This document shows positions 1 to 55,818 of a stretch of 55,818 nt of DNA, piece after piece. The notes beneath the pieces were generated by a model that made no database searches, had not been told where the DNA came from, and was given only the letters and a program-made list of their open reading frames with translations. Made by a program: the position numbers and the translations under genes. The DNA is taken from the NCBI RefSeq assembly GCF_018256155.1, contig NZ_JAERLY010000017.1:1-55818 (forward strand), written 5' to 3'. Each line of letters opens with the position of its first letter. The stretch's first letter is position 1. Source of the stretch: Gluconobacter sp. Dm-62. GTDB lineage: Bacteria; Pseudomonadota; Alphaproteobacteria; Acetobacterales; Acetobacteraceae.

Positions 1-342
1 GAGGCAAGAAAGCTGCACTTATGCCGAAGTGGTTTGGCAACACTTTCACTCTTCACCATGAGTTTTTCAACACTATCGGGGGAGAGCGGAATGTCGGCAA
101 TCGGGAAGCGATAGCCGAAAGTAGTCGTTCGCAGCACTCAGGTTCATGACGCCTACCGACCCAGAGCCGGTCGTTCAGATCAGCCACCGCGAACGCCTGC
201 TCCTGACGGGAAGTTGCCCATGGGACGCCCCGACCCGAACGGCTGTTACTTGGGGCCGCCGGCCTTCGTTGGTCTCGAGACCAACGCGTCGAAGAGTGTC
301 GGTCGCGAATCGATGAGGGACAGGACTTCCATCAGCGCTAGG
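1..342. other. No recognisable gene (left edge)
   Basis: Short frames occur on both strands but none shows a ribosome-binding site plus a recognisable protein. The stretch ends at the left end of the IS481-type element. It may hold remnants of older insertions, but I cannot name them. Confidence 0.4.
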
Positions 343-1356
343 TGTTTAGTCCCGTTGTTTGATGGGGTATTATTTTCACGCGAGTGGAAGGAAGCCTTAT
401 GGGACAGATACGTCATGGCAGCGCCACGACCACGCACGCCGTGCGAGCAGCAATACAGCGATCGCAGGCTTCGCTCGCGACGCTGAGCAAGGAGTTCGGG
501 GTTAACCCGAAAACAGTTGCAAAGTGGCGGAAGCGTCAAACGGTTGAGGATCAGAAGACAGGTCCCAAAGAGCCGCGATCCACGGTTCTGTCCGAGACGG
601 ACGAAGCAATGATCGTGGCGTTTCGCCGGCATACGTTGCTGCCGCTGGATGACTGCCTTTATGCCCTGCAGGCCAGCATTCCCCATCTGACACGCTCGGC
701 CCTGCATCGCTGCCTGCAGCGCCACGGGATGTCCCGGCTTCCGGATATCGAGGGAGACCAGCCCAGACGACAGCGTTTCAAACGCTATCCCATCGGCTTT
801 TTTTCATATCGATATTGCCGAGGTCCAGACTGCTGAAGGCAAGCTGTATCTCTTCGTCGCCATCGATCGGACCAGCAAATTCGCTGTCACACAACTGGTT
901 GAGAAAGCCGATCGGAAGACCGCCTGGGAATTCCTCGAATATCTCCTGAGCATCATTCCTTACCGGATCCATACCATTCTGACCGATAACGGCATCCAGT
1001 TCGCTGATCAGCCCCGCAATCGCAATACGGCGTGGTCGCGTCCAATGCGCTTCGACATGATCTGCGAAGCCCACGGGATCGAACACCGTCTGACAAAACC
1101 CACCCCCCCCCTGGACGAACGGTCAGGTTGAACGGATGAACCGGACAATCAAGGAAGCAACTGTCAAACGCTTCCATTACGACAGCCACGAGCAGTTGAG
1201 GACACACCTCAGCGATTTCATGGCAGCCTATAACTTCGGGCGAAGGCTCAAGACCCTCAGTGTCCTCACCCCTTACGAATACGTCTGCAAAATCTGGACT
1301 TCAGAGCCAGAAAGATTCATCATCAATCCAATCCATCAAACCCCGGGACTAAACAA
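343..1356 (+). mobile_element. IS481-family-type insertion sequence with decayed transposase
   Basis: About 1.0 kb bounded by imperfect inverted repeats: TGTTTAGTCCCG then TTTGATG at the left end (343-365) and the matching complement at 1334-1355. The pentamer CTAGG lies directly outside both ends (338-342 and 1357-1361) and looks like a target duplication. The interior encodes a helix-turn-helix plus DDE transposase in three pieces. Length, HTH start and the LTDNGIQF core fit the IS481 family; the family call is by recognition. Confidence 0.75.
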
Positions 1357-1360
1357 CTAG
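384..1360 (+). pseudogene. IS481-type transposase, broken by two +1 shifts
   Basis: The frame starting at 384 gives an N-terminal helix-turn-helix (LSKEFGVNPKTVAKWRKR) and breaks near 797 in a run of seven T. The reading resumes one frame over with the DDE core (FHIDIAEVQTAEGKLYLF, then LTDNGIQFADQPRN) and breaks again near 1107 in a run of eight C. The last part from 1136 (MNRTIKEATVKRFHYD) runs to the stop by the right inverted repeat. Both breaks are single-base gains in homopolymers, so either genuine decay or a consensus error is possible. No other interruption is seen; joined, the protein would be about normal length. Confidence 0.8.
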
Positions 1361-1361
1361 G

Positions 1362-1431
1362 CTCAGGACCCATTGATTTGATTGTGGAAATCTGATTCAG
1401 ACTCTGCGAGGAGACTGGCAATGAGCGACCT
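1362..1431 (+). other. Possible left-end fragment of an IS5-type element
   Basis: This AT-richer stretch ends with ATGAGCGACCTG, which looks like a transposase start (MSDL) preceded by GAGGAGACTGGC as ribosome-binding site, then is cut off at the next inverted-repeat copy (1432). I recognise the pattern only loosely; a search against IS libraries would settle it. Confidence 0.3.
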
Positions 1432-1532
1432 GGAGAGTTCGAAAAACCCGTTTTAAGCTCTTTTGGTACATAACAATATCAATGGCTTATGATTCTTGTT
1501 CGGTTGAAAAAGGAGGGTTTTTCGAACCCTCC
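1432..1532. mobile_element. 101-bp MITE-like remnant of an IS with GGAGGGTTCGAAAAACCC ends
   Basis: The left end reads GGAGAGTTCGAAAAACCC (1432-1449). The right end is the inverse complement of GGAGGGTTCGAAAAACCC (1515-1532), one mismatch between arms. The 65 bp between hold no gene. The same end sequence recurs at 4875-4892, just before an IS5-type transposase start, so this is best read as an internally deleted copy of that element. Confidence 0.6.
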
Positions 1533-1643
1533 AGCTGCTCAAGACGCAGATCAAAAACGGCCCAAAGAACCATTAATCAAATCGCCGAAAGCCAGAAATT
1601 ACGGGCCAAGCGTATCAATCAAGGGTTCTTCGAGAACTCCACC

Positions 1644-4600
1644 TTAAAGAGAAACGTTCACGCCAAACTGAAAGGAACGCATAATAACACCCTTCTGAGA
1701 CCATGACGAGTTATACAAATAACCACCGTAAGTCGCATAATCCAAAGGAGCGCGAAAGCCAAGTAGATTATAAACGTTCGCATAAATAGACCAACGTTTA
1801 TTCATCTGATAATTAACAGTCAGATCAACATCCCAGAATCCCTTAACCCGGCACTGTGTGGGATAATTAGGTCCATTAGCCTGGTTCATGCCCAAGGAGT
1901 AGGCGCAACTATGACTATACAGTCCATTACTTCCTGCAGATGCAATACCACTATCATCTGCGACCGTTTTATAACCGCTCGTATAATAAACAGTTGGGGT
2001 AACTGCTAAACCTTTATACGAAAAAGTGTTGGCCCAGTTCGCTCTCCAACGTGGCGTACCAGAAGAAGAAACGCTTTGATAGGGACCAAGCGTCCCAGCA
2101 TAGCGATACGTAGTACCGTCAGGATTAACCTGATTAAAGCGTCTAACAAACGTTGCTTGCCCTTTACTATACCACATAATGTTGTGCAGAAAGCCGGGAA
2201 GACGTGCGTGCGCATCAATGGACATATCAAAGCCATCAGTCATCATACTTTTGGCATTAATATATTCGCCCTCAACATAACCCGGCGCGGCTAATGCGTT
2301 GGGATAGTTAGAGTCTTTTGGCCCTGGAACAACTGTAATTCCAGAAGGCTCCCCGGAATTTGATCCTCCATTCTCAATCCAGGAATTGAAATACTGATTA
2401 GGGTTAAGAATTCCTGTCGTAATATAGTGGTTCTTCTTAATGTAATAGTATTCAAAAGACAGTGTCATCCAATTCGTAGGCTTTATGACGGGACCGACGG
2501 TGTAGCTTGTCGATATCTCGGGTCGAAGATGCGGATTTCCTACACTCATTAGCCCAAGATAATTACCTGATTGAACATAAGCACTATTTCCATGAGACGC
2601 CATCCATGCTTGCACAGCAGGATTGGACGTGTCGTAGGTCACCGGAGTAAAACCTTCCGTCTGGCCGCCCGTCTCCGCAAAACTAGGCACACGAAAGCCA
2701 CGATTAAATGTGCCACGTAACGTGAACTGTTTGACTGGTTTGAACTGGAAGCCAACTTTCGGAGAGAAATGGCTGAAGCCTTCTGAATAGTGATCGTAAC
2801 GACCTGACGTATCAACAACGAACTGTTTTACAACAGGCAAATTTGCCTCGTAGAAACCAGATTCAACCCAACGATGACCGATCTGCGAGACCGGATTGTA
2901 ACTCGCCCACTGATTCGCGTAGTTGCTTGTGTCAATTGGATTGGCGTTTGGGTCGTTCACGGATTCATAACGCCAGTTTGCTCCAATCGCGAGCTTAGCC
3001 ATACCGCCCGGAAGCTTGAAAAGCCCTTTACTGAGACCAACCTGCCCTGAATATTCCTGTGAACGGGCGTTAATAGTGTTCGCAGGCAAAACATAATTCA
3101 TTTCAGAACGCGAGTTTTTTGACGGGTCAACAAAATTATACGACCCATCCGCAATCGCTGCTGTTAAATGACTGATGTATGGCTGTCCTGTTTGCACCTG
3201 ATTAAGAAGCGTATTCATGCCGACAAAATCAGCATTATAATTCCAGTCGGAACCCCAATTCGAATGAGACCAACCAGTATAACGAACTGATCCCCTGAAA
3301 TTATTAGAGGTGTCGGTAGTTACTGGAGTTTGATTGAACAAGCCAACCACTTGCGCATCTTGATGTTGTGCGGCGTATGGATCGTTCGGGTTCAATTGTC
3401 CATTCGAAAGCTCCCACGGCAGAATGGTGGGAGAATTACCAGCCAACTCATCCTGTGTATACGAACCATAGGATGCTGGCGTCCCGGTCGTAATTGTACG
3501 CGCCTGAGACCAGTTAAACATCGCGATCAACTGCGACTGATCTGTGACATTCGCCGTCAAATGTGCTGTAGCGCTAATACGACGCAAATCAGGGGCGACT
3601 TGCTTGTAACGCATTGCGTTCTGTGAGCATGCATTTGTAAAAGAATTGGGATAATTTGTGGAAAAGCCGTAACCTGAGACGCCTGTCTGATTACTACCGC
3701 ATCCAGCAGAAGAATTCAGAAGATTATATCCACCAACACCACTTCCATTGACAGCAGGGCGAACAAGAGCTGTAGTTGTTGCACCAGTAAAGTTTGTATT
3801 AAACTGATTTGTCCCCGGAAGAAGAGTATTTGTGTTTCCGTTGGAACCGCCCAACGATGTCAGATCCCCACTATTATATGGCGATTGAAGTTGGCGATAA
3901 TATAAAGAATCATCCTGTTGGTATTCGGAATTGATGTAAAAATTGTAACCGTCGTTAGCAAGATCACCATGCCCGAATGTAGCATATAAGCGCTGATGAC
4001 CTTGGTCTCCACGCTGGGTCAGACCACCCTCGGCATTGCCTTCAAAACCCTTAATCTCGTTTCGGGTTCTGAAGTTAATTACGCCTGCAACTGCATCTGC
4101 ACCGTATGTTGCAGAACCTCCGTCTTGCAGGACATCCATACCTTCAAGGATAGACATTGGGATCCAGGTCGTGTCGACAAAATCACGTTCGCCATCGTCC
4201 GCAAGCGGATAATAAGAACCTCTCTGTCCGTCGATGAGCACAAGAGTAGAGTCAGTACTGAGCCCACGCAACGACGGAGCTGATCCGCCTGGAGCAAACC
4301 CTCCTCCAGAAGCCCACTGGCTCGTTAAATTTCCTGCCCCGTTTGAGGAAAGTTGTTGAACGAGATCATTCACCGTTTTGAGACCACGCTGCTGCATGTC
4401 TTTGCGTGTGATATGAGTAATTTCGGATGAGCTTGTCGTATTGGGGTCGCGAAACAATGTACCCGTTACGACAACATTTTCACTACGAGATTTTGGAGCT
4501 TCGACGCTCTGCTTTAAAGCATTTCGCTTTGCAGAAGATATTGGTTCTGGATTATGATTTTTTATTGCTGCGCTTGACGTTTCAGTCTTTTTTAATTTGG

Positions 4601-4715
4601 ACGTTGCCGTATCACTAGGAGAGGCAGCATGCGCGCTTTGTGGCAATTGAAGCACAGTCGCAAGTGCAGTTGCCCCCATGAGCGATGTCGTCCATCGAGC
4701 CTTTTTCATAGCCAC
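1644..4715 (-). CDS. TonB-dependent outer-membrane receptor
   Basis: A 1023-residue protein with a signal peptide (cleavage likely after AHA at residue 30), a plug domain starting at ENVVVTG (about residue 79) and containing LVLIDGQRG and GGSATYGADAVAGVINF (about 195-210), then a long beta-barrel rich in aromatic residues. Such proteins import siderophores, vitamins or sugars across the outer membrane using TonB energy; the substrate cannot be read here. Size and plug motifs suit the large TonB receptors common in acetic acid bacteria. The last residue is Leu, not the usual Phe. The gene is clearly more AT-rich than its surroundings, has no partner gene (no TonB, FecR or transporter) and sits between IS ends, so it looks like acquired cargo. 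Confidence 0.92.
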   Translation of the reverse strand: MAMKKARWTTSLMGATALATVLQLPQSAHAASPSDTATSKLKKTETSSAAIKNHNPEPISSAKRNALKQSVEAPKSRSENVVVTGTLFRDPNTTSSSEITHITRKDMQQRGLKTVNDLVQQLSSNGAGNLTSQWASGGGFAPGGSAPSLRGLSTDSTLVLIDGQRGSYYPLADDGERDFVDTTWIPMSILEGMDVLQDGGSATYGADAVAGVINFRTRNEIKGFEGNAEGGLTQRGDQGHQRLYATFGHGDLANDGYNFYINSEYQQDDSLYYRQLQSPYNSGDLTSLGGSNGNTNTLLPGTNQFNTNFTGATTTALVRPAVNGSGVGGYNLLNSSAGCGSNQTGVSGYGFSTNYPNSFTNACSQNAMRYKQVAPDLRRISATAHLTANVTDQSQLIAMFNWSQARTITTGTPASYGSYTQDELAGNSPTILPWELSNGQLNPNDPYAAQHQDAQVVGLFNQTPVTTDTSNNFRGSVRYTGWSHSNWGSDWNYNADFVGMNTLLNQVQTGQPYISHLTAAIADGSYNFVDPSKNSRSEMNYVLPANTINARSQEYSGQVGLSKGLFKLPGGMAKLAIGANWRYESVNDPNANPIDTSNYANQWASYNPVSQIGHRWVESGFYEANLPVVKQFVVDTSGRYDHYSEGFSHFSPKVGFQFKPVKQFTLRGTFNRGFRVPSFAETGGQTEGFTPVTYDTSNPAVQAWMASHGNSAYVQSGNYLGLMSVGNPHLRPEISTSYTVGPVIKPTNWMTLSFEYYYIKKNHYITTGILNPNQYFNSWIENGGSNSGEPSGITVVPGPKDSNYPNALAAPGYVEGEYINAKSMMTDGFDMSIDAHARLPGFLHNIMWYSKGQATFVRRFNQVNPDGTTYRYAGTLGPYQSVSSSGTPRWRANWANTFSYKGLAVTPTVYYTSGYKTVADDSGIASAGSNGLYSHSCAYSLGMNQANGPNYPTQCRVKGFWDVDLTVNYQMNKRWSIYANVYNLLGFRAPLDYATYGGYLYNSSWSQKGVIMRSFQFGVNVSL

Positions 4716-4870
4716 AGGTTACTCCGTCAAAACTAGGGGCGCGGATCATGTATGATCCCACAACATTTCGTATCAGAAACATCCTGTCACATGACGACTG
4801 GGCCTAAAATTAAAAAAGTCACATTTTGACCCTGTTTGACCAGTTAGTTGTTTTTTCGCAACACAAATCA

Positions 4871-4953
4871 AGCTGGAGGGTTCGAAAAACCCCCTGGTTT
4901 TGAGGTCTGCTCTGTGATTCCGTTCGTCCGATTCTGACTGAGGGAATGGCGTT
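4871..4953 (+). mobile_element. Left end of an IS5-type element
   Basis: GGAGGGTTCGAAAAACCC at 4875-4892 is the same terminal sequence as at 1432 and 1532, here facing right, followed by about 60 bp of leader and the transposase start at 4954. AGCT lies directly outside this end (4871-4874) and directly outside the right end of the 101-bp remnant (1533-1536). The rest of the element is gone: the transposase reading joins coupling-protein sequence near 5090. Confidence 0.55.
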
Positions 4954-6678
4954 ATGAAGCAGGCTGCTTTCTTTGATGTTGAAGAGCGACTTGCCCGGTT
5001 GAGCGGGCTTGGCGATCAGCTCGAAGCGTTTTTCCGGACTGTGGATTTTGAAGTGTTCCGTCCTGATCTGGAGAAGGCTCTGGCCTATGCAGACATGACC
5101 GAGCTTCTGCTCACGCTCTTTCTGCCTGAAGACAAGAAAGGCGGAGGGGGTAACTCCGCGCATTTCCGCGACAGGGCCGAAGCGCTTATTCGCGGCATGT
5201 CCTATGTCTTCGTCTGGGTCCGGGACAACCTTGGCATTCCGATCATGTCCGAGACCATCCGCACGATGTTCTCTGACATCGTGAAACTGCGCGATCTCTA
5301 CCAGGATCAGATCTTCACCTACTATGATGCGGATGCAGCTGAGACGCGAAAAGTCGAACTGCCGCCCGAGTTTGACCGGACCCTGCTGAACCCGGTCCGC
5401 GACTACGTGACAGAGACGGGTGGCTTTTCGAACACCAAAAGCGTGGGAGACCAGGACAAGGTTCGCGAGCAGCATTCCTATGTGGTGGGTGGCTTCGGCA
5501 AAACCTTTACCCAGATGAGTTCCACGCTGGGGCATATCTTCCGGTGCAATATCGGTGATGTGGACTTCCGGGACGTCATCTTCAATCGGCGCATCCTGGT
5601 CGTTCTTCTCCCCTCGCTCGAAAACCACCCGGACACGAACGCCGCCCTGGGCAAGGCCGTCATCACGGCGCTGCGTTACGCGCTTGCGGCGGCACTCGGC
5701 ACCTCGATTGAGGGCGACTATGAGGACCGCGTCGTAAATCGCGCGTCGTCCTCGACGGTGCCCTATCCTCTGGTTCTGGACGAAGTCGGTCAGTTCGCGA
5801 CACGCGGGATTGACGCCATGATGGCGTTGGGTCGCGAGCTGAACATTTCCCTGCTGATCTCGTTTCAGGAAGTGGGCACTCTCTACGCCACGCTCGGTAA
5901 GGATTTGACCGTTCCGCTTCTCGGCAATCCCAAGCTAAAGATCTTTGAAAATATCGAAGATTCTGGTCCAACCCGGGAGTGGATCGAACAGTCAGGTGGA
6001 ACGATGCCTGTCAGCGTCCTCCCCGGTTTCGACAGTTCCAACCCTCTGGGCGTCTATGCGGACCAGCAGCGCGCAGACATCCGGGACGTCAAGCGGATCT
6101 CCTGGAGCGATGTGCAGAACCTCCGACAGGGGCAGGCGATCATTCTCTTCCGAGGAAAGCGCATCTACACGCGACTGTTCTATGCCGGCATCAAGCCAGA
6201 GGGCGTGAACAGGGTGTTCCCCACAGTTTCGGCGGCTCCCGCTCTTGAAGCCCCTGTATCGAAGGAACCGGCTACAGAAGCAGATGACGTGGCTCGGCGT
6301 CTTCAGGAAGGGCGCGATCGGATCGAAAAGGGTGATCTCCGGCCGTTAACCGGAGTCTTGGGAGAGCTATATCAGCGGCTCGGCGTCGTTCTCAATACGG
6401 AAGGCACGCCCCTACAGGACGCCCAGGAACTCCTGAACCTGCTCTTCCCCAATGAGACATCGGCAGAAGAAAAGCCGTTCGCAAAGCTATTTGAGACCCT
6501 CGTTCCTCCGTCCGCTCAGTTGCCCCGTACAACGGAACCGCTTCATGCGGATCTGGACAAAGCACTCCTGACCGAGCTGGTGGCCTTTGAGTCGGCCCTT
6601 GGACTGGATGAGCGTGCGGCCGTCGAGGCAGTCACGCACGCCCTGAATCTCTATGCGCGCGGCAAAGAACTCGCATAG
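4954..6678 (+). CDS. Truncated T4SS coupling protein fused to IS5-type transposase N-terminus
   Basis: Residues 1 to about 46 (MKQAAFFDVEERLARLSGLG onward, to KALAYA) look like the start of an IS5-type transposase. From about residue 47 the sequence is the C-terminal half of a TraD/VirD4-type coupling protein, the ATPase that feeds the relaxase-DNA complex to a type IV secretion channel. The Walker B stretch PLVLDEVGQF lies near residues 271-280, followed by the TraG/TraD C-terminal region (LLISFQEVGTLYATLGKD). The Walker A loop and N-terminal membrane segments are missing, so the product should not couple on its own. The frame is open across the junction and uses the IS start codon. The 574 residues compare with about 600-850 for whole family members. 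It converges with the relaxase gene at 6720. Confidence 0.8.
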   Translation: MKQAAFFDVEERLARLSGLGDQLEAFFRTVDFEVFRPDLEKALAYADMTELLLTLFLPEDKKGGGGNSAHFRDRAEALIRGMSYVFVWVRDNLGIPIMSETIRTMFSDIVKLRDLYQDQIFTYYDADAAETRKVELPPEFDRTLLNPVRDYVTETGGFSNTKSVGDQDKVREQHSYVVGGFGKTFTQMSSTLGHIFRCNIGDVDFRDVIFNRRILVVLLPSLENHPDTNAALGKAVITALRYALAAALGTSIEGDYEDRVVNRASSSTVPYPLVLDEVGQFATRGIDAMMALGRELNISLLISFQEVGTLYATLGKDLTVPLLGNPKLKIFENIEDSGPTREWIEQSGGTMPVSVLPGFDSSNPLGVYADQQRADIRDVKRISWSDVQNLRQGQAIILFRGKRIYTRLFYAGIKPEGVNRVFPTVSAAPALEAPVSKEPATEADDVARRLQEGRDRIEKGDLRPLTGVLGELYQRLGVVLNTEGTPLQDAQELLNLLFPNETSAEEKPFAKLFETLVPPSAQLPRTTEPLHADLDKALLTELVAFESALGLDERAAVEAVTHALNLYARGKELA

Positions 6679-6719
6679 CACCTGAGGCGGCATGTCCCAT
6701 GCCGCCTCCGTCTTCGAAC

Positions 6720-9700
6720 CTACATCCCGCGTCCTGTGCCACGAACCCGCGTGCGATCGCGCTCCCGCTCTTCTGCCTGTGCAGCCGCGCAAGCTTGCTG
6801 CAGCCGGTCTTCGGCCTGCTGCGCCCGCCGCCGTTCCTGCAGGTCCTCAACCCTCCGCGCTGCATTCAGGGCATCCTGCGCGGCATAGCCGGCCTTGCGC
6901 AGTTTGCGACTGACATCATCCCACTGCGCACGCGGGACATCCCGGATCGGGGCTTCCTCAATATGTCGCCGCACCTGACCACCCGGTGACTGCCCCTTCT
7001 GCCGGGTGCGCTCATTGACGTGGTTCTGCCGGATCCAGCGCGTATTGGCTTCTTCGTGCGCCAGGCGGGCTTTTGCCAGATCGACGGCCAGCGACTTGTA
7101 GGGATGTCGCCCCATGTCAGATGCCAGACGGTCATACAGATCGTTGACCGTCACCGGCCGGATATCACCCAAAGCCCGCGAAAACGTCTCGGCTTCCCGG
7201 AGAGATCCTTCGGACACGGCCGTCCAGCAGCGATGAACATGCCGGCTTTCAGCGACATAGGACGTAAAGCCGGTCATGGCCGAAGATCCACGCGGCATGG
7301 CGTTGATATGCTCATCGGACGTCACACCCTGCGCCGCATCGACCGTCATGGCATGACCAAAGCCCAGTCGAACGCGTCCGGTCTTCGGGTCGGCCAGCCG
7401 GGTCCAGGGTACGAGCCCTTCCCGTCCCTTCGCATTCTGTAACACCAGCCCCTCATCGGACCAGCCTTTGACGGTCGTGAAGTCGCCATTCGAACCAAGA
7501 TCACGCCAGCGACGCCCATGCGCGGTCTCCACCCGGACGCTGGTTTTCGAAAACAACCGAACCCGGTCGCCAACAGCGAGAGGCAGCTCATAGGTGACGC
7601 CACGCTGATCGATGGCCGCCTTGACGATCTCCGCCTGCCCGATCTCGCCACGCTTGCGCAACCGGTCGCGAACGGCACGGCTGAGATCCATGACGTCTTC
7701 GTTTGTCGGCGCGGACATGGTGATACCCCGCTCCGATCCGGCCTGGGTCAGCATGTCGCGACGTCGAAGATACAGGTCAGCGATCTGCTCAACGACCTGG
7801 TCATGGTCGCCCCCCACAAGTCGGATCGTGCCGTCCTTGCGCTTCATGTCGATGGCTTCACGCGCCCGGGCGATATCGGCTTTCTTCTGTTCGTCCTCGG
7901 TCTGGCTCAGGTCGCGGCCGGGACTGCGGAACATGCTGGCGATCTGCCGACCACGCGCGGACTTCTGGCGGATCGTGCTCAACAGCTCCGGACGCGCCTC
8001 TTTGGGCATAACCCGCAAAAGCAGTTCGACAGCGTCGCCGGCCTCGATCGCCTGGGCCTGTTCCCGGTCGCCCACCACCCGAAGGGCAAAACCTTTTTCC
8101 TGCTGAAGCTGGAGGATCTCAAGCAGCTGACGCGGGGAGACCTGACTGACTTCATCAAGGACAAGAACAGACTGGCGATCGAGGTCGATCTTTCCCTGCG
8201 CCAGGCCGTCCAAAAGCGGTGTCATCGCGTAGGTTTGGGAAATGCCCGCATCCTTCAGCGCATCGGCCTGACGCCAGGCAATGGCCGCGCCAATGACGGT
8301 ACGACCATCCTCCTGCCAGGCGTCGACCAGAGGCTTCAGAAGTGTCGTTTTGCCGGAGCCGGCGACACCGATAAGAAAGCCCAGACCGCCCGCCTGACCA
8401 AGCGCATTGATGGCCGCAAGCTGCGCAGCGCCGTGTGCTGGCTCACGCGTGAAGTCGAGACCCGACCGGGCGACGGCTGCGGCGATCTGCTCGTCACTGA
8501 GCGCGCCGTCCCGCGTGCGCGCCGACAGACCGGCAAGACGGGCCATATCCTTTTCGAGCGCGATCTGGGCACTTGTCGCGACCCGGAGGCGGCCGTCCTG
8601 CTCGCGCTCCAGAAAACGGACCTGTTTGCCATCGATCTCGATGCCGCGCTCCTGGATCAGATCGGCGATCCGCTCGACGTCCTGCGTGCCTTCAATGCCA
8701 GCCGCAATGAGACCCCGTGCGGCATGGGTCCGGAACGTGTCCCGGTCGAGAACAGCAGCTGTCCGAAACTCCTCAGCCAATTTCTTCGCCGCAATCGCAT
8801 AAGCCAGTTCGTAGCGCTCAGCGCGCCCTAATGGCTGGACCTTCTCATTGGTCAGGACAGTATCGTGATACCACCCGATGTCGTGAGCCTGCTCAAGCCA
8901 GAACTCCCTGTCGTTGCTGCCATTGTACTTCTTTGAGCGGTAAGCGAGATTTGCGTTGTGAAGGATTGAAAACTTCCGCTCGGCCGACAAATCGTTCCAG
9001 TCCAGGCCCTGCCGTTTGGCATAGGCTTTTCCCATTTTCTCCGCCTGGGAATGCCGCTTTGAAAAAAGCTCACAGGCTTCTCGCGGCACACCATCAATCG
9101 CGATTGCCCGGCCGCTCTCGTCGACATGCACCGCGATACCGAGCTTGCGAAGTTCGCCTGCAAGTTCCGCCTGGAAATACGCCCCGAACATGAAAGACGT
9201 CGCACTGGTAATGCGAGCACTGTCCAGCGAACCCAAATGGCCGCTTTCGGTCGCTATGGCATTCAAAAGCAGATTGTGAATATGCGCCTGTGGATCCCCC
9301 AGCACCGGAACTTCCACCGCCGCCGTGGGGCCTTTTGCGCCATCCTGAATCTTCATGACCGGTCGTGCCGTGTAGTGCCGGAACGATACCCACGCGACTT
9401 CCCCCCGTTCCAGCGTGGCGGTCTTTCCTGACCCTCTGCGCGCCACGCCAACCTCTTTGGCAATAAAAGCCATAGCCTTGTCGTTGGCCTTGTGAATTGC
9501 GCTCCAGATGAGCGCCCGCTCGGCATCCGTCGACGCAAATTCAGCGGCAAGCGTCACTGATTTATCGGGTGACGCTGTGAAGTCGATGGCCGAGTGCTCA
9601 CGCTTCCGGCCTGTGTTGGCCCATTTCTCACCTGTGTCAGCGCGCTTCGCTTCGAACAGATTGGCCAGCGCCTGGTCTGTCGGCACCTTCATGACGTCAA

Positions 9701-9923
9701 TGCCTAGCGCATCAGCGATCCGGGGGCCCATATCTGGCGACCACATTCCCCGCCCATCACGTCCGGTATAGTAGGTTGTCAGCCTGTCACCTGTATCACG
9801 GGTCGGATCACTCCGTTCCCGTTCAAAGCGGGCATCCTTCTCCGGCTCGGACTGATTCTCTCTCAGATAAGCGACGATCAGCTTGCCGGCACCTGCCGCA
9901 GAAATCTTCCGGTAAGTGATCAT
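6720..9923 (-). CDS. traA: MOBF (TrwC/TraI-type) conjugative relaxase-helicase
   Basis: This 1067-residue protein nicks oriT, stays bound to the 5' end and unwinds the plasmid. The N-terminal relaxase domain has candidate catalytic tyrosines Y19 and Y51/Y52 and the metal-binding stretch DPQAHIHNLLLN (about residues 207-218), close to the family pattern PxxHxHxxxxN. A RecD/TraI-like helicase follows, with Walker A GVAGSGKTTL (about 519) and Walker B VLVLDEVSQ (about 590). The C-terminus is a charged coiled-coil tail. The start overlaps the upstream small gene by four bases (ATGA), so the two are co-translated. Its likely oriT lies about 1.1 kb upstream. The symbol traA follows common use for this family in alphaproteobacteria and is not certain. 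Confidence 0.93.
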   Translation of the reverse strand: MITYRKISAAGAGKLIVAYLRENQSEPEKDARFERERSDPTRDTGDRLTTYYTGRDGRGMWSPDMGPRIADALGIDVMKVPTDQALANLFEAKRADTGEKWANTGRKREHSAIDFTASPDKSVTLAAEFASTDAERALIWSAIHKANDKAMAFIAKEVGVARRGSGKTATLERGEVAWVSFRHYTARPVMKIQDGAKGPTAAVEVPVLGDPQAHIHNLLLNAIATESGHLGSLDSARITSATSFMFGAYFQAELAGELRKLGIAVHVDESGRAIAIDGVPREACELFSKRHSQAEKMGKAYAKRQGLDWNDLSAERKFSILHNANLAYRSKKYNGSNDREFWLEQAHDIGWYHDTVLTNEKVQPLGRAERYELAYAIAAKKLAEEFRTAAVLDRDTFRTHAARGLIAAGIEGTQDVERIADLIQERGIEIDGKQVRFLEREQDGRLRVATSAQIALEKDMARLAGLSARTRDGALSDEQIAAAVARSGLDFTREPAHGAAQLAAINALGQAGGLGFLIGVAGSGKTTLLKPLVDAWQEDGRTVIGAAIAWRQADALKDAGISQTYAMTPLLDGLAQGKIDLDRQSVLVLDEVSQVSPRQLLEILQLQQEKGFALRVVGDREQAQAIEAGDAVELLLRVMPKEARPELLSTIRQKSARGRQIASMFRSPGRDLSQTEDEQKKADIARAREAIDMKRKDGTIRLVGGDHDQVVEQIADLYLRRRDMLTQAGSERGITMSAPTNEDVMDLSRAVRDRLRKRGEIGQAEIVKAAIDQRGVTYELPLAVGDRVRLFSKTSVRVETAHGRRWRDLGSNGDFTTVKGWSDEGLVLQNAKGREGLVPWTRLADPKTGRVRLGFGHAMTVDAAQGVTSDEHINAMPRGSSAMTGFTSYVAESRHVHRCWTAVSEGSLREAETFSRALGDIRPVTVNDLYDRLASDMGRHPYKSLAVDLAKARLAHEEANTRWIRQNHVNERTRQKGQSPGGQVRRHIEEAPIRDVPRAQWDDVSRKLRKAGYAAQDALNAARRVEDLQERRRAQQAEDRLQQACAAAQAEERERDRTRVRGTGRGM

Positions 9924-10198
9924 CTTCCAGCCGACGCAGAGAAGGTGGAAGCTTCAAGCCGGCCAAGCTGCGCCGAGATGGTCTCAAGGGCGGCACCCTG
10001 CTGCTCCATGGCCTGGGCCATGCGTGCGACGACTTCGACCAGGCCCTCGCCTTCTTCTGCTTTCTCTGGAGGGCTGACCATCTGGTGGATTTGGGCGAGC
10101 GTCTCCCCGATCTGATCCAGCCGTTGCAAAACAAGGAGCTGAAACGGCGCTTCGCGATCTACCGGTTGCGGGAGGTCAAATACGTTTTCGTCTGGCAT
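9920..10198 (-). CDS. Small coiled-coil protein co-translated with the relaxase
   Basis: A 92-residue acidic protein, mostly helical, with heptad-like hydrophobic spacing from residue 17 on (LLVLQRLDQIGETLAQIHQ). I do not recognise a family. Its stop overlaps the relaxase start (ATGA) and a GGAG ribosome-binding site precedes its ATG. A copy of the CTGCACTCACAA-type promoter motif (10241-10252) with CAAAAT at the -10 position ends about 25 bp upstream. By position it could be a relaxosome accessory factor; that is inference only. Confidence 0.75.
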   Translation of the reverse strand: MPDENVFDLPQPVDREAPFQLLVLQRLDQIGETLAQIHQMVSPPEKAEEGEGLVEVVARMAQAMEQQGAALETISAQLGRLEASTFSASAGR

Positions 10199-10224
10199 GC
10201 ATCGTCTCCGTGGGCAAAGGAGAC

Positions 10225-10252
10225 ATTTTGCTCGAGGTGGTTGTGAGTGCTC
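10225..10252 (-). promoter_or_regulatory. CTGCACTCACAA-type promoter motif, copy 1 (variant GAGCACTCACAA)
   Basis: On the minus strand GAGCACTCACAA (10252-10241) is followed after 10 nt by CAAAAT (10230-10225). The next start codon is at 10198. Five other copies with the same spacing stand before genes in this window. Two of the 12 bases differ here. Confidence 0.55.
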
Positions 10253-10302
10253 GCCGACAAAAAATGTCGCTCCGAGCCCACATCGTCTCGGAGACTATCT
10301 GC

Positions 10303-10686
10303 CTAGCCGTCGCATCCCACCAGAAGCGCAATCTGACGTCTGATGGCAGCAAGCTGATCGGATCTCACCTTGCTGCCTGTCACGGTGACACGTTGCTTGG
10401 ATGTGGTGGTAAGCAGAGCACTGACTGCCCAACAGGGTTTGGTGCAGCCGTTATCAGCCGTTGGGTCGATCCGTACTGCCAGATCCGGAATGACGAGGTT
10501 CTCATCGTCGGTCAGCGGCACAAGCATCACGTTCGGCCACTCAGGCGGAAAGAGATCGTCTTCGACAACAACAGCCGGCCGACGCTTGTTGGGCTCCTTC
10601 GGCAGGGCATCTCCGCGCCAGTCCGCCAGCACAATTTCTCCAGGCGAGAAAATCGCTGCCATAGCGACCGGCCGATCAGGCGCCAT
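10303..10686 (-). CDS. PemK/MazF-type toxin
   Basis: A 127-residue protein whose core (FSPGEIVLADWRGD, KRRPAVVVEDD, VMLVPLTDDE, then CWAVSALLTTTSKQRV) fits the MazF/PemK/Kid fold of mRNA-cutting toxins, including the start GEIVLADW and the R-P-A-V-V strand. It may start at 10686, overlapping the antitoxin stop, with AGAGG upstream, or at the internal ATG at 10662. It follows an RHH-type antitoxin gene, the standard order. The module would stabilise the plasmid by killing or stalling plasmid-free cells. Confidence 0.82.
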   Translation of the reverse strand: MAPDRPVAMAAIFSPGEIVLADWRGDALPKEPNKRRPAVVVEDDLFPPEWPNVMLVPLTDDENLVIPDLAVRIDPTADNGCTKPCWAVSALLTTTSKQRVTVTGSKVRSDQLAAIRRQIALLVGCDG

Positions 10687-10912
10687 GGGTTCCGCCAGCC
10701 TCTTCAAAAAGTGCTTGGGCGGAAGGCGTTGCAGCGACGTAGCGGGCAACACGCGCACTGTCCCTGCGGATACGGTCTCGGCGCGCACTCTTTGCCCCTG
10801 TCTCCAGAAGATCACGAATGAGCTGGCTCAGAGGGATACCGCGCGCCGTTGCTTCCTGCTCCAGGTCAGTGCGCAGCCGCTCGTCCAGACGGATCGAAAG
10901 GGGGGATGCCAT
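10676..10912 (-). CDS. RHH-type antitoxin partner of the PemK/MazF-like toxin
   Basis: A 78-residue protein from the ATG at 10912, which has GGAG four bases upstream; another ATG lies at 10924. The N-terminus (SPLSIRLDERLRTDLEQEA) is a ribbon-helix-helix DNA-binding domain. The C-terminal part (RVARYVAATPSAQALFEEA) would wrap the toxin. Its end overlaps the toxin start by about ten bases, typical of translational coupling. It probably represses its own promoter in the gap before oriT. Confidence 0.82.
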   Translation of the reverse strand: MASPLSIRLDERLRTDLEQEATARGIPLSQLIRDLLETGAKSARRDRIRRDSARVARYVAATPSAQALFEEAGGTHGA

Positions 10913-11062
10913 GACACACTCCATACATTCAGAACGTCGTTAACGTAGCGCAATTCCGTAGTGCAAAACAACATATTTGGCAGGGCAGAATGCGCCGAGA
11001 TGTTTTCGGCCTCGGCCCGCCCCGGCCCCGCCGGATGCAACACCCGCAGGGTGGCGCGAAGC

Positions 11063-11095
11063 GCAAACTGAAAGTTTGCATTTGTGTATGGAAAA
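11063..11095 (+). other. Candidate origin of transfer (oriT) with MOBF-type nic
   Basis: GCAAACT-GAA-AGTTTGC (11063-11079) forms a 7-bp hairpin and is followed at once by ATTTGTGTATGG. R388 oriT has the same order: a hairpin with a GAAA loop, then ATTGTCT/ATAG with the nick at the slash. Aligning the two places the nick between 11087 and 11088, with the 5' end of the transferred strand running right on the + strand. It lies in a 290-bp gene-free gap between the relaxase side and a TraK/L/M-like operon, as oriT does in RP4. No binding or nicking data can be read from sequence. Confidence 0.65.
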
Positions 11096-11214
11096 AGAAA
11101 AAACCTGCAACGATCTTGCCTCGATCTTAGAACGACAGCGCAGCGATAACGGCACGATCTTTGACACGATGCGAGGGTAATGCTAGGCGTAGCCCAACGA
11201 GGAAGGACGCAGAC

Positions 11215-12096
11215 ATGAGTGCAGCGATGGCAGTGGGGGGAACCGACGGCGCAATGTTCACCGCATTGCTGGGCTGTCAGCGCGGAACATGGGCGCACTC
11301 TCCGCTTTTCCAGTGGATGACCAATAACTATGAGGCGATGTCGCAGGCCATCACGGGCAAAAAGGTCCGCTGGCAAAAGATGAGCGAGGCTGCGGAATCC
11401 GCTGGTCTAACGAATGTGAATGGAGAGCCGCCAAAGCCTGCGACTGTCCGCAGTACGTGGTACCGTGTCCGCAAGGCTGTCGGTGCGATGCAAAGGCAAA
11501 AAGAAGAAGCCCGCAACACAGCTTTGGCCTCTCGTGCCGCAGCCCGGGCAGCCTCTCAGGCACAAAAGCAGGATGACGCTGAAGGACAGGACACACTGAA
11601 CCGTCGCATGGCGGAGGCAGATGCGGACCTGCGCGAAAAGCAGTTACAGGACGCCCGCGATCGCAGCCGGTCAGTCCTGTATCCTGAAACGGTCCCGCAG
11701 GTACGGAGTGAAGCCGCCCCGTCAGAAGAACGTGAGGCCGCTCCTGCCGTGAAAATCGGGCAGGTGGCCGAGTTTGTTGTCATGAGAAAGCAGGCTCCAC
11801 GCTATGGCAGGGACCGGGACATTCCTCTGCCACCGCCCTATGTTGGTCCACGTCCCGCAGGAATGCCGAAGGATCTGCCACTTGAAGCCCTCATGCCACT
11901 TGAGGCTTCTGGGCGAACTCCCGAGGGCAAACTCGACTTCGAACAAATGCCGGGTCTGCCGCGCCGTTCCTTCTTTGACAGAGACCGGGAATGGGCACTT
12001 GCCTGCCTACCCATGATTGAGGTCATCCCCCCGCGCGAACGGAGTAAACCTCTCAAAGCGATGTTCTGTCTTTTGAAAATGAAGATCGGACGCTAA
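11215..12096 (+). CDS. Protein beside oriT, TraK-like by position
   Basis: A 293-residue protein from the ATG at 11215 with AACGAGGAAGGA just upstream. Residues about 15-90 hold a winged or helical DNA-binding-like pattern (VRWQKMSEAAESAGL, KPATVRSTWYRVRKAV) seen in plasmid proteins near oriT. Next comes a long Ala/Gln/Glu-rich helix (about 90-170) and a proline-rich tail. It is the first gene of a four-gene operon transcribed away from oriT. In RP4 the equivalent place holds TraK, which binds and wraps oriT DNA. Similarity to TraK itself is not shown; function is inferred from place and the DNA-binding-like region. Confidence 0.7.
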   Translation: MSAAMAVGGTDGAMFTALLGCQRGTWAHSPLFQWMTNNYEAMSQAITGKKVRWQKMSEAAESAGLTNVNGEPPKPATVRSTWYRVRKAVGAMQRQKEEARNTALASRAAARAASQAQKQDDAEGQDTLNRRMAEADADLREKQLQDARDRSRSVLYPETVPQVRSEAAPSEEREAAPAVKIGQVAEFVVMRKQAPRYGRDRDIPLPPPYVGPRPAGMPKDLPLEALMPLEASGRTPEGKLDFEQMPGLPRRSFFDRDREWALACLPMIEVIPPRERSKPLKAMFCLLKMKIGR

Positions 12097-12116
12097 TCCG
12101 CGCCCACCTGAGCTGT

Positions 12117-12144
12117 CTGCACTCACAACGGGATCTGGGAAAAT
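12117..12144 (+). promoter_or_regulatory. CTGCACTCACAA promoter motif, copy 2
   Basis: CTGCACTCACAA (12117-12128), ten bases, then GAAAAT (12139-12144). The ParA-like gene starts at 12189. This copy is on the + strand, showing that the motif follows gene direction rather than transfer direction. Confidence 0.6.
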
Positions 12145-12188
12145 GATCGAGCCGTCTTTGGCGGATCATTCAATGTCAGGAATCCAAT

Positions 12189-12998
12189 GTGACCGAAAAA
12201 CCAAAACGCCTTTCAACGCCTGAGCTGCATGAAGCGATTATAAAGTCTCTCGAACTACGCTCCCTGATCAAGGCCGGACGTGGAAATCTTGGTGGAACGA
12301 CTTGCCTCGCTCCGCTTGCGGAGCGAGCCATTTTTCAGGGGCGGCCTCTTCTTCTGGGGGACGGAGATGTTCGTAACCCCGGCATTTCCCTGTTCAAAGA
12401 GATTTATAAAACTCACGGGCTTCCTTGCCCGTCAAACGAGGAAGCCGGCCACCTGAAAGAATGGTTTGCCAACAGCTTCAACGAAGCGGCCATGCGCAAG
12501 TCGTCCCTGATGATCGACATCGGGGGGGGCGACAGAACCTTGGAGGAATGGGCCGCCGAAGATGACATCATCGGTGCGGCGGATGCCGTCGGTGTTCCGG
12601 TCACAGGCCTGTTCATGTGTGGCTCCCAGCCCGGTGACATCGCCTACCTTGAAAAGCTGTGGGCCAGCGGCCAGTTCCGGCCCCGCCGTGGCATCATCGT
12701 CCTCAACGAATGGACCGTTCCGGCCGGGCATAAGCCGGACACTGTTTTCAACCCGATCATGAATGATGAGCGCCTTATGAACGTGGCGGGGATGGAAACT
12801 GAATTTCTGCGGATTCCAAAGCTATCCTGCATGAAAGAAGTACTGGCGAGTGGCCTGACTTTCCATGACGCCGCCGCGGGTAAGCCGGGACAGGACGGAA
12901 CGCCCCTCGGTCCGATGCGTCAGTGGCTTGTCAAAAACTGGCTGGAGAAAATCGAGGAAAACATCTCGGATGCGGGTATCGAAGACTGGCTGCCATGA
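12189..12998 (+). CDS. ParA/TraL-like P-loop protein with degenerate Walker A
   Basis: A 269-residue protein of the ParA/MinD fold as found in TraL of IncP plasmids. Instead of GKGGVGKT it has KAGRGNLGGTT (about residues 29-39), so the lysine before the Thr is missing. The second motif LLLGDGDVRNPG (about 55-66) and the third SSLMIDIGGGD (about 105-115) are present. It may bind nucleotide weakly or act only as a scaffold. It is followed by an ATGA-overlapped gene at 12995 and preceded by its own promoter motif. RP4 TraL sits in the same position, next to TraK; a role in DNA transfer or plasmid positioning is inferred. Confidence 0.75.
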   Translation: MTEKPKRLSTPELHEAIIKSLELRSLIKAGRGNLGGTTCLAPLAERAIFQGRPLLLGDGDVRNPGISLFKEIYKTHGLPCPSNEEAGHLKEWFANSFNEAAMRKSSLMIDIGGGDRTLEEWAAEDDIIGAADAVGVPVTGLFMCGSQPGDIAYLEKLWASGQFRPRRGIIVLNEWTVPAGHKPDTVFNPIMNDERLMNVAGMETEFLRIPKLSCMKEVLASGLTFHDAAAGKPGQDGTPLGPMRQWLVKNWLEKIEENISDAGIEDWLP

Positions 12999-13816
12999 GA
13001 AGGAGCCGCAAATCCGAGCCGGATCTGCTCGACCGGCTGAAAACAGGTGCTAATCCCTTTGGAGGGATTGGCAACCGGAGATTTCTCGACCTCCTTGCAG
13101 ACGGAGAGCAACACTTCGTCTGTTACAATGCAGTGGGGGAAGCTGAGCATCTTGATGTGACCGATCTCGGCGTCACCATCCGCTCCCTCTCCACCATCCG
13201 GTTTCCGGTGGGGGTATCGTTCTGGGAGTGGGAGCCCAATGGAACGGAGCGGCTTCCGCCGCTTCGAAAAAACAGCGTGCCGACCCGTTGTGGATTTCTG
13301 GTGATCGCGGATCAGTCAGGGCAGCGCGGGATGTTGCATTATGCAGACTACCGTCCGCGCATGAAACTACACGGCAGGCCCATGGCAACAGTCTATCCGG
13401 TTTCTTTGACGTTCGATCTCCGGGATGACTGCGCTCCACCGGACACGCCACTCTTTTTTGGCGATGAAGGCCATTACACCCACCAGCCTGATCTTCCTCC
13501 CGAGGCTCTGACGGCGTTTGACGTCGAGGCGAGCCCGAAGGATGCGGCGGCGCTGATGAGCCATTTTGGAGCGATGCCCTCCCCGCTCTACAAGAACAAT
13601 CCTGAACTCGCCTTCCCTCAGGATGTGTCTTTGTTCTCGTCGAAAGACTGGGAGCTTTTCCAGTCCTTGGCCGATGACCTGATTCATGAGGCCACACCGT
13701 TTATGTGCATGCAGTTGGTCATTCGGGCATCGCATGTCCGCAGTTGGGCCATCGAACAAGGCACCGGGGCGGGGCTTCGGAAGGTTACCCTGTACGATAC
13801 CGAGGTCCTGACATGA
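12995..13816 (+). CDS. Unrecognised protein of the oriT-proximal operon
   Basis: A 273-residue protein; the start overlaps the stop of the ParA-like gene (ATGA) and its stop overlaps the next start. No signal peptide, membrane segment or metal motif is evident. The sequence has globular alpha/beta composition with a conserved-looking middle (CGFLVIADQSGQRGMLHYAD). I cannot assign a family. Tight coupling on both sides indicates a shared complex with its neighbours. Confidence 0.75.
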   Translation: MRRSRKSEPDLLDRLKTGANPFGGIGNRRFLDLLADGEQHFVCYNAVGEAEHLDVTDLGVTIRSLSTIRFPVGVSFWEWEPNGTERLPPLRKNSVPTRCGFLVIADQSGQRGMLHYADYRPRMKLHGRPMATVYPVSLTFDLRDDCAPPDTPLFFGDEGHYTHQPDLPPEALTAFDVEASPKDAAALMSHFGAMPSPLYKNNPELAFPQDVSLFSSKDWELFQSLADDLIHEATPFMCMQLVIRASHVRSWAIEQGTGAGLRKVTLYDTEVLT

Positions 13817-14457
13817 GTGAACTCACAGACAACGGGACGCTTGACGGACTGGCCGAGGCGGGTCGGCTGATGGAGGAAGCCGCCCGGCTTGATGGCATTG
13901 ATGAGCATTCTCCTCTTGGGCGATGGATCAGAGCCCAACGCAAGGGAATGGACGCCTTTGCGCGGGTTGTTCTGTCGTGTGCCTCAGAAATGCAGAATTT
14001 TAGAGGGGAAGCCCGCGACATCATCGAGATGGCCAAGCAGGAACAGACCACCCTGCGGGACCAGTTCATCGAAAGCCGTCAGCAGGTCGAAAAGCTGGGG
14101 GAAGTCGCGGCGCGGAATGTCGAGAAACAGGAACTGTTTCGAGACCGCGAATTGCAGGCTACCCTCGGGCGGATCGTCTCTGGCGTGACCTCGGAGCTGC
14201 GCAAGGAAGTTTTCGACCAGTTGCGGACGGAAATTCCGACGCATGAGCGCCAGTTCTACAAGGAAGCCCGGTGGCGCGCCTATGTGCGGATGACGCTGGC
14301 CGGTGCGGTCCTTATCGGACTCGGCTTTGCGTCTGGCTACACGTATGACGGCTATGCGGCGAGTGTTGGCCGTTATTGCGCAGAGCATCAGGCGTTCGAC
14401 ACGAAGGGCGCGTCATGGTGCCAGATCGTCCCGCCGCCGATCCTGCCGAAGTCCTGA
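13813..14457 (+). CDS. Coiled-coil, single-pass membrane protein, TraM-like by position
   Basis: A 214-residue protein. A long helical region (about 55-150, EMQNFRGEARDIIEMAKQEQ onward) should form a coiled coil. One membrane span follows (TLAGAVLIGLGFASGYTY, about 164-181), then a short tail with two cysteines (YCAEHQAF, WCQIV) that would lie in the periplasm. RP4 TraM occupies the same operon position and is also a small membrane protein. It could anchor the relaxosome to the secretion channel. The gene ends 100 bp before a bidirectional terminator. Confidence 0.75.
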   Translation: MSELTDNGTLDGLAEAGRLMEEAARLDGIDEHSPLGRWIRAQRKGMDAFARVVLSCASEMQNFRGEARDIIEMAKQEQTTLRDQFIESRQQVEKLGEVAARNVEKQELFRDRELQATLGRIVSGVTSELRKEVFDQLRTEIPTHERQFYKEARWRAYVRMTLAGAVLIGLGFASGYTYDGYAASVGRYCAEHQAFDTKGASWCQIVPPPILPKS

Positions 14458-14507
14458 GCGGACTCTTGCACACCCGCACCAGGGCGAAGCCCTGACGCAG
14501 CATACGT

Positions 14508-14531
14508 CACAGCCGCGCTTGCGCGGTTGTG
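14508..14531 (+). other. Stem-loop after the oriT-proximal operon
   Basis: CACAGCCGCGC-TT-GCGCGGTTGTG pairs over about 11 bp with one G-T pair. No T-run follows directly. It precedes TTGTGTCCATTTTGGCGCG, a 19-base string that recurs at about 33236. Confidence 0.45.
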
Positions 14532-14560
14532 TCCATTTTGGCGCGGTCTGACCGGACAAC

Positions 14561-14593
14561 AAAAAAGGCGGCTCCCAGGGGAACCGCCTTTTG
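14561..14593. terminator. Bidirectional rho-independent terminator
   Basis: AAAAAAGGCGG, a short loop and CCGCCTTTT form a strong stem with A and T runs on both sides. It stands between the converging rightward operon (ends 14457) and the leftward gene ending at 14619, so it can serve both. Confidence 0.8.
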
Positions 14594-14618
14594 CGTGTGT
14601 GGACCTGGCCGAGGCCGA

Positions 14619-14840
14619 TCAGGCGAGGCCGTTCGAGGCGGCCCGGATCTCGGCAGGGGTGGCACCAGCGGCGCGCGCGTCTTCTGCGGCCTTCTCAATG
14701 CTGGAATCGAAGCGGGTATTTTCCAGAAAGGTCATGAGGGCGTCCGCGATGGCAAAGCCACGCGCAAGGTGCTCCAGTCTCCTCAGGGGGAGGCTCTTGG
14801 CGCTGGCGTCGGGGACATAGTGGGCGAGTGCGTGAGACAT
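14619..14840 (-). CDS. Small unrecognised protein
   Basis: A 73-residue helical protein starting MSHALAHYVP with TGGAG seven bases upstream. The C-terminus (ARAAGATPAEIRAASNGL) resembles short helix-forming tails in plasmid proteins, but no family is recognised. It is the last leftward gene before the terminator. Confidence 0.65.
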   Translation of the reverse strand: MSHALAHYVPDASAKSLPLRRLEHLARGFAIADALMTFLENTRFDSSIEKAAEDARAAGATPAEIRAASNGLA

Positions 14841-14932
14841 GGGACAGGCTCCACGACCGGGCGGGGCCGGTCGCTCTTCGATGTGCAGAGGGACAGGAAG
14901 AGGCCGCGCCCTGTGGGCGCGGCGCGTGCGGC
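14841..14932 (-). promoter_or_regulatory. Structured leader with GC hairpin
   Basis: GCCGCGCCC-TGT-GGGCGCGGC (14903-14923) is a perfect 9-bp stem with a 3-nt loop; ACCGG and CCGGT arms lie to its left near 14857-14871. It sits just upstream of the 73-residue protein gene, in the same place as the larger hairpin modules elsewhere. Confidence 0.5.
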
Positions 14933-15601
14933 CTAGAGCACGGCCCCCCATTGTGCAGCGCGGACGTTTTCGGTGAGGCTGCGGCCCGTGTCCTTCACAT
15001 AAGGCTTCCAGTCTTCCCCGAACAGTTCGCGGTAGGCGTCACATGCACCCTTGGCCATAACAGCGAGCGCGTAAGCCTTGGGGGCCTGCTGTGCAGCGAA
15101 ACGGACGGCCCGATCTACACGGTTTTCCCCGCCGTCGATGCCCTGCCGGTCCTCGTCGCGGCTTTCGTTGCTGAAAGAGTTCTGCTCGTCGCGGGCAATC
15201 TGGCGCTTGTTCTCATAGAAGTTGGCGGCACCATAGGCAGAGCGGATCAGGCCGTCCACGATGCGGCCAAGGTGCATTTCCATGGCCTTGAAATTGCGCT
15301 CACCCCGGAAATCGGTGACGACAAGCACGTCCTCAAGAAGCGTGTACTGTTCGCGGATCATGCTGACACCGGCCCCCGTCAGTTCGTCATAGTCGCCAGC
15401 CTCGAAACCGAAATGCTGAACAATGGCGGCAATCTTGTCGTCATTGGGGGCGAGACGGAGAACATCGGCAAGGGTTGGGGAGGCAATAGCCTTGGTGCGC
15501 TCGCGGGCTTCGTTGAAACGGCGGACGGCGGCGGGGCTGGCCTTGTTTGCAGCCTTGCGGTTCTGGGCCTTCGGTGCGATTGTGGTTGCTGCGTCGGACA
15601 T
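14933..15601 (-). CDS. Unrecognised protein under direct-repeat leader A
   Basis: A 222-residue soluble protein with a basic Ala/Lys-rich start (MSDAATTIAPKAQNRKAANK) and a helical body containing DYDELTGAGVSMIREQYTLLED and FKAMEMHLGRIVDGLIRSAYGA. GAGAAAGG precedes the ATG. I do not recognise a family. It has its own sigma70-like promoter and lies downstream of the same 527-bp leader that precedes ssb, so it is probably expressed together with ssb, for example early in the recipient. Confidence 0.8.
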   Translation of the reverse strand: MSDAATTIAPKAQNRKAANKASPAAVRRFNEARERTKAIASPTLADVLRLAPNDDKIAAIVQHFGFEAGDYDELTGAGVSMIREQYTLLEDVLVVTDFRGERNFKAMEMHLGRIVDGLIRSAYGAANFYENKRQIARDEQNSFSNESRDEDRQGIDGGENRVDRAVRFAAQQAPKAYALAVMAKGACDAYRELFGEDWKPYVKDTGRSLTENVRAAQWGAVL

Positions 15602-15749
15602 GAAACTAAGCCTTTCTCGTCTAGCGAAGTCCCGGCTTGGTGTTCCAGCACTAACCGGGGCGCTTTGTCTTGAGGGCCAATCCCTCTCGACAAGTAAAAG
15701 ATAGCCTTTTTGGCTTTTTCCTACAAGAGAAAAAACGCAGAAAACCGCC

Positions 15750-15778
15750 ATAAAACGCGCTTTATTTTTGCGTGACAA
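15750..15778 (-). promoter_or_regulatory. Sigma70-like promoter of the 14933-15601 gene
   Basis: On the minus strand TTGTCA (15778-15773), a 17-nt spacer, then TTTTAT (15755-15750). It lies between repeat A and the start codon at 15601. Confidence 0.6.
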
Positions 15779-15821
15779 GTAAAAAGATTTCTTGATTACT
15801 TCATGAATACCTGTCGTTTTC

Positions 15822-16349
15822 CTAGACCCATCCTGCCCGTGCGGCGAGCACACTGACGGCGACGAGAGTGGAAGGGAGGTGGCGTTTTCCTGAGCCCATC
15901 CTGCCACCGGCCAAGACGGTCGACGGGACAGGCCGTCAAGCCCGGAGCGTCCTGAGCAAGGGGGGCAGGTTTGCGGCTGATGCGGGGTCGCGTGCGGCCC
16001 TGCAGCAGACGCGGGCCTGACACCTGCCGCCGAGGGTCGCGCAGTGGCTTTACGGACTGGCACGGCGACTGTCAGACTGAACGCTGGATGCGAGGCCGCC
16101 TCCCTGTAACGTGCCTCCCCGGACGGTCCGCAGGACTGGCCGGGGAGGTTGAGGAGCCGTCTCACGAACAGATCACCCAGACCAGGACCGTCCGTCATCG
16201 GAAAAGAACGCGGGCAAGCCGTTACCCGGAAGGGCCGAGACCCGAGGGCCAGACGCCCGGTTGAGGGCGGCTGGACGTCGGGTCTCGGTGGAGCTTGGCG
16301 ACGCAGGAGCCTAGCGGAATAGAGCGCGCGAACCCTTCAGGGCCGCCCC
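15822..16349 (-). repeat. Long direct repeat, copy A (528 bp, structured leader)
   Basis: Nearly identical to 17801-18327 (by eye about 97%, with a one-base indel near 15960 and a few clustered substitutions). Nested arms include CCTCCCCGG (16114-16122) with CCGGGGAGG (16140-16148), enclosing GTCC-GCA-GGAC. A GGCAGGT/ACCTGCC pair is also present. The indel shifts the frame between copies, so it is not a gene. Its left edge is 220 bp before the 15601 start codon. Confidence 0.85.
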
Positions 16350-16372
16350 CAATCCTCTTTTGCTTTCTTTGC

Positions 16373-16546
16373 TCACTGCCCTGATTTTTTCCCGGAAGAG
16401 TCCCGGGTGAGAAAGAGCACCACAAAACCCACGGCAAGGACCAGCAGACCTCCCCGGGTTGGATGTAGAAATCCCTGCCAGATCAGGAGAAGAACGGCCA
16501 CCTGAATGACCAGAGCGCCGATGCGGATTGCGTTGTTTCGTGACAT
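16373..16546 (-). CDS. 57-residue two-span membrane protein
   Basis: Starts MSRNNAIRIG and has two hydrophobic stretches (ALVIQVAVLLLIW, about 11-23; GGLLVLAVGFVVLFL, about 32-46) with a Pro/Thr/Arg turn between, ending in a basic tail. It lies just upstream (in minus-strand order) of repeat A. No family is recognised. Several such tiny membrane proteins cluster around ssb. Confidence 0.55.
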   Translation of the reverse strand: MSRNNAIRIGALVIQVAVLLLIWQGFLHPTRGGLLVLAVGFVVLFLTRDSSGKKSGQ

Positions 16547-16665
16547 TGGCTCAGTCTAGTCTTTTTCTCTGTCCTGGCGCAGCCCCCCTGTGGGGGGCGA
16601 GCACTGGGGGCATCAAAGCTCGCGCCGGCGAGGCGCGTCCGCCTGATTGAACTAAACGAGCGGAC

Positions 16666-16688
16666 AAAAAAAGCGGCCCGGAGGCCGC
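16666..16688 (-). terminator. Rho-independent terminator of the ssb transcript
   Basis: On the minus strand GGCGGCC-TCC-GGGCCGC followed by seven T. It comes directly after the stop of the 44-residue gene at 16702. Confidence 0.85.
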
Positions 16689-16701
16689 CTGTGTCGTTTT
16701 G

Positions 16702-16836
16702 TCAGGAAGGACTATGCCGCTTCTGTCGTGGTCTGGCGGTCGGGAGTAACCGGCTAGCAATCCAGCCGAAAAGAGCGCAGCCACCTGCAAACGCGGCGAG
16801 CATCATCAGCAGGTTTGGGAAAAACTCATTCATCAT
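16702..16836 (-). CDS. 44-residue single-span membrane protein
   Basis: MMNEFFPNLLMMLAAFAGGC onward: one membrane span (about 8-28) and a basic tail (RPRQKRHSPS). Its start overlaps the end of the 90-residue gene upstream, and a terminator follows its stop, so ssb and these two genes form one unit. Function unknown. Confidence 0.6.
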   Translation of the reverse strand: MMNEFFPNLLMMLAAFAGGCALFGWIASRLLPTARPRQKRHSPS

Positions 16837-17098
16837 GTTCGGTCTCCGTTGGCGTGACCTCAGTGTTCGGAATATAGCCCAGAAGCGTCCACGCGGCAAT
16901 TTCAAAAGCGGCGGCGGCGAGCGCGGCTGCCAGACGCTGCCACATTGGAACGGCCGCTCCCGTGAAGAGCGGAGCCACAATCCCCGCCCCGAGGATTGCC
17001 AGCGCAAGGCTCTGGCAGCCGCTCGCGAAAAACTTCACGCGCTCGGTTGTGTGCTGCGTGGACGTGGGAGGTCTGGGAGGCAGTGTCGGCAGCATCAT
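16826..17098 (-). CDS. 90-residue membrane protein downstream of ssb
   Basis: Two hydrophobic stretches (LALAILGAGIVAPLFTGAA, about 31-49; LAAALAAAAFEIAAWTLLGY, about 56-75) and an acidic tail (TPTETEHDE). It overlaps the 44-residue gene by eleven bases. Leading-region membrane proteins can act in entry exclusion or anti-defence, but nothing here points to one of these. Confidence 0.65.
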   Translation of the reverse strand: MMLPTLPPRPPTSTQHTTERVKFFASGCQSLALAILGAGIVAPLFTGAAVPMWQRLAAALAAAAFEIAAWTLLGYIPNTEVTPTETEHDE

Positions 17099-17191
17099 GG
17101 AAAAGTCTTTTCGGTGGTCATAGCGCCGGTTCCTGTGAGGAGAGTGAACGGGGACGGTCCTTTGGCAGGACCGTGCAGTGAACTGCGTATC

Positions 17192-17608
17192 TTAGAATGG
17201 CGCCTGATCGTCCCGTTCCTCATCCGACTGGCCCCAGCCGCCTCCTTCGCTTCCGCGGTTGCTGTCAATCAGCACCAGTTCACCCTTGAACCGGTCAACG
17301 ACAACTTCTGTCGTGTAATGCTCCTGACCGCCCTGATCGGTCCATTTGCGGGTGCGCAGTTCGCCTTCGAGATAGACCTTGCGGCCTTTGCGGAGGAAGC
17401 GTTCTGCGACGTCCCCCAGACGCTCATTGAAAATGACGACACGGTGCCATTCGGTGCGCTCACGGCGTTCGCCGCTCTGGCGGTCATTCCAAGTCTCAGA
17501 CGTGGCGAGTGTAAAGCTCACGACCTTGGACCCGGACTGCATATTGCGGACTTCCGGGTCTTTACCAAGGTTGCCAACGAGAATGACTTTGTTAACGGAA
17601 CCAGCCAT
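17192..17608 (-). CDS. ssb: Single-stranded DNA-binding protein
   Basis: A 138-residue SSB: OB fold ([52 protein letters not shown]), a Gly-rich linker and the acidic tip DDQAPF that recruits repair and replication proteins. The ATG at 17608 has TTGGAGG six bases upstream. It would coat the incoming transferred strand and counter the SOS response. It has a near-consensus promoter and lies downstream of direct-repeat leader B; ssb is a hallmark of plasmid leading regions such as that of F. Confidence 0.96.
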
Positions 17609-17678
17609 GAGAGCCTCCAAGAATTAGGGAACGTATCGATTGGACTTGTTCGGCGCTATTGCCTCTGTCCATGAATAG

Positions 17679-17707
17679 ATATTAGGTTTTTACTTGGTCT
17701 CAGTCAA
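17679..17707 (-). promoter_or_regulatory. Strong sigma70-like promoter of ssb
   Basis: Minus strand TTGACT (17707-17702), 17-nt spacer, TAATAT (17684-17679), about 70 nt before the ssb start. Confidence 0.75.
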
Positions 17708-17800
17708 CGATAAACGGCAGAAACCGCCATTTCCGAGGAAATAAAGCCCAAGAAAAAGCGGATTTACTTGTTGATTACTCAATGAGTATTTGATGTTTTG

Positions 17801-18327
17801 CTAGACCCATCCTGCCTGTGCGGCGAGCACACTGACGGCGACGAGAGTGGAAGGGAGGTGGCGTTTTCCTGAGCCCATCCTGCCACCGGCCAAGACGGGC
17901 GACGGGACAGGCCGTCAGGCCCGGAGCGTCCTGAGCAAGGGGGCAGGTTTGCGGCTGATGCGGGGTCGCGTGCGGCCCTGCAGCAGACGCGGGCCTGACA
18001 CCTGCCGCCGAGGGTCGCGCAGTGGCTTTACGGACTGGCACGGCGACTGTCAGACTGAACGCTGGATGCGAGGCCGCCGTCGTGGAACGTGCCTCCCCGG
18101 ACGGTCCGCAGGACTGGCCGGGGAGGTTGAGGAGCCGTCTCACGAACAGATCCCCCAGACCAGGACCGTCCGACGTTGGAAAAAGACGCGGGCAAGCCGT
18201 TACCCGGAAGGGCCGAGACCCGAGGGCCAGACGCCCGGTTGAGGGCGGCTGGACGTCGGGGCTCGGTGGAGCTTGGCGACGCAGGAGCCTAGCGGAATAG
18301 AGCGCGCGAACCCTTCAGGGCCGCCCC
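17801..18327 (-). repeat. Long direct repeat, copy B (527 bp, structured leader of ssb)
   Basis: Second copy of 15822-16349, same orientation. CCTCCCCGG (18092-18100) pairs with CCGGGGAGG (18118-18126) around a GTCC-GCA-GGAC hairpin. A pyrimidine-rich stretch follows its right end on the + strand, as at the shorter modules. The repeat ends 192 bp before the ssb start codon. Confidence 0.85.
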
Positions 18328-18349
18328 GATCCTTCTTTTCTTCTGCCCT

Positions 18350-19174
18350 TCACATCACCCACGAGTCAGTATCGAAGAAAGAAAACACATTATCCCCTCT
18401 CTCCTGCTCTGCCTTCTTCAATCTCCTCCTCAGCACCTTCTGCTCCTGACGGGCCTTGCGCCTTTTCTTCTCGTCAGCCTTCCAGCGCTCTCGCAGGACA
18501 GCACGCAGTTCGGGACACTGTGCGCTTATCTGTCCATAAGCTTGACGCCTAAACAGGGCCACGCCGCCGAAGCGGTCGATACCTGTCAGCAGGGTGCTTT
18601 TGCCGATCCCCGGATAGAAGATCACGCCGAGACCATCCTGCGCATCGGGTGTTGAGGGCAGCCGGAGGAGAAGAGTGGCAAAGCCATCCGAGGTCTGAAC
18701 CCATCCGGGCGCTGGCCCTGCCAGTTGCCGCAGCGGCATCAGGTCAAAGTCCGGACAGTTCTCGGCGATAGCTGCCGTGAGAGGCGGAGACCTGTGCCAG
18801 AAGCTGGCGCTACAGCCCGGCCAGTCTTTTGAGGCGTCGGTCGGAAACAGGATTCCGAAGACGGTGATGAGATCAGCCTCATAGACAAGCTGACCGCCCT
18901 GCCATTTGGCAAAGCCCGGATCATCGAAGCAGTCGAAATACTCCATGCCCCGGATACTGACGTCGGGATAGTCGTCAGAAAGCCCGTCTCCGTGACGGAG
19001 GAAAGAAGTGCCGATGCCGTTTTCGAGGGTCATCACCAGTGTGGTGTCGCTTTCCCACGCCATCTGGTCCGGTGCGCAGGTCCGGTAGGCGCGCTCTTCG
19101 GCGATCTGGCGCAGACGATCCTGCGGGCCGATGAGTGTGAAGACTGTTGTGACGGCAGTAGCCACGGAAAACAT
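18350..19174 (-). CDS. Unrecognised protein of the leading block
   Basis: A 274-residue protein. The N-terminus (MFSVATAVTTVFTLIG) is mildly hydrophobic, not a clear signal peptide. The body is globular with several cysteines (YFDCFDDPGF, WPGCSASFW, ENCPDFD). The C-terminus is a strongly basic helix (ERWKADEKKRRKARQEQKVL) that could bind nucleic acid. I do not recognise a family. A hairpin module (19201-19310) lies immediately upstream. Confidence 0.75.
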   Translation of the reverse strand: MFSVATAVTTVFTLIGPQDRLRQIAEERAYRTCAPDQMAWESDTTLVMTLENGIGTSFLRHGDGLSDDYPDVSIRGMEYFDCFDDPGFAKWQGGQLVYEADLITVFGILFPTDASKDWPGCSASFWHRSPPLTAAIAENCPDFDLMPLRQLAGPAPGWVQTSDGFATLLLRLPSTPDAQDGLGVIFYPGIGKSTLLTGIDRFGGVALFRRQAYGQISAQCPELRAVLRERWKADEKKRRKARQEQKVLRRRLKKAEQERGDNVFSFFDTDSWVM

Positions 19175-19200
19175 CCTTTTCTTTTTTCAGATGCTTTCCC

Positions 19201-19310
19201 GCAGGCGCAGACGGCTGGACGGGACAATGGCGCGCCCTCCAGGGCGCGGGCCGCGTGCGGCCGGACCATTGTGGCGGCCGGACGGCCTGTGGCTGTTTCT
19301 TTTCGTTTTT
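19201..19310 (-). promoter_or_regulatory. Structured leader module upstream of the 274-residue protein
   Basis: ACAATGG (19224-19230) pairs with CCATTGT (19266-19272) around GC hairpins (CGCGCCCT-CC-AGGGCGCG; GGCCGC-GT-GCGGCC). A T-rich stretch on the + strand follows (about 19292-19311). The module lies 27 bp before the start codon at 19174. Confidence 0.6.
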
Positions 19311-19533
19311 ACTTCGGGACGTCTCTGTCCTTCTGCCACGACGTGTCAGTCTCGACTTTAATGACAAACAATTCCCAGAAAGCCGGGTGCATCGTGCGAT
19401 CACCACTTTCCCATCGCTTCCACGTCAAAGGCGTGACGTGAACGAGAGAAGCCGCGCTCACCTGCGTCAGACCGGCATCAAGGCGGGCCTGCCTGATCGT
19501 CTGAGGGGCAATACCCTCGACGTCAGACCTCAT
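19309..19533 (-). CDS. XRE-type helix-turn-helix regulator
   Basis: A 74-residue DNA-binding protein with a Cro/C1-type domain (PQTIRQARLDAGLTQVSAAS, then WKRWESGDRTMHPAFWELF, about residues 10-55). It overlaps the upstream 221-residue gene by eleven bases, so the pair forms an operon. The 17-bp palindrome at 20221 before that operon is a plausible binding site, giving autoregulation. Confidence 0.75.
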   Translation of the reverse strand: MRSDVEGIAPQTIRQARLDAGLTQVSAASLVHVTPLTWKRWESGDRTMHPAFWELFVIKVETDTSWQKDRDVPK

Positions 19534-20188
19534 CAGGAATCAGCCAAGCCCGCTTGAAGTGACCTGCCTGTTCCAGTCCGGCTTTTGTCCGGTTGAGGCT
19601 CGCGAGCAACGTGGCGTCAGCCCGTCCCTGTGGCGAGAGATCGTAGTCTTCGGGAAACTCACCGGTTTTATCGAAGCTGGCTGCGTCTAGTTCACATCGA
19701 CCGTCGGGAAAGATCCAGACACCCGACAAGATACGATCCCCATTTCTGTGCTGTAGCTCAATGCGATAGGAAAAATGAGGGATGTCATCCCGCATCGCGA
19801 CCTCCCCCGTTGCTTCATGACGCAGCGAATGTTCGGTTGCGAGTTCGAACCCATCGTCCAGCTTGACACTGCCGACGTTGCGCGTCTCACCTGTTGAGAA
19901 ATGCCACCCTGACAGAGCAAGTTTATCCACTTCGGTCTTGCCGACCGCACGAATCACCTTCGCAATATCGTCGCTCGTTGGCGCGACCCCAAGGATCGCT
20001 GCAACCTCTTTCGTGACCAGCTTGTCTTCAAGCGAGAGATAGCCTCGGGATGGCGCTGCGAGAAGAAGAACCCTGCCTTCCTCGTCCCGCTGAACGCCCT
20101 CTGTCACGCGTTTGATCGCCTCGACGGTCGCGCGACGCTGCACCTCTGCTTCGAGCTGACGCATCCGGTAGGTGTCGAATTTAGGCAT
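19523..20188 (-). CDS. Unrecognised protein in operon with an XRE regulator
   Basis: A 221-residue protein. The N-terminal half is helical and charged (YRMRQLEAEVQRRATVEAIK) and includes a helix-turn-helix-like stretch (TKEVAAILGVAPTSDDIAKV). The C-terminal half is beta-rich. It could itself be a regulator. Its partner gene overlaps its 3' end, and a near-perfect palindrome lies 33 bp upstream of its start. Confidence 0.7.
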   Translation of the reverse strand: MPKFDTYRMRQLEAEVQRRATVEAIKRVTEGVQRDEEGRVLLLAAPSRGYLSLEDKLVTKEVAAILGVAPTSDDIAKVIRAVGKTEVDKLALSGWHFSTGETRNVGSVKLDDGFELATEHSLRHEATGEVAMRDDIPHFSYRIELQHRNGDRILSGVWIFPDGRCELDAASFDKTGEFPEDYDLSPQGRADATLLASLNRTKAGLEQAGHFKRAWLIPDEV

Positions 20189-20220
20189 CGCATTGTCCTC
20201 GTTCGTGATGCCACTATCTT

Positions 20221-20237
20221 AGTATCCATTGGATACT
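20221..20237. promoter_or_regulatory. 17-bp operator palindrome
   Basis: AGTATCCA-T-TGGATACT: perfect 8-bp arms around one base, in an AT-rich stretch upstream of the 19309-20188 operon. This size fits an XRE-dimer site. Confidence 0.65.
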
Positions 20238-20435
20238 CAGTTCAATCGAAATAAAGCTGTATTTCTTTTTTTATTTACTCGGCCAGCCGGTGACTGTCCC
20301 CTTATGCTCAGAGCACTCTTAATGACTTAACGGTCACGTCCTGATGGTACTCTGCGGTATTACGTCTGCATAAACTCAGCAGGGATTCTTCATTGCTTCA
20401 GGGAGGAGAACAACGACACCTGCGAAGGGGACACC

Positions 20436-20636
20436 TCAACCGTCCTGTTGACCACACGGCGCCTGACGACCACCCAGTGCAGCATCTGCCTGAAGATAAA
20501 GGGCCTCAACCACACACAGCCCCTCTTCTCTCCGGTTTTCTGCAAAAAGCCTGTCTGCGACGTCGGCGAGAAGCTTCAGGGAGGAGGTTCCAGACGGGGC
20601 GACGTGAACTGCGGGCGGGAGCGGGAGAGGCATCAT
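20436..20636 (-). CDS. 66-residue protein coupled to the HD-GYP gene
   Basis: Its ATG overlaps the HD-GYP stop (ATGA). After a proline-rich start it has an amphipathic helical body (SLKLLADVADRLFAENRREE, then ALYLQADAALGG). No family is recognised. The overlap and composition favour a real gene over chance. Confidence 0.5.
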   Translation of the reverse strand: MMPLPLPPAVHVAPSGTSSLKLLADVADRLFAENRREEGLCVVEALYLQADAALGGRQAPCGQQDG

Positions 20637-21343
20637 GGCATATCGTTCCGAAAGCTAAGGGTACGGGATGTAAGGGGGGACCGGCCGGGCACGGGCTGGT
20701 ACCCTTGAACAGGCTGCGCAACGGTACGACGAATGGCGAGCAGATCATCAAAAGAGGTGATCGCGTGCCGCACCAGGGCAGGATCAAACGCGCCACCCGC
20801 CTGCTCCTGAAGAAAGGCTTTCACCTGACGGGGCGGCCATCCTGTTTTATAGGCCCGGGCGGAGAGCAGGGCGTCGATCACATCGGCCAGGCCGATGATG
20901 CGGGCGGCCAGGGGAATGGCTTGACCCTTCAACCCGAAGGGATAACCATCACCGTCATAGCGTTCGTGATGCAGAAGCACGGCCTCATGAACGAGGGTCG
21001 GAATATCGGCTGACAGTTGAAACAGTGCTCCGAGGCCGAGCGACGGATGCTGTCGCATCACCAGCATCTGCCGGTCGTTAAACATGCCCGGATGATTCAG
21101 GAGGCTGTCTGGCAGGAGCAGTTTGCCCGCATCGTGCAGGCGGCCTGCCAGTTCCAGGGCGCTGGACGAAAGGCCACTCCCCGTCAGATGGCCGAGCAGG
21201 CCAGCGAGGCGCCCGACCCTCTGGCCATGTCCGTCATCCCCTTTGGCAACCTGTGCCAGAAGAGAAGCCAGAGGCGCCCCCTGCCGCCGATAGGACGCAG
21301 GCAGTTTCACCACTTCTTTCAGGAGTGTCTGCAGTTCAGGCAT
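20633..21343 (-). CDS. HD-GYP domain protein (cyclic-di-GMP phosphodiesterase-like)
   Basis: A 236-residue protein. H70-D71 in LHDAGKLLLPDSLLNHPG, H99, and H125-H126 with the signature HHERYDGDGYPFG (GYP at 133-135) are all in family positions, so the metal site looks complete. HD-GYP enzymes hydrolyse cyclic di-GMP. No receiver or sensor domain precedes it; the N-terminal 40 residues are not recognised. It follows gapR and two membrane-protein genes in the same direction, but 54 bp separate it from the nearest. Confidence 0.88.
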   Translation of the reverse strand: MPELQTLLKEVVKLPASYRRQGAPLASLLAQVAKGDDGHGQRVGRLAGLLGHLTGSGLSSSALELAGRLHDAGKLLLPDSLLNHPGMFNDRQMLVMRQHPSLGLGALFQLSADIPTLVHEAVLLHHERYDGDGYPFGLKGQAIPLAARIIGLADVIDALLSARAYKTGWPPRQVKAFLQEQAGGAFDPALVRHAITSFDDLLAIRRTVAQPVQGYQPVPGRSPLTSRTLSFRNDMP

Positions 21344-21397
21344 CTTTCCTCTACCGGTTGTGTAAGGTCACTCTAAGCGCGGCTAATGTGAGTCCGG

Positions 21398-21820
21398 TCA
21401 TCCCGGATGGATCAGGCCGCGGGCGAGGCCGCCAAGGGCCAGAGCCACGCAGGTGACGAGGAGTTTGATTCCGGCCGCGCGGCACGGCCCACGTCCGGAC
21501 AGGATCCCGGCCGTCCTTTCGGCGAGTTTCACAAGACCAAGGGTGACGCAGGCCAGAAGCGTCCATTGCCAGAGCGACAGCGTGACGACCGGATGGCCCA
21601 GTCCGGATAGATGCCAGCCCCCCTGCCCTGCAAACTGGTCCAGCCCGAGAAATCCATCCGCCGCGTTCGTCAGAAGAAACAGACTGACCCCAGCCAGACA
21701 TCTGGCGCCACAGACCCGACGCTGTACCGTCCCGACAGCGCGAGGCGGTCCCAGAGTGGAGATGTAACGGACACTGGTGACGCACGTTGGGGTCCAGTCC
21801 GTGAACAACGGTGCGGGCAC
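21398..21820 (-). CDS. Membrane protein (GTG start)
   Basis: A 140-residue protein starting with GTG two bases after the preceding gene's stop. Hydrophobic stretches lie at about 38-52 (RCLAGVSLFLLTNAADG), 78-98 (VVTLSLWQWTLLACVTLGLV) and 115-135. Family unknown. It is translationally linked to the 98-residue membrane protein before it. Confidence 0.6.
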   Translation of the reverse strand: MPAPLFTDWTPTCVTSVRYISTLGPPRAVGTVQRRVCGARCLAGVSLFLLTNAADGFLGLDQFAGQGGWHLSGLGHPVVTLSLWQWTLLACVTLGLVKLAERTAGILSGRGPCRAAGIKLLVTCVALALGGLARGLIHPG

Positions 21821-21822
21821 GA

Positions 21823-22119
21823 TCAGACCCTATCCGGCAAAAGTCTGGAGAGAGAAAGCAGGCAGAGCACCAGACCGAGGCTGGCAAAGACCACTCCCCG
21901 CCTCCGCTCAAGCCCGTAGTCGCGTCCATCCTCACCGATCTCGGGAACACCCGGTCCCATCATGGTTGCAACGCAGCCACCGAACATAAAAACGGGTCCC
22001 ATGACAGCGCCAAGCCTGGGAACCACAAAGGCAAACAGAAGCAGGCCCACACTTGGCCAACAGACCAGAATCTCTCCAGCGGCTTCGGCGATGCGGCGGC
22101 GCGGTGGGGCATCCTGCAT
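21823..22119 (-). CDS. Small two- to three-span membrane protein
   Basis: 98 residues from the ATG at 22119 (MQDAPPRRRIAEAAGEIL). Hydrophobic segments: VCWPSVGLLLFAFVVPRLGA, VMGPVFMFGGCVATMMG and GVVFASLGLVLCLLSL. It starts four bases after the gapR stop. No family is recognised. Confidence 0.6.
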   Translation of the reverse strand: MQDAPPRRRIAEAAGEILVCWPSVGLLLFAFVVPRLGAVMGPVFMFGGCVATMMGPGVPEIGEDGRDYGLERRRGVVFASLGLVLCLLSLSRLLPDRV

Positions 22120-22123
22120 CAGG

Positions 22124-22411
22124 TCACATTCCCAGGGCACGGCGGTAGATCTGCAAAAGGGTTTCCTGAGCCTCGACCTCTGCGGGCTCCTGCTTGCGCA
22201 GCCGGATAATCGTGCGGATGACCTTGACGTCGAACCCGGCCGACCTGGCTTCGGCAAAGATGTCCTTGATGTCACCACTCAGCGCCTTGCGCTCTTCTTC
22301 CAGGCGCTCGACCCGCTCGATGATGGACCGCAGCCGGTCGGCGGCGATGCCGCCAGCGATGACACCCTGATCGTCCTGAGCGTCGTCAGGAAAAGAAACG
22401 CGTTGCAACAT
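22124..22411 (-). CDS. gapR: GapR family (DUF2312) DNA-binding protein
   Basis: 95 residues matching the GapR pattern throughout: RLRSIIERVERLEEERKALS, DIKDIFAEARSAGFDVKVIR, TIIRLRKQEPAE, ending LLQIYRRALGM. GapR binds overtwisted AT-rich DNA ahead of replication and transcription and stimulates topoisomerases; it is typical of alphaproteobacteria. A plasmid copy may act as a nucleoid-like protein for the plasmid. It heads a run with two membrane-protein genes. Confidence 0.9.
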   Translation of the reverse strand: MLQRVSFPDDAQDDQGVIAGGIAADRLRSIIERVERLEEERKALSGDIKDIFAEARSAGFDVKVIRTIIRLRKQEPAEVEAQETLLQIYRRALGM

Positions 22412-22422
22412 GGGTCAACCTT

Positions 22423-22974
22423 TCAGGGATCGGGGGAGAGGCAGATGGGTGAGAGGGGGCGGGGCAGATCGCGATGCCCGTCTGCCAGGGCTTCAAGCCA
22501 ACGGGACTCTCTCACTGGAAGATGCCCGTGACTTGAAATCAGACGGCGAAGGGCTGTGCGATGCTCCCCCAGACGCTCGGCCAGCACGCGCTCGGACCAG
22601 CCGATCGTGATCAGGGCACTGGTCATCGCATAACCATTCAGCGGGGGTCGGTTGCCCACGGGAGGCACAGCCCGGGCCAGAGGGTGGCTCAGTCGACGAT
22701 GCAACATCCCAAGGGCCGCAAGCCACCTGAGGAAGTCCGGATCAGGAATACTATGCCCCGATTGCCAGCGCAGGATCCGGTCCTTTGAAAAGCCGGATCG
22801 GCGGGACGCCTGACGCACGCCCCAACCAATAACGGAGAGCTCGCCTGCGATGGACAGCGCCGCGCGCCTGTGCCCTGGACGAACGGACCGTGAATCCACA
22901 TGTCCTGCCCTCGGTTGCCCACAGTGCTGTCCACTGGTTTGGGGGATAACCCGCAAACGCAACGCCTCAGCCAT
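22423..22974 (-). CDS. Protein with two helix-turn-helix-like segments
   Basis: 183 residues from the ATG at 22974, overlapping the stop of the upstream gene. Two related segments (WGVRQASRRSGFSKDRILRW and WSERVLAERLGEHRTALRRL) are each followed by a short helix (LRWLAALG, WLEALADG), suggesting a duplicated DNA-binding unit. It ends twelve bases before gapR. Not assigned to a family. Confidence 0.65.
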   Translation of the reverse strand: MAEALRLRVIPQTSGQHCGQPRAGHVDSRSVRPGHRRAALSIAGELSVIGWGVRQASRRSGFSKDRILRWQSGHSIPDPDFLRWLAALGMLHRRLSHPLARAVPPVGNRPPLNGYAMTSALITIGWSERVLAERLGEHRTALRRLISSHGHLPVRESRWLEALADGHRDLPRPLSPICLSPDP

Positions 22975-23497
22975 GCCGGGCGATATCAGTAAAGGTCCGG
23001 TCCTGTGCACCCTGGCGAATGTGTTTGGCCATATGCGGCGAGACAATCCGGTAACGGTTGGGTCGGCGCGGATCCAGTCGCTCCTCGATCAGCCCCGCCC
23101 GCTCCAGGGCCGAAAGGGAGTCCCGCACCTCACCGACGGAGAGGCCGAGCCATGTCGCGATTTCGCTGGCGGTTTCATGTTCGGTCAGGGACGCAAAGAC
23201 CAGATCCTCGATCGGCGAGGTCTTCACGGTTCGTGTGGCCGGCATCCAGGGCACCCGGGCATAAACACTGTGACCCAGGGCGGCGATTTCGCCAGCCTGT
23301 GCCAGCGTCGTCAAAGCCATGGGCAGGGCCCCGGCCTGCTCGGGCGTCAGGTACGCGCGGAGTTCAAGGACATTATACGGCCCCCGGTTGAGGCAGGTCC
23401 GGACATGCTGAAGGACGGACTGATAGACCTCACGCTGTGTCTCGGCCTTGAGCTTGCGGAAGATCCGCGCCTTGGGTTGATGACCGCCAAATTTCAC
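22967..23497 (-). CDS. Winged-helix regulator-like protein
   Basis: 176 residues from a GTG start (MKFGGHQPKARIFRKLKAET). The C-terminal half contains a clear winged helix (TASEIATWLGLSVGEVRDSL, SALERAGLIEERLDPRRPNR). The N-terminal half may hold a second one (LELRAYLTPEQAGALPMALT). A CTGCACTCACAA motif lies about 50 bp upstream. It could regulate plasmid genes. Confidence 0.7.
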   Translation of the reverse strand: MKFGGHQPKARIFRKLKAETQREVYQSVLQHVRTCLNRGPYNVLELRAYLTPEQAGALPMALTTLAQAGEIAALGHSVYARVPWMPATRTVKTSPIEDLVFASLTEHETASEIATWLGLSVGEVRDSLSALERAGLIEERLDPRRPNRYRIVSPHMAKHIRQGAQDRTFTDIARHG

Positions 23498-23529
23498 TGT
23501 GATGCCCCGCCGTCTGTGACCGTCAGGAC

Positions 23530-23557
23530 ATTCTGCCGGAGACTGTTGTGAGTGCAG
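23530..23557 (-). promoter_or_regulatory. CTGCACTCACAA promoter motif, copy 3
   Basis: Minus strand CTGCACTCACAA (23557-23546), ten bases, CAGAAT (23535-23530). It lies between two leftward genes, upstream of the start at 23497. Confidence 0.6.
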
Positions 23558-23567
23558 TCACGCGACG

Positions 23568-23921
23568 TCACCATTGGCCTGCCGCCTTCATGCAGTCATA
23601 GGCGTTCCGGAGATTGAACAGACCGACAGCCACCCAGACCGGAACGAAAACGAGGACATGCCAACGCGGCATGAAGGCTCTCGTCTTCCACAGGCGCATG
23701 ACGTCCACCACAAGAACGGAGGTGGCCAGGGAGAAAAGGATCGCCTGCGCAAGCATGGTCCAGACCATCTGGGTATCGAACGGAAAGACCATCCAGCCAA
23801 ACCCGAGGAGCATGGTCGCCGAGAGAACCATGCTGCCAAGCATCCAGGGGGAAGACAGTGGGAGAGAAAGGGTCGGTTTGGGCAGATCTGGCTGCCCTAG
23901 AGAAAGAGAGTGCTCGGTCAT
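23568..23921 (-). CDS. Three-span membrane protein
   Basis: 117 residues with membrane segments at about 25-46 (SPWMLGSMVLSATMLLGFGW), 52-72 (MVWTMLAQAILFSLATSVLV) and 88-103 (HVLVFVPVWVAVGLFN). No ribosome-binding site is visible, and the -10-like hexamer ends only eight bases before the ATG, so the transcript may be leaderless. Function unknown. Confidence 0.65.
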   Translation of the reverse strand: MTEHSLSLGQPDLPKPTLSLPLSSPWMLGSMVLSATMLLGFGWMVFPFDTQMVWTMLAQAILFSLATSVLVVDVMRLWKTRAFMPRWHVLVFVPVWVAVGLFNLRNAYDCMKAAGQW

Positions 23922-23928
23922 ACCGGGC

Positions 23929-23956
23929 AGTATGACGACAGCGTTTGTGAGTGCAG
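23929..23956 (-). promoter_or_regulatory. CTGCACTCACAA promoter motif, copy 4
   Basis: Minus strand CTGCACTCACAA (23956-23945), ten bases, CATACT (23934-23929), then the start codon at 23921. Confidence 0.6.
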
Positions 23957-24007
23957 TTCAGGGGATCGACCGGGAGGGGTTGAAGCGACAGACCCGACTG
24001 GAGGTCC

Positions 24008-24376
24008 TCAGACCGTCAGCCCGAGATCTGACGCCTTGTAACGCGGCGTCGGACGAAGCCGCACCACAGCATTTCCCTCAACATTCGAAAGATATAGCAG
24101 CCCCTCTGACGGACAGCCCAGGGGACGACCATCCGCATCCAGCACAAGGTGGAGGCTCTCGATCGGGCTCACCGCGTAGGCACAATCCTCTTCCAGGAGA
24201 ACGAAAGCGTAGTCTCTCCCCTGATCGGTCAGCGTTTTTAGCGTGCCTGGAACGACACCGGCAGATCCGGTCATCAGACGCTCCCCCATGAACCGCGCGA
24301 CTGCCTGGAGTTGCTCCTGGCTCAAGTCTTCATATGAAATAAACTCGGTGCTCAAACTGGTCAGCTCAGCAGCCAT
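24008..24376 (-). CDS. Unrecognised 122-residue protein
   Basis: Soluble, acidic, mixed alpha/beta (SYEDLSQEQLQAVARFMGER, DYAFVLLEEDCAYAVSPIES). It stands 15 bp before the next leftward gene's stop, so the two are probably co-transcribed. No motif identifies it. Confidence 0.6.
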   Translation of the reverse strand: MAAELTSLSTEFISYEDLSQEQLQAVARFMGERLMTGSAGVVPGTLKTLTDQGRDYAFVLLEEDCAYAVSPIESLHLVLDADGRPLGCPSEGLLYLSNVEGNAVVRLRPTPRYKASDLGLTV

Positions 24377-24391
24377 GAAGATGTCCTCAAA

Positions 24392-24757
24392 CTAAAAGAC
24401 TAATCGGGGCATTTCAGGGCATACCGTGGCAGAGACGCTGCCAACCCCGTTCAAAGCAGTGTACTGCGCTGAGTCAAAGATTTTTTGTCTCACTGCACGA
24501 TCGTTAGGGTCCAGCCTCCGTTCTTCTGCGACACGGCTAACGATATCTCCTGCAATCGCAAATTCTACTTCATTCCTCGTAATTCTATTTCCTGGATTTT
24601 CTTTATTCCACGTCGCAATACGGTTTTTAACGTCAGCCAATATTATGGATGTTCGATTTTGACCTTGCAACGAACCATCTGTGAGGTCCGTGACGGAGCC
24701 GATGCGTGCGCCAACATAAGCCAAGACATCATTTTTGTTATTAAAATCTACCGACAT
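24392..24757 (-). CDS. Unrecognised 121-residue protein, AT-richer than neighbours
   Basis: Starts MSVDFNNKNDVLAYVGARIG. A helical, Asn-rich protein (NRTSIILADVKNRIATWNKE, then NRITRNEVEFAIAGDIVSRV) with codon use unlike the surrounding GC-rich genes, so it may be a recent arrival. No family is recognised. Confidence 0.65.
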   Translation of the reverse strand: MSVDFNNKNDVLAYVGARIGSVTDLTDGSLQGQNRTSIILADVKNRIATWNKENPGNRITRNEVEFAIAGDIVSRVAEERRLDPNDRAVRQKIFDSAQYTALNGVGSVSATVCPEMPRLVF

Positions 24758-24827
24758 CGCTCTCTTCCTTCCCTGATACGATGAAGGCCTATCCGGCCCA
24801 TGGGAGAGCCGGAAGTCAATACCAGGG

Positions 24828-26855
24828 TCAGAACCCCATCGCCTCTCTCTGAGCCTGCCGATTGAAAGCCGTTCCCCGTTGGAGCGCGGGACGGCGCCTG
24901 AGATTGCGCCCCCAGCCGTCCCGCCGCGCCTGGAGCGGGATCTCGTCGATGAAGCAGCTCGGATTGGCCTGCTCGCCCCGACGAAACTCGCACCAGGACA
25001 CACTGACGCGCTGGCGGCCGCGGGTGAGTGCGACATAAGCCAGTCGGCGTTCTTCAGCCGGATCAATGTTCGTTCGCGACGGGAACAGCGTATCTTCCCA
25101 ACCGATCAGAAAGACATGCCCGAACTCCAGGCCCTTTGAGCCATGAATGGTCATCAGCTTGACCCGGCCGACACTCTCATCGCCGCTGCTTTCCGAGCCA
25201 AGGGCAGCGTGGTCGAACAGCTCTTCCACCGAGCTGAACTCGTTGGCGAGCGATAGAAGCTCGTGCAGGTTTTCCAGCGCCGTGCGGCCATCGTCCCCGG
25301 CTGCCTGGTGCATCGCGAGATACCCGCTCTCTTCTACAAGAACCCTCAGACGCTCTCCCAAACTGGGCTCGCCACTGCGGGCGCCTTTCAGGATCACGTC
25401 CAGAAAGCAGCGCAGCTTGTCAGCAGCCTTTCCGGTCCGTCCCTGCACCGTGCGCTCCGCTGCCTCGTACAGCGAGATCGCCTCCTCATCCGCGACCTGT
25501 TCGAATGTCGCCATGGCCTTGGCCCCGATCCCCCGGGCGGGCTGATTGACGATCCGACGGAAGGCCTCGTCAGACTGCCGCTCATACGGAAAACATGTCA
25601 GACGCAGGAAGGCCAGCGCGTCCTTGACCACGCCGCGCTGCCAGAAGGCGGTGTCATTGACCAGCTCGTAAGGGATCTTTGCGCGCAACAGAGACTCTTC
25701 CAGCAGCCGGGAGAGATGGTTGAAGCGATAGAGCACCGCCATGTCCTCGTAAGGCACGCCTTCAAGGGCGCGACGTCCGATCTCGGCGGCGATCCCGGAG
25801 GCCTCGTCCTGGCTGCCGGTGTGCCGCAGAATATCCACTGGCTCCCCATCTCCGGACGCGGTATACAGTGTTTTCTCCAGCCGGTTGGTGTCGTGAGAAA
25901 TCACTGCGTTGGCCGCTGACAGGATGTGACCGGTCGAACGGAAGTTCTGCTCCAGAGCAATCATGCGTCCGGTTGGAAACTCCTTGAGAAAACTTCGGAT
26001 AATCCTGACATTGGCCCCACGCCAGCCGTAAATCGACTGCGCATCGTCGCCCACAACGAAGAGCTCGTTGTGGTCTTTGGACAGGCATTTCAGCCAGAGA
26101 AACTGGAGCCGGTTGACGTCCTGGAACTCATCGGCGAGCACGCAGTCAAACCGGCCTGACCTGTCCTGTCTGTAGCGTTCGTCGCGGAGCATGGTCACGG
26201 TGGGCCATAGCAGCAGGTCTGCAAAATCCGCGCGATTGCTTTCGCGCAACATCGCCTGATAGGCTGGATAGAGCGCGGCCGCATCTCGCCAGACCATGAT
26301 GTCATCGCCTTCGGTGATGCCATCCGTCGCAATCCGTCCCTCTACCCAGGTCACGGCATCCGGGGGAAGCACCATGTTTTCCTTGAGCATGGCGATGCGC
26401 GAGCTGACGGACTTCACACGCTTGCGAAACGTCTCTCCGTCATCGGCATTCATGACGCCCGCTTCAATCGCCTTTTCCAGAAGCCTGCGCACGATCTTCG
26501 TGCTGTCTTCGCTGTCACAGACGTCGAAGCCCGGACGCAGCCCGGCAATGTCAGGATCGGTCCGCAGCTGACGGCGTCCGTGTGCATGGAAGGTGCCCAC
26601 CCAGTACGGGGCCTGCGCGATATTCAGGGCCGCTGCGATCCGCGTCTTCATCTCCCCGGCCGCCTTGTTGGTAAAGGTCACGGTCAGAATGCGATCGGGC
26701 AACATCCGGCGCTTGACGACACGGTCGACAATACCGGCCACAAGCGTCTTGGTCTTTCCGGTCCCGGCACCCGCCAGAACAACAACCGGTCCTGTCTGAC
26801 GCGCGGCGTCTGCCTGGAAGGGGGTCAATCCTGAGAGATGATTATCCACGACCAC
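24828..26855 (-). CDS. UvrD/PcrA-type superfamily 1 DNA helicase
   Basis: 675 residues with the SF1A motifs in order: GLTPFQADAA (Q motif), VVLAGAGTGKTKT (Walker A), TFTNKAAGEMKTRI, LADEFQDVNRLQFLW (Walker B), VGDDAQSIYGWRGA, LEQNFRSTGHIL, LMTIHGSKGLEF and YVALTRGRQ. It unwinds DNA 3' to 5' in repair or replication. I favour the GTG at 26855 (GGGAG seven bases upstream), which overlaps the previous gene by 14 bases; ATGs at 26876 and 26912 lack good sites. It is shorter than chromosomal UvrD, which has about 720 or more residues. Confidence 0.92.
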   Translation of the reverse strand: MVVDNHLSGLTPFQADAARQTGPVVVLAGAGTGKTKTLVAGIVDRVVKRRMLPDRILTVTFTNKAAGEMKTRIAAALNIAQAPYWVGTFHAHGRRQLRTDPDIAGLRPGFDVCDSEDSTKIVRRLLEKAIEAGVMNADDGETFRKRVKSVSSRIAMLKENMVLPPDAVTWVEGRIATDGITEGDDIMVWRDAAALYPAYQAMLRESNRADFADLLLWPTVTMLRDERYRQDRSGRFDCVLADEFQDVNRLQFLWLKCLSKDHNELFVVGDDAQSIYGWRGANVRIIRSFLKEFPTGRMIALEQNFRSTGHILSAANAVISHDTNRLEKTLYTASGDGEPVDILRHTGSQDEASGIAAEIGRRALEGVPYEDMAVLYRFNHLSRLLEESLLRAKIPYELVNDTAFWQRGVVKDALAFLRLTCFPYERQSDEAFRRIVNQPARGIGAKAMATFEQVADEEAISLYEAAERTVQGRTGKAADKLRCFLDVILKGARSGEPSLGERLRVLVEESGYLAMHQAAGDDGRTALENLHELLSLANEFSSVEELFDHAALGSESSGDESVGRVKLMTIHGSKGLEFGHVFLIGWEDTLFPSRTNIDPAEERRLAYVALTRGRQRVSVSWCEFRRGEQANPSCFIDEIPLQARRDGWGRNLRRRPALQRGTAFNRQAQREAMGF

Positions 26856-27525
26856 GTCCCTGCTCCCGGGTGCCATGAAGAACATCGCACCGCGTCGCAC
26901 GGCGGCCATCAAGGCTGAGGATCATGTCCGGCTCGACCATCAGGTCGAACTCCTGCCCGAAGTCCCATGTCCCGTCCGCCAGGACCGTGCCTCCGACCAC
27001 GAGACCGCGCAGCACATCATCGCCGAACGCAATCTCGGCGTAGGTCTGCGGGAAGGGCGGCTGATTGTGCAGCAGAGCCCAGGTATGCCAGGCGCGGGTT
27101 GTCTCTACATCGGCATGCCAGGCGGCGGTCAGTTCTGCGACATGTCCCAGAAGTGTGACGGCTTCCGGGCGGTCAGGATGACGCGTGCTTCCGGGAACGG
27201 TGCCAATCTGGACAAGCTGCTGCTCCCCCGCCTGACAGGTCAGGAACCCATTGTCTCCGGTCGGGGACTGAACAAACAGGACGATGCGCCCGGAGAGATC
27301 CCAGCCTGCCGCGCTCCAGCGCCCCCCAACCACAAGAGCCTGACCCCGCCCCGTCTCAGGACCGTATTCTACCAGCGCCCAGGGAATACGACATCCGAGG
27401 TCTGGCATCCGGCGCAGATAATGGTCCGCATCCGGGTGCGCCAGAAAGGCCGTTCTCAGAGCGTCATTCTTTTCATGCCCGGGAAACAGCGCCTCCATTT
27501 CCCGTCGTGCCTTGTCATTCGTCAT
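26842..27525 (-). CDS. Unrecognised 227-residue protein between Toprim and helicase genes
   Basis: Starts MTNDKARREMEALFPGHEKN at 27525 with GAGGAGAG upstream; the previous gene's stop overlaps that site. Globular, Trp-rich, with no clear motif (WALVEYGPETGRGQALVVGG, WHTWALLHNQPPFPQTYAEI). Overlap on both sides ties it to the Toprim protein and the helicase, so a DNA-metabolism role is plausible but not shown. Confidence 0.75.
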   Translation of the reverse strand: MTNDKARREMEALFPGHEKNDALRTAFLAHPDADHYLRRMPDLGCRIPWALVEYGPETGRGQALVVGGRWSAAGWDLSGRIVLFVQSPTGDNGFLTCQAGEQQLVQIGTVPGSTRHPDRPEAVTLLGHVAELTAAWHADVETTRAWHTWALLHNQPPFPQTYAEIAFGDDVLRGLVVGGTVLADGTWDFGQEFDLMVEPDMILSLDGRRATRCDVLHGTREQGRGRG

Positions 27526-27535
27526 CAGTCTCTCC

Positions 27536-28507
27536 TCAGGCGGCGCGGGCGGCGGCCACAACAGTCTTCAGGGCGTCGTTGAAATCTTTGCAGCCACCGT
27601 GGGGAATACGGCGGATCACGCGGACACCGGCTTCGCGGCCCAGCTCTGCAAGGCGCGCGGCATAGCGGTTGCCGGCGTCGTCATTATCGGTTGCGGCTAC
27701 CAGAACGGCAGCCGGATCATTTGCCATTTCAGCCAGCTCGGCCGTCAGGGCTTCGACCGTCTCCGGCCCCATGCCACCTGCGGTCGAACAGTACAGGGTT
27801 TCGCGCGTACGCTCGCTGTCGAGGGCGGCGTAGGACAGGGCATCAATGGCGGATTCACTCACCACCAGGCGACGAACCGTGCGAGCCAGACCGGGCTGGA
27901 AGCGGAACAGCGTTTTAACCGTACCCGACAGACAGATACCCTTGGTGTCCGGACCACGCAGTTCCGCGCCACAGATGGTTCCCACGGCATCCCGGTGGCA
28001 GAACCAGGCGGCGTGATAACCGTCCCGGATGCAGCCGGTCATAATGGCCCGACGCAGAACCCATTCCGGAAGGCAGCGCTCCTCGGTGAGATACGCCCAG
28101 ACCTTCGTGCCGGATTTGAGCTCCTTCTTGCCCTGCCAGCGCTCAGCCGGGGCGCCGTCTGGCGTTTTGGCCTGACGCTCGCGGACATACTCTGCCCCCT
28201 TTGGTTCAATACCTACCAGTTGACCCAGCTCCCGACAGGCATCGCGAAACTTCAGACCGGGCGTCAGGCGCTGGATCAGGGAGAACACATCCCCCTTTTC
28301 GTCCGATCCCGTATCCCACCAGCCACGGCCTTCATGGTTGACGATAATCGTCTCGCCCTTTCCCGCACGGTATTTCAGAGCGTTCCGCGTGCTTTCGGGC
28401 TTGTCGAGAAGATAGCCATGGCGCTCAAGCAGCAGAGCACAGGAGACGCCTTTGACAATGTCGGTCCGGTCGTCATCAGACAGTCTGAACGGCTCAAAGC
28501 GTGCCAT
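27536..28507 (-). CDS. DUF3991/Toprim domain protein (primase-like)
   Basis: 323 residues from the ATG at 28507 with GAAAGG nine bases upstream. The N-terminal half (about 20-110: YLLDKPESTRNALKYRAG, GWWDTGSDEKGDVFSLIQRL) matches the DUF3991 region of plasmid and phage primase-like proteins. The C-terminal Toprim domain has the conserved Glu in LVVSESAIDALSYAAL and the Asp pair in LVAATDNDDAGNRYA. It probably binds DNA ends or primes synthesis. It heads the operon with the 227-residue protein and the helicase. Confidence 0.85.
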   Translation of the reverse strand: MARFEPFRLSDDDRTDIVKGVSCALLLERHGYLLDKPESTRNALKYRAGKGETIIVNHEGRGWWDTGSDEKGDVFSLIQRLTPGLKFRDACRELGQLVGIEPKGAEYVRERQAKTPDGAPAERWQGKKELKSGTKVWAYLTEERCLPEWVLRRAIMTGCIRDGYHAAWFCHRDAVGTICGAELRGPDTKGICLSGTVKTLFRFQPGLARTVRRLVVSESAIDALSYAALDSERTRETLYCSTAGGMGPETVEALTAELAEMANDPAAVLVAATDNDDAGNRYAARLAELGREAGVRVIRRIPHGGCKDFNDALKTVVAAARAA

Positions 28508-28942
28508 GATCGTCATCCTTTCTCGCTTCGGGGCGGCGCAACGGTCAGAACCGGCCTCAACGCCCCTGTGATCTGGGTTTAATTTAGGGAAAATCCGCAA
28601 GTATTGCAAGAAAAAATGACTATTTACTGCGGTTTTCATGGTTTTTATTTGTCGTGACTTACCAATATACAAACATCATCGACACTAACTTAACGAATAC
28701 TTAAACAAGCCTTTCGTTCGACCCGTGCCGGAGGCAAAAGGGGCGAAAGCAAGCGTAGCGACGCCTTTCGTCCCGACACTGCCAGGTCCGTCACAAACGC
28801 AGCGCAGGACACGATGCCTTCTCAGGGGACCCGGCTGCACGGAGCAACCGAAGGGCGCGGAGGAAGCTGGGGTGGAAGGTCGTCTTGTCCGGAGCGAGGC
28901 TTGTGGCACTCCAGACCTTTCCTGGCAGAGGCTCCCGCGCCA
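28508..28942 (-). promoter_or_regulatory. Gene-free leader with hairpins upstream of the Toprim operon
   Basis: The first 200 bp by the gene are AT-rich and include a block (TTTATTTGTCGTGAC) similar to one near the promoter downstream of repeat A. Further on, GGGGCGAAAG (28740-28749) pairs with CTTTCGTCCC (28765-28774) around GCGT-AGCG-ACGC. A longer-range pair TGCCAGG (28780-28786) and CCTGGCA (28921-28927) encloses GC-rich DNA. No gene is evident. Confidence 0.5.
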
Positions 28943-29209
28943 TCAGGCACAGCTCCGCCCCATGAAGGGACTGGGCATCACGCTTGTCTGGTGTGCGCTC
29001 CGCGCACGCTCGGGAAGATGGGCCGATCCTTCAAGCTCGCGGGCAATGGCGTCGATCTGAGCCTTCAGGGCCTGAATATCCTGCAGGCCGATCCGGTCCC
29101 TTCGAATTTCGAGGCGTCCGTACAGGGCGATCCGCTCAGTGCCGCTCTCAATCGTCAGGTCATCGATCCGAACACTTTTGCCTGCGTCAAGGAAAGGAAT
29201 GAAGCTCAT
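28943..29209 (-). CDS. Small unrecognised protein coupled to the nuclease gene
   Basis: 88 residues starting MSFIPFLDAGKSVRIDDLTI, with a helical centre (LQDIQALKAQIDAIARELEG). Its start overlaps the nuclease stop (ATGA). The last 20 residues read through a small GC hairpin. No family is recognised. Confidence 0.6.
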   Translation of the reverse strand: MSFIPFLDAGKSVRIDDLTIESGTERIALYGRLEIRRDRIGLQDIQALKAQIDAIARELEGSAHLPERARSAHQTSVMPSPFMGRSCA

Positions 29210-30033
29210 GGCATGGTCTCCAGCACAGGACTGCCAGAGGCAGGCCGGATGCGATCAGCATAAGGACTTTTAAGGGGGCGAGGCAGCGTCATGGCCGTCT
29301 GACGGATCTCATCGGGAAGAGACGGGAAAGGATCTACACCCGTCGCCTGGGTTAACGCGCCGATGCTGATGATCGTACAGGTTGGTTGGCTGCTATTTTG
29401 ACAGAAATACGCGCCTGCTTCGTCCTCGACAGGATCGTAAACAGCCTTCCAGGTCGCAGAGGGCACAAAAACCCGATGCGATCCGATGGTCTTGACCGAC
29501 GCTTCAAATGCCGGACCGGTCACGACGTAAAGCTCGCCTTCGCGCTGTGCGAGACGACGCACCGCCATTTCCACGCCCGTCCAGATGCCTTCATTCAGTT
29601 CCGGGGTCTGGGGAACAACATTGGCGAGCGAAAAACTCTGCTCCTGCGCCTGAAGAGTGTCTTCGTCCGCCGAACAGGCCATATGGCCGCGGTCATAATC
29701 CGACGCGCGGTAGTCGCTCAGCTCGGCCCTGTCCTCAAAGGACAGACGGGGATCGGCATGAAAGAACCGGACGACCCGGCCGATCTGCATGCTGCGCTCC
29801 AGGCCTTCCTCGGTCAGATGCTCTGCCGTCCACAGAGGGCCATGACTGATCCCCGAGTGCAGGACAGCAAAGCCGTCATTGCACAGAAGCACGATCTTCT
29901 GCCCAAGCGCTGCGTTAGTCAGAACCGGGAGCTGACCGTCTCCGCCGAAAGTGGAGCACTTTGCAGCGGCCGCGTGGGTTATGCCTGCCCATAGCAGGCT
30001 TGCCAGGGTCAACCCTGTCATCGTAAGCCGCAT
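29206..30033 (-). CDS. Exported DNA/RNA non-specific endonuclease
   Basis: 275 residues from the ATG at 30033. A signal peptide (MRLTMTGLTLASLLWAGITH, cut near AHA/AAA) sends it to the periplasm. The active-site motif DRGHMACSAD (the DRGH of the NucA/EndA family) is at about 110-120, followed by SLANVVPQTPELNEGIW with the metal-binding Asn. Similar nucleases occur in conjugative plasmids such as IncN. It might trim or destroy incoming DNA. A CTGCACTCACAA motif lies upstream. Confidence 0.9.
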   Translation of the reverse strand: MRLTMTGLTLASLLWAGITHAAAAKCSTFGGDGQLPVLTNAALGQKIVLLCNDGFAVLHSGISHGPLWTAEHLTEEGLERSMQIGRVVRFFHADPRLSFEDRAELSDYRASDYDRGHMACSADEDTLQAQEQSFSLANVVPQTPELNEGIWTGVEMAVRRLAQREGELYVVTGPAFEASVKTIGSHRVFVPSATWKAVYDPVEDEAGAYFCQNSSQPTCTIISIGALTQATGVDPFPSLPDEIRQTAMTLPRPLKSPYADRIRPASGSPVLETMP

Positions 30034-30074
30034 GGCCCATCCTTTTCTTCCTCGAAGCGTCTGTCTCAGGTCGC

Positions 30075-30102
30075 AGGATCGCACGGCCTGTTGTGAGTGC
30101 AG
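30075..30102 (-). promoter_or_regulatory. CTGCACTCACAA promoter motif, copy 5
   Basis: Minus strand CTGCACTCACAA (30102-30091), ten bases, GATCCT (30080-30075), about 40 bp before the nuclease start. Confidence 0.6.
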
Positions 30103-30113
30103 GTGCGCGGCTC

Positions 30114-30359
30114 TCAATGGGAGACACTCAGAAGCGTGCGCTGTGCCGAGCGGTGTGCGGTGCTGGCGTCCCGCCTCAATGCAGCCCGTAGCGCCGCTCC
30201 GAGACGAACATCATTCGCGTCGTCAGCCAGAAGATCGGCTTCAGCGTAAAAACGCCGTGCGCGGCCAATGGTCTTGCCTGCCGAGACGGCGCGGTGAAAG
30301 ACGGGCGCCTCAAGAGCGGGAAGAAAACTGGACGTAGGGGTGAGCATCTGGATCTGCAC
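30114..30359 (-). CDS. Small unrecognised protein
   Basis: 81 residues (MQIQMLTPTSSFLPALEAPV), with an Ala/Arg-rich helix in the second half (VRLGAALRAALRRDASTAHR). GGAACCG precedes its ATG. A hairpin-rich stretch (GCGGGCCGCGCTGCGGCCC, about 30391-30409) lies upstream. Function unknown. Confidence 0.5.
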   Translation of the reverse strand: MQIQMLTPTSSFLPALEAPVFHRAVSAGKTIGRARRFYAEADLLADDANDVRLGAALRAALRRDASTAHRSAQRTLLSVSH

Positions 30360-30451
30360 GATGCGGTTCCTTTCTTGTGTTTATTGACCGGATGCGGGCC
30401 GCGCTGCGGCCCTGATGTCAGTGGAGGAAGGAGAGGATCGGGAGAGTGGTC

Positions 30452-30691
30452 TCAGTCTTCCGTCCCAGGCAGGGAAGCGCGCTTGACGGCCCGACCGTCG
30501 CTCGCAAGGCATCGCTTACCGTCGTGCATATAGTGGTTGCGGCGAACCTTTCGATACACGGCTCCCAGCTCTGCCCCAGCCATGCGGAAGGCTTCTCCGA
30601 GTTCAAGATCTGCAAAGAGAACCGTATCCGGCCCAAAGACCTCTGCCTTTTTACGGGCTGCTGTCAGATCTGTTTTCCTGCGCTTGGACAT
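30452..30691 (-). CDS. Small basic unrecognised protein
   Basis: 79 residues starting MSKRRKTDLTAARKKAEVFG; basic at both ends with a compact centre (DTVLFADLELGEAFRMAGAE). It may bind nucleic acid. A hairpin module (30731-30858) lies 40 bp upstream, the arrangement seen at other leading-block genes. Confidence 0.65.
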   Translation of the reverse strand: MSKRRKTDLTAARKKAEVFGPDTVLFADLELGEAFRMAGAELGAVYRKVRRNHYMHDGKRCLASDGRAVKRASLPGTED

Positions 30692-30730
30692 GTTCTGCCT
30701 CTCTCGGAATATTTCGTTCCCGATTGGCAG

Positions 30731-30858
30731 CCTCATGGGGCGGGTGGCGTGGCATGGGCGGCGCTGTGCGCCGGGAGCGGAGCGACGCACCCTTGCTGCG
30801 ACGCCTGCCCCATGAGAGCCCCTTCCCTCCCTCCTCTTTCTCTTTCGCGCGCGTCTCT
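30731..30858 (-). promoter_or_regulatory. Structured leader module upstream of the 79-residue protein
   Basis: CTCATGGGGC (30731-30740) pairs with GCCCCATGAG (30806-30815), extendable to 13 pairs with one G-T. Inside is the hairpin CGGCGC-TGT-GCGCCG (30758-30772). A pyrimidine tract on the + strand (30816-30858) follows. Confidence 0.65.
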
Positions 30859-30917
30859 TTTCTGCCCCCCAGAGGTTTTCGCGAGGGCCAAATGATGCCG
30901 GTATCTTATTGTTTTTA

Positions 30918-30947
30918 TTGACTTTTATTTGTGGCGCGCTTTACGCT
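30918..30947 (+). promoter_or_regulatory. Promoter candidate of the 30974 gene
   Basis: TTGACT (30918-30923), 18-nt spacer, TACGCT (30942-30947), then AGGAGG and the start codon at 30974. Confidence 0.5.
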
Positions 30948-30973
30948 TACCGCACAACGACAGGAGGACACCG

Positions 30974-31492
30974 ATGAGTGCACAGACAGATCAGACCGCC
31001 ACGGTGATCCGCTGTCCGCAGGAGCGGCGTCGTGCGCCGACCCTGGACGCGCTCACCGACGCAATCCTGCCCGAGACGCAGTTGCGGTCGCTTGCCGAAA
31101 TCCGGGCTGTGACACCGCCCCGACAGGTTGAGCGCCTCCGCGCGTTCGGACGCGAGAGGGCGCGACAGATTTTCGAAGCCACGCCTTTGCCCGACACACG
31201 CGAGGGTCGCCAGCGCATGGCGTCTGACTGGCTGTCGCAGCTTGTTTCTCGGGCACTGGCCCGGGTTTCCGACGCACGGTCCCTCACGGAGGAGGCGGAG
31301 CGCCGTGAGATCGAAGATCCTCAGCGCGACGGCATCTATGACGATCTTGCGCAGGCGCTTCGCGCCGAGATCGTCGCCTGGGAGACGGCCCAGAATATTC
31401 TCGGCGGATGGGAGATCGTTCAGGGCCTGATCGACGATCCGGACTCCTGCGCCGTCACGGACAGCGCAACGTGTCAGAGCAGACCCATCTGA
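30974..31492 (+). CDS. Unrecognised protein, one of two rightward genes in the leading block
   Basis: 172 residues with AGGAGG eight bases before the ATG. Mainly helical (DALTDAILPETQLRSLAEIR, REGRQRMASDWLSQLVSRAL); the C-terminal part contains a Trp-rich helix (WETAQNILGGWEIVQGLIDD). It overlaps the 3' end of the next leftward gene by 19 bp. Being rightward, it could not be copied from the transferred strand and should be expressed only once the plasmid is double-stranded. Confidence 0.7.
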   Translation: MSAQTDQTATVIRCPQERRRAPTLDALTDAILPETQLRSLAEIRAVTPPRQVERLRAFGRERARQIFEATPLPDTREGRQRMASDWLSQLVSRALARVSDARSLTEEAERREIEDPQRDGIYDDLAQALRAEIVAWETAQNILGGWEIVQGLIDDPDSCAVTDSATCQSRPI

Positions 31493-32007
31493 ACAGGCTG
31501 CTGCCGGGACAGCGGTGCAGCCAACGCCGGAGCCAGTGAGATGCGGCCGGCATGATCGGCCGGCACGCCGTGGCGGTCGATCAGTCTGCGCAACAGCGCC
31601 TGTTCGCCTCGGACAGTCTCCTGCCGCAGTTCGGTGCGATACAGGTCAAGCACCTGATGCTCGACCAGAAGAGCCGCGATCCGGCTTTCCACGTCTGACC
31701 AGGTCCAGGCGGGATCGCCGATCCCGCCACGCGCAGTGATCTGATCGAGGAAGGCGATGCGCCCCTGCGTTGTGCTGAAATACCGGCCCGCAAAGCCGTT
31801 CCGGTTAAAGCAGGCGATAAACCCCCACATCTGGCTGACGCGCTGGTACAGCGCCTTGCTGAACCCCTCCTCCGGCAATCCTTTCGCAACAAAGGCGAGG
31901 ATTGCATTGGCCAGTTTCGCTTTGTCCTGCGCTGAGCTCCACTGGGTGGCCGTCAGGCCCTCGGCCTCAATGCGGACGCGCCGCAGGTGTGGCAACAGCA
32001 GGCTCAT
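31474..32007 (-). CDS. Unrecognised 177-residue protein
   Basis: Starts MSLLLPHLRRVRIEAEGLTA. Helical with conserved-looking aromatic stretches (YQRVSQMWGFIACFNRNGFA, AWTWSDVESRIAALLVEHQV). Its start overlaps the stop of the 75-residue gene upstream. No family is recognised. Confidence 0.65.
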   Translation of the reverse strand: MSLLLPHLRRVRIEAEGLTATQWSSAQDKAKLANAILAFVAKGLPEEGFSKALYQRVSQMWGFIACFNRNGFAGRYFSTTQGRIAFLDQITARGGIGDPAWTWSDVESRIAALLVEHQVLDLYRTELRQETVRGEQALLRRLIDRHGVPADHAGRISLAPALAAPLSRQQPVQMGLL

Positions 32008-32231
32008 GCGTAAGCCTCCTGGACGAGCGCGGACAGAGCCTCCGCGACAGCGCCCGCAAGATCGGGCCGCTGCGCGATCAGCCAGCCTGTCAGCGCGCTG
32101 CGATCCGCCGCGTCAACAAGGGAGACGACGCGGTCGACATCGCAGCGTCTCAGCTGCTCCACGCTGTCAGCGGCCACCGCCACGGCCGAGGCCCAGATCT
32201 GCTCATGGGGAACAGGCATAAGATCGGACAT
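32004..32231 (-). CDS. Small unrecognised protein
   Basis: 75 residues starting MSDLMPVPHEQIWASAVAVA with GGAG seven bases upstream. All-helical (DRVVSLVDAADRSALTGWLI). Coupled by overlap to the 177-residue gene. Confidence 0.6.
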   Translation of the reverse strand: MSDLMPVPHEQIWASAVAVAADSVEQLRRCDVDRVVSLVDAADRSALTGWLIAQRPDLAGAVAEALSALVQEAYA

Positions 32232-32265
32232 TCTTTCACTCCTGAAGGATTGCAAGGAAGGCCAG

Positions 32266-32721
32266 TCAGGCCAGAATTTCGAGGGTTTCAGGCGTAATGT
32301 TCAACCGCAGTGTGTCACCGGACACCTTGCTGAGGGCCCGTCGTACAAGCGCAGCTTCCAGGAACTCGCATCCGTCATCCCCGCCAAAAGCCTGTCGCTT
32401 GACGTCATGAGCCCTGCCCGCGTTCTGTGCCGGGTCAGCCTCGCGCGCATACGCGCACAAATTGGGCTTCTGACCGTCATCGGACGGCAGAAGGGGAAGC
32501 CCGTTCGACATCATGTAGATCCCGTGATCTCCAACCAACCACAGACCCGCAGGGATCTTGGCGGGATCGATGTCTTCCGGACGGCCCCATTCGCGCGCGC
32601 CATGCCCAGGCTTGCGCAGGCTCTTGTCAAAAAGCTGCGTCAGCGTGGCACGTCGTTCCGACGCAACCTCGGCATGGGCAAGAAGGCGCGCGATCAGCGC
32701 GCGGTCGAAGGTGACGATCAT
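32266..32721 (-). CDS. DUF3085-like protein
   Basis: 151 residues. The middle (GLWLVGDHGIYMMSNG, then HDVKRQAFGGDDGCEFLEAA) resembles DUF3085 proteins found on plasmids of alpha- and betaproteobacteria; function unknown. It follows a terminator that separates it from the 58-residue membrane protein gene. Confidence 0.7.
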   Translation of the reverse strand: MIVTFDRALIARLLAHAEVASERRATLTQLFDKSLRKPGHGAREWGRPEDIDPAKIPAGLWLVGDHGIYMMSNGLPLLPSDDGQKPNLCAYAREADPAQNAGRAHDVKRQAFGGDDGCEFLEAALVRRALSKVSGDTLRLNITPETLEILA

Positions 32722-32747
32722 GGGATATTTTCCTCGGATCAGAAATG

Positions 32748-32773
32748 AAAAAACCCCGCACGATGGCGGGGCG
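32748..32773 (-). terminator. Rho-independent terminator
   Basis: Minus strand CCCCGC-CATC-GTGCGGGG followed by six T, downstream of the 58-residue gene. Confidence 0.8.
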
Positions 32774-32799
32774 TGGGAGCGTTCGGAGACGTGGAAGCT

Positions 32800-32976
32800 T
32801 CAGCCGCGGGGATGAGCGCTGTGCGATGCCGAGGCGAGATAGTGATGGGGCACCGGTCCCGCCAGAAAGCTCGGCAGACACGTAAACGCGAAGACCAGGG
32901 CGAGAAAACCGAAGACCCCACCGGCCAGTCCGGCAACGTCCTTGATGTCCTGAAGGGTCTGCTGGGAAATCTGCAT
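32800..32976 (-). CDS. 58-residue single-span membrane protein
   Basis: Starts MQISQQTLQDIKDVAGLAGG and has one membrane span (about 15-34, GLAGGVFGFLALVFAFTCL), then a short His-containing tail. It lies between a large hairpin module (33032-33209) and a terminator, so it seems to be a single-gene unit. Function unknown. Confidence 0.65.
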   Translation of the reverse strand: MQISQQTLQDIKDVAGLAGGVFGFLALVFAFTCLPSFLAGPVPHHYLASASHSAHPRG

Positions 32977-33031
32977 GAAAGGTCACTCCTGTTGTCGTCA
33001 TCTCTTTTCTCTGATGACCTCTCCGGCACAG

Positions 33032-33209
33032 GCACAGGCTGTCTGCGCTGGCACAAGCGCCGCGTAGCGGCGGGATCTCCACGACCCGGAGCCCGTCAGG
33101 GCGAGGACGCGTGGAGACCCACCCTTTGCCAGCGCAGACAGCCTGTGCTGCCCCTCTCTCCTTCTGCTTCTTTCCCTCTTTCCTCTTCCTAACTCTCCTC
33201 CTTCCTCAG
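33032..33209 (-). promoter_or_regulatory. Structured leader module with 22-bp outer stem
   Basis: Positions 33032-33053 pair perfectly with 33127-33148 (22 bp). Inside are two hairpins: CGCCGC-GTA-GCGGCG (33058-33072) and TCTCCACG (33076-33083) with CGTGGAGA (33110-33117), a cloverleaf-like fold. A pyrimidine tract on the + strand runs 33149-33209. The 58-residue protein gene starts 56 bp to the left. Confidence 0.75.
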
Positions 33210-33232
33210 CTTGAGCGGGTGTCGACCGATGT

Positions 33233-33607
33233 TCAATTGTGTCCATTTTGGCGCGCGACCTGCATCACGCCGGTGTCCTCCACGAGGCGGTAAGGCGTCA
33301 GGGTTAGTTGCCCCGTCCAGCGATGCTTCATTACGATCATGGGGACGCCGTCGACCGTTCCATGCTCGCCGCGACGGCTGGCGTCAGAGATCTCTGCTCG
33401 CGTGACGCATGGCGGCTGCGTGCGGGCCAGGAAATCCGTCTCAGCCTCTTTTCGGTCTGAGTATGGTCCGTGCCAGTGCTGCGCGGCTTCTTTTGGCCAG
33501 AACGACGTTACACGCAGATAGACGCGCCCATCCGGCGCAATGCCAAGATGGACCTTGCGACGTTCCAGAAGACAGGTCTCAATCTGGAGAAGGCTTTCAT
33601 CGACCAT
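33233..33607 (-). CDS. WHGPY-type small protein, paralogue 1
   Basis: 124 residues. The stretch HWHGPYSDRKEAETDFLART, then TRAEISDASRRGEHGTVDGV and HRWTGQLTLTPYRLV, aligns with the protein at 38543-38884 (WHGPYKDATCAEADFVDRNA, RWTGGSCLTSFIV). The family is not recognised. The pair suggests duplication and divergence inside the leading block. The C-terminal codons overlap the repeated string TTGTGTCCATTTTGGCGCG. Confidence 0.7.
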   Translation of the reverse strand: MVDESLLQIETCLLERRKVHLGIAPDGRVYLRVTSFWPKEAAQHWHGPYSDRKEAETDFLARTQPPCVTRAEISDASRRGEHGTVDGVPMIVMKHRWTGQLTLTPYRLVEDTGVMQVARQNGHN

Positions 33608-33676
33608 GGAAAACTCGCTCTTTTTTAAACTTCAGGATCTGGCAGGGGAGACATTATCCGCTCCCCTGCATTGGCC

Positions 33677-34291
33677 TCAGGCGGCCAGATGCTCGGCCAT
33701 TGAGGACGCAGTCAGGACAGCGGCGGCCAGGGCGGGATGCTGGTGGGCGCGATAGCGCGACACCAGAGCGTCCCGGGTCTTGCTGCCCAAAGCGGTCGCA
33801 GGCGCGCCAATGGTGTCGAGAATGGCCGCGACTTCCGCGGCCCATCCCTTGAAGCCAAGATGACCGTCGTCAGACAGGCGTTCGGCCTCGGTGAGCGAAG
33901 CTTCGCGCGGCTCTGCACCGTCCATGCGGAATGGCGTGTACCGTCTTCCCCATGAGGCCACACCTGCCATGCCCTCGTGGGGAACCGGGTCTGCAACCGT
34001 GGTTTCCAGCCATTCAGATGTGCCAAGTGCTTCTGAATCATAAGCTGCGTCGAAACCGCGCGGCTTGCGGCTGCCACGATTGACAGTGACCATGATCTTG
34101 AACGACTTGCCGGGGTGCTGAAGGGCAGTGTCGCGGCCAAAGCTCAGAATGAGCGGCTTGAGGCCATCTACCGACTTCGCCTCGACGATGCGGCGCTCAC
34201 CAAGCTGGGACATGAGCGCCATCGTGGTGCTGGTAAAATAGCCCTCACGTTTTGCGGTGGCAGGCGTAGCACTGAGCGTAAAGAAAGCCAT
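33677..34291 (-). CDS. Unrecognised 204-residue protein
   Basis: Starts MAFFTLSATPATAKREGYFT with GGAG seven bases upstream. The N-terminal half is beta-rich (SFKIMVTVNRGSRKPRGFDA); the C-terminal half is helical (WAAEVAAILDTIGAPATALG). No motif identifies it. A GGCCGCC-GCGA-GGCGGCC hairpin (34313-34333, minus sense) separates it from the gene at 34361. Confidence 0.7.
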   Translation of the reverse strand: MAFFTLSATPATAKREGYFTSTTMALMSQLGERRIVEAKSVDGLKPLILSFGRDTALQHPGKSFKIMVTVNRGSRKPRGFDAAYDSEALGTSEWLETTVADPVPHEGMAGVASWGRRYTPFRMDGAEPREASLTEAERLSDDGHLGFKGWAAEVAAILDTIGAPATALGSKTRDALVSRYRAHQHPALAAAVLTASSMAEHLAA

Positions 34292-34360
34292 GTCGATCTC
34301 CGGATATGACAAAGGCCGCCTCGCGGCGGCCTGGAAGAACTGTGACGAAACGAGGTGGGG

Positions 34361-35029
34361 TCAGAAGACGTATTCGGCGCTGCCAAAGACTTCCTGCCAG
34401 GGGCTCCGGCTCGTGGAGTGACAATCGGACACCGGATCATAAGACCCCGATCTGAACTGCTTTCGGATGTTGTCGACAGTCTTCTGCGCGGCATCATCCA
34501 GCGGATTGTCGCAGTTGACCGATACGGACCCGTAAGAGGATTTGCGCACACGGAACGTGTGCTTTGGCAGCGCAGCTTTCAGGAGACGGCGGATGTTCTT
34601 TCCTGCCAGCACGCCGCTCTGGTCCGAACCCTGCTCCAGATGAGCGTATTCGGGATCGGTGCGCAGACGCTCGATTTCAGCCGCATGGGCCGCCGCAGCC
34701 TGATCTTTCCGCGCCTGTTTTTCAGCACGGCATGCTTCGGCATGAGCGTGCAGCTGCGCAATTTCCTCCGGGCCAGCCTTGGGCTCGTCGTGGAAGATCG
34801 TCCACTGCACGCCGTGCAGAATGCTCTCGGGCAGCTTCTTGCTGATACTTCCGCAGGCAAAGACGATATCAAAGCTGGCACTGCCTCCCGCCGCGATGAA
34901 GCCACCAGCAAGGCGTCTGATTGTCTCTGGGCGAGGCGTGCCATGAACCGCAGACACGACGCCCCGGCCTCTGTTGTACAGGATGGTGCTGACGCGGGTG
35001 CCTACGGTGACAGTCGGGTGTTCGGACAT
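34361..35029 (-). CDS. Protein with LPD29-like C-terminal domain
   Basis: 222 residues from the ATG at 35029 (AAGGAG upstream). The first 90 residues are beta-rich (VTVGTRVSTILYNRGRGVVS). A charged helix follows (about 95-135). The end (NIRRLLKAALPKHTFRVRKS, SYGSVSVNCDNPLDDAAQKT, then FRSGSYDPVSD) resembles the large polyvalent protein domain LPD29, common in plasmid and phage proteins, where it may bind nucleic acid. It lies to the left of module 35088-35222. Confidence 0.65.
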   Translation of the reverse strand: MSEHPTVTVGTRVSTILYNRGRGVVSAVHGTPRPETIRRLAGGFIAAGGSASFDIVFACGSISKKLPESILHGVQWTIFHDEPKAGPEEIAQLHAHAEACRAEKQARKDQAAAAHAAEIERLRTDPEYAHLEQGSDQSGVLAGKNIRRLLKAALPKHTFRVRKSSYGSVSVNCDNPLDDAAQKTVDNIRKQFRSGSYDPVSDCHSTSRSPWQEVFGSAEYVF

Positions 35030-35087
35030 GCTGATCTCCTTCTCTTCATGTCTCTTCAACTGTCCTCTCCGGGGTCAGGGCCTGACT

Positions 35088-35222
35088 GGCGGGGCAAGGG
35101 CGACGCGTCAGCGGCGGTCCCGCAGGCGTCAGCCGAGGACACCACCCCTTGCGGCGACAGACAGGCTCTGGCACCCCGCCCCTCTCTCCTCCTTCTTTTT
35201 CTTTTTTCTTCGCTTCTCGCCC
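35088..35222 (-). promoter_or_regulatory. Structured leader module upstream of the LPD29-like gene
   Basis: GCAAGGG (35094-35100) pairs with CCCTTGC (35146-35152), and GGCGGGG (35088-35094) can pair with CCCCGCC (35174-35180). The core (GACGCGTCAGCGG, then CCGAGGACACCACCCC) resembles that at 45136-45216. A strong pyrimidine tract on the + strand follows (about 35179-35222). Confidence 0.65.
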
Positions 35223-35273
35223 TCGCGCGGGCAGGCTCTTCCCCTGTGAACCCAGGCACCGTCTCACTGCACG

Positions 35274-35309
35274 AAAAAGGGCGGAGCCATGCTGACTCCG
35301 CCCTTGAAA
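35274..35309 (-). terminator. Rho-independent terminator after the ParB operon
   Basis: AAGGGCGGAG (35277-35286) pairs with CTCCGCCCTT (35296-35305); on the minus strand the stem is followed by a short T run. A second hairpin, CCGTGAGG with CCTCACGG (about 35343-35375), lies just upstream of it. Confidence 0.7.
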
Positions 35310-35395
35310 ATCGTAACCGGTTCGTCCAAGTTCAGAGGTGAGCCGTGAGGGGCTTCGGGAAAAAACACCTCACGGCCCGGTTTACCTTAAGTGAT

Positions 35396-35626
35396 TTACT
35401 CGGAGAGGCTCTTCAGTGCGGTGGCAACCGCCTGAAGGGTCTTCTTCGTTTTACGAAGGATCTTCGTAAACCACTTACGGTCCACCACGATCACGAAGAT
35501 CATGGTTTCCCCTTTCACTCTGACGACTGTGGGCAAAGCGACCCCCGACCCACATCCGGTTACGATTTTCGGGGGCCGCGACGTCTGAACCGTAACCTGA
35601 ACAGACGTTTCGTCACGCGGACTCAT
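35396..35626 (-). CDS. Small basic protein after the ParB-like gene
   Basis: 76 residues if it starts at 35626, or 35 if it starts at the internal ATG at 35503 (MIFVIVVDRKWFTKILRKTK, with GGGGAAA upstream). The C-terminal half is a strongly basic amphipathic helix. Real gene status is uncertain. Confidence 0.4.
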   Translation of the reverse strand: MSPRDETSVQVTVQTSRPPKIVTGCGSGVALPTVVRVKGETMIFVIVVDRKWFTKILRKTKKTLQAVATALKSLSE

Positions 35627-35706
35627 CAGGCGGCCCCGATCTCCTGTTGTGCCAGATCAGGCGTTCCACGCAAGTCTGTCGCGAAACGCTCTGTCATCAA
35701 GCGGCC

Positions 35707-37569
35707 TCAGACCCGAAGGATCTCCAGCCGCCCTCCCATGGCGGCCTGCATGGCCACCAGTTCCTGCGGCACCACGAGGTCCGGTTTTTCTGCTGGCTCA
35801 TCCTCCATGACGTCTGGCTCGCTAACCTCTTCCCCGCCTTCGTTGTCCATCACGTCTTCCAGACCCTCCGGATCAGCACACTCCAGGTCGTCTTCATCCT
35901 CGTCCTCCAGTCTGCTTTCAGCTGCAGCCCATTTCGCACGGCGAGACTGGTTTTTCCGAACCTCGTCCGCCCAGACGCCAGTCGCCTGCGCAAAGCCTGC
36001 GGCCTGCGGAACCCAATGCCCGTCTCCCACGGCGTTCAGCAAAGCGGCCCGCATCTCTTTGCCTGTGTTGAGTGGCGCAAGCCCATGTGCCTGAACCGCC
36101 TTGGTGATCCCGGGCTTGCTGTAGGTCTTCAGGAAGTCCTCATCGGCCATGCTCGGCATGTGGGTATCCGCGTCGAACAGACAGCCCAGCAGTTCCGCTG
36201 CCATGCCCGAACCGGAGTGCATGCTCACTTCGCAGTTCATGAAACCACCGAGGCTTTCCAGCGCGTGGCGGCGGATGAGCGCCTCATCACGCACCAGCTC
36301 CCCCTCCGGGAACAGCTCTTCCATAGCGGTTTTCACCGCGTTCTCATAAGGCGACCGGCCTGATGAACCGTAAATATGGACGTTATTGGCATTCAGTGCG
36401 AGCAGGAGGCCAGCCACCAGATCCCACGGATCGGCATCTTCACTTTTCGCTTCCAGCGCCTTCTTCAGCGCGAGACTCCGCACGGAGCCGATCATCTTCA
36501 GACCCGTGCCGGAGATGTCCGCGCGCTCTTTCTTTGGGGGTGGCGTCTGCTCCACCACACGCGCTTCAGAGCGAACTGTTTCTTCACCCGTGTAGCGAAA
36601 CTTCCGCTCTTCGATTTTCAGGGTACTCCGATTGAGCCAGTAGCCGACAACATCGGTCTCCTGCTCGCTCATCCAGTTCGTGACGAAGTTGTAGCCCTGA
36701 GGGCGCAGAGGCGATCCGTACTCGTCCGCCTCGATCGCAAGAGTGCCTTCAGGGCGATGCTCGGCAATCCAGTCTTCCTGCGCCGCCCGGAACGCCGTGG
36801 CATCCGTGACGTAGCGATTATCCTCACTGCCCTGCCCGAACAGATCTTCGGTCCAGACGACGCCATGCTTTTGCGCCAGCGCATCGTCAAACCGGGCATC
36901 CCGCGCATACCACTCGTCCTGACGCAGGTGCCAGGTGAAGTCACGCCAGTTCACGGTATCATCCGGATCTTCGGCGTTAAGACGGTACCCGGCCGGGTCC
37001 TCTCCCTCCTCCACGCTCTCGGCAAACATCTCAGCCCACGCAGCGGCCTGCTCCTCCAGAGACGACAGCGCCAGCGTCCGCCGCTCTTTTTGGTCCGGGC
37101 CACGGCCAATTTCGATGGCGTGCAGGATTGGCGGATGCAGCTTCGCGAGCAGGGTCAGTCCACGGAGATAGGCAGGCGTGATCATCAGCGCCATGCACAG
37201 CTGCTGATCCGTATAGCCAAGCTCTTCGCGCATCCGGGTTACGGCACGCCACTGGTCCGGCTCGGTCATGCCCTCACGGATCATGTTCTCACTGGCTGCT
37301 GCCAGATCCTCCAGACCATTATCGATCTTCGTCACATGGACCTGAATTTCCGTCAGACCCGCATAGATCGCCGCTTCTGTCCGTCGATGGCCCGCAATGA
37401 TCATCAGGCTGCCGTCACCGAGCTCACGCACGCGCGGCGGATGGACAAGCCCGACTGCACGGATATTCAGCGCAAGCTGGCGAATGCTCGCCTGGCCGGA
37501 CGTGGTCTGGCGGGGATTGTTCGGATTTGCGATCAGGATGTTGGGATCGACAAGGCGCAGTTCGTCCAT
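35707..37569 (-). CDS. ParB/Spo0J-domain protein of leading-region type
   Basis: 620 residues. The N-terminal ParB domain (about 5-110) has NPNNPRQ, IIAGHRRTEAAIYAGL (the nucleotide-binding GHRR box) and ENMIREGMTEPDQW; a helix-turn-helix-like part follows (LGYTDQQLCMALMITPAYLR). The long C-terminal region (about 200-620) is unlike partition ParB and ends in a very acidic tail (DEDEDDLECADPEGLEDVMD). Similar large ParB-like proteins occur in F-type leading regions. Partition here is served by another locus at 48 kb, so this one is probably a nuclease or CTP-switch factor of the establishment set. Confidence 0.85.
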   Translation of the reverse strand: MDELRLVDPNILIANPNNPRQTTSGQASIRQLALNIRAVGLVHPPRVRELGDGSLMIIAGHRRTEAAIYAGLTEIQVHVTKIDNGLEDLAAASENMIREGMTEPDQWRAVTRMREELGYTDQQLCMALMITPAYLRGLTLLAKLHPPILHAIEIGRGPDQKERRTLALSSLEEQAAAWAEMFAESVEEGEDPAGYRLNAEDPDDTVNWRDFTWHLRQDEWYARDARFDDALAQKHGVVWTEDLFGQGSEDNRYVTDATAFRAAQEDWIAEHRPEGTLAIEADEYGSPLRPQGYNFVTNWMSEQETDVVGYWLNRSTLKIEERKFRYTGEETVRSEARVVEQTPPPKKERADISGTGLKMIGSVRSLALKKALEAKSEDADPWDLVAGLLLALNANNVHIYGSSGRSPYENAVKTAMEELFPEGELVRDEALIRRHALESLGGFMNCEVSMHSGSGMAAELLGCLFDADTHMPSMADEDFLKTYSKPGITKAVQAHGLAPLNTGKEMRAALLNAVGDGHWVPQAAGFAQATGVWADEVRKNQSRRAKWAAAESRLEDEDEDDLECADPEGLEDVMDNEGGEEVSEPDVMEDEPAEKPDLVVPQELVAMQAAMGGRLEILRV

Positions 37570-37622
37570 GATGGGCTCCAGTGATGTCGTAAGGGTGTCG
37601 AAAAGGTATCGTGGGGGAGACG

Positions 37623-38048
37623 TCAGGCGGTCAGGCTGTGCGCGAGATGGGAGACCACACGCTCGATATGCTCGACCTCAAGCTGCCGTGTTTCCAGCGT
37701 CAGCGTGGCCGTGCCGTAAGACCCGTCTTCATCGTTGTCGTAATCGGCCTGCACGCGCCGGATAACGGTTTCGACGCAGTGCCAGACCACAAGGTCAAAG
37801 CTGTTCGGAAACAGAGGGGCAATCGTCTGGTCAGGTCCAAGCGCTGCAACGGCCTTCTCAAGGGACAGGTCTTCGAACAGATCCGGACTGTCGTCCGCTG
37901 TCACATGAAGCGTTGTCCACCAGCCTTCCTTGGCCTCGTACTCAACTTTGACCGCCTTCACGCCATGCGCCTGCATCGCGTCAAAGATCAGCGTCAGGTT
38001 TGCTCTGAGCGCCACTTCGGCCGCGGGTTGTCCTGTCGGGTCTGACAC
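37623..38048 (-). CDS. DUF6878-like protein (GTG start)
   Basis: 141 residues starting GTG at 38048 with AGGAG six bases upstream. The stretch LTLIFDAMQAHGVKAVKVEY recalls DUF6878 proteins found beside similar plasmid genes; the assignment is tentative. A 15-bp-stem hairpin module lies directly upstream (38099-38152). Confidence 0.65.
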   Translation of the reverse strand: MSDPTGQPAAEVALRANLTLIFDAMQAHGVKAVKVEYEAKEGWWTTLHVTADDSPDLFEDLSLEKAVAALGPDQTIAPLFPNSFDLVVWHCVETVIRRVQADYDNDEDGSYGTATLTLETRQLEVEHIERVVSHLAHSLTA

Positions 38049-38098
38049 GCCTGTCTCCTTTTTTCTGTCGTGATGATCTCGGCGCGGGCACGGGGCGT

Positions 38099-38210
38099 GG
38101 CTTCGCGCAAGGCCGCGCGTCAGCGCGCCCGGCCTGAGCCTTGCGCGAAGCCGCGACCTGTGGCGGCTCCCTCTCTCTTTTCCGTTTGTTTTCCTGCCCC
38201 CTTTTCTTCT
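38099..38210 (-). promoter_or_regulatory. Structured leader module with 15-bp stem (pair to 39475)
   Basis: GGCTTCGCGCAAGGC (38099-38113) pairs perfectly with 38138-38152. The interior CGCGCGTCAGCGCGCCCGGC is the same as in the module at 39475 except for one base, while the outer stem differs and still pairs. A pyrimidine tract on the + strand follows to about 38212. Confidence 0.75.
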
Positions 38211-38237
38211 TCCTTGGGCAGGCAAGGCGGTGGCGGT

Positions 38238-38546
38238 TCAGTCGTAAAAAGGCAGCGTCTCGTCGATCGACCCGTCCCGATCGAAGTGGATGTAATGGCA
38301 GTTCTGCTCCCGCGCCCGCACCATCAGGGCAGCCAGTTCGGGAGACACATCCTGCGGGACGTCCTCCGCCTCAGTGGGCACATAGATCATCCAGCCATAA
38401 GGCCCACCAAGGCAACTTCGGCCTGCTGTGCCCCCGCTGCTGAGATAAAGCTCGCACGCATCGCGCTCTGCGAGCGGAAGATGCCCGGTACTGAGATCCA
38501 GGTGCCGGCAGACGGGGCCTGCGGACGTGGGCAGGACTTCGCTCAT
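38238..38546 (-). CDS. DUF5983-like protein
   Basis: 102 residues. LDLSTGHLPLAERDACELYL, GWMIYVPTEAEDVPQDVSPE and REQNCHYIHFDRDGSIDETL match the layout of DUF5983, a small family on proteobacterial plasmids with no known function. Its start overlaps the stop of the WHGPY paralogue upstream (ATGA). Confidence 0.75.
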   Translation of the reverse strand: MSEVLPTSAGPVCRHLDLSTGHLPLAERDACELYLSSGGTAGRSCLGGPYGWMIYVPTEAEDVPQDVSPELAALMVRAREQNCHYIHFDRDGSIDETLPFYD

Positions 38547-38884
38547 GCCCGGGCCTCCGGCCGGACAATGAACGACGTCAGACAACTGCCCCCTGTCCAG
38601 CGATCCAAGGTCAGCATCATCTCGACGCCCTCAAGAGTCTGGGCAATAGTCCCATTCCGGCGGCCCCGTTGCAGATCCTCCGGGGTAATTACGGGCGGCG
38701 CGTTGCGGTCCACGAAATCGGCTTCCGCGCAGGTCGCATCCTTGTATGGCCCGTGCCAGTCATTCCCGTTGACGGGATAGCTGTCCACGGTGCGCAGAAG
38801 AGCCTCACCATTCGGATAGGTGAAAATCTCCACGTTCACACCGCACAGAACCTTGGAAATGATGGCCTTGTCCGTCCGGCTCAT
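38543..38884 (-). CDS. WHGPY-type small protein, paralogue 2
   Basis: 113 residues starting MSRTDKAIISKVLCGVNVEI. WHGPYKDATCAEADFVDRNA, then TPEDLQRGRRNGTIAQTLEG and RWTGGSCLTSFIV line up with the protein at 33233-33607. It overlaps its neighbours by four bases on both sides, so it is part of a three-gene operon (38238-39423). Confidence 0.75.
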   Translation of the reverse strand: MSRTDKAIISKVLCGVNVEIFTYPNGEALLRTVDSYPVNGNDWHGPYKDATCAEADFVDRNAPPVITPEDLQRGRRNGTIAQTLEGVEMMLTLDRWTGGSCLTSFIVRPEARA

Positions 38885-39423
38885 GCCGCGCACTCCACAA
38901 ATGGGGTCAGACCTTTCATGATGGAGTGGCGCTCGTGACATGGTCCATAAACTGTCGCCCGGTTATAGACAGGAGCGTCATCCAGATTGGAGTATGCCAG
39001 AAAGATGGCTGCATCCTTTGGGTCACGCAGCAGGTTCAGCCAGGACCACACCGGGGTTTCACCTGTCATCTCCGGGGCCTTGATAGCGGACAGCGCGGCC
39101 ACGGCATCCCGCAAAACAGTCCGGCACTTGCGAATATAGGTTTCTGCCTGCGTCTCACTGGCACCGGAGAAGCGCATTCCGCCGCCCTCACAAGAGGCAG
39201 CGTACTGCACCACCTGACGCATGATCTCCCAGTTCTGTCCCGCCCCAATCAGGGACCAGCTTCTCGCGCGCAGCGAGCCCCGCCCCTCATAGACATTGTT
39301 ATCGCCACCCAGTTCCATCAGCAGGTACTGATCGGCATGAAAGCTGCTATCCGCGACATAAGGGCGCAGGGTCGCTGCCGGAAGTCGCACGGCGGCGAGG
39401 TCATAGACGATACGATAGGACAT
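38881..39423 (-). CDS. Unrecognised 180-residue protein
   Basis: Starts MSYRIVYDLAAVRLPAATLR. Globular, mixed alpha/beta (SLIGAGQNWEIMRQVVQYAA, YIRKCRTVLRDAVAALSAIK). It begins a three-gene operon and has a hairpin module just upstream (39475-39528). No family is recognised. Confidence 0.75.
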   Translation of the reverse strand: MSYRIVYDLAAVRLPAATLRPYVADSSFHADQYLLMELGGDNNVYEGRGSLRARSWSLIGAGQNWEIMRQVVQYAASCEGGGMRFSGASETQAETYIRKCRTVLRDAVAALSAIKAPEMTGETPVWSWLNLLRDPKDAAIFLAYSNLDDAPVYNRATVYGPCHERHSIMKGLTPFVECAA

Positions 39424-39474
39424 GCTCTCTTCCTCTGATCTCTCTTTCAACCTCTCCGCGGATGCAGGGACTGT

Positions 39475-39528
39475 CCGGTGTGGCAAGGCCGCGCGCCAGC
39501 GCGCCCGGCCTGAGCCTTGCCGCACCGG
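39475..39528 (-). promoter_or_regulatory. Structured leader module (pair to 38099)
   Basis: CCGGTGTGGCAAGGC (39475-39489) pairs with GCCTTGCCGCACCGG (39514-39528), 15 pairs including one G-T. The interior matches the 38099 module. It lies 52 bp upstream of the 39423 start codon and 30 bp from the end of the methylase-helicase gene, whose 3' end supplies the pyrimidine-rich flank. Confidence 0.75.
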
Positions 39529-39557
39529 GCGGGCCATGCCCGCCCCTTCTCCTCTCC

Positions 39558-42500
39558 CTATGCTGCCGTCTCTGCTTCTTCGTCTTCTTCCCCATTGTCG
39601 TTGACGCTCAGGCTTTCCATCGCGGCCAGAGCCTCGGAAGCCTCGGCCTCCCGCCGCGCTGTATCCTCGGCCAGATCCGCCTCTAGAGCCGCCATTTCCT
39701 CCTCCTTCTCCTCCAGGAGTGCGGCCTCGCGGAACGGCATCCCGTCACGGGCGCGATAGCCGGGCAGTTTACGCTCCGTCTCGGCCAGCAGCCGCTGCGC
39801 ATCCGCAAGCTCGCTATCGAAGCGCAGCAGGGTGTTCTCGATGCGGGCGATGAACCCGAGCGGGGCGGTGTCGTGATCAAAATCGATCCCGATCATCCGG
39901 TCCTCGGCCACGATGGCGATGGTCGCCTCCCATTCGGTCTCACCCATGAAGGTCGAACCCCAGGTCTCACACACCAGCTCGAACCCGCCGATCTCGCCGA
40001 GTTTCCACCGGCCTTTCTGCTCGGCACGCTTGGCGGTGCGCGCCTGACCCATCAGCCACCTGCCGGCATCCTGCCGCTCGGTCAGCACATCCGACTTGCG
40101 CACAAGCTGGAACGCCTCCCCCCGTGTCGACTGGCGTTTCGCGATATCCGCCCGGATCTTCGGAATAACGGCTTCGGCCACCCTCTGATCACGCTCGGCC
40201 CGCTCGATCGCGCGACGCACGTTGAACTGGTCGTCGTAATGGGCGGCCTTGAGACGACGCAGACGGGCCAGCTCCGCTTCCAGTCCCGCCTTTTTCATCA
40301 GGCGCTCGTCGCCCGAAGCGAGTGCCTTCGCCATGGCAAACTGGTTCGCACTCTCGCCGATATCCTCCAGACGGCGGATCGACCGGTCTCCCGACATGGC
40401 CAGACACAGGAAGCGCTGCTTGCGCTCCAGAAGCTGCCAGTTCGTGGCATCCACCGAGCCTTTCAGGGCGTAGGCGTAAATCTGGATGACCGGGTTCTGG
40501 TTGCCCTGGCGTTCGATCCGTCCCTCACGCTGGATAATGTCGGCCACCAGCCAGGGCACATCCAGATGGTGCAGGGCAATCAGACGCTGCTGTGCGTTCA
40601 CGCCCGTGCCCATTGTCGCACTCGAGCCGATCAGGATGCGTTTGCGCCCGGAATTGAGATCCCGGAACAGTCCCTGCTTGGCCGCACTCTTTTTGTAGTG
40701 CTGCATGAAGGCGATCTGCTCGCGCGGCACACCCATCCGCATCAGCTCGTCGCGGATCCACAGATAGGCCGAGAAGCCCCGTTTCTCCAGCGCCGCTTCC
40801 GTGCCCAGATCCGAGAAGATCATCTGCACGGCCCCGGGCAGGTCATACGGCTTGCCGGTGTCGGGATCGGTGTAGCGGTTCTCGCTCGTCGCCTTCCAGA
40901 TGTCGAAGACCCTCGCGATCATGACGTTCAGCTTGTTGCTGGTGTCATTGTCCTCCGAAGGTCGGACAAAGCGCAGATCAATCGCGGCATGACGCGCATC
41001 GTTGATCACGGACAGGATGATGTCCTGCCCTTTTTCAGGCTTGCCCTTGCGCTCCTCGATCACCTTGATCCGCGCTTCCAGCTCCTTCTGGTAATCGCGG
41101 AAGGCGGGTCCGCTGTCTGCGACCACGATCTGTCGGCTGCCCGTGGCGATTTCAGGCAGCTTCACGTACTGGCGCAGGTCGTCCTGCTGCACGACGTCCG
41201 CAAAATGCCGGTACATGGCCATCAGATCGGCCACGTTCACGAACTCCGCAAACCGCGTCACAGGCTTGTACAGCCCGCTCGGCTGAAGCTCGAGTTCCGT
41301 GCGGGTCTCCCCGAAATTGGCAGCCCAGGCGTCGAACTCATGCAGGCCACGCTCGATCAGGGCGTCGATCTGCTGGAAGCGCTGCACATTGTACATCTCG
41401 CCCAGGGTGTTCGTAATCGGCGAGCCCGAGGCCATGATTAGCTCGCGACCGGGGTTGAGACGGCTGAGATAGCGGGCCTTGACGTACAGGTCCCAGGCAC
41501 GACCGCTGCCATTCGGATCGACCCCTTTGAGGCTGGACTGGTTCGTACCGAAGCTGAGCTTGCGGAACTGCTGCGCCTCGTCCACGAGGATCTGGTCGAT
41601 GCCGATCTCGCCGAGATGAACCAGATCGTCCTTGCGGCTGGCCAGCCCGTCCAGCTTCGCTTTCATTCCCTCCTTCATGCGCTCGATGCGCTTGCGGGAG
41701 ATGCGGTCGTCGGCGTCGATCTCGCACAGCAGGCTTTCGTAAGACGCGATCTGCGCCTCGATCATCGCCTGCTCGAACTTGGTCTCGACCGGAATGAACT
41801 TGAAGGCATCATGCGTGATGATGATCGCATCCCACTGACCCGTGGCCGCACGGGCGAGAAAGCGCTGGCGCTTCGCCTTCACAAAGTTCGTCTCGTCCGC
41901 CACCAGGATCTTCGCGGTCGGGTAGAGCATCAGGAACTCGCGGGCCATCTGCGCCAGACAGTGTCCCGGCACCACAACCATGGCCTTCGAGATCAGGCCA
42001 AGACGGCGCTGCTCCATGATCGCCGCGCACATCGAGAAGGTTTTTCCCGATCCCACGGCATGCGCCATGTAAGTGTTTCCCGTGGCGATGATGCGCCAGA
42101 CCACCCGCTTCTGGTGCGCGCGCAGCTGGATCGTGGTGCTGGCCCCGGGCAACTGCAGATGCGAGCCGTCAAAGGCGCGGGGGACGAGGTTGTTGTAGGT
42201 GTCGTTATACAGCCGCACCAGACGCTCGGCGCGCTCTGGATCCTGCCACACCCAGGCCTGGAAGGACGTCTTGATGGCGGCGAGCTTTTCCTTGGCGGCC
42301 TCGGTCTCCTGGGCATTCAGCTGCCGGTGCTCGCCGTTCTCGTCGCGCCAGGTGTCCCAGATCTGCGGAATGGCCTGATTGAGCGCATCCTCGATCAGTT
42401 CCCCTGCGGGACGGCGTTCGGTGCCCCAGACGGACGTCGCTTCAGCCTTGCCCCGGAACGGTCCCTTGTCCAACGTCCAGGACGCCACCTCCTTGGTGTG

Positions 42501-44699
42501 CCACACGCCGGCCTCGACCCCGATCACCTCGGCGATGAAGCCCTCGATGTCGGCGGTTGGGATCCACGGCGCGCCCAGACGGGCTGTAATGTCACTCGGC
42601 CGCAGATCCTCGGGCTGGGCCTCTTCCAGCGCGGCCACGGTGCGGGCGAAGCGGGGATCAGTCTCAGCGGCCTTGCGGGCCTCCGCCAGCTTCGTGCGCA
42701 CCGCGCCTGACAGCGCCTCGTCGGCTGGCACCCAGACATCGCGTCCGGGCTGGCTGCGTCCGGCATCGAGGTAGATGGCACTGCCCAGCTCGGCGATGAC
42801 CTCGTCCTCGGACCGCCCCAGCAGTTCGGCAATGCGCGGGATCTCCACGACACCCGTCTCATGCAGGCAGACCGCAAGCGCGTCATGGGCGCTGTGCACC
42901 TCCGGCTCCAGCGTTGCCTGGATCACACGCTCGGAGAACAGCGGCCCCTGTGTGCCGACCTGCCGGTCCTCGTCGTACTCCTCAATCGAGCTGACCAGCC
43001 AGACGTCCGGATCGTCGTAGAAGGGCTGGAGGTTCGGACGCCGCTGCGTGATGCTCTCGTCCCCGGTCCTGGGATCAATGCGCGTGCTGGTCAGCGTCAG
43101 GTTGATCGGCCCGAACTGTCGCACAAAGGACTGATAGGCGCGCTTGAGGTCCGCCTGGAGCGCGCTGTAAGGCAGGTTCTCCACCTGGGCGCGCAGGACC
43201 GAACGGGCGGCATCACGGACCGGGATCAGGCCTTCGATGATACGCGCGTGCTTTTGGAAAATACCGTCCTTCTGCTCGCCTTTCTTGACCTTCACCGGCA
43301 CCGACTGGCCGTCAATGATCTGGTGCAGGGCCCCCTTCTCGATCAAGTAGCTGCCTTCCTTGAGGCTCGCCCCCTCCCCTGCCGTGCCGACATCCGCACG
43401 TCGGCTTTCCCGCAGCGCCTCGACGTCGAGCGTCTGCGGCACCGGGAAGCGTGCCAGCGCGGCGAGACGGAAGAGCGCGCTCGGCAGGGCGTCGTCGAGC
43501 ATCAGCATCGGGTTCGCCGCGCAGGTGTATTCCGGCCCGAACTGTCCGCTCGTCCAGCCGTGCCGACCGAGCACCTGCTGACCGTTCTCCGCAAAATAGC
43601 GGTTGATGCTGAGCGGTCCCTCCCCCTCGTCGGTGTCGGGCAGGTCCGCAACGTCCAGCCAGGCGGTGTCGCCCGGGCTGTCTCCGATCTCGCGACGGCG
43701 CAGGACCAGCACGTCCACGACCACGTCAGTCCCAGCATCATCGCGCATCGCGCCAGCCGGCAAGCGGACCGCCCCGACCAGGTCCGCCGTTTCGAACAGG
43801 TGCCGGCGTGCAGTGGCGTCGCGCTTGTCCATCGTCCAGCGTGACGTCACGAACAGACCCATGGCACCGGGGCGCAGGCGGGAGACGGAGCGTGCGATGA
43901 AGTAGTCATGCAGGGACAGGCCAAGCCGTCCCAGTTCGTCCGTGCCGCGCACCGTGCGGTTGCTGAACGGCGGGTTGCCGATGGCGAGGTCGAACTGCTC
44001 GGCAATCTTCGCCGTCGTGAAGTCTTCAGACCGCACCCACTGGTTCGGAAACAGCTTGCGGGCGATGCGGGCCGTCAGAGGGTCGTTCTCGATCGCCGTC
44101 CAGGCCGTCTTCGGGGCAAGTTTCTCTGGGATCGCGCCCATGAACAGACCCGTGCCACAGCCCGGCTCCAGCGCACGTCCGCCGCGGAACCCCATCTGCG
44201 CCACCAGATCCCACAGCGCGTGCACGATCAGTTCCGGCGTGTAATGGGCGTACTGCGTGGCCCGCGCCAGTCCGGCCCGCTCCTGCTGGCTCGTCAGCGT
44301 CTCAAGCTGCACCCCGATCTCTTCCCAGCCCTGACGGAAGGCTTCGCCCGGACGGGGGAACAGGCTGTTGGCCAGCTCCCCGGCTCCAAATCCCGTAAAC
44401 TTCGCCAGCAAAGCCTGCTCGGACGGCGTTGCATTGCGCCCCTCGGTCTCCAGTTCGGTCAGAAGACGGATGGCGGCAAGGTTGTCCCGTGCGCGCGCTT
44501 TCCAGCCCTGGGACAGGTCGCGTGTGCCACAGAGACGGAAGTCAATCTTTGGCGCGATAACCGGAGTGCTGGCGGCCTGCGCAACGACCTTTGCTGCCTC
44601 TTCAAGCGCCTTGTCTCCAGGCAGTTCACCCCAGAAAAGATTGGCGTTCGCGCCGCCGAGGGCGGATGTGTCGAAGAAGCTAAGCTGTGCCTTGCTCAT
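39558..44699 (-). CDS. Giant DNA methylase-helicase fusion
   Basis: 1713 residues. The N-terminal part holds an N6-adenine methyltransferase fold: SAM motif ALEPGCGTGLFMGAIPE (about 178-194) and catalytic NPPFSNR (about 240). A superfamily 2 helicase follows: MAHAVGSGKTFSM (about 876-888), ILVDEAQQFRKLSFG (about 1036-1050), WLVADIIQREGRIERQGNQN (about 1388-1407). The tail is a long acidic coiled coil. Such proteins are carried by large plasmids and phages and are thought to protect entering DNA or remodel it; modification of incoming DNA against restriction is the likeliest role. It is the largest gene here and is oriented for use from the transferred strand. Confidence 0.9.
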   Translation of the reverse strand: MSKAQLSFFDTSALGGANANLFWGELPGDKALEEAAKVVAQAASTPVIAPKIDFRLCGTRDLSQGWKARARDNLAAIRLLTELETEGRNATPSEQALLAKFTGFGAGELANSLFPRPGEAFRQGWEEIGVQLETLTSQQERAGLARATQYAHYTPELIVHALWDLVAQMGFRGGRALEPGCGTGLFMGAIPEKLAPKTAWTAIENDPLTARIARKLFPNQWVRSEDFTTAKIAEQFDLAIGNPPFSNRTVRGTDELGRLGLSLHDYFIARSVSRLRPGAMGLFVTSRWTMDKRDATARRHLFETADLVGAVRLPAGAMRDDAGTDVVVDVLVLRRREIGDSPGDTAWLDVADLPDTDEGEGPLSINRYFAENGQQVLGRHGWTSGQFGPEYTCAANPMLMLDDALPSALFRLAALARFPVPQTLDVEALRESRRADVGTAGEGASLKEGSYLIEKGALHQIIDGQSVPVKVKKGEQKDGIFQKHARIIEGLIPVRDAARSVLRAQVENLPYSALQADLKRAYQSFVRQFGPINLTLTSTRIDPRTGDESITQRRPNLQPFYDDPDVWLVSSIEEYDEDRQVGTQGPLFSERVIQATLEPEVHSAHDALAVCLHETGVVEIPRIAELLGRSEDEVIAELGSAIYLDAGRSQPGRDVWVPADEALSGAVRTKLAEARKAAETDPRFARTVAALEEAQPEDLRPSDITARLGAPWIPTADIEGFIAEVIGVEAGVWHTKEVASWTLDKGPFRGKAEATSVWGTERRPAGELIEDALNQAIPQIWDTWRDENGEHRQLNAQETEAAKEKLAAIKTSFQAWVWQDPERAERLVRLYNDTYNNLVPRAFDGSHLQLPGASTTIQLRAHQKRVVWRIIATGNTYMAHAVGSGKTFSMCAAIMEQRRLGLISKAMVVVPGHCLAQMAREFLMLYPTAKILVADETNFVKAKRQRFLARAATGQWDAIIITHDAFKFIPVETKFEQAMIEAQIASYESLLCEIDADDRISRKRIERMKEGMKAKLDGLASRKDDLVHLGEIGIDQILVDEAQQFRKLSFGTNQSSLKGVDPNGSGRAWDLYVKARYLSRLNPGRELIMASGSPITNTLGEMYNVQRFQQIDALIERGLHEFDAWAANFGETRTELELQPSGLYKPVTRFAEFVNVADLMAMYRHFADVVQQDDLRQYVKLPEIATGSRQIVVADSGPAFRDYQKELEARIKVIEERKGKPEKGQDIILSVINDARHAAIDLRFVRPSEDNDTSNKLNVMIARVFDIWKATSENRYTDPDTGKPYDLPGAVQMIFSDLGTEAALEKRGFSAYLWIRDELMRMGVPREQIAFMQHYKKSAAKQGLFRDLNSGRKRILIGSSATMGTGVNAQQRLIALHHLDVPWLVADIIQREGRIERQGNQNPVIQIYAYALKGSVDATNWQLLERKQRFLCLAMSGDRSIRRLEDIGESANQFAMAKALASGDERLMKKAGLEAELARLRRLKAAHYDDQFNVRRAIERAERDQRVAEAVIPKIRADIAKRQSTRGEAFQLVRKSDVLTERQDAGRWLMGQARTAKRAEQKGRWKLGEIGGFELVCETWGSTFMGETEWEATIAIVAEDRMIGIDFDHDTAPLGFIARIENTLLRFDSELADAQRLLAETERKLPGYRARDGMPFREAALLEEKEEEMAALEADLAEDTARREAEASEALAAMESLSVNDNGEEDEEAETAA

Positions 44700-44821
44700 G
44701 GGAATACTCCGGACAAGCGGCCGCGCCCGGTGCTGCGCTCGGCAGACCGGGTGGCCAGAAAAACTGAATGGTGGAACTGCGCGAGGGGCCGCGCCCGGCT
44801 CAGGCGTGCGGCATCAGGGGA

Positions 44822-45085
44822 TCAGAGCGGTCCGAACCGAAGGCTGATCTGCTCGCGTTCATTGTCGGAAAGGCGCGCGAGAGCCTCGCGATGGTATTCG
44901 GAACCGCAGCGCGCCTTCTGTGACACCCGCCACCAGGCGTGCTGGTCCGAACAGGTGACGCCTCGGATCTGGGTGTCCATGCTTTCGGGACCGCAGCCTT
45001 CGAGGATGGTCCAGCCTTCCTGATGGGCCTGAACCAGACTGAACTGCGACTGTGTATCTGGGGACGTAAGGGCCAAGCTCGGCAT
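44822..45085 (-). CDS. Small unrecognised protein before the methylase-helicase
   Basis: 87 residues starting MPSLALTSPDTQSQFSLVQA with AGGAG upstream. Acidic, with a helical end (YHREALARLSDNEREQISLR) and two cysteines (VTCSDQH, ARCGSEY). A hairpin module lies upstream. No family is recognised. Confidence 0.65.
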   Translation of the reverse strand: MPSLALTSPDTQSQFSLVQAHQEGWTILEGCGPESMDTQIRGVTCSDQHAWWRVSQKARCGSEYHREALARLSDNEREQISLRFGPL

Positions 45086-45135
45086 CGTCGTCTTTCTCCT
45101 TTCCTGACCCTCTCCGGCAACCGCGGCGTCGTGCT

Positions 45136-45292
45136 GGGGGGCAAGGGCGACGCGCCAGCGTCGGGACCGCCCGGCCCGCAGCGCCAGCGAGGACACGGAC
45201 GGACCCACCCCTTGCCGCACAGGGCGATCCCGTGGTGCCCCCCTTCTTCCCTTCCCTCTTTTTCTTTTTTCTTTTTTCTTTTGCTTTCGGCT
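45136..45292 (-). promoter_or_regulatory. Structured leader module with long pyrimidine tract
   Basis: GGCAAGGG (45140-45147) pairs with CCCTTGCC (45209-45216). Inside, GACGC-GCCA-GCGTC forms a hairpin (about 45149-45162). The + strand tract 45238-45292 is almost pure pyrimidine. Core sequence is shared with 35088-35152. It lies 51 bp upstream of the 87-residue protein gene; the rightward MucR-type gene begins on its other side. Confidence 0.7.
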
Positions 45293-45428
45293 CTTCTGCA
45301 GGTCGGAAAAAAACCATGCGGCAAGTGTGAAGACGCTGTTAACCGGAGTAATGTATTGTCGTGGCTGACTTGCAGTCACCGTTCACAGAAACGATTTACA
45401 GCTCACCATCATTACACTGAGGGATTTC

Positions 45429-45926
45429 ATGACTGACCTGACACCCGCCACAGAGCCCCCTCACTCTGACCTGCGTTCCCTGACGGCCGAAATCGTGGCC
45501 GCCTATCTCTCAAGAAACGATGTCGCGCCCGATGGGCTCCCGGGCCTGATCCGTTCCGTCCACACGGCCCTGACCGTTCCGGCGGTCTCCGAGGCTGCGG
45601 CCGAAGAGGCGCCAGTTCCCGTGGTCAATCCGAAGAAGTCGGTTTTCCCGGACTACATCATCTGTCTGGAAGACGGGAAAAAGCTGAAGATGCTCCGTCG
45701 TCATCTCAAAACGGCGTACAACATGACGCCTGATGAATACCGCGCCCGCTGGGGTCTGCCCCCGGAGTATCCGATGGTCGCTCCCGGCTATTCCGCACAG
45801 CGCGCAGCTCTTGCCCGGGAAATCGGCCTGGGCTCCAGAACCCGCGCTTCTGCGCCTCAGGAAGAAGACCTCCCTCCGGTAAAGAAGCTCCCCGAAAAAC
45901 GGCGGGGCCGTCCGGCCCGCGCCTGA
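45429..45926 (+). CDS. Ros/MucR family transcriptional regulator
   Basis: 165 residues. The zinc-finger region (FPDYIICLEDGKKLKMLRRH, then LKTAYNMTPDEYRARWGLPP, about 78-115) is the family signature; the tail RRGRPARA is also typical. Ros/MucR proteins are alphaproteobacterial repressors acting on AT-rich promoters, including plasmid transfer genes. It is one of only two rightward genes in the leading block and could silence the AT-rich promoters here once the plasmid is double-stranded. Its own upstream region (45318-45428) is AT-rich. Confidence 0.92.
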   Translation: MTDLTPATEPPHSDLRSLTAEIVAAYLSRNDVAPDGLPGLIRSVHTALTVPAVSEAAAEEAPVPVVNPKKSVFPDYIICLEDGKKLKMLRRHLKTAYNMTPDEYRARWGLPPEYPMVAPGYSAQRAALAREIGLGSRTRASAPQEEDLPPVKKLPEKRRGRPARA

Positions 45927-45928
45927 AA

Positions 45929-46900
45929 CTAGAGGGGCCCTCCTCCGTTACCGAAGGCACCGGCCGGGAGAGTCCAGTTTTCTGTCAGAACCGTCTGTAA
46001 CGGGCGGTCTGACAGGCAGGCTGCGACCAGATCGGGCCGCGACCGGGCCGCTTCATAAACCGTCCCTTCGGACGACAGCTGCGCGAGCCCCCTGTCACGT
46101 TTGATCGTGCAGCCGAAGTCTTTTTCATATCCAACCAGTTTCGCAAACCGGTTCGCATCCATCCATTTCAGGGTGGCGAACTGGTCTGCATTGCCGAAGA
46201 TGCAGAACGCGCAGGACAGGCGCGAAAATCCAACCTGATATGGATAGGCTGGCATGACGCGCCAGCGCTCCAGGATCGCCCAGACCTCTGCTTCGGACCA
46301 CTGATGTACCGGCCTCCAGTGATCGACATGGCGACGACGACGCGTCCCGTTTCTCGTGTCGGTACGGTGAGGCTCAAAGGCCGCATATCGAGCCCGTGCG
46401 GGACTCTCTTCAGCACGCTCGCCTGTCACGACCAGGGTACGGCGGTTGAGGAACCGGTCCTGTCCGCGAACGGCACGATCGGCTACGTCGACTTTGAGGC
46501 TTGCCGAACACCAGCGCACGGAGAGGCTGGCCGAGACCTGGGGAAAGCGCAGCCGGGTTCCGTTCTGGCCCTCCCCGCCGGCGACGACGCGCCCCTCCGG
46601 GGTCTCGAAGACCACGGGCGCGGTCGGCATATCGTGGCGCAGCATCTCGCGCTCGAAGCCACCCTCTCGCCAGGACCGATAGAGTGGCAGTCCGAAGTCG
46701 CGAGCCAGGGCTTCGACATACGGAGCAGTGGAGGGCCAGTCCATGAAGGATCCCCCCTCCCCGTCCACATCGTGGTGCCACAACTCGATGCGTTCGGCCG
46801 GAGCACCGGCTTCCAGCAGGGCGAGCAGACAGGCCGTGCCATCCTTGCCTCCCGACACTGCGACAATGATGCTGTCATAGGACGCGAGATCCGGGCTCAT
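45929..46900 (-). CDS. PAPS-reductase/DndC-like PP-loop protein
   Basis: 323 residues. The PP-loop VAVSGGKDGTACLLALLEAG (about 14-33) binds ATP; RWCSASLKVDV (about 143-153) and SCAFCIFGN (about 248-256) provide cysteines of a possible iron-sulfur cluster. The fold is shared by PAPS reductase and DndC, the DNA-phosphorothioation sulfurtransferase. Plasmid and phage members have no settled role. No other sulfate-assimilation gene is nearby, so modification of DNA or tRNA, or anti-defence, seems likelier than sulfur metabolism. Its start overlaps the zinc-finger gene (ATGA). Confidence 0.82.
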   Translation of the reverse strand: MSPDLASYDSIIVAVSGGKDGTACLLALLEAGAPAERIELWHHDVDGEGGSFMDWPSTAPYVEALARDFGLPLYRSWREGGFEREMLRHDMPTAPVVFETPEGRVVAGGEGQNGTRLRFPQVSASLSVRWCSASLKVDVADRAVRGQDRFLNRRTLVVTGERAEESPARARYAAFEPHRTDTRNGTRRRRHVDHWRPVHQWSEAEVWAILERWRVMPAYPYQVGFSRLSCAFCIFGNADQFATLKWMDANRFAKLVGYEKDFGCTIKRDRGLAQLSSEGTVYEAARSRPDLVAACLSDRPLQTVLTENWTLPAGAFGNGGGPL

Positions 46901-47274
46901 GATGTCCACCGACTGACCGGGGCGCCTGTCCGCACAGAGCGGCACATCAGGGCGTGGGCGATCGGGCGCTCCCGCAGCAGCAGCGGCTTTTCGTGGCGAC
47001 CGTCCCAGGTCAGTCCCTCACAACGTGTCAGCAGCTCCATCTGGACCGCCGCTTCGTCGCGACAGGCGCACACACGCTCATTGCCACCTGATCTGCGGCG
47101 GCACGGCTCATCCGCAGGTCCACCGCAGCCCGTGCAGGCAATCGTGAGTGCGGGATCGCCGTCCTCCCAGTGCATGTTACAGCGGCGGCAGGTTGTAGGC
47201 TCCTGCGTGTCGGTCCAGCGCATCGGAGGCCGGCCACGGGGGGTTGGGATATAGGGAAACTGGTAGCGTCGCAT
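46897..47274 (-). CDS. Zinc-finger protein coupled to the PAPS-reductase-like gene
   Basis: 125 residues with two cysteine clusters: CRRCNMHW (about 29-36) and CTGCGGPADEPCRRRSGG, then CACRDEA (about 47-75). The second resembles the CxxC...G-x-PC zinc-binding unit of small phage and plasmid proteins. It is first in a two-gene unit and has a hairpin module upstream, so it is probably also a leading-region gene. Confidence 0.7.
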   Translation of the reverse strand: MRRYQFPYIPTPRGRPPMRWTDTQEPTTCRRCNMHWEDGDPALTIACTGCGGPADEPCRRRSGGNERVCACRDEAAVQMELLTRCEGLTWDGRHEKPLLLRERPIAHALMCRSVRTGAPVSRWTS

Positions 47275-47317
47275 GATGCTCGATCCATCTCTGATTCTTC
47301 AAACATCCTTGCGACGA

Positions 47318-47503
47318 CCTTTCGGGCGACCGGGGTGCAACAGTGCCGCGCAGCGGCAGGATCGGCGTCATCCGGACCCACGCGCAGGCGGCGCAGCCGG
47401 CGAGCATGGGGAGGACGGACGGCGACCCACCTGTTGCGGCGCGGGCGACCGAAAGGCAGCGCCTTATTCTCCCTTCTTTTCTACAGTTCTCCCTTCCTCC
47501 TCG
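47318..47503 (-). promoter_or_regulatory. Structured leader module at the right end of the leading block
   Basis: CCTTTCGG (47318-47325) pairs with CCGAAAGG (47449-47456); after an internal loop GCAACAG (47337-47343) pairs with CTGTTGC (47431-47437). Directly inside is the hairpin TGCCGC-GCA-GCGGCA (47344-47358). A pyrimidine-rich + strand stretch follows (47464-47503). It precedes the zinc-finger gene. Confidence 0.7.
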
Positions 47504-47560
47504 CCGCTCACAGAGTGAGATGACCCGCGACGTTGGGCAATAGCCATGAGGCTCTGGTAG

Positions 47561-47830
47561 CCGCTACCGAGCTATAACGGATAGCCGCTACCCACAGACT
47601 ACCGCAGGGAAGGGATCTCCCCCCGGCCTCCATATCTTCCGGTCCGCTACCCGCTACCGAGCTATAACGGATAGCCGCTACCCACAGACTACCGCAGGGA
47701 AGGGATCTCCCCCCGGCCTTCGGCTCTTCCAGTCCGCTACCCGCTACCGAGCTATAATGGATAGCCGCTACCCACGGACTACCGCAGAGACGGGATCTCT
47801 CCCCAGCCTCCGGATCTTCCAGTCCGATAC
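47561..47830. repeat. Three 90-bp tandem repeats (centromere candidate)
   Basis: Copies start at 47561, 47651 and 47741 and begin CCGCTACCGAGCTATAACGG. Each carries CCGCTACC at offsets 0 and about 23. Because 90 is a multiple of three, long open frames run through them. Position upstream of parA and the repeated short word fit a parS/centromere array. Confidence 0.8.
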
Positions 47831-47844
47831 CCAAAAGACGAGAG

Positions 47845-47922
47845 GGTAGCGGCTATCTTGTCGGTAGCGGCTACGTCTCGGCTATCCGCTATCTTGACGG
47901 TAGCGGGTAGCATATATATATC
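47845..47922 (+). promoter_or_regulatory. parA promoter with inverted GGTAGCGG sites
   Basis: GGTAGCGG, the complement of the repeat word, occurs at 47845, 47863 and 47899. TTGACG (47894-47899), a 17-nt spacer and TATATC (47917-47922) form a promoter with the third site inside its spacer, which predicts autorepression by the Par proteins. Confidence 0.65.
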
Positions 47923-47979
47923 CAGCATAGTTCACAGGCTTAGTTCCAGCTACGGCACGATCTCTGGAAGGAAACAAAA

Positions 47980-48657
47980 ATGCCGATCATTGTGTTTGCG
48001 AGCAGCAAGGGAGGCGTAGGTAAGACGACCTCTGCATTGACACTGGCCTCGGTGCTCGCCGCTAATGAGGTAAAAACAACATTGGTCGACGCCGATCCCA
48101 ATGCTCCTCTCTGCCGATGGGCAGAAAGGTTTCCCGATGCGGTTCCTGCCGCCCTGACGGTGGTATCTGCTTTGGGAAGTGACGTTGCGGAGGTCGTCGA
48201 CAATGCGTCTGATCCTTTCGTCATTGTCGATCTCGAAGGAAGCAAAAACGTCGAGGTCAGTGTTGGCTTAGGGCGGGCTGATCTCGCGCTAATCCCTATG
48301 AAGGGAAGTCAATTAGATGCGGACGAGGCTGCCAGCATTATCAAGCTCATCAAGAGGCAAGAAACCGTATTCAAACGAACCATACCTTTTCGAGTATTCT
48401 TCGCACAAACATCTCCGATTATCACCGACAAGGGCATGCGCGAGATCAAACAGCAGCTCGATGAAAACGGTATTCCCATGATGGGTACTTCGTTGGTTGA
48501 GAGGTCTGCATTTAAAGCACCATTTCGCCTGGGTGGCACAATTTACGATCTGTCACCTAAGGAGGTTCGCAACCCGGCTGTAGCTATCGAGAACGCTGAA
48601 GCATTCGCAACGGAGGTTCGGGACGTGCTCGTACAAACAGCCGAACAGCACGCTTGA
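47980..48657 (+). CDS. parA: ParA family partition ATPase
   Basis: 225 residues, the short type without an N-terminal helix-turn-helix (type Ib). Deviant Walker A SSKGGVGKTTSA (K10 and K15), Walker A' VDADPN (about 37-42) and the middle motif FVIVDLEGS. It positions plasmid copies on the nucleoid together with its small partner and the repeats upstream. GGAAGGA precedes the ATG. Confidence 0.95.
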   Translation: MPIIVFASSKGGVGKTTSALTLASVLAANEVKTTLVDADPNAPLCRWAERFPDAVPAALTVVSALGSDVAEVVDNASDPFVIVDLEGSKNVEVSVGLGRADLALIPMKGSQLDADEAASIIKLIKRQETVFKRTIPFRVFFAQTSPIITDKGMREIKQQLDENGIPMMGTSLVERSAFKAPFRLGGTIYDLSPKEVRNPAVAIENAEAFATEVRDVLVQTAEQHA

Positions 48658-48673
48658 GATGGAGTAAGTGACG

Positions 48674-48985
48674 ATGGATGAACCACGGAAGGCGGCTAGA
48701 ATCGATTTCGGTGCAGCTGTTGACTCAATTACGCCGCGCCGCCCGAAAATCGATAAGAGTACAACCTCAGCCGCGATTGCGGATGCCGCACAGGCGGGCT
48801 TCACAGGCAGATCAGATAAGGTAAACATTGACGGCCGTTCCCTGAGAAAAAGCGGGCGGACAGCACAACTAAACATCAAGCTTCGTCCCGAAACTAAGGC
48901 TCAGTTTTTAGAGCGAGCTCAGGCATTTCCGAATACGGAAGACTTTGTCCGTCATCTACTAAGCCTTCTCAACGGATCAGAGTAA
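48674..48985 (+). CDS. Small ParB/ParG-like centromere-binding protein
   Basis: 103 residues from the ATG at 48674 (GGAG nine bases upstream); a GTG at 48668 is also possible. The flexible basic N-terminal half ends in a ribbon-helix-helix-like C-terminus (RTAQLNIKLRPETKAQFLER, about 63-82). Directly downstream of parA, it should bind the 47.6-47.9 kb repeats and control the operon. Confidence 0.8.
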   Translation: MDEPRKAARIDFGAAVDSITPRRPKIDKSTTSAAIADAAQAGFTGRSDKVNIDGRSLRKSGRTAQLNIKLRPETKAQFLERAQAFPNTEDFVRHLLSLLNGSE

Positions 48986-49015
48986 GCCGAAGAGGAGAGG
49001 GAGCTGGAAAAGCAG

Positions 49016-49195
49016 GGCTTCAAAAGTGCACACTTACAGCCCCTCCCTTTGCAGGGCTTCAAAAGTGCACGGTTAGCCTGTCCGCACCTACATACAGGCG
49101 CGCCGTGAGAAGTTTTTAGGAATGGCAGAGAGGCAGGCTTCAAAAGTGCACGTCAATGGGAAGCAAAACCGCTGGCAGTGGCTTCAAAAGTGCAC
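49016..49195 (+). repeat. Iterons, left group (4 copies)
   Basis: GGCTTCAAAAGTGCAC at 49016, 49055, 49136 and 49180, all in the same orientation, between the parB-like gene and the 3' end of repA. These are RepA-binding direct repeats of a theta replication origin. Confidence 0.9.
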
Positions 49196-49210
49196 GGCAC
49201 AAAACAGATC

Positions 49211-50140
49211 CTACAGCTTTAAGCTTATCGCTTTTTTTCCAACAGGGGGCTGACCTGGGTATAGTATAATTCCTTTGCCATCATCCTGTTCAAGGACCTT
49301 CGCAGCAGGGTAAACCGCTAATGCAAGCTGTAGGTTAGGCAAGAAACGGGCTTTAAAATTCTTTAATTGCCCGAAATTTAGGCCGAATTGTGCCTTCAGC
49401 CCATGCCAAGTTATAGAAGTGGGCCGACTAAGGGAATGTAACCGGTATGCAAGCCATGAATAGATATCCAGAGCCATACTGTTATTACTTAGAGCCCTGA
49501 TTGCTGCCTCGTCGAGCGGCACCGGATGACGACGAAGACCATCAAAAAATCCCTCTGATAAGCGGGCCATGTGCATGTAGGTCTCGTTGTCGCCCTCTGC
49601 AGAGGGATCCATGAAAACGGCGGAATCCATGATATTTTGGTTAGTCAGACCTACAGTTCCGCCTCTCTTCACTTCAAAAGACAAACGAGACCTTGATATT
49701 CGCTCCATTTGATCGCGGACGATCTGAAGGTTCTTACCGCCAATGGGGATATTCATTCTTCCCATCCAAGCACGAAGACTTTTGCCGAGCTCAATATCTC
49801 TTGAGTTTGTCCTGATGGCTTCTGACTGTAGATATATGAGTATTAAACGGGCTCGGCTACCGTATGGCACGCCTACAGGTACCGGTTCTCCTGCAGCGCC
49901 CCGTTTCATTCCTGGTTCAATAATCAGGCAGACTTGGTCGCTCTCGAGCTGCCATCCTTTATGATCAGCTAATCGCCGGTGCGGCAATGCAGCCTGACAC
50001 CAGCCGGAGTACAGAAACCCTACGCCATTTTGCTCGTCAGCCATGTATGCTGCGGCGGCCTCAACGACCTGACGATCAATATCAAGTTGGAGCGCGGCCT
50101 GCCGACCGTTGTCCTGCAAGATTTTGTGTAGGGTTTGCAT
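49211..50140 (-). CDS. repA: RepA replication initiator
   Basis: 309 residues from the ATG at 50140 (GGAGAG upstream; a GTG at 50143 is the alternative). It fits the plasmid RepA family of alphaproteobacteria (LHRRLADHKGW-like start region, then VGVPYGSRARLILIYLQSEA and SRSRLSFEVKRGG, ending with YPAAKVLEQDDGKGIILYPG). It would bind the iterons to open the origin and, through the inverted iteron by its promoter, repress itself. Unusually, iterons lie on both sides of the gene. Confidence 0.92.
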   Translation of the reverse strand: MQTLHKILQDNGRQAALQLDIDRQVVEAAAAYMADEQNGVGFLYSGWCQAALPHRRLADHKGWQLESDQVCLIIEPGMKRGAAGEPVPVGVPYGSRARLILIYLQSEAIRTNSRDIELGKSLRAWMGRMNIPIGGKNLQIVRDQMERISRSRLSFEVKRGGTVGLTNQNIMDSAVFMDPSAEGDNETYMHMARLSEGFFDGLRRHPVPLDEAAIRALSNNSMALDIYSWLAYRLHSLSRPTSITWHGLKAQFGLNFGQLKNFKARFLPNLQLALAVYPAAKVLEQDDGKGIILYPGQPPVGKKAISLKL

Positions 50141-50163
50141 CACCGTCTCTCCGCTTAGTTTTG

Positions 50164-50192
50164 ACTATGGTGAAGGGGGACGTGTTTGTCAG
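50164..50192 (-). promoter_or_regulatory. repA promoter candidate
   Basis: Minus strand CTGACA (50192-50187), 17-nt spacer, CATAGT (50169-50164). The iteron at 50208-50194 abuts the -35, so RepA binding should block transcription. Confidence 0.6.
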
Positions 50193-50193
50193 C

Positions 50194-50346
50194 GTGCACT
50201 TTTGAAGCACGAGCTATTAGGTTTATTAGTTATTATTAGTATAGGCTTCAAAAGTGCACGGGATAACGCCATCTTCTGGCGGTTTTCCTATCTCACATTC
50301 ATATATCGGCGCTTCAAAAGTGCATGCCGTAGCTACAAAAGTGCAC
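50194..50346. repeat. Iterons, right group (4 copies, one in the opposite orientation)
   Basis: GCTTCAAAAGTGCAC in reverse at 50194-50208 and forward at 50244-50259, with variants GCTTCAAAAGTGCAT (50311-50325) and AGCTACAAAAGTGCAC (50331-50346). The DNA between is AT-rich (about 50215-50240), a possible melting region. Confidence 0.85.
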
Positions 50347-50367
50347 AGCTCCATGTGGGCGACTCTA

Positions 50368-51816
50368 TCAAAACCGACTGCGCCCTGGATGCTTGGTCAT
50401 GGCGTCCTCGACCTCGATATATTTTTCCACCACGCCGAAGGTTTGGTGGCGCGAGAAACGCTTGAGCGAGACCAGATCCGTGCCGTCACGAGCTCCTGTG
50501 GTGATCGCTCCGCGTCGCAGGCTGTGCCCACTGAAATCGCCTGTCACTCCCGCATCCAGGCAGCGCTTCTGAATGATGCGAGCCACAGACCTGTCAGACA
50601 GCGCCTCTGAACCCATCGCGGGCGGGGCAGGGGGCTGACCGGCCTCGGCAGCAGGCGGGAGCCACACCCGCCGGAAAACCGGTCCCTTGGCGTCGGCCAG
50701 TTTCGCCTTCCGAAGCCACGCTTCATAGGCCCGGACCGGACACAGGGCAGTAATGCCGCGCGGGATGGCGACTTCGACACCCTGACTGGTCCGGTCCCCC
50801 TTGGACCGGTCCAGCCGGATCCGCATCCCGTCATCATCGAGCGCTACATTCTCCAGGCACAGCGCCGCCACTTCGGACCGTCGGAGGGCGCCGGCAAAGC
50901 CGAGCAGAAGAATGGCCCTGTCGCGGACGCCCACGAGCTCGGTGCTATCGATCTGCTCGATGACCTCGCTCAGCAGATCCCAGGTCAGCCCCTTGACCTG
51001 ACGGGACGCACTTTCCGTTGACGTCCTGCGAATGCCTGCAACCGTTTCAGACACAAGGGCATGGGAGGTCGGGACGGGAACCTGGGCAACATGGTGCAGA
51101 TAGCGCAGTGCGGCACGGTGCAGATCCACCGTCGCGGGCCGCTTCTTCTGCAGCGCAAGATCAGCCAGGTAGGCGGCAACATCCTCGCTGCGGGCGGGCA
51201 GGGCAGGGAGCGCATGTCCTGCCGCCCATGCGCACCAGGAGCGCACGGCCGAGCGATAGGTCCGGCGTGTGTTCACTGCCTTCGCCGCCCGGGAATAGGT
51301 CTTCGAGGCGCGCTCCGCCGTCACCAGCGTCCCGTCATAGTCGGGCAGGGCCTCGTCGGTCAGGGCGTCGAACCACTGCAGGACGGCGCCAGACTGCTGA
51401 CCCAGAGGAGAGGCCAGCGGCGCCAGCGTGGCCGCCTGCGATCCCGCCTTGCGCCGTCTGGCGGCCTTCGGCCTGAGCCAGGCGACGAACACCGGGTCGG
51501 GTTCGAGATCCAGAGCAATCGCCAGTTCGTGCCCGGAGGGCAGGGCGGTCAGATGGGCACTGGCGATGGCCAATGCCTCCTCCGCCGTCTCGACATCGGT
51601 GGACAGGACCGTGTCTTCGGCAAATTCGTTGTCGCGGTATTCGATGCCGCGAATGACCAGAGAGAGACGGGGGGAGAAGCGACCGGTCGAGAGAAGCGCT
51701 ACCGCTTCTGTCAGATCGCCGGCAGGAAGCTGCTGCCGGGTCTTCTGGTCCAGCCGGTCCAGGACGGCCTCACGGGCAGCCTTTGCCGAGCCTGCGATGT
51801 GAAGATGGCTGAGCAT
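50368..51816 (-). CDS. Tyrosine recombinase/integrase
   Basis: 482 residues from the ATG at 51816. The SAM-like core-binding domain (about 195-275: RTYRSAVRSWCAWAAGHALP) precedes a catalytic domain with Arg in FAGALRRSEVAAL, Lys in RSKGD, the HxxR box GHSLRRGA, SRHQTF and the nucleophile Tyr in EKYIEVED. The extra 190-residue N-terminus is not recognised. Next to the replicon it may resolve plasmid dimers or be the integrase of an accessory element; no attachment site was identified. Confidence 0.9.
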   Translation of the reverse strand: MLSHLHIAGSAKAAREAVLDRLDQKTRQQLPAGDLTEAVALLSTGRFSPRLSLVIRGIEYRDNEFAEDTVLSTDVETAEEALAIASAHLTALPSGHELAIALDLEPDPVFVAWLRPKAARRRKAGSQAATLAPLASPLGQQSGAVLQWFDALTDEALPDYDGTLVTAERASKTYSRAAKAVNTRRTYRSAVRSWCAWAAGHALPALPARSEDVAAYLADLALQKKRPATVDLHRAALRYLHHVAQVPVPTSHALVSETVAGIRRTSTESASRQVKGLTWDLLSEVIEQIDSTELVGVRDRAILLLGFAGALRRSEVAALCLENVALDDDGMRIRLDRSKGDRTSQGVEVAIPRGITALCPVRAYEAWLRKAKLADAKGPVFRRVWLPPAAEAGQPPAPPAMGSEALSDRSVARIIQKRCLDAGVTGDFSGHSLRRGAITTGARDGTDLVSLKRFSRHQTFGVVEKYIEVEDAMTKHPGRSRF

Positions 51817-51928
51817 GAACGCCTCCGCGAAACCAGAACCTAGCTTCTGATAGCATGAAGCCGGGGCAGGGCAGAGAGGAGAACAAACCCTGTCCAATAC
51901 AGACCGGAAATGTGTTAACGAAGACTGA

Positions 51929-52375
51929 ATGCCGATCCGACCGGAACTGAAAGCGCTTTATCCTCCCAACTGGCCCGAGCTGAGCCGACAGGTGCGGTTC
52001 GAGCGGGCAGGGGGTGTCTGTCAGCGCTGCGGCCGGCCGCATGGACATCACCTTCAGGTGCTGCCGGGTGGTCGGTGGAAGCATCCGGAGACGGGGCACT
52101 GGTTCAATGGCCGGGGCAGGCGCATCTCGCCTCCGGACCTGATCGAGCATCTGCAAATACGACAGACGAAGGTGGTTCTGGCAGCGGCCCATTTGAATCA
52201 TGATCCCACCAGCAACCGGCTGCGCAATCTGCGCGCGTTTTGTCAGCGCTGCCATCTGCTGCACGACCGGATGTATCATCTGGCTCAACGACGCCTGACC
52301 TTGCGACGGCGCCTGGCGCTCGGGGATCTGTTCGAAGGTCTGTATCGGGCCGGGGTCCCGCCTCTGCGCCTGTAA
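51929..52375 (+). CDS. HNH endonuclease-like protein
   Basis: 148 residues. CQRCGRPHG (about 31-39) and FCQRCHLLHD (about 109-118) frame AAHLNHDP (about 90-97), the Cys4/HNH arrangement. The end is a basic helix (LAQRRLTLRRRLALGDLFEG). It could be a nicking or homing-type enzyme. It diverges from the recombinase gene. Confidence 0.8.
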   Translation: MPIRPELKALYPPNWPELSRQVRFERAGGVCQRCGRPHGHHLQVLPGGRWKHPETGHWFNGRGRRISPPDLIEHLQIRQTKVVLAAAHLNHDPTSNRLRNLRAFCQRCHLLHDRMYHLAQRRLTLRRRLALGDLFEGLYRAGVPPLRL

Positions 52376-52449
52376 CGGGTCAGATCAGGCATCCGTCTGG
52401 ACCGCGACGCTGGCCTCCAGCCGGAGCGGGGAGGGGAGTGATCTGTTTC

Positions 52450-53193
52450 CTATCGCTCACCGATCAGATGTTCAATGTGCGTAACGTGCCCGGCCCTGAT
52501 GCCAACGCGCGTCTGCGCCTGCCGCACGAATTTCCGGTTCAGCTCGCGGGCCAGCGTTTCGCCGTCCCTGATCGGCACAACACTGTAGGTTCTGATTGCC
52601 CAGGAGATATCGCACTGCCAGTCGGTATGGCGGCTGCGCGTATGCCACTGCTTCATGGCCTGGTCTCCGCATCGCGCCGCTTCGGGGTGGTTCCAGCCAT
52701 TCACCTCTGCCATCCAGGCCAAAGCGGCATCCTGCCGGCCCTCGGTCATGGTCTTTCCCCAGTGACGCACGCCATGGCAGTCCGGACAGAGAGAAATCAC
52801 CCCTTTGAGGGTCTGGATCCGCCGCTCGTCGTCATACGCCCATCCTTCGTCAGCTTCGACCGGCCATTGGGGACCCCGTCCTCCGCACACCCGGCAACGG
52901 GATCCGGATCGCGCATAGGCATCCTTCCGGATCCGGTTCCAGTCTTCGGGCGCCAGGAAGGCGCGAAGATTAAAGCCCCACAGAGCCTGCGGCACCATCC
53001 ACGGGCGGATGTAGGGGGCCTTGCGGTCCGGCCGATACCGGTAAGGCACGAAAGGCAATAGAGCGTCGAGCTTGTCCCGGTGCGCCATCCAGCACTTCTG
53101 CTCCCCGTTGAACGTGGCACCGCCCCGGGCTGCTTCCTTACGGCGCTCAAACGGGACGCAAAGAGGAATGAGTGTCGTCAAGGCAATCACCAT
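52450..53193 (-). CDS. DUF5710-HNH protein
   Basis: 247 residues from the ATG at 53193. The N-terminus (LCVPFERRKEAARGGATFNG, then EQKCWMAHRD, about 11-43) matches DUF5710, a short module seen on plasmid primases and nucleases. The centre has CRVCGGRGPQWPVEADEGW and LKGVISLCPDCHGVRHWGKT, an HNH-type zinc site. The C-terminal 80 residues are not recognised. Probably a DNA-acting enzyme. Confidence 0.72.
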   Translation of the reverse strand: MVIALTTLIPLCVPFERRKEAARGGATFNGEQKCWMAHRDKLDALLPFVPYRYRPDRKAPYIRPWMVPQALWGFNLRAFLAPEDWNRIRKDAYARSGSRCRVCGGRGPQWPVEADEGWAYDDERRIQTLKGVISLCPDCHGVRHWGKTMTEGRQDAALAWMAEVNGWNHPEAARCGDQAMKQWHTRSRHTDWQCDISWAIRTYSVVPIRDGETLARELNRKFVRQAQTRVGIRAGHVTHIEHLIGER

Positions 53194-53259
53194 AACAGGG
53201 ACGGCCGAGCATGGCCGCCGTGGAAAGAGGGAATGTCGAGGCACTCGGGATATATCCCG

Positions 53260-53448
53260 TCAATGCTGATGGGACGACCCCGGATCACCCTCCCGCTTCG
53301 GGGCCACGCTCGCGTTTCCCTCAGTCGCGTCAACGGAACTGTCCCTCGGCCGCGGGCTTTCCGAAGAGGCTGTGCGGCTGCGCGCCTCCGCCACGAGGCG
53401 TTTGACGCGCTCGACTGCCATTGCACCACCATGCTCCATCGTGTTCAT
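53260..53448 (-). CDS. Small unrecognised protein upstream of DUF5710-HNH
   Basis: 62 residues (MNTMEHGGAMAVERVKRLVA), hydrophilic, with a disordered Ser/Pro-rich tail. It lies between a CTGCACTCACAA promoter motif (53503-53530) and the HNH gene, which supports its being real; composition alone would not. Confidence 0.45.
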   Translation of the reverse strand: MNTMEHGGAMAVERVKRLVAEARSRTASSESPRPRDSSVDATEGNASVAPKREGDPGSSHQH

Positions 53449-53502
53449 CGGCTTTCTCCGTTCAGAATGTCAGCTTCAGATCGGGCACCTGCCCTGTGAA
53501 GG

Positions 53503-53530
53503 ACACTAGCTGGCCCGTTTGTGAGTGCAG
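53503..53530 (-). promoter_or_regulatory. CTGCACTCACAA promoter motif, copy 6
   Basis: Minus strand CTGCACTCACAA (53530-53519), ten bases, TAGTGT (53508-53503), upstream of the leftward genes at 53448 and 53193. Confidence 0.55.
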
Positions 53531-53609
53531 ACCGGAAGAGCCCGATTTCTGTGGCGCTGCCTGCGTCATTGTAGTAATGTCGCTACATAAGAAACAGGAG
53601 GCTCCCGAG

Positions 53610-53864
53610 ATGACTGTCACCACATTTTCCAGTCGTGAGTTCAACCAGGACACGTCCCGGGCGAAAAAGGCTGCCGTTGAGGGGCCTGTCTTCATCACCG
53701 ACCGCGGCAAGGCGGCGCATGTTCTGCTGAGCATCGACGACTATCGCCGGCTGACCCACAGACCGCGAAAGATCGCGGATGCACTCGCCCTGCCTGGTGC
53801 CGAAGATATCGACTTCGATCCGACGCCCATGACCCTCGGCCTGCGTCCCGCGGACTTTGGCTGA
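53610..53864 (+). CDS. Phd/YefM-type antitoxin
   Basis: 84 residues from the ATG at 53610 (AGGAGG nine bases upstream). The N-terminal Phd fold is clear: TTFSSREFNQDTSRAKKAAV, then PVFITDRGKAAHVLLSIDDY. It binds its own promoter and neutralises the PIN toxin whose gene overlaps its stop. TGTAG and CTACA arms at about 53571-53588 upstream may be part of the operator. Confidence 0.9.
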   Translation: MTVTTFSSREFNQDTSRAKKAAVEGPVFITDRGKAAHVLLSIDDYRRLTHRPRKIADALALPGAEDIDFDPTPMTLGLRPADFG

Positions 53865-54292
53865 TGTTCCTGCTGGACACGAACGTTGTTTCCGAACTGC
53901 GAAAGGTGCGGGCGGGCAGGGCCGACCCTAATGTCGCCAGATGGGCAGAGCAGGTGGAGGCCGAGACCCTTTTCCTGTCTGCCGTCACCGTCATGGAGCT
54001 GGATGTCGGTGTCATGCGGATCGAGCGCAGGGATCCCGCCCAGGGAAGCGTTCTGCGGAACTGGCTGGAGAACTACGTGCTACCCGAGTTTTCGAAGCGG
54101 GTACTTCCCATCGATCTGGCGGTCGCCCGCCGCTGCGCTCACCTGCATGTTCCGGATCCGGGCCCGGAGCGCGACACCCTTATCGCCGCGACCGGCCTGG
54201 TACATGGCATGACGGTTGTGACACGGAATACGGATGATTTCCGGTATTCGGGGGTGCCACTCCTCAATCCATGGAAAGCACAGCATGACTGA
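53864..54292 (+). CDS. vapC: VapC-type PIN-domain toxin
   Basis: 142 residues. The acidic PIN residues are in place: D5 in FLLDTNVVSELRK, Glu in VTVMELDVG, Asp in ERDTLIAATGL and in VTRNTDDF. It cleaves RNA when freed from its antitoxin and would stabilise the plasmid. Its start overlaps the antitoxin stop, and a third small gene overlaps its end. Confidence 0.92.
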   Translation: MFLLDTNVVSELRKVRAGRADPNVARWAEQVEAETLFLSAVTVMELDVGVMRIERRDPAQGSVLRNWLENYVLPEFSKRVLPIDLAVARRCAHLHVPDPGPERDTLIAATGLVHGMTVVTRNTDDFRYSGVPLLNPWKAQHD

Positions 54293-54530
54293 TCACCGGC
54301 AAGACTGCAGCATGGCCGATTGTGAAGCCCTGTTCGTCGAGGGACTGAGGCAGTTCGTGGATGCCTGCGCGTATATCAACGCCGCCCTCCCGAACGAAGC
54401 GGAAGACGCCCCCTGGACAGTAACGATGCATCGTCTTGCAGCGAGCGCTGCTGAGGCAGCGGAGAACCTTGAAAATCCCTCCGCAAGTGAGATTGCCCTA
54501 TGGGCAGATGAGGCAATGAAAGTCCGCTAA
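54285..54530 (+). CDS. Small third gene of the Phd/VapC operon
   Basis: 81 residues (MTDHRQDCSMADCEALFVEG) overlapping the toxin end by eight bases. Acidic and helical (RLAASAAEAAENLENPSASE). No family is recognised. It could modulate the toxin-antitoxin pair or simply share its transcript. Confidence 0.6.
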   Translation: MTDHRQDCSMADCEALFVEGLRQFVDACAYINAALPNEAEDAPWTVTMHRLAASAAEAAENLENPSASEIALWADEAMKVR

Positions 54531-54613
54531 GGGGGGTAAGCGGAATGTCTGGTCTGAGCAGAAAAGTTGAGGAAGCCGACAGTCGTGATCTCCGTTTCCT
54601 CACACAGGATAGC

Positions 54614-54641
54614 TTGACTTACGACAATACATCCACAATAC
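54614..54641 (+). promoter_or_regulatory. ars promoter and operator
   Basis: TTGACT (54614-54619) is followed by ACAATAC twice (54624-54630 and 54635-54641), 11 bp apart, one helical turn, overlapping the -10 region. The arsR start lies eight bases on, so the transcript is probably leaderless. Confidence 0.55.
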
Positions 54642-54648
54642 CGGATAT

Positions 54649-55002
54649 ATGGATACAGAATCTACCCTCGCAGCCCTGAGCGCCCTGTCGCAATCCACAA
54701 GACTGGAGATCTTTCGCCTGCTGGTGCGCTACGAGCCGGACGGATTACCCGCCGGAGATGTCGCGCGGCATCTCAATGTCCCACAGAACACGATCTCGGC
54801 CCACCTCGCCACCCTGACCCGTGCCGGCCTGCTGACCTCGCAACGCGATAGTCGGCTGATCGTCTATCGCGCCTGTCTTCCGCGCCTGCGTGACCTGCTG
54901 CTTTTCCTTGTCAGGGACTGCTGCGCGGGCAGTCCCGAACTCTGCGCGCCTCTAGTCGCGACCCTGTCCTCCTGCTGTCCCTCCCCGGAAGCCCGCTCAT
55001 GA
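54649..55002 (+). CDS. arsR: ArsR-family metalloid-responsive repressor
   Basis: 117 residues. Winged-helix DNA-binding core (STRLEIFRLLVRYEPDGLPA, DVARHLNVPQNTISAHLATL, TRAGLLTSQRDSRLIVYRA). Cysteines that could bind arsenite are in the C-terminal part (VRDCCAGSPELC and LSSCCPS), not in the classical CVCDL position of the recognition helix, so this is a C-terminal-sensor type. It overlaps arsC by four bases. Confidence 0.92.
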   Translation: MDTESTLAALSALSQSTRLEIFRLLVRYEPDGLPAGDVARHLNVPQNTISAHLATLTRAGLLTSQRDSRLIVYRACLPRLRDLLLFLVRDCCAGSPELCAPLVATLSSCCPSPEARS

Positions 55003-55421
55003 CCATCACGATCTATCACAACCCGGCCTGCGGCACGTCGCGCAACGTTCTGGCACTGATCCGCAACAGCGGCGAAGAACCCCGGATCATCGAATATCTG
55101 AAAAAGCCTCCCAGCCGTGCGGAACTGGTCGATCTGATCGCCCGTATGGGCGTTCCGGTGCGCTCGGTCCTGCGGGAAAAGGGCACGCCCTTTCACGAAC
55201 TTGGCCTCGATAATCCGACCCTGACGAACGATGCGCTGCTCGACGCCATGATCGCACATCCGATCCTGATGAACCGGCCGATCGTCGTCACCCCCCTCGG
55301 TGTTGCGCTCTGCCGTCCGTCCGAGACGGTTCTGGACATCCTGCCCAACCCCCAGCGTGACGCGTTCGCCAAGGAAGACGGCGCGAAGATCGTCGATGAA
55401 GCCGGAAAACGGATCGTCTGA
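54999..55421 (+). CDS. arsC: Arsenate reductase, glutaredoxin-dependent type
   Basis: 140 residues. Catalytic C11 in [11 protein letters not shown], the Arg of MNRPIVVTP and the general ArsC/Spx thioredoxin-like fold ([20 protein letters not shown]) are present. It reduces arsenate to arsenite for export by the next gene product. Stop and next start overlap (TGATG). Confidence 0.95.
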
Positions 55422-55818
55422 TGCTGGCTCTTGCCATTTTCATTGCTACACTGGTTTTTGTCATCTGGCAGCCTCGGGGGCTGGGCATCGGCTGGAGCGC
55501 AATGGCAGGTGCCGCCGTGGCCCTGGCGTCTGGAGTGATCCACTGGCACGACATTCCTGTCGTCTGGCACATCGTCTGGGACGCGACCTTCACCTTTATC
55601 GCGCTGATCGTCATCTCGCTATTGCTGGATGAGGCCGGGTTCTTCCATTGGGCCGCCCTGCACGTCGTGCGCTGGGGCAAAGGACGAGGCCGGACGCTAT
55701 TCCCGCTGATCGTGGTGCTGGGAGCGGCCATTGCAGCGGTTTTCGCCAATGACGGCGCGGCCCTGTTGCTCACGCCCATTGTCATTGCCATTTTCACTCA
55801 ACTCCGCCTGAGCCATAC
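55421..55818 (+). CDS. arsB: Arsenite efflux permease, 5' part only
   Basis: The first 132 codons run off the window. Starts [20 protein letters not shown]; several membrane spans follow, with the conserved ArsB stretch [16 protein letters not shown]. It expels arsenite. The window cuts it after about a third of the usual 430 residues. Confidence 0.93.

Follow-up and report, generated by a model that had tools for sequence, protein, structure and literature searches.

Genes and features of the locus

The window, i.e. the whole stretch of 55,818 nucleotides analyzed here (Gluconobacter sp. Dm-62, contig NZ_JAERLY010000017.1), carries a MobF/TrwC-type relaxase gene, a predicted origin of transfer (oriT) and a long run of mainly minus-strand genes of the leading type, among which a series of folded DNA modules is found (Table 1). 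In related leading regions, the nearby genes include ssb, zincin metallopeptidases, an antirestriction protein and methyltransferases. The layout of the predicted oriT recurs on a Roseomonas plasmid, where it adjoins the mobF operon; a scan of 91 kb of pGOX1 did not turn up the motif. Another oriT candidate near 10204-10230 was dropped, as it was not found in other loci. A tRNA-Pyl prediction at 25197 lies inside the UvrD gene and was taken as false.

Table 1. Modules, genes and transfer elements located in the window
Feature	Position	Strand	Evidence and remarks
MobF/TrwC-type relaxase	6720..9923	-	Pfam TrwC 1.8e-44; nearest solved structure TrwC 1omh
Predicted oriT	11063..11091	+	7-bp hairpin, then ATTTGTGTATGG; predicted nick 11087/11088
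Module, divergent core ACAATGG:CCATTGT	19199..19292	+	R2 E 1.1e-5; before minus-strand gene 18350-19174; pGOX1 orthologue 1404-1476
Mainly minus-strand leading-type genes	24828..47274	-	UvrD, DUF3991/Toprim, endonuclease, DUF3085, LPD30, ParB_N, helicase-methylase, PAPS reductase
Toprim protein	27536-28672
Module, type A	30731..30817	+	R2 E 2.2e-10; fold
hpE, small hairpin between module 33032 and next start codon	32997..33018	-	Family wobbles indicate mRNA strand
Module, type B	33032..33148	+	R2 match and fold; perfect 22-bp outer stem
Module	35070..35178	+	R2 E 7.4e-9; fold
Module, type C	38081..38170	+	R2 E 7.7e-6
Module, type C	39458..39543	+	R2 E 2.7e-6
Module, type B	45116..45239	+	R2 E 7.5e-7; fold
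Module, type B, large	47311..47462	+	Fold; R2 E 0.79 only; common to copies in L002 and L060

Membership and architecture of the module family

A first-pass annotation had grouped ten sites of the window into one family. Eight of these belong together (19201, 30731, 33032, 35088, 38099, 39475, 45136 and 47318) and, as had been described, are GC-rich, gene-free and directly upstream of minus-strand genes. With the covariance model R2 (plus strand, filters off, E <= 1.1e-5), matches were obtained at the first seven. The 94 training sequences of R2 include the window sites 30740, 33039, 35082, 39471 and 45129, so only two matches, at 19212-19284 and 38095-38156, come from sequences that R2 had not been trained on. 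Site 47318, a weak match, shares its sequence and layout with type B copies in two other loci, L002 and L060. The remaining two sites fared differently. At 28737 the hairpin is conserved in pGOX1, the other strand folds slightly better and neither covariance model gives a match; its membership is doubtful. Site 14841 folds better than its own shuffles (z -3.2) as two plain hairpins; it lacks the GCAA:TTGC core, is matched by none of the models and was rejected as a member.

The modules follow a common plan: a long outer stem of free sequence, a near-invariant GCAA:TTGC step, three covarying pairs, a GC mini-hairpin and a variable second arm. The GC hairpin with its short loop, already recognized in the first-pass annotation, is real, and "cloverleaf" is a loose term for a core in which two arms meet on top of a long stem. 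The GAGGAC and CCCACC motifs ascribed to the second segment are confined to the larger type B modules. The sequence AGCG-N-AGCGA may resemble the CS-6 box of rolling-circle ssoA.

Two-sided changes are observed in 23 of the 25 modelled base pairs of the family, so that covariation, whose absence would have spoken against the proposed family, is strong. In alignments A1 and A2 the pairing is partly by construction, because the scan from which they were taken already demanded paired arms. A strand-neutral scan for GCAA..TTGC stems yielded 62 matches in 864 kb, compared to a mean of 3.2 in shuffles. The complete module set consists of 94 model matches, minus three opposite-strand re-matches, plus seven sites from stem scans or folds, giving 98, of which 60 are non-redundant. 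These 60, among which a probable chance match (L057 8959) was retained, form markedly stabler folds than their dinucleotide shuffles do (mean z -4.8; z is under -2 in 88%). MITE-like mobile repeats were considered as an origin and set aside as unlikely, because the copies on one plasmid have no more than the core letters in common and hold to a single orientation and distance.

Distribution and position relative to genes

Among 200 Acetobacteraceae genomes, 28 contain the family. When 385 genomes from across the class were sampled, R2 at E 0.001 returned the window's own genome only, and model R1 (E <= 0.01) returned two, i.e. the own genome and one from another family (E 0.002) that disappeared with R2 at 0.001. 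All searches that spanned more than 40 genomes were run with tighter filtering and scored 13-25 candidates per genome, which makes their negatives soft. No member was found in the leading region of Sphingosinicella (L046). On three Roseomonas plasmids, hairpins before ssb fit the module grammar; these are included in no count.

Eleven whole plasmids were chosen because each has a gene related to the helicase-methylase gene; many of their sites had also served to train R2. On 10 of the 11, the 54 sites are bunched among co-oriented leading-type genes and occupy a single strand per plasmid. Across ten annotated loci, 52 of 53 sites precede a gene that is read from the folded strand; the lone exception is L044 33383-33473, where genes of the other strand come next. 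The start codon lies 33-63 nt from the module at 36 of 52 sites, typically at about 50 nt; small hypothetical CDS that overlap a module, three in all, were disregarded here, and five of the whole-plasmid sites lay beyond these loci. The modules form a large, divergent and covarying family that is confined to leading-type regions of conjugative plasmids from acetic acid bacteria and their relatives. This bears out the earlier proposal of such a family before gene starts: rather than being equally frequent elsewhere, the sites keep to one region per plasmid.

The folding strand

The folding strand is the complement of the mRNA, i.e. the template of the genes. In the outer stems of 33 modules, 44 G·T wobbles are found versus 8 A·C (p 5e-4 against composition), or 41:5 when three doubtful stems are left out. 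Orientation was taken from gene direction in the annotated loci and from the model's strand in other genomes; where gene direction set it, the count is 28 G·T versus 5 A·C. A comparison of orthologues is weaker (25:12, p 0.047). The template-type strand is also the stabler one in all but one of the 60 modules, and in every one of the 26 from annotated loci, a bias that is partly compositional, with shuffles accounting for -1.9 of the -5.9 kcal/mol. Among the mini-hairpin loops, GNA occurs in 27 of 56, and GNRA and TTCG in none; the GNA triloop is a DNA-type loop (PMC4686876).

The opposite pattern is seen in the next hairpin downstream of the modules, where mRNA wobbles are favored 16:3, which would place the RNA start at the module base. 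By the predicted oriT, found in two plasmids, the folding strand would be the transferred (T) strand. The genes behind the modules are probably the first to enter the new cell.

Comparison with known systems

Detailed knowledge of single-strand promoters comes from enterobacterial F- and ColIb-type plasmids. The Frpo/ssi promoters of F and ColIb-P9 fold on the template strand of leading genes and reconstitute -35 and -10 boxes (PMC9849209, PMC11541004). The modules share with them a non-coding position upstream of leading-region genes (52 of the 53 sites in the ten annotated loci), a fold on the template strand and several copies per plasmid; going by the predicted oriT, this would also be the transferred strand. 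They differ in their GNA mini-hairpin junction, free-sequence stems, many copies per plasmid and occurrence in Acetobacteraceae, whereas the two Frpo copies of F are 92% identical (Frpo was compared by description). The kinship with Frpo that had been suggested finds no support in a -10 box: at the usual spacing in 52 modules, the best TATAAT match averaged 1.96 of 6 positions versus 2.23 in shuffles. TTG, nearly invariant by unanchored figures, could serve as -35; within the -10 analysis the CAA/TTG invariance is by construction.

Other structured elements resemble the modules in part. The promoter of the N4 virion RNA polymerase is a DNA hairpin of the template strand; it has a loop of 3 nt and a sheared G:A pair, and its stem bases are free provided that pairing is kept (PMC4496689). 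It is, however, one short hairpin served by a phage polymerase, while the modules are much larger, and no phage-type RNA polymerase was present among the 40 proteins scanned with Pfam (of 224 ORFs listed). STAXI (Rfam RF01728) is a conserved structure near ssDNA-binding and antirestriction genes for which the authors considered ssDNA; it is described as tandem pseudoknots, often with UUCG loops, in Enterobacteriales (PMC2864571). Its Rfam model has no match in the window. No Rfam family reached its gathering score in the whole window, and in 28000-47600 just two matches appeared at E <= 1 (mir-3622 and Six3os1_5).

Proposed function and alternatives

The balance of evidence tips slightly toward the modules being ssDNA initiation sites on the T-strand that work like Frpo with an architecture of their own and without a -10 box. 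When the plasmid enters the recipient single-stranded, each module would fold into its long stem, capped by the very stable GNA mini-hairpin. RNA synthesis would begin on the unpaired template beside the stem base, and the transcript would read the leading gene about 50 nt onward, ahead of second-strand synthesis. The duplex form would be silent, so that leading genes would be expressed as a short burst.

Much of this evidence could also be read as ssi/sso-like priming, in which primase or RNA polymerase would be drawn to the hairpins of the T-strand for second-strand DNA synthesis and not for mRNA. The strand, loop and region evidence applies equally, and the DUF3991/Toprim protein, whose genes are annotated in most related leading regions as well, could be a primase. 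Priming would not need a fixed distance to the start codon, yet most sites keep one, and the mRNA-type hairpin just downstream suits a transcript leader; we regard priming as unlikely, though as the leading alternative.

Less probable still is a protein-bound or transcription-blocking leader, in which the folds would bind a protein of plasmid or host or stop donor read-through into establishment genes. Its precedent is EGeRS1 of the pLS20 family, GC-rich structured repeats before establishment operons; EGeRS1-B of pLS20 is described as a GC-rich structured leader without constitutive promoter that blocks read-through (PMC8708921). EGeRS1 is much longer, and its transferred strand is the non-template, for which reason ssDNA promoters are judged highly unlikely there (PMC8708921); in the modules the folding strand is the template, and the predicted oriT would imply the opposite arrangement. 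A block to read-through would act in mRNA or duplex, whereas it is the template strand that shows selection, and intrinsic terminator patterns in 29000-47600 show no excess (11 versus 12.7 in shuffles).

A folded plus-strand transcript that controls the opposite gene would likewise suit G·U pairs on that strand, and G. oxydans is rich in antisense transcripts, of which 313 have been reported (PMC5756330). The DNA-type loops argue against this, as do the sigma-70-like patterns in 29000-47600, only two and no more than in shuffles; antisense RNA is very unlikely. A riboregulator, i.e. a structured mRNA leader of the minus-strand genes, is the least credible: it would fit the position just before start codons and the mRNA-like hairpin hpE, but is contradicted by the wrong wobbles and weaker fold of the module's mRNA strand.

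A wider form of the favored initiation-site reading is put forward tentatively, with somewhat less than even confidence. It envisages an alphaproteobacterial single-strand transcription code, where each leading operon would have its own T-strand hairpin, conserved in shape, diverged in sequence and read by shape instead of by a -10 box. The signals would be the GNA mini-hairpin, the GCAA:TTGC step and an open pyrimidine-rich base, possibly with a plasmid-encoded factor. Stem divergence would prevent recombination among the many copies, and second-strand synthesis would turn off all modules together.

Implications

Two surveys have extended single-strand promoters via Frpo similarity or a -35/-10 consensus (PMC11541004, PMC12826799), and would therefore miss this module family. 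Should the proposal hold, expressing genes early from the strand that comes in would be a wider strategy that can employ a different, shape-based signal. The covariance model would then provide a handle on the leading regions, and on unknown anti-defence genes, of Acetobacteraceae plasmids, including those of industrial strains.

Architecture and covariation of the modules

Folding of the sites proposed in the first-pass annotation revealed a common plan. The outer stem of a module is free in sequence, and a GCAA in the 5' arm lies opposite a TTGC in the 3' arm. Three further covarying pairs (GGG:CCC, AGG:CCT, GAG:CTC, ACG:CGT, CAG:CTG) are followed by a GC mini-hairpin and then by a second arm, which is short (GGAGCGNAGCGAC) in type A, long (GGATC..GACC with GAGGAC) in type B and compact in type C. 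A covariance model built on ten sequences (R1) recovered more copies, both within the window's own genome and on plasmids of Komagataeibacter, Acetobacter and Roseomonas. Its successor R2 was derived from 94 matches from 39 sources, 87 of them distinct. Across these 94 sequences, two-sided changes occur in 23 of the 25 modelled pairs, and the covariation score of the R2 alignment, which had been fitted to the structure, is 0.402 (0.115 when shuffled, at most 0.089 with partners slid). When 9 and 10 sequences were aligned with MAFFT, compensatory change was found in 16/26 and 13/18 predicted pairs, respectively, partly by construction because a stem scan had supplied the members. The hairpin at 28720-28790 was matched by neither R1 nor R2.

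Occurrence and genomic setting

The window is a plasmid of Gluconobacter type. Its 24.8-48.0 kb part matches pGOX1 of G. oxydans 621H with 93.5% identity over 97%, and RepA and a ParA/VirC1-like ATPase are also encoded. Blocks comparable to its leading-type genes are found on related plasmids, with ssb, zincin-like metallopeptidases, antirestriction protein or methyltransferases.

With R2 (E <= 0.001), 28 of the 200 Acetobacteraceae genomes, from 19 of 102 genera, were found to carry the module. Among 385 genomes of a class-wide sample, which include a few Acetobacteraceae, only the window's own genome was matched. R1 at E <= 0.01 gave 20/200 and 2/385, respectively. The module of L042, from another alphaproteobacterial family (R1 E 0.002), was not found again by R2 in the class-wide sample. 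Contigs of the window's own genome matched by R2 are C8 (the window), C3 and C17, with weaker matches (E 0.005) on C26 and C28. The search of 11 whole plasmid records yielded 56 rows, corresponding to 54 sites and two weak opposite-strand re-matches. The sites occupy a single strand per record in 10 records and are clustered in one region of each; the remaining record, a Sphingosinicella plasmid, contained none.

In ten annotated loci, the next gene is coded on the strand opposite the folded strand at 52 of 53 sites. Among the 52 that conform, the start codon lies at a median of 53 nt from the model edge (33-63 nt in 36/52), and the gap on the far side has a median of 88 nt (range -28 to 692). 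The folded-strand flanks are pyrimidine-rich (C+T 66% near the 5' side, 74% near the 3' side), so that the strand next to the stem tends to stay open.

Coordinates of features in the window and on related replicons
Replicon	Feature	Position	Strand	Remarks
Window	MobF/TrwC relaxase	6720-9923	-	
Window	Predicted oriT	11063-11091	+	perfect hairpin, then ATTTGTGTATGG
Window	35-nt hairpin, two copies	16114-16148, 18092-18126		each at start of a minus-strand ORF
Window	Leading-type genes	24.8-47.3 kb	mostly -	UvrD, DUF3991/Toprim, DNA/RNA endonuclease, DUF3085, LPD30, ParB_N, helicase-methylase (1713 aa)
Window	Hairpin with AGCGTAGCGACG	28720-28790		similar to type A arm; kept in pGOX1
Window	21-nt arm pair	35300-35576		90% complementary, 235 nt apart, short palindromes in between; upstream of module 35088, outside the family
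Window	Direct repeats and inverted copies (GATAGCCGCTACCC and variants)	47540-47915		between last module and ParA gene; resembling iterons for replication or partition
L042	Type-A-like module	4-78		at contig ends
L044	Module	33383-33473		sole exception to gene placement
L005	Long hairpin before ssb	34640-34865		Roseomonas plasmid
L047	Long hairpin before ssb	35690-35916		Roseomonas plasmid
L049	Long hairpin before ssb	9375-9600		Roseomonas plasmid
Roseomonas mucosa HV2	Module cluster	65.8-91.2 kb of 184 kb		
R. gilardii	Module cluster	217-241 kb of 265 kb		

The folded strand

A stem kept in the mRNA allows G·U there, seen as A·C on the other strand; for a stem kept in the template the pattern is reversed. 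In a strand-neutral stem scan of 33 non-redundant modules, the outer stems carry 44 G·T against 8 A·C on the mRNA-complementary strand, where composition alone predicts about 62:38 (pair shuffle; p 5e-4). Restricted to annotation-oriented loci, the tally is 28:5 (p 0.006), while single-sided changes among related modules give a weaker 25:12 (p 0.047). By DNA energies, the mRNA-complementary strand is the stabler one in 59/60 modules and in 26/26 from annotated loci. Dinucleotide shuffles show a bias of the same sign but smaller (-1.9 versus -5.9 kcal/mol; 81% versus 98% of sequences); for 85% of modules the bias lies above the mean of their own shuffles. Among 56 mini-hairpins, 27 have GNA triloops (GCA 15, GGA 5, GTA 4, GAA 3), five a GTCA loop and none a GNRA or TTCG loop. 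DNA mini-hairpins with GNA/GNNA loops on G-C stems resist heat and nuclease, according to PMC4686876.

An extra small hairpin, hpE, stands in the interval from module to start codon in 32 of 71 non-redundant flanks (mean 11.2, maximum 16 in 30 shuffle runs). Its stems vary in sequence yet pair (GTCTTC/GAAGAC, GGTGTTCC/GGAACACC, GGAATCC/GGATTCC, TCAGGT/ACCTGA). On the module's folded strand the hpE wobbles are 16 A·C and 3 G·T, which reads as G·U on the mRNA side; p is 2e-4 relative to the shuffled ratio, and part of the events are shared by descent. This suggests that the module is maintained as DNA of the template strand and hpE as RNA; a transcript would thus likely start at the module base or close to it.

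The long hairpins before ssb on three Roseomonas plasmids share this grammar: their template strand shows several T·G wobbles, and an hpE-like hairpin adjoins the start codon. The models gave no match to them.

Predicted oriT and transferred strand

The end of the relaxase operon and the predicted oriT are separated by about 0.9 kb, and the 16-base core of the latter has a single exact match in the window's whole genome. The core occurs in 2/100 Acetobacteraceae genomes, the window's own and one in which no perfect hairpin was found, and is absent from the examined 91 kb of pGOX1. A Roseomonas plasmid carries ATTGGTGTATGG after a different hairpin next to its mobF operon; as in the window, the strand is the one complementary to the leading genes. 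The nearest solved structure to the relaxase is TrwC of plasmid R388, whose oriT has a layout similar to the predicted one. From the orientation of the predicted oriT, a prediction drawn from two plasmids, the + strand is the probable transferred strand and template of the leading genes. This is the arrangement of Frpo, the single-strand promoter of F.

Proposed function

Most likely, the modules would act as sites where RNA synthesis starts on the single strand entering the recipient. In the 3' arm, the TTG would agree with the lax -35 'ttGnnn' that PMC5756330 reports for G. oxydans. A -10 box at the usual spacing was not found in the modules, so a putative recognition through shape or by a different enzyme is proposed. 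A precedent for the former is the N4 virion polymerase: the template-strand hairpin that it recognizes by shape has a loop of 3 nt and a sheared G:A pair (PMC4496689). The main, less likely rival is that the modules prime second-strand synthesis; both may be true. A caution comes from EGeRS1 of pLS20 (PMC8708921), which shows that a structured leader may act differently, by blocking read-through.

No description of the family was found among the open-licence PMC papers searched, and Rfam gave no match within the window. The published Frpo searches of PMC11541004 and PMC12826799 rely on BLAST with known Frpo or on a -35/-10 consensus and would miss it. Single-strand initiation, the nearest function, is known already; the architecture of the modules and their host group are new.
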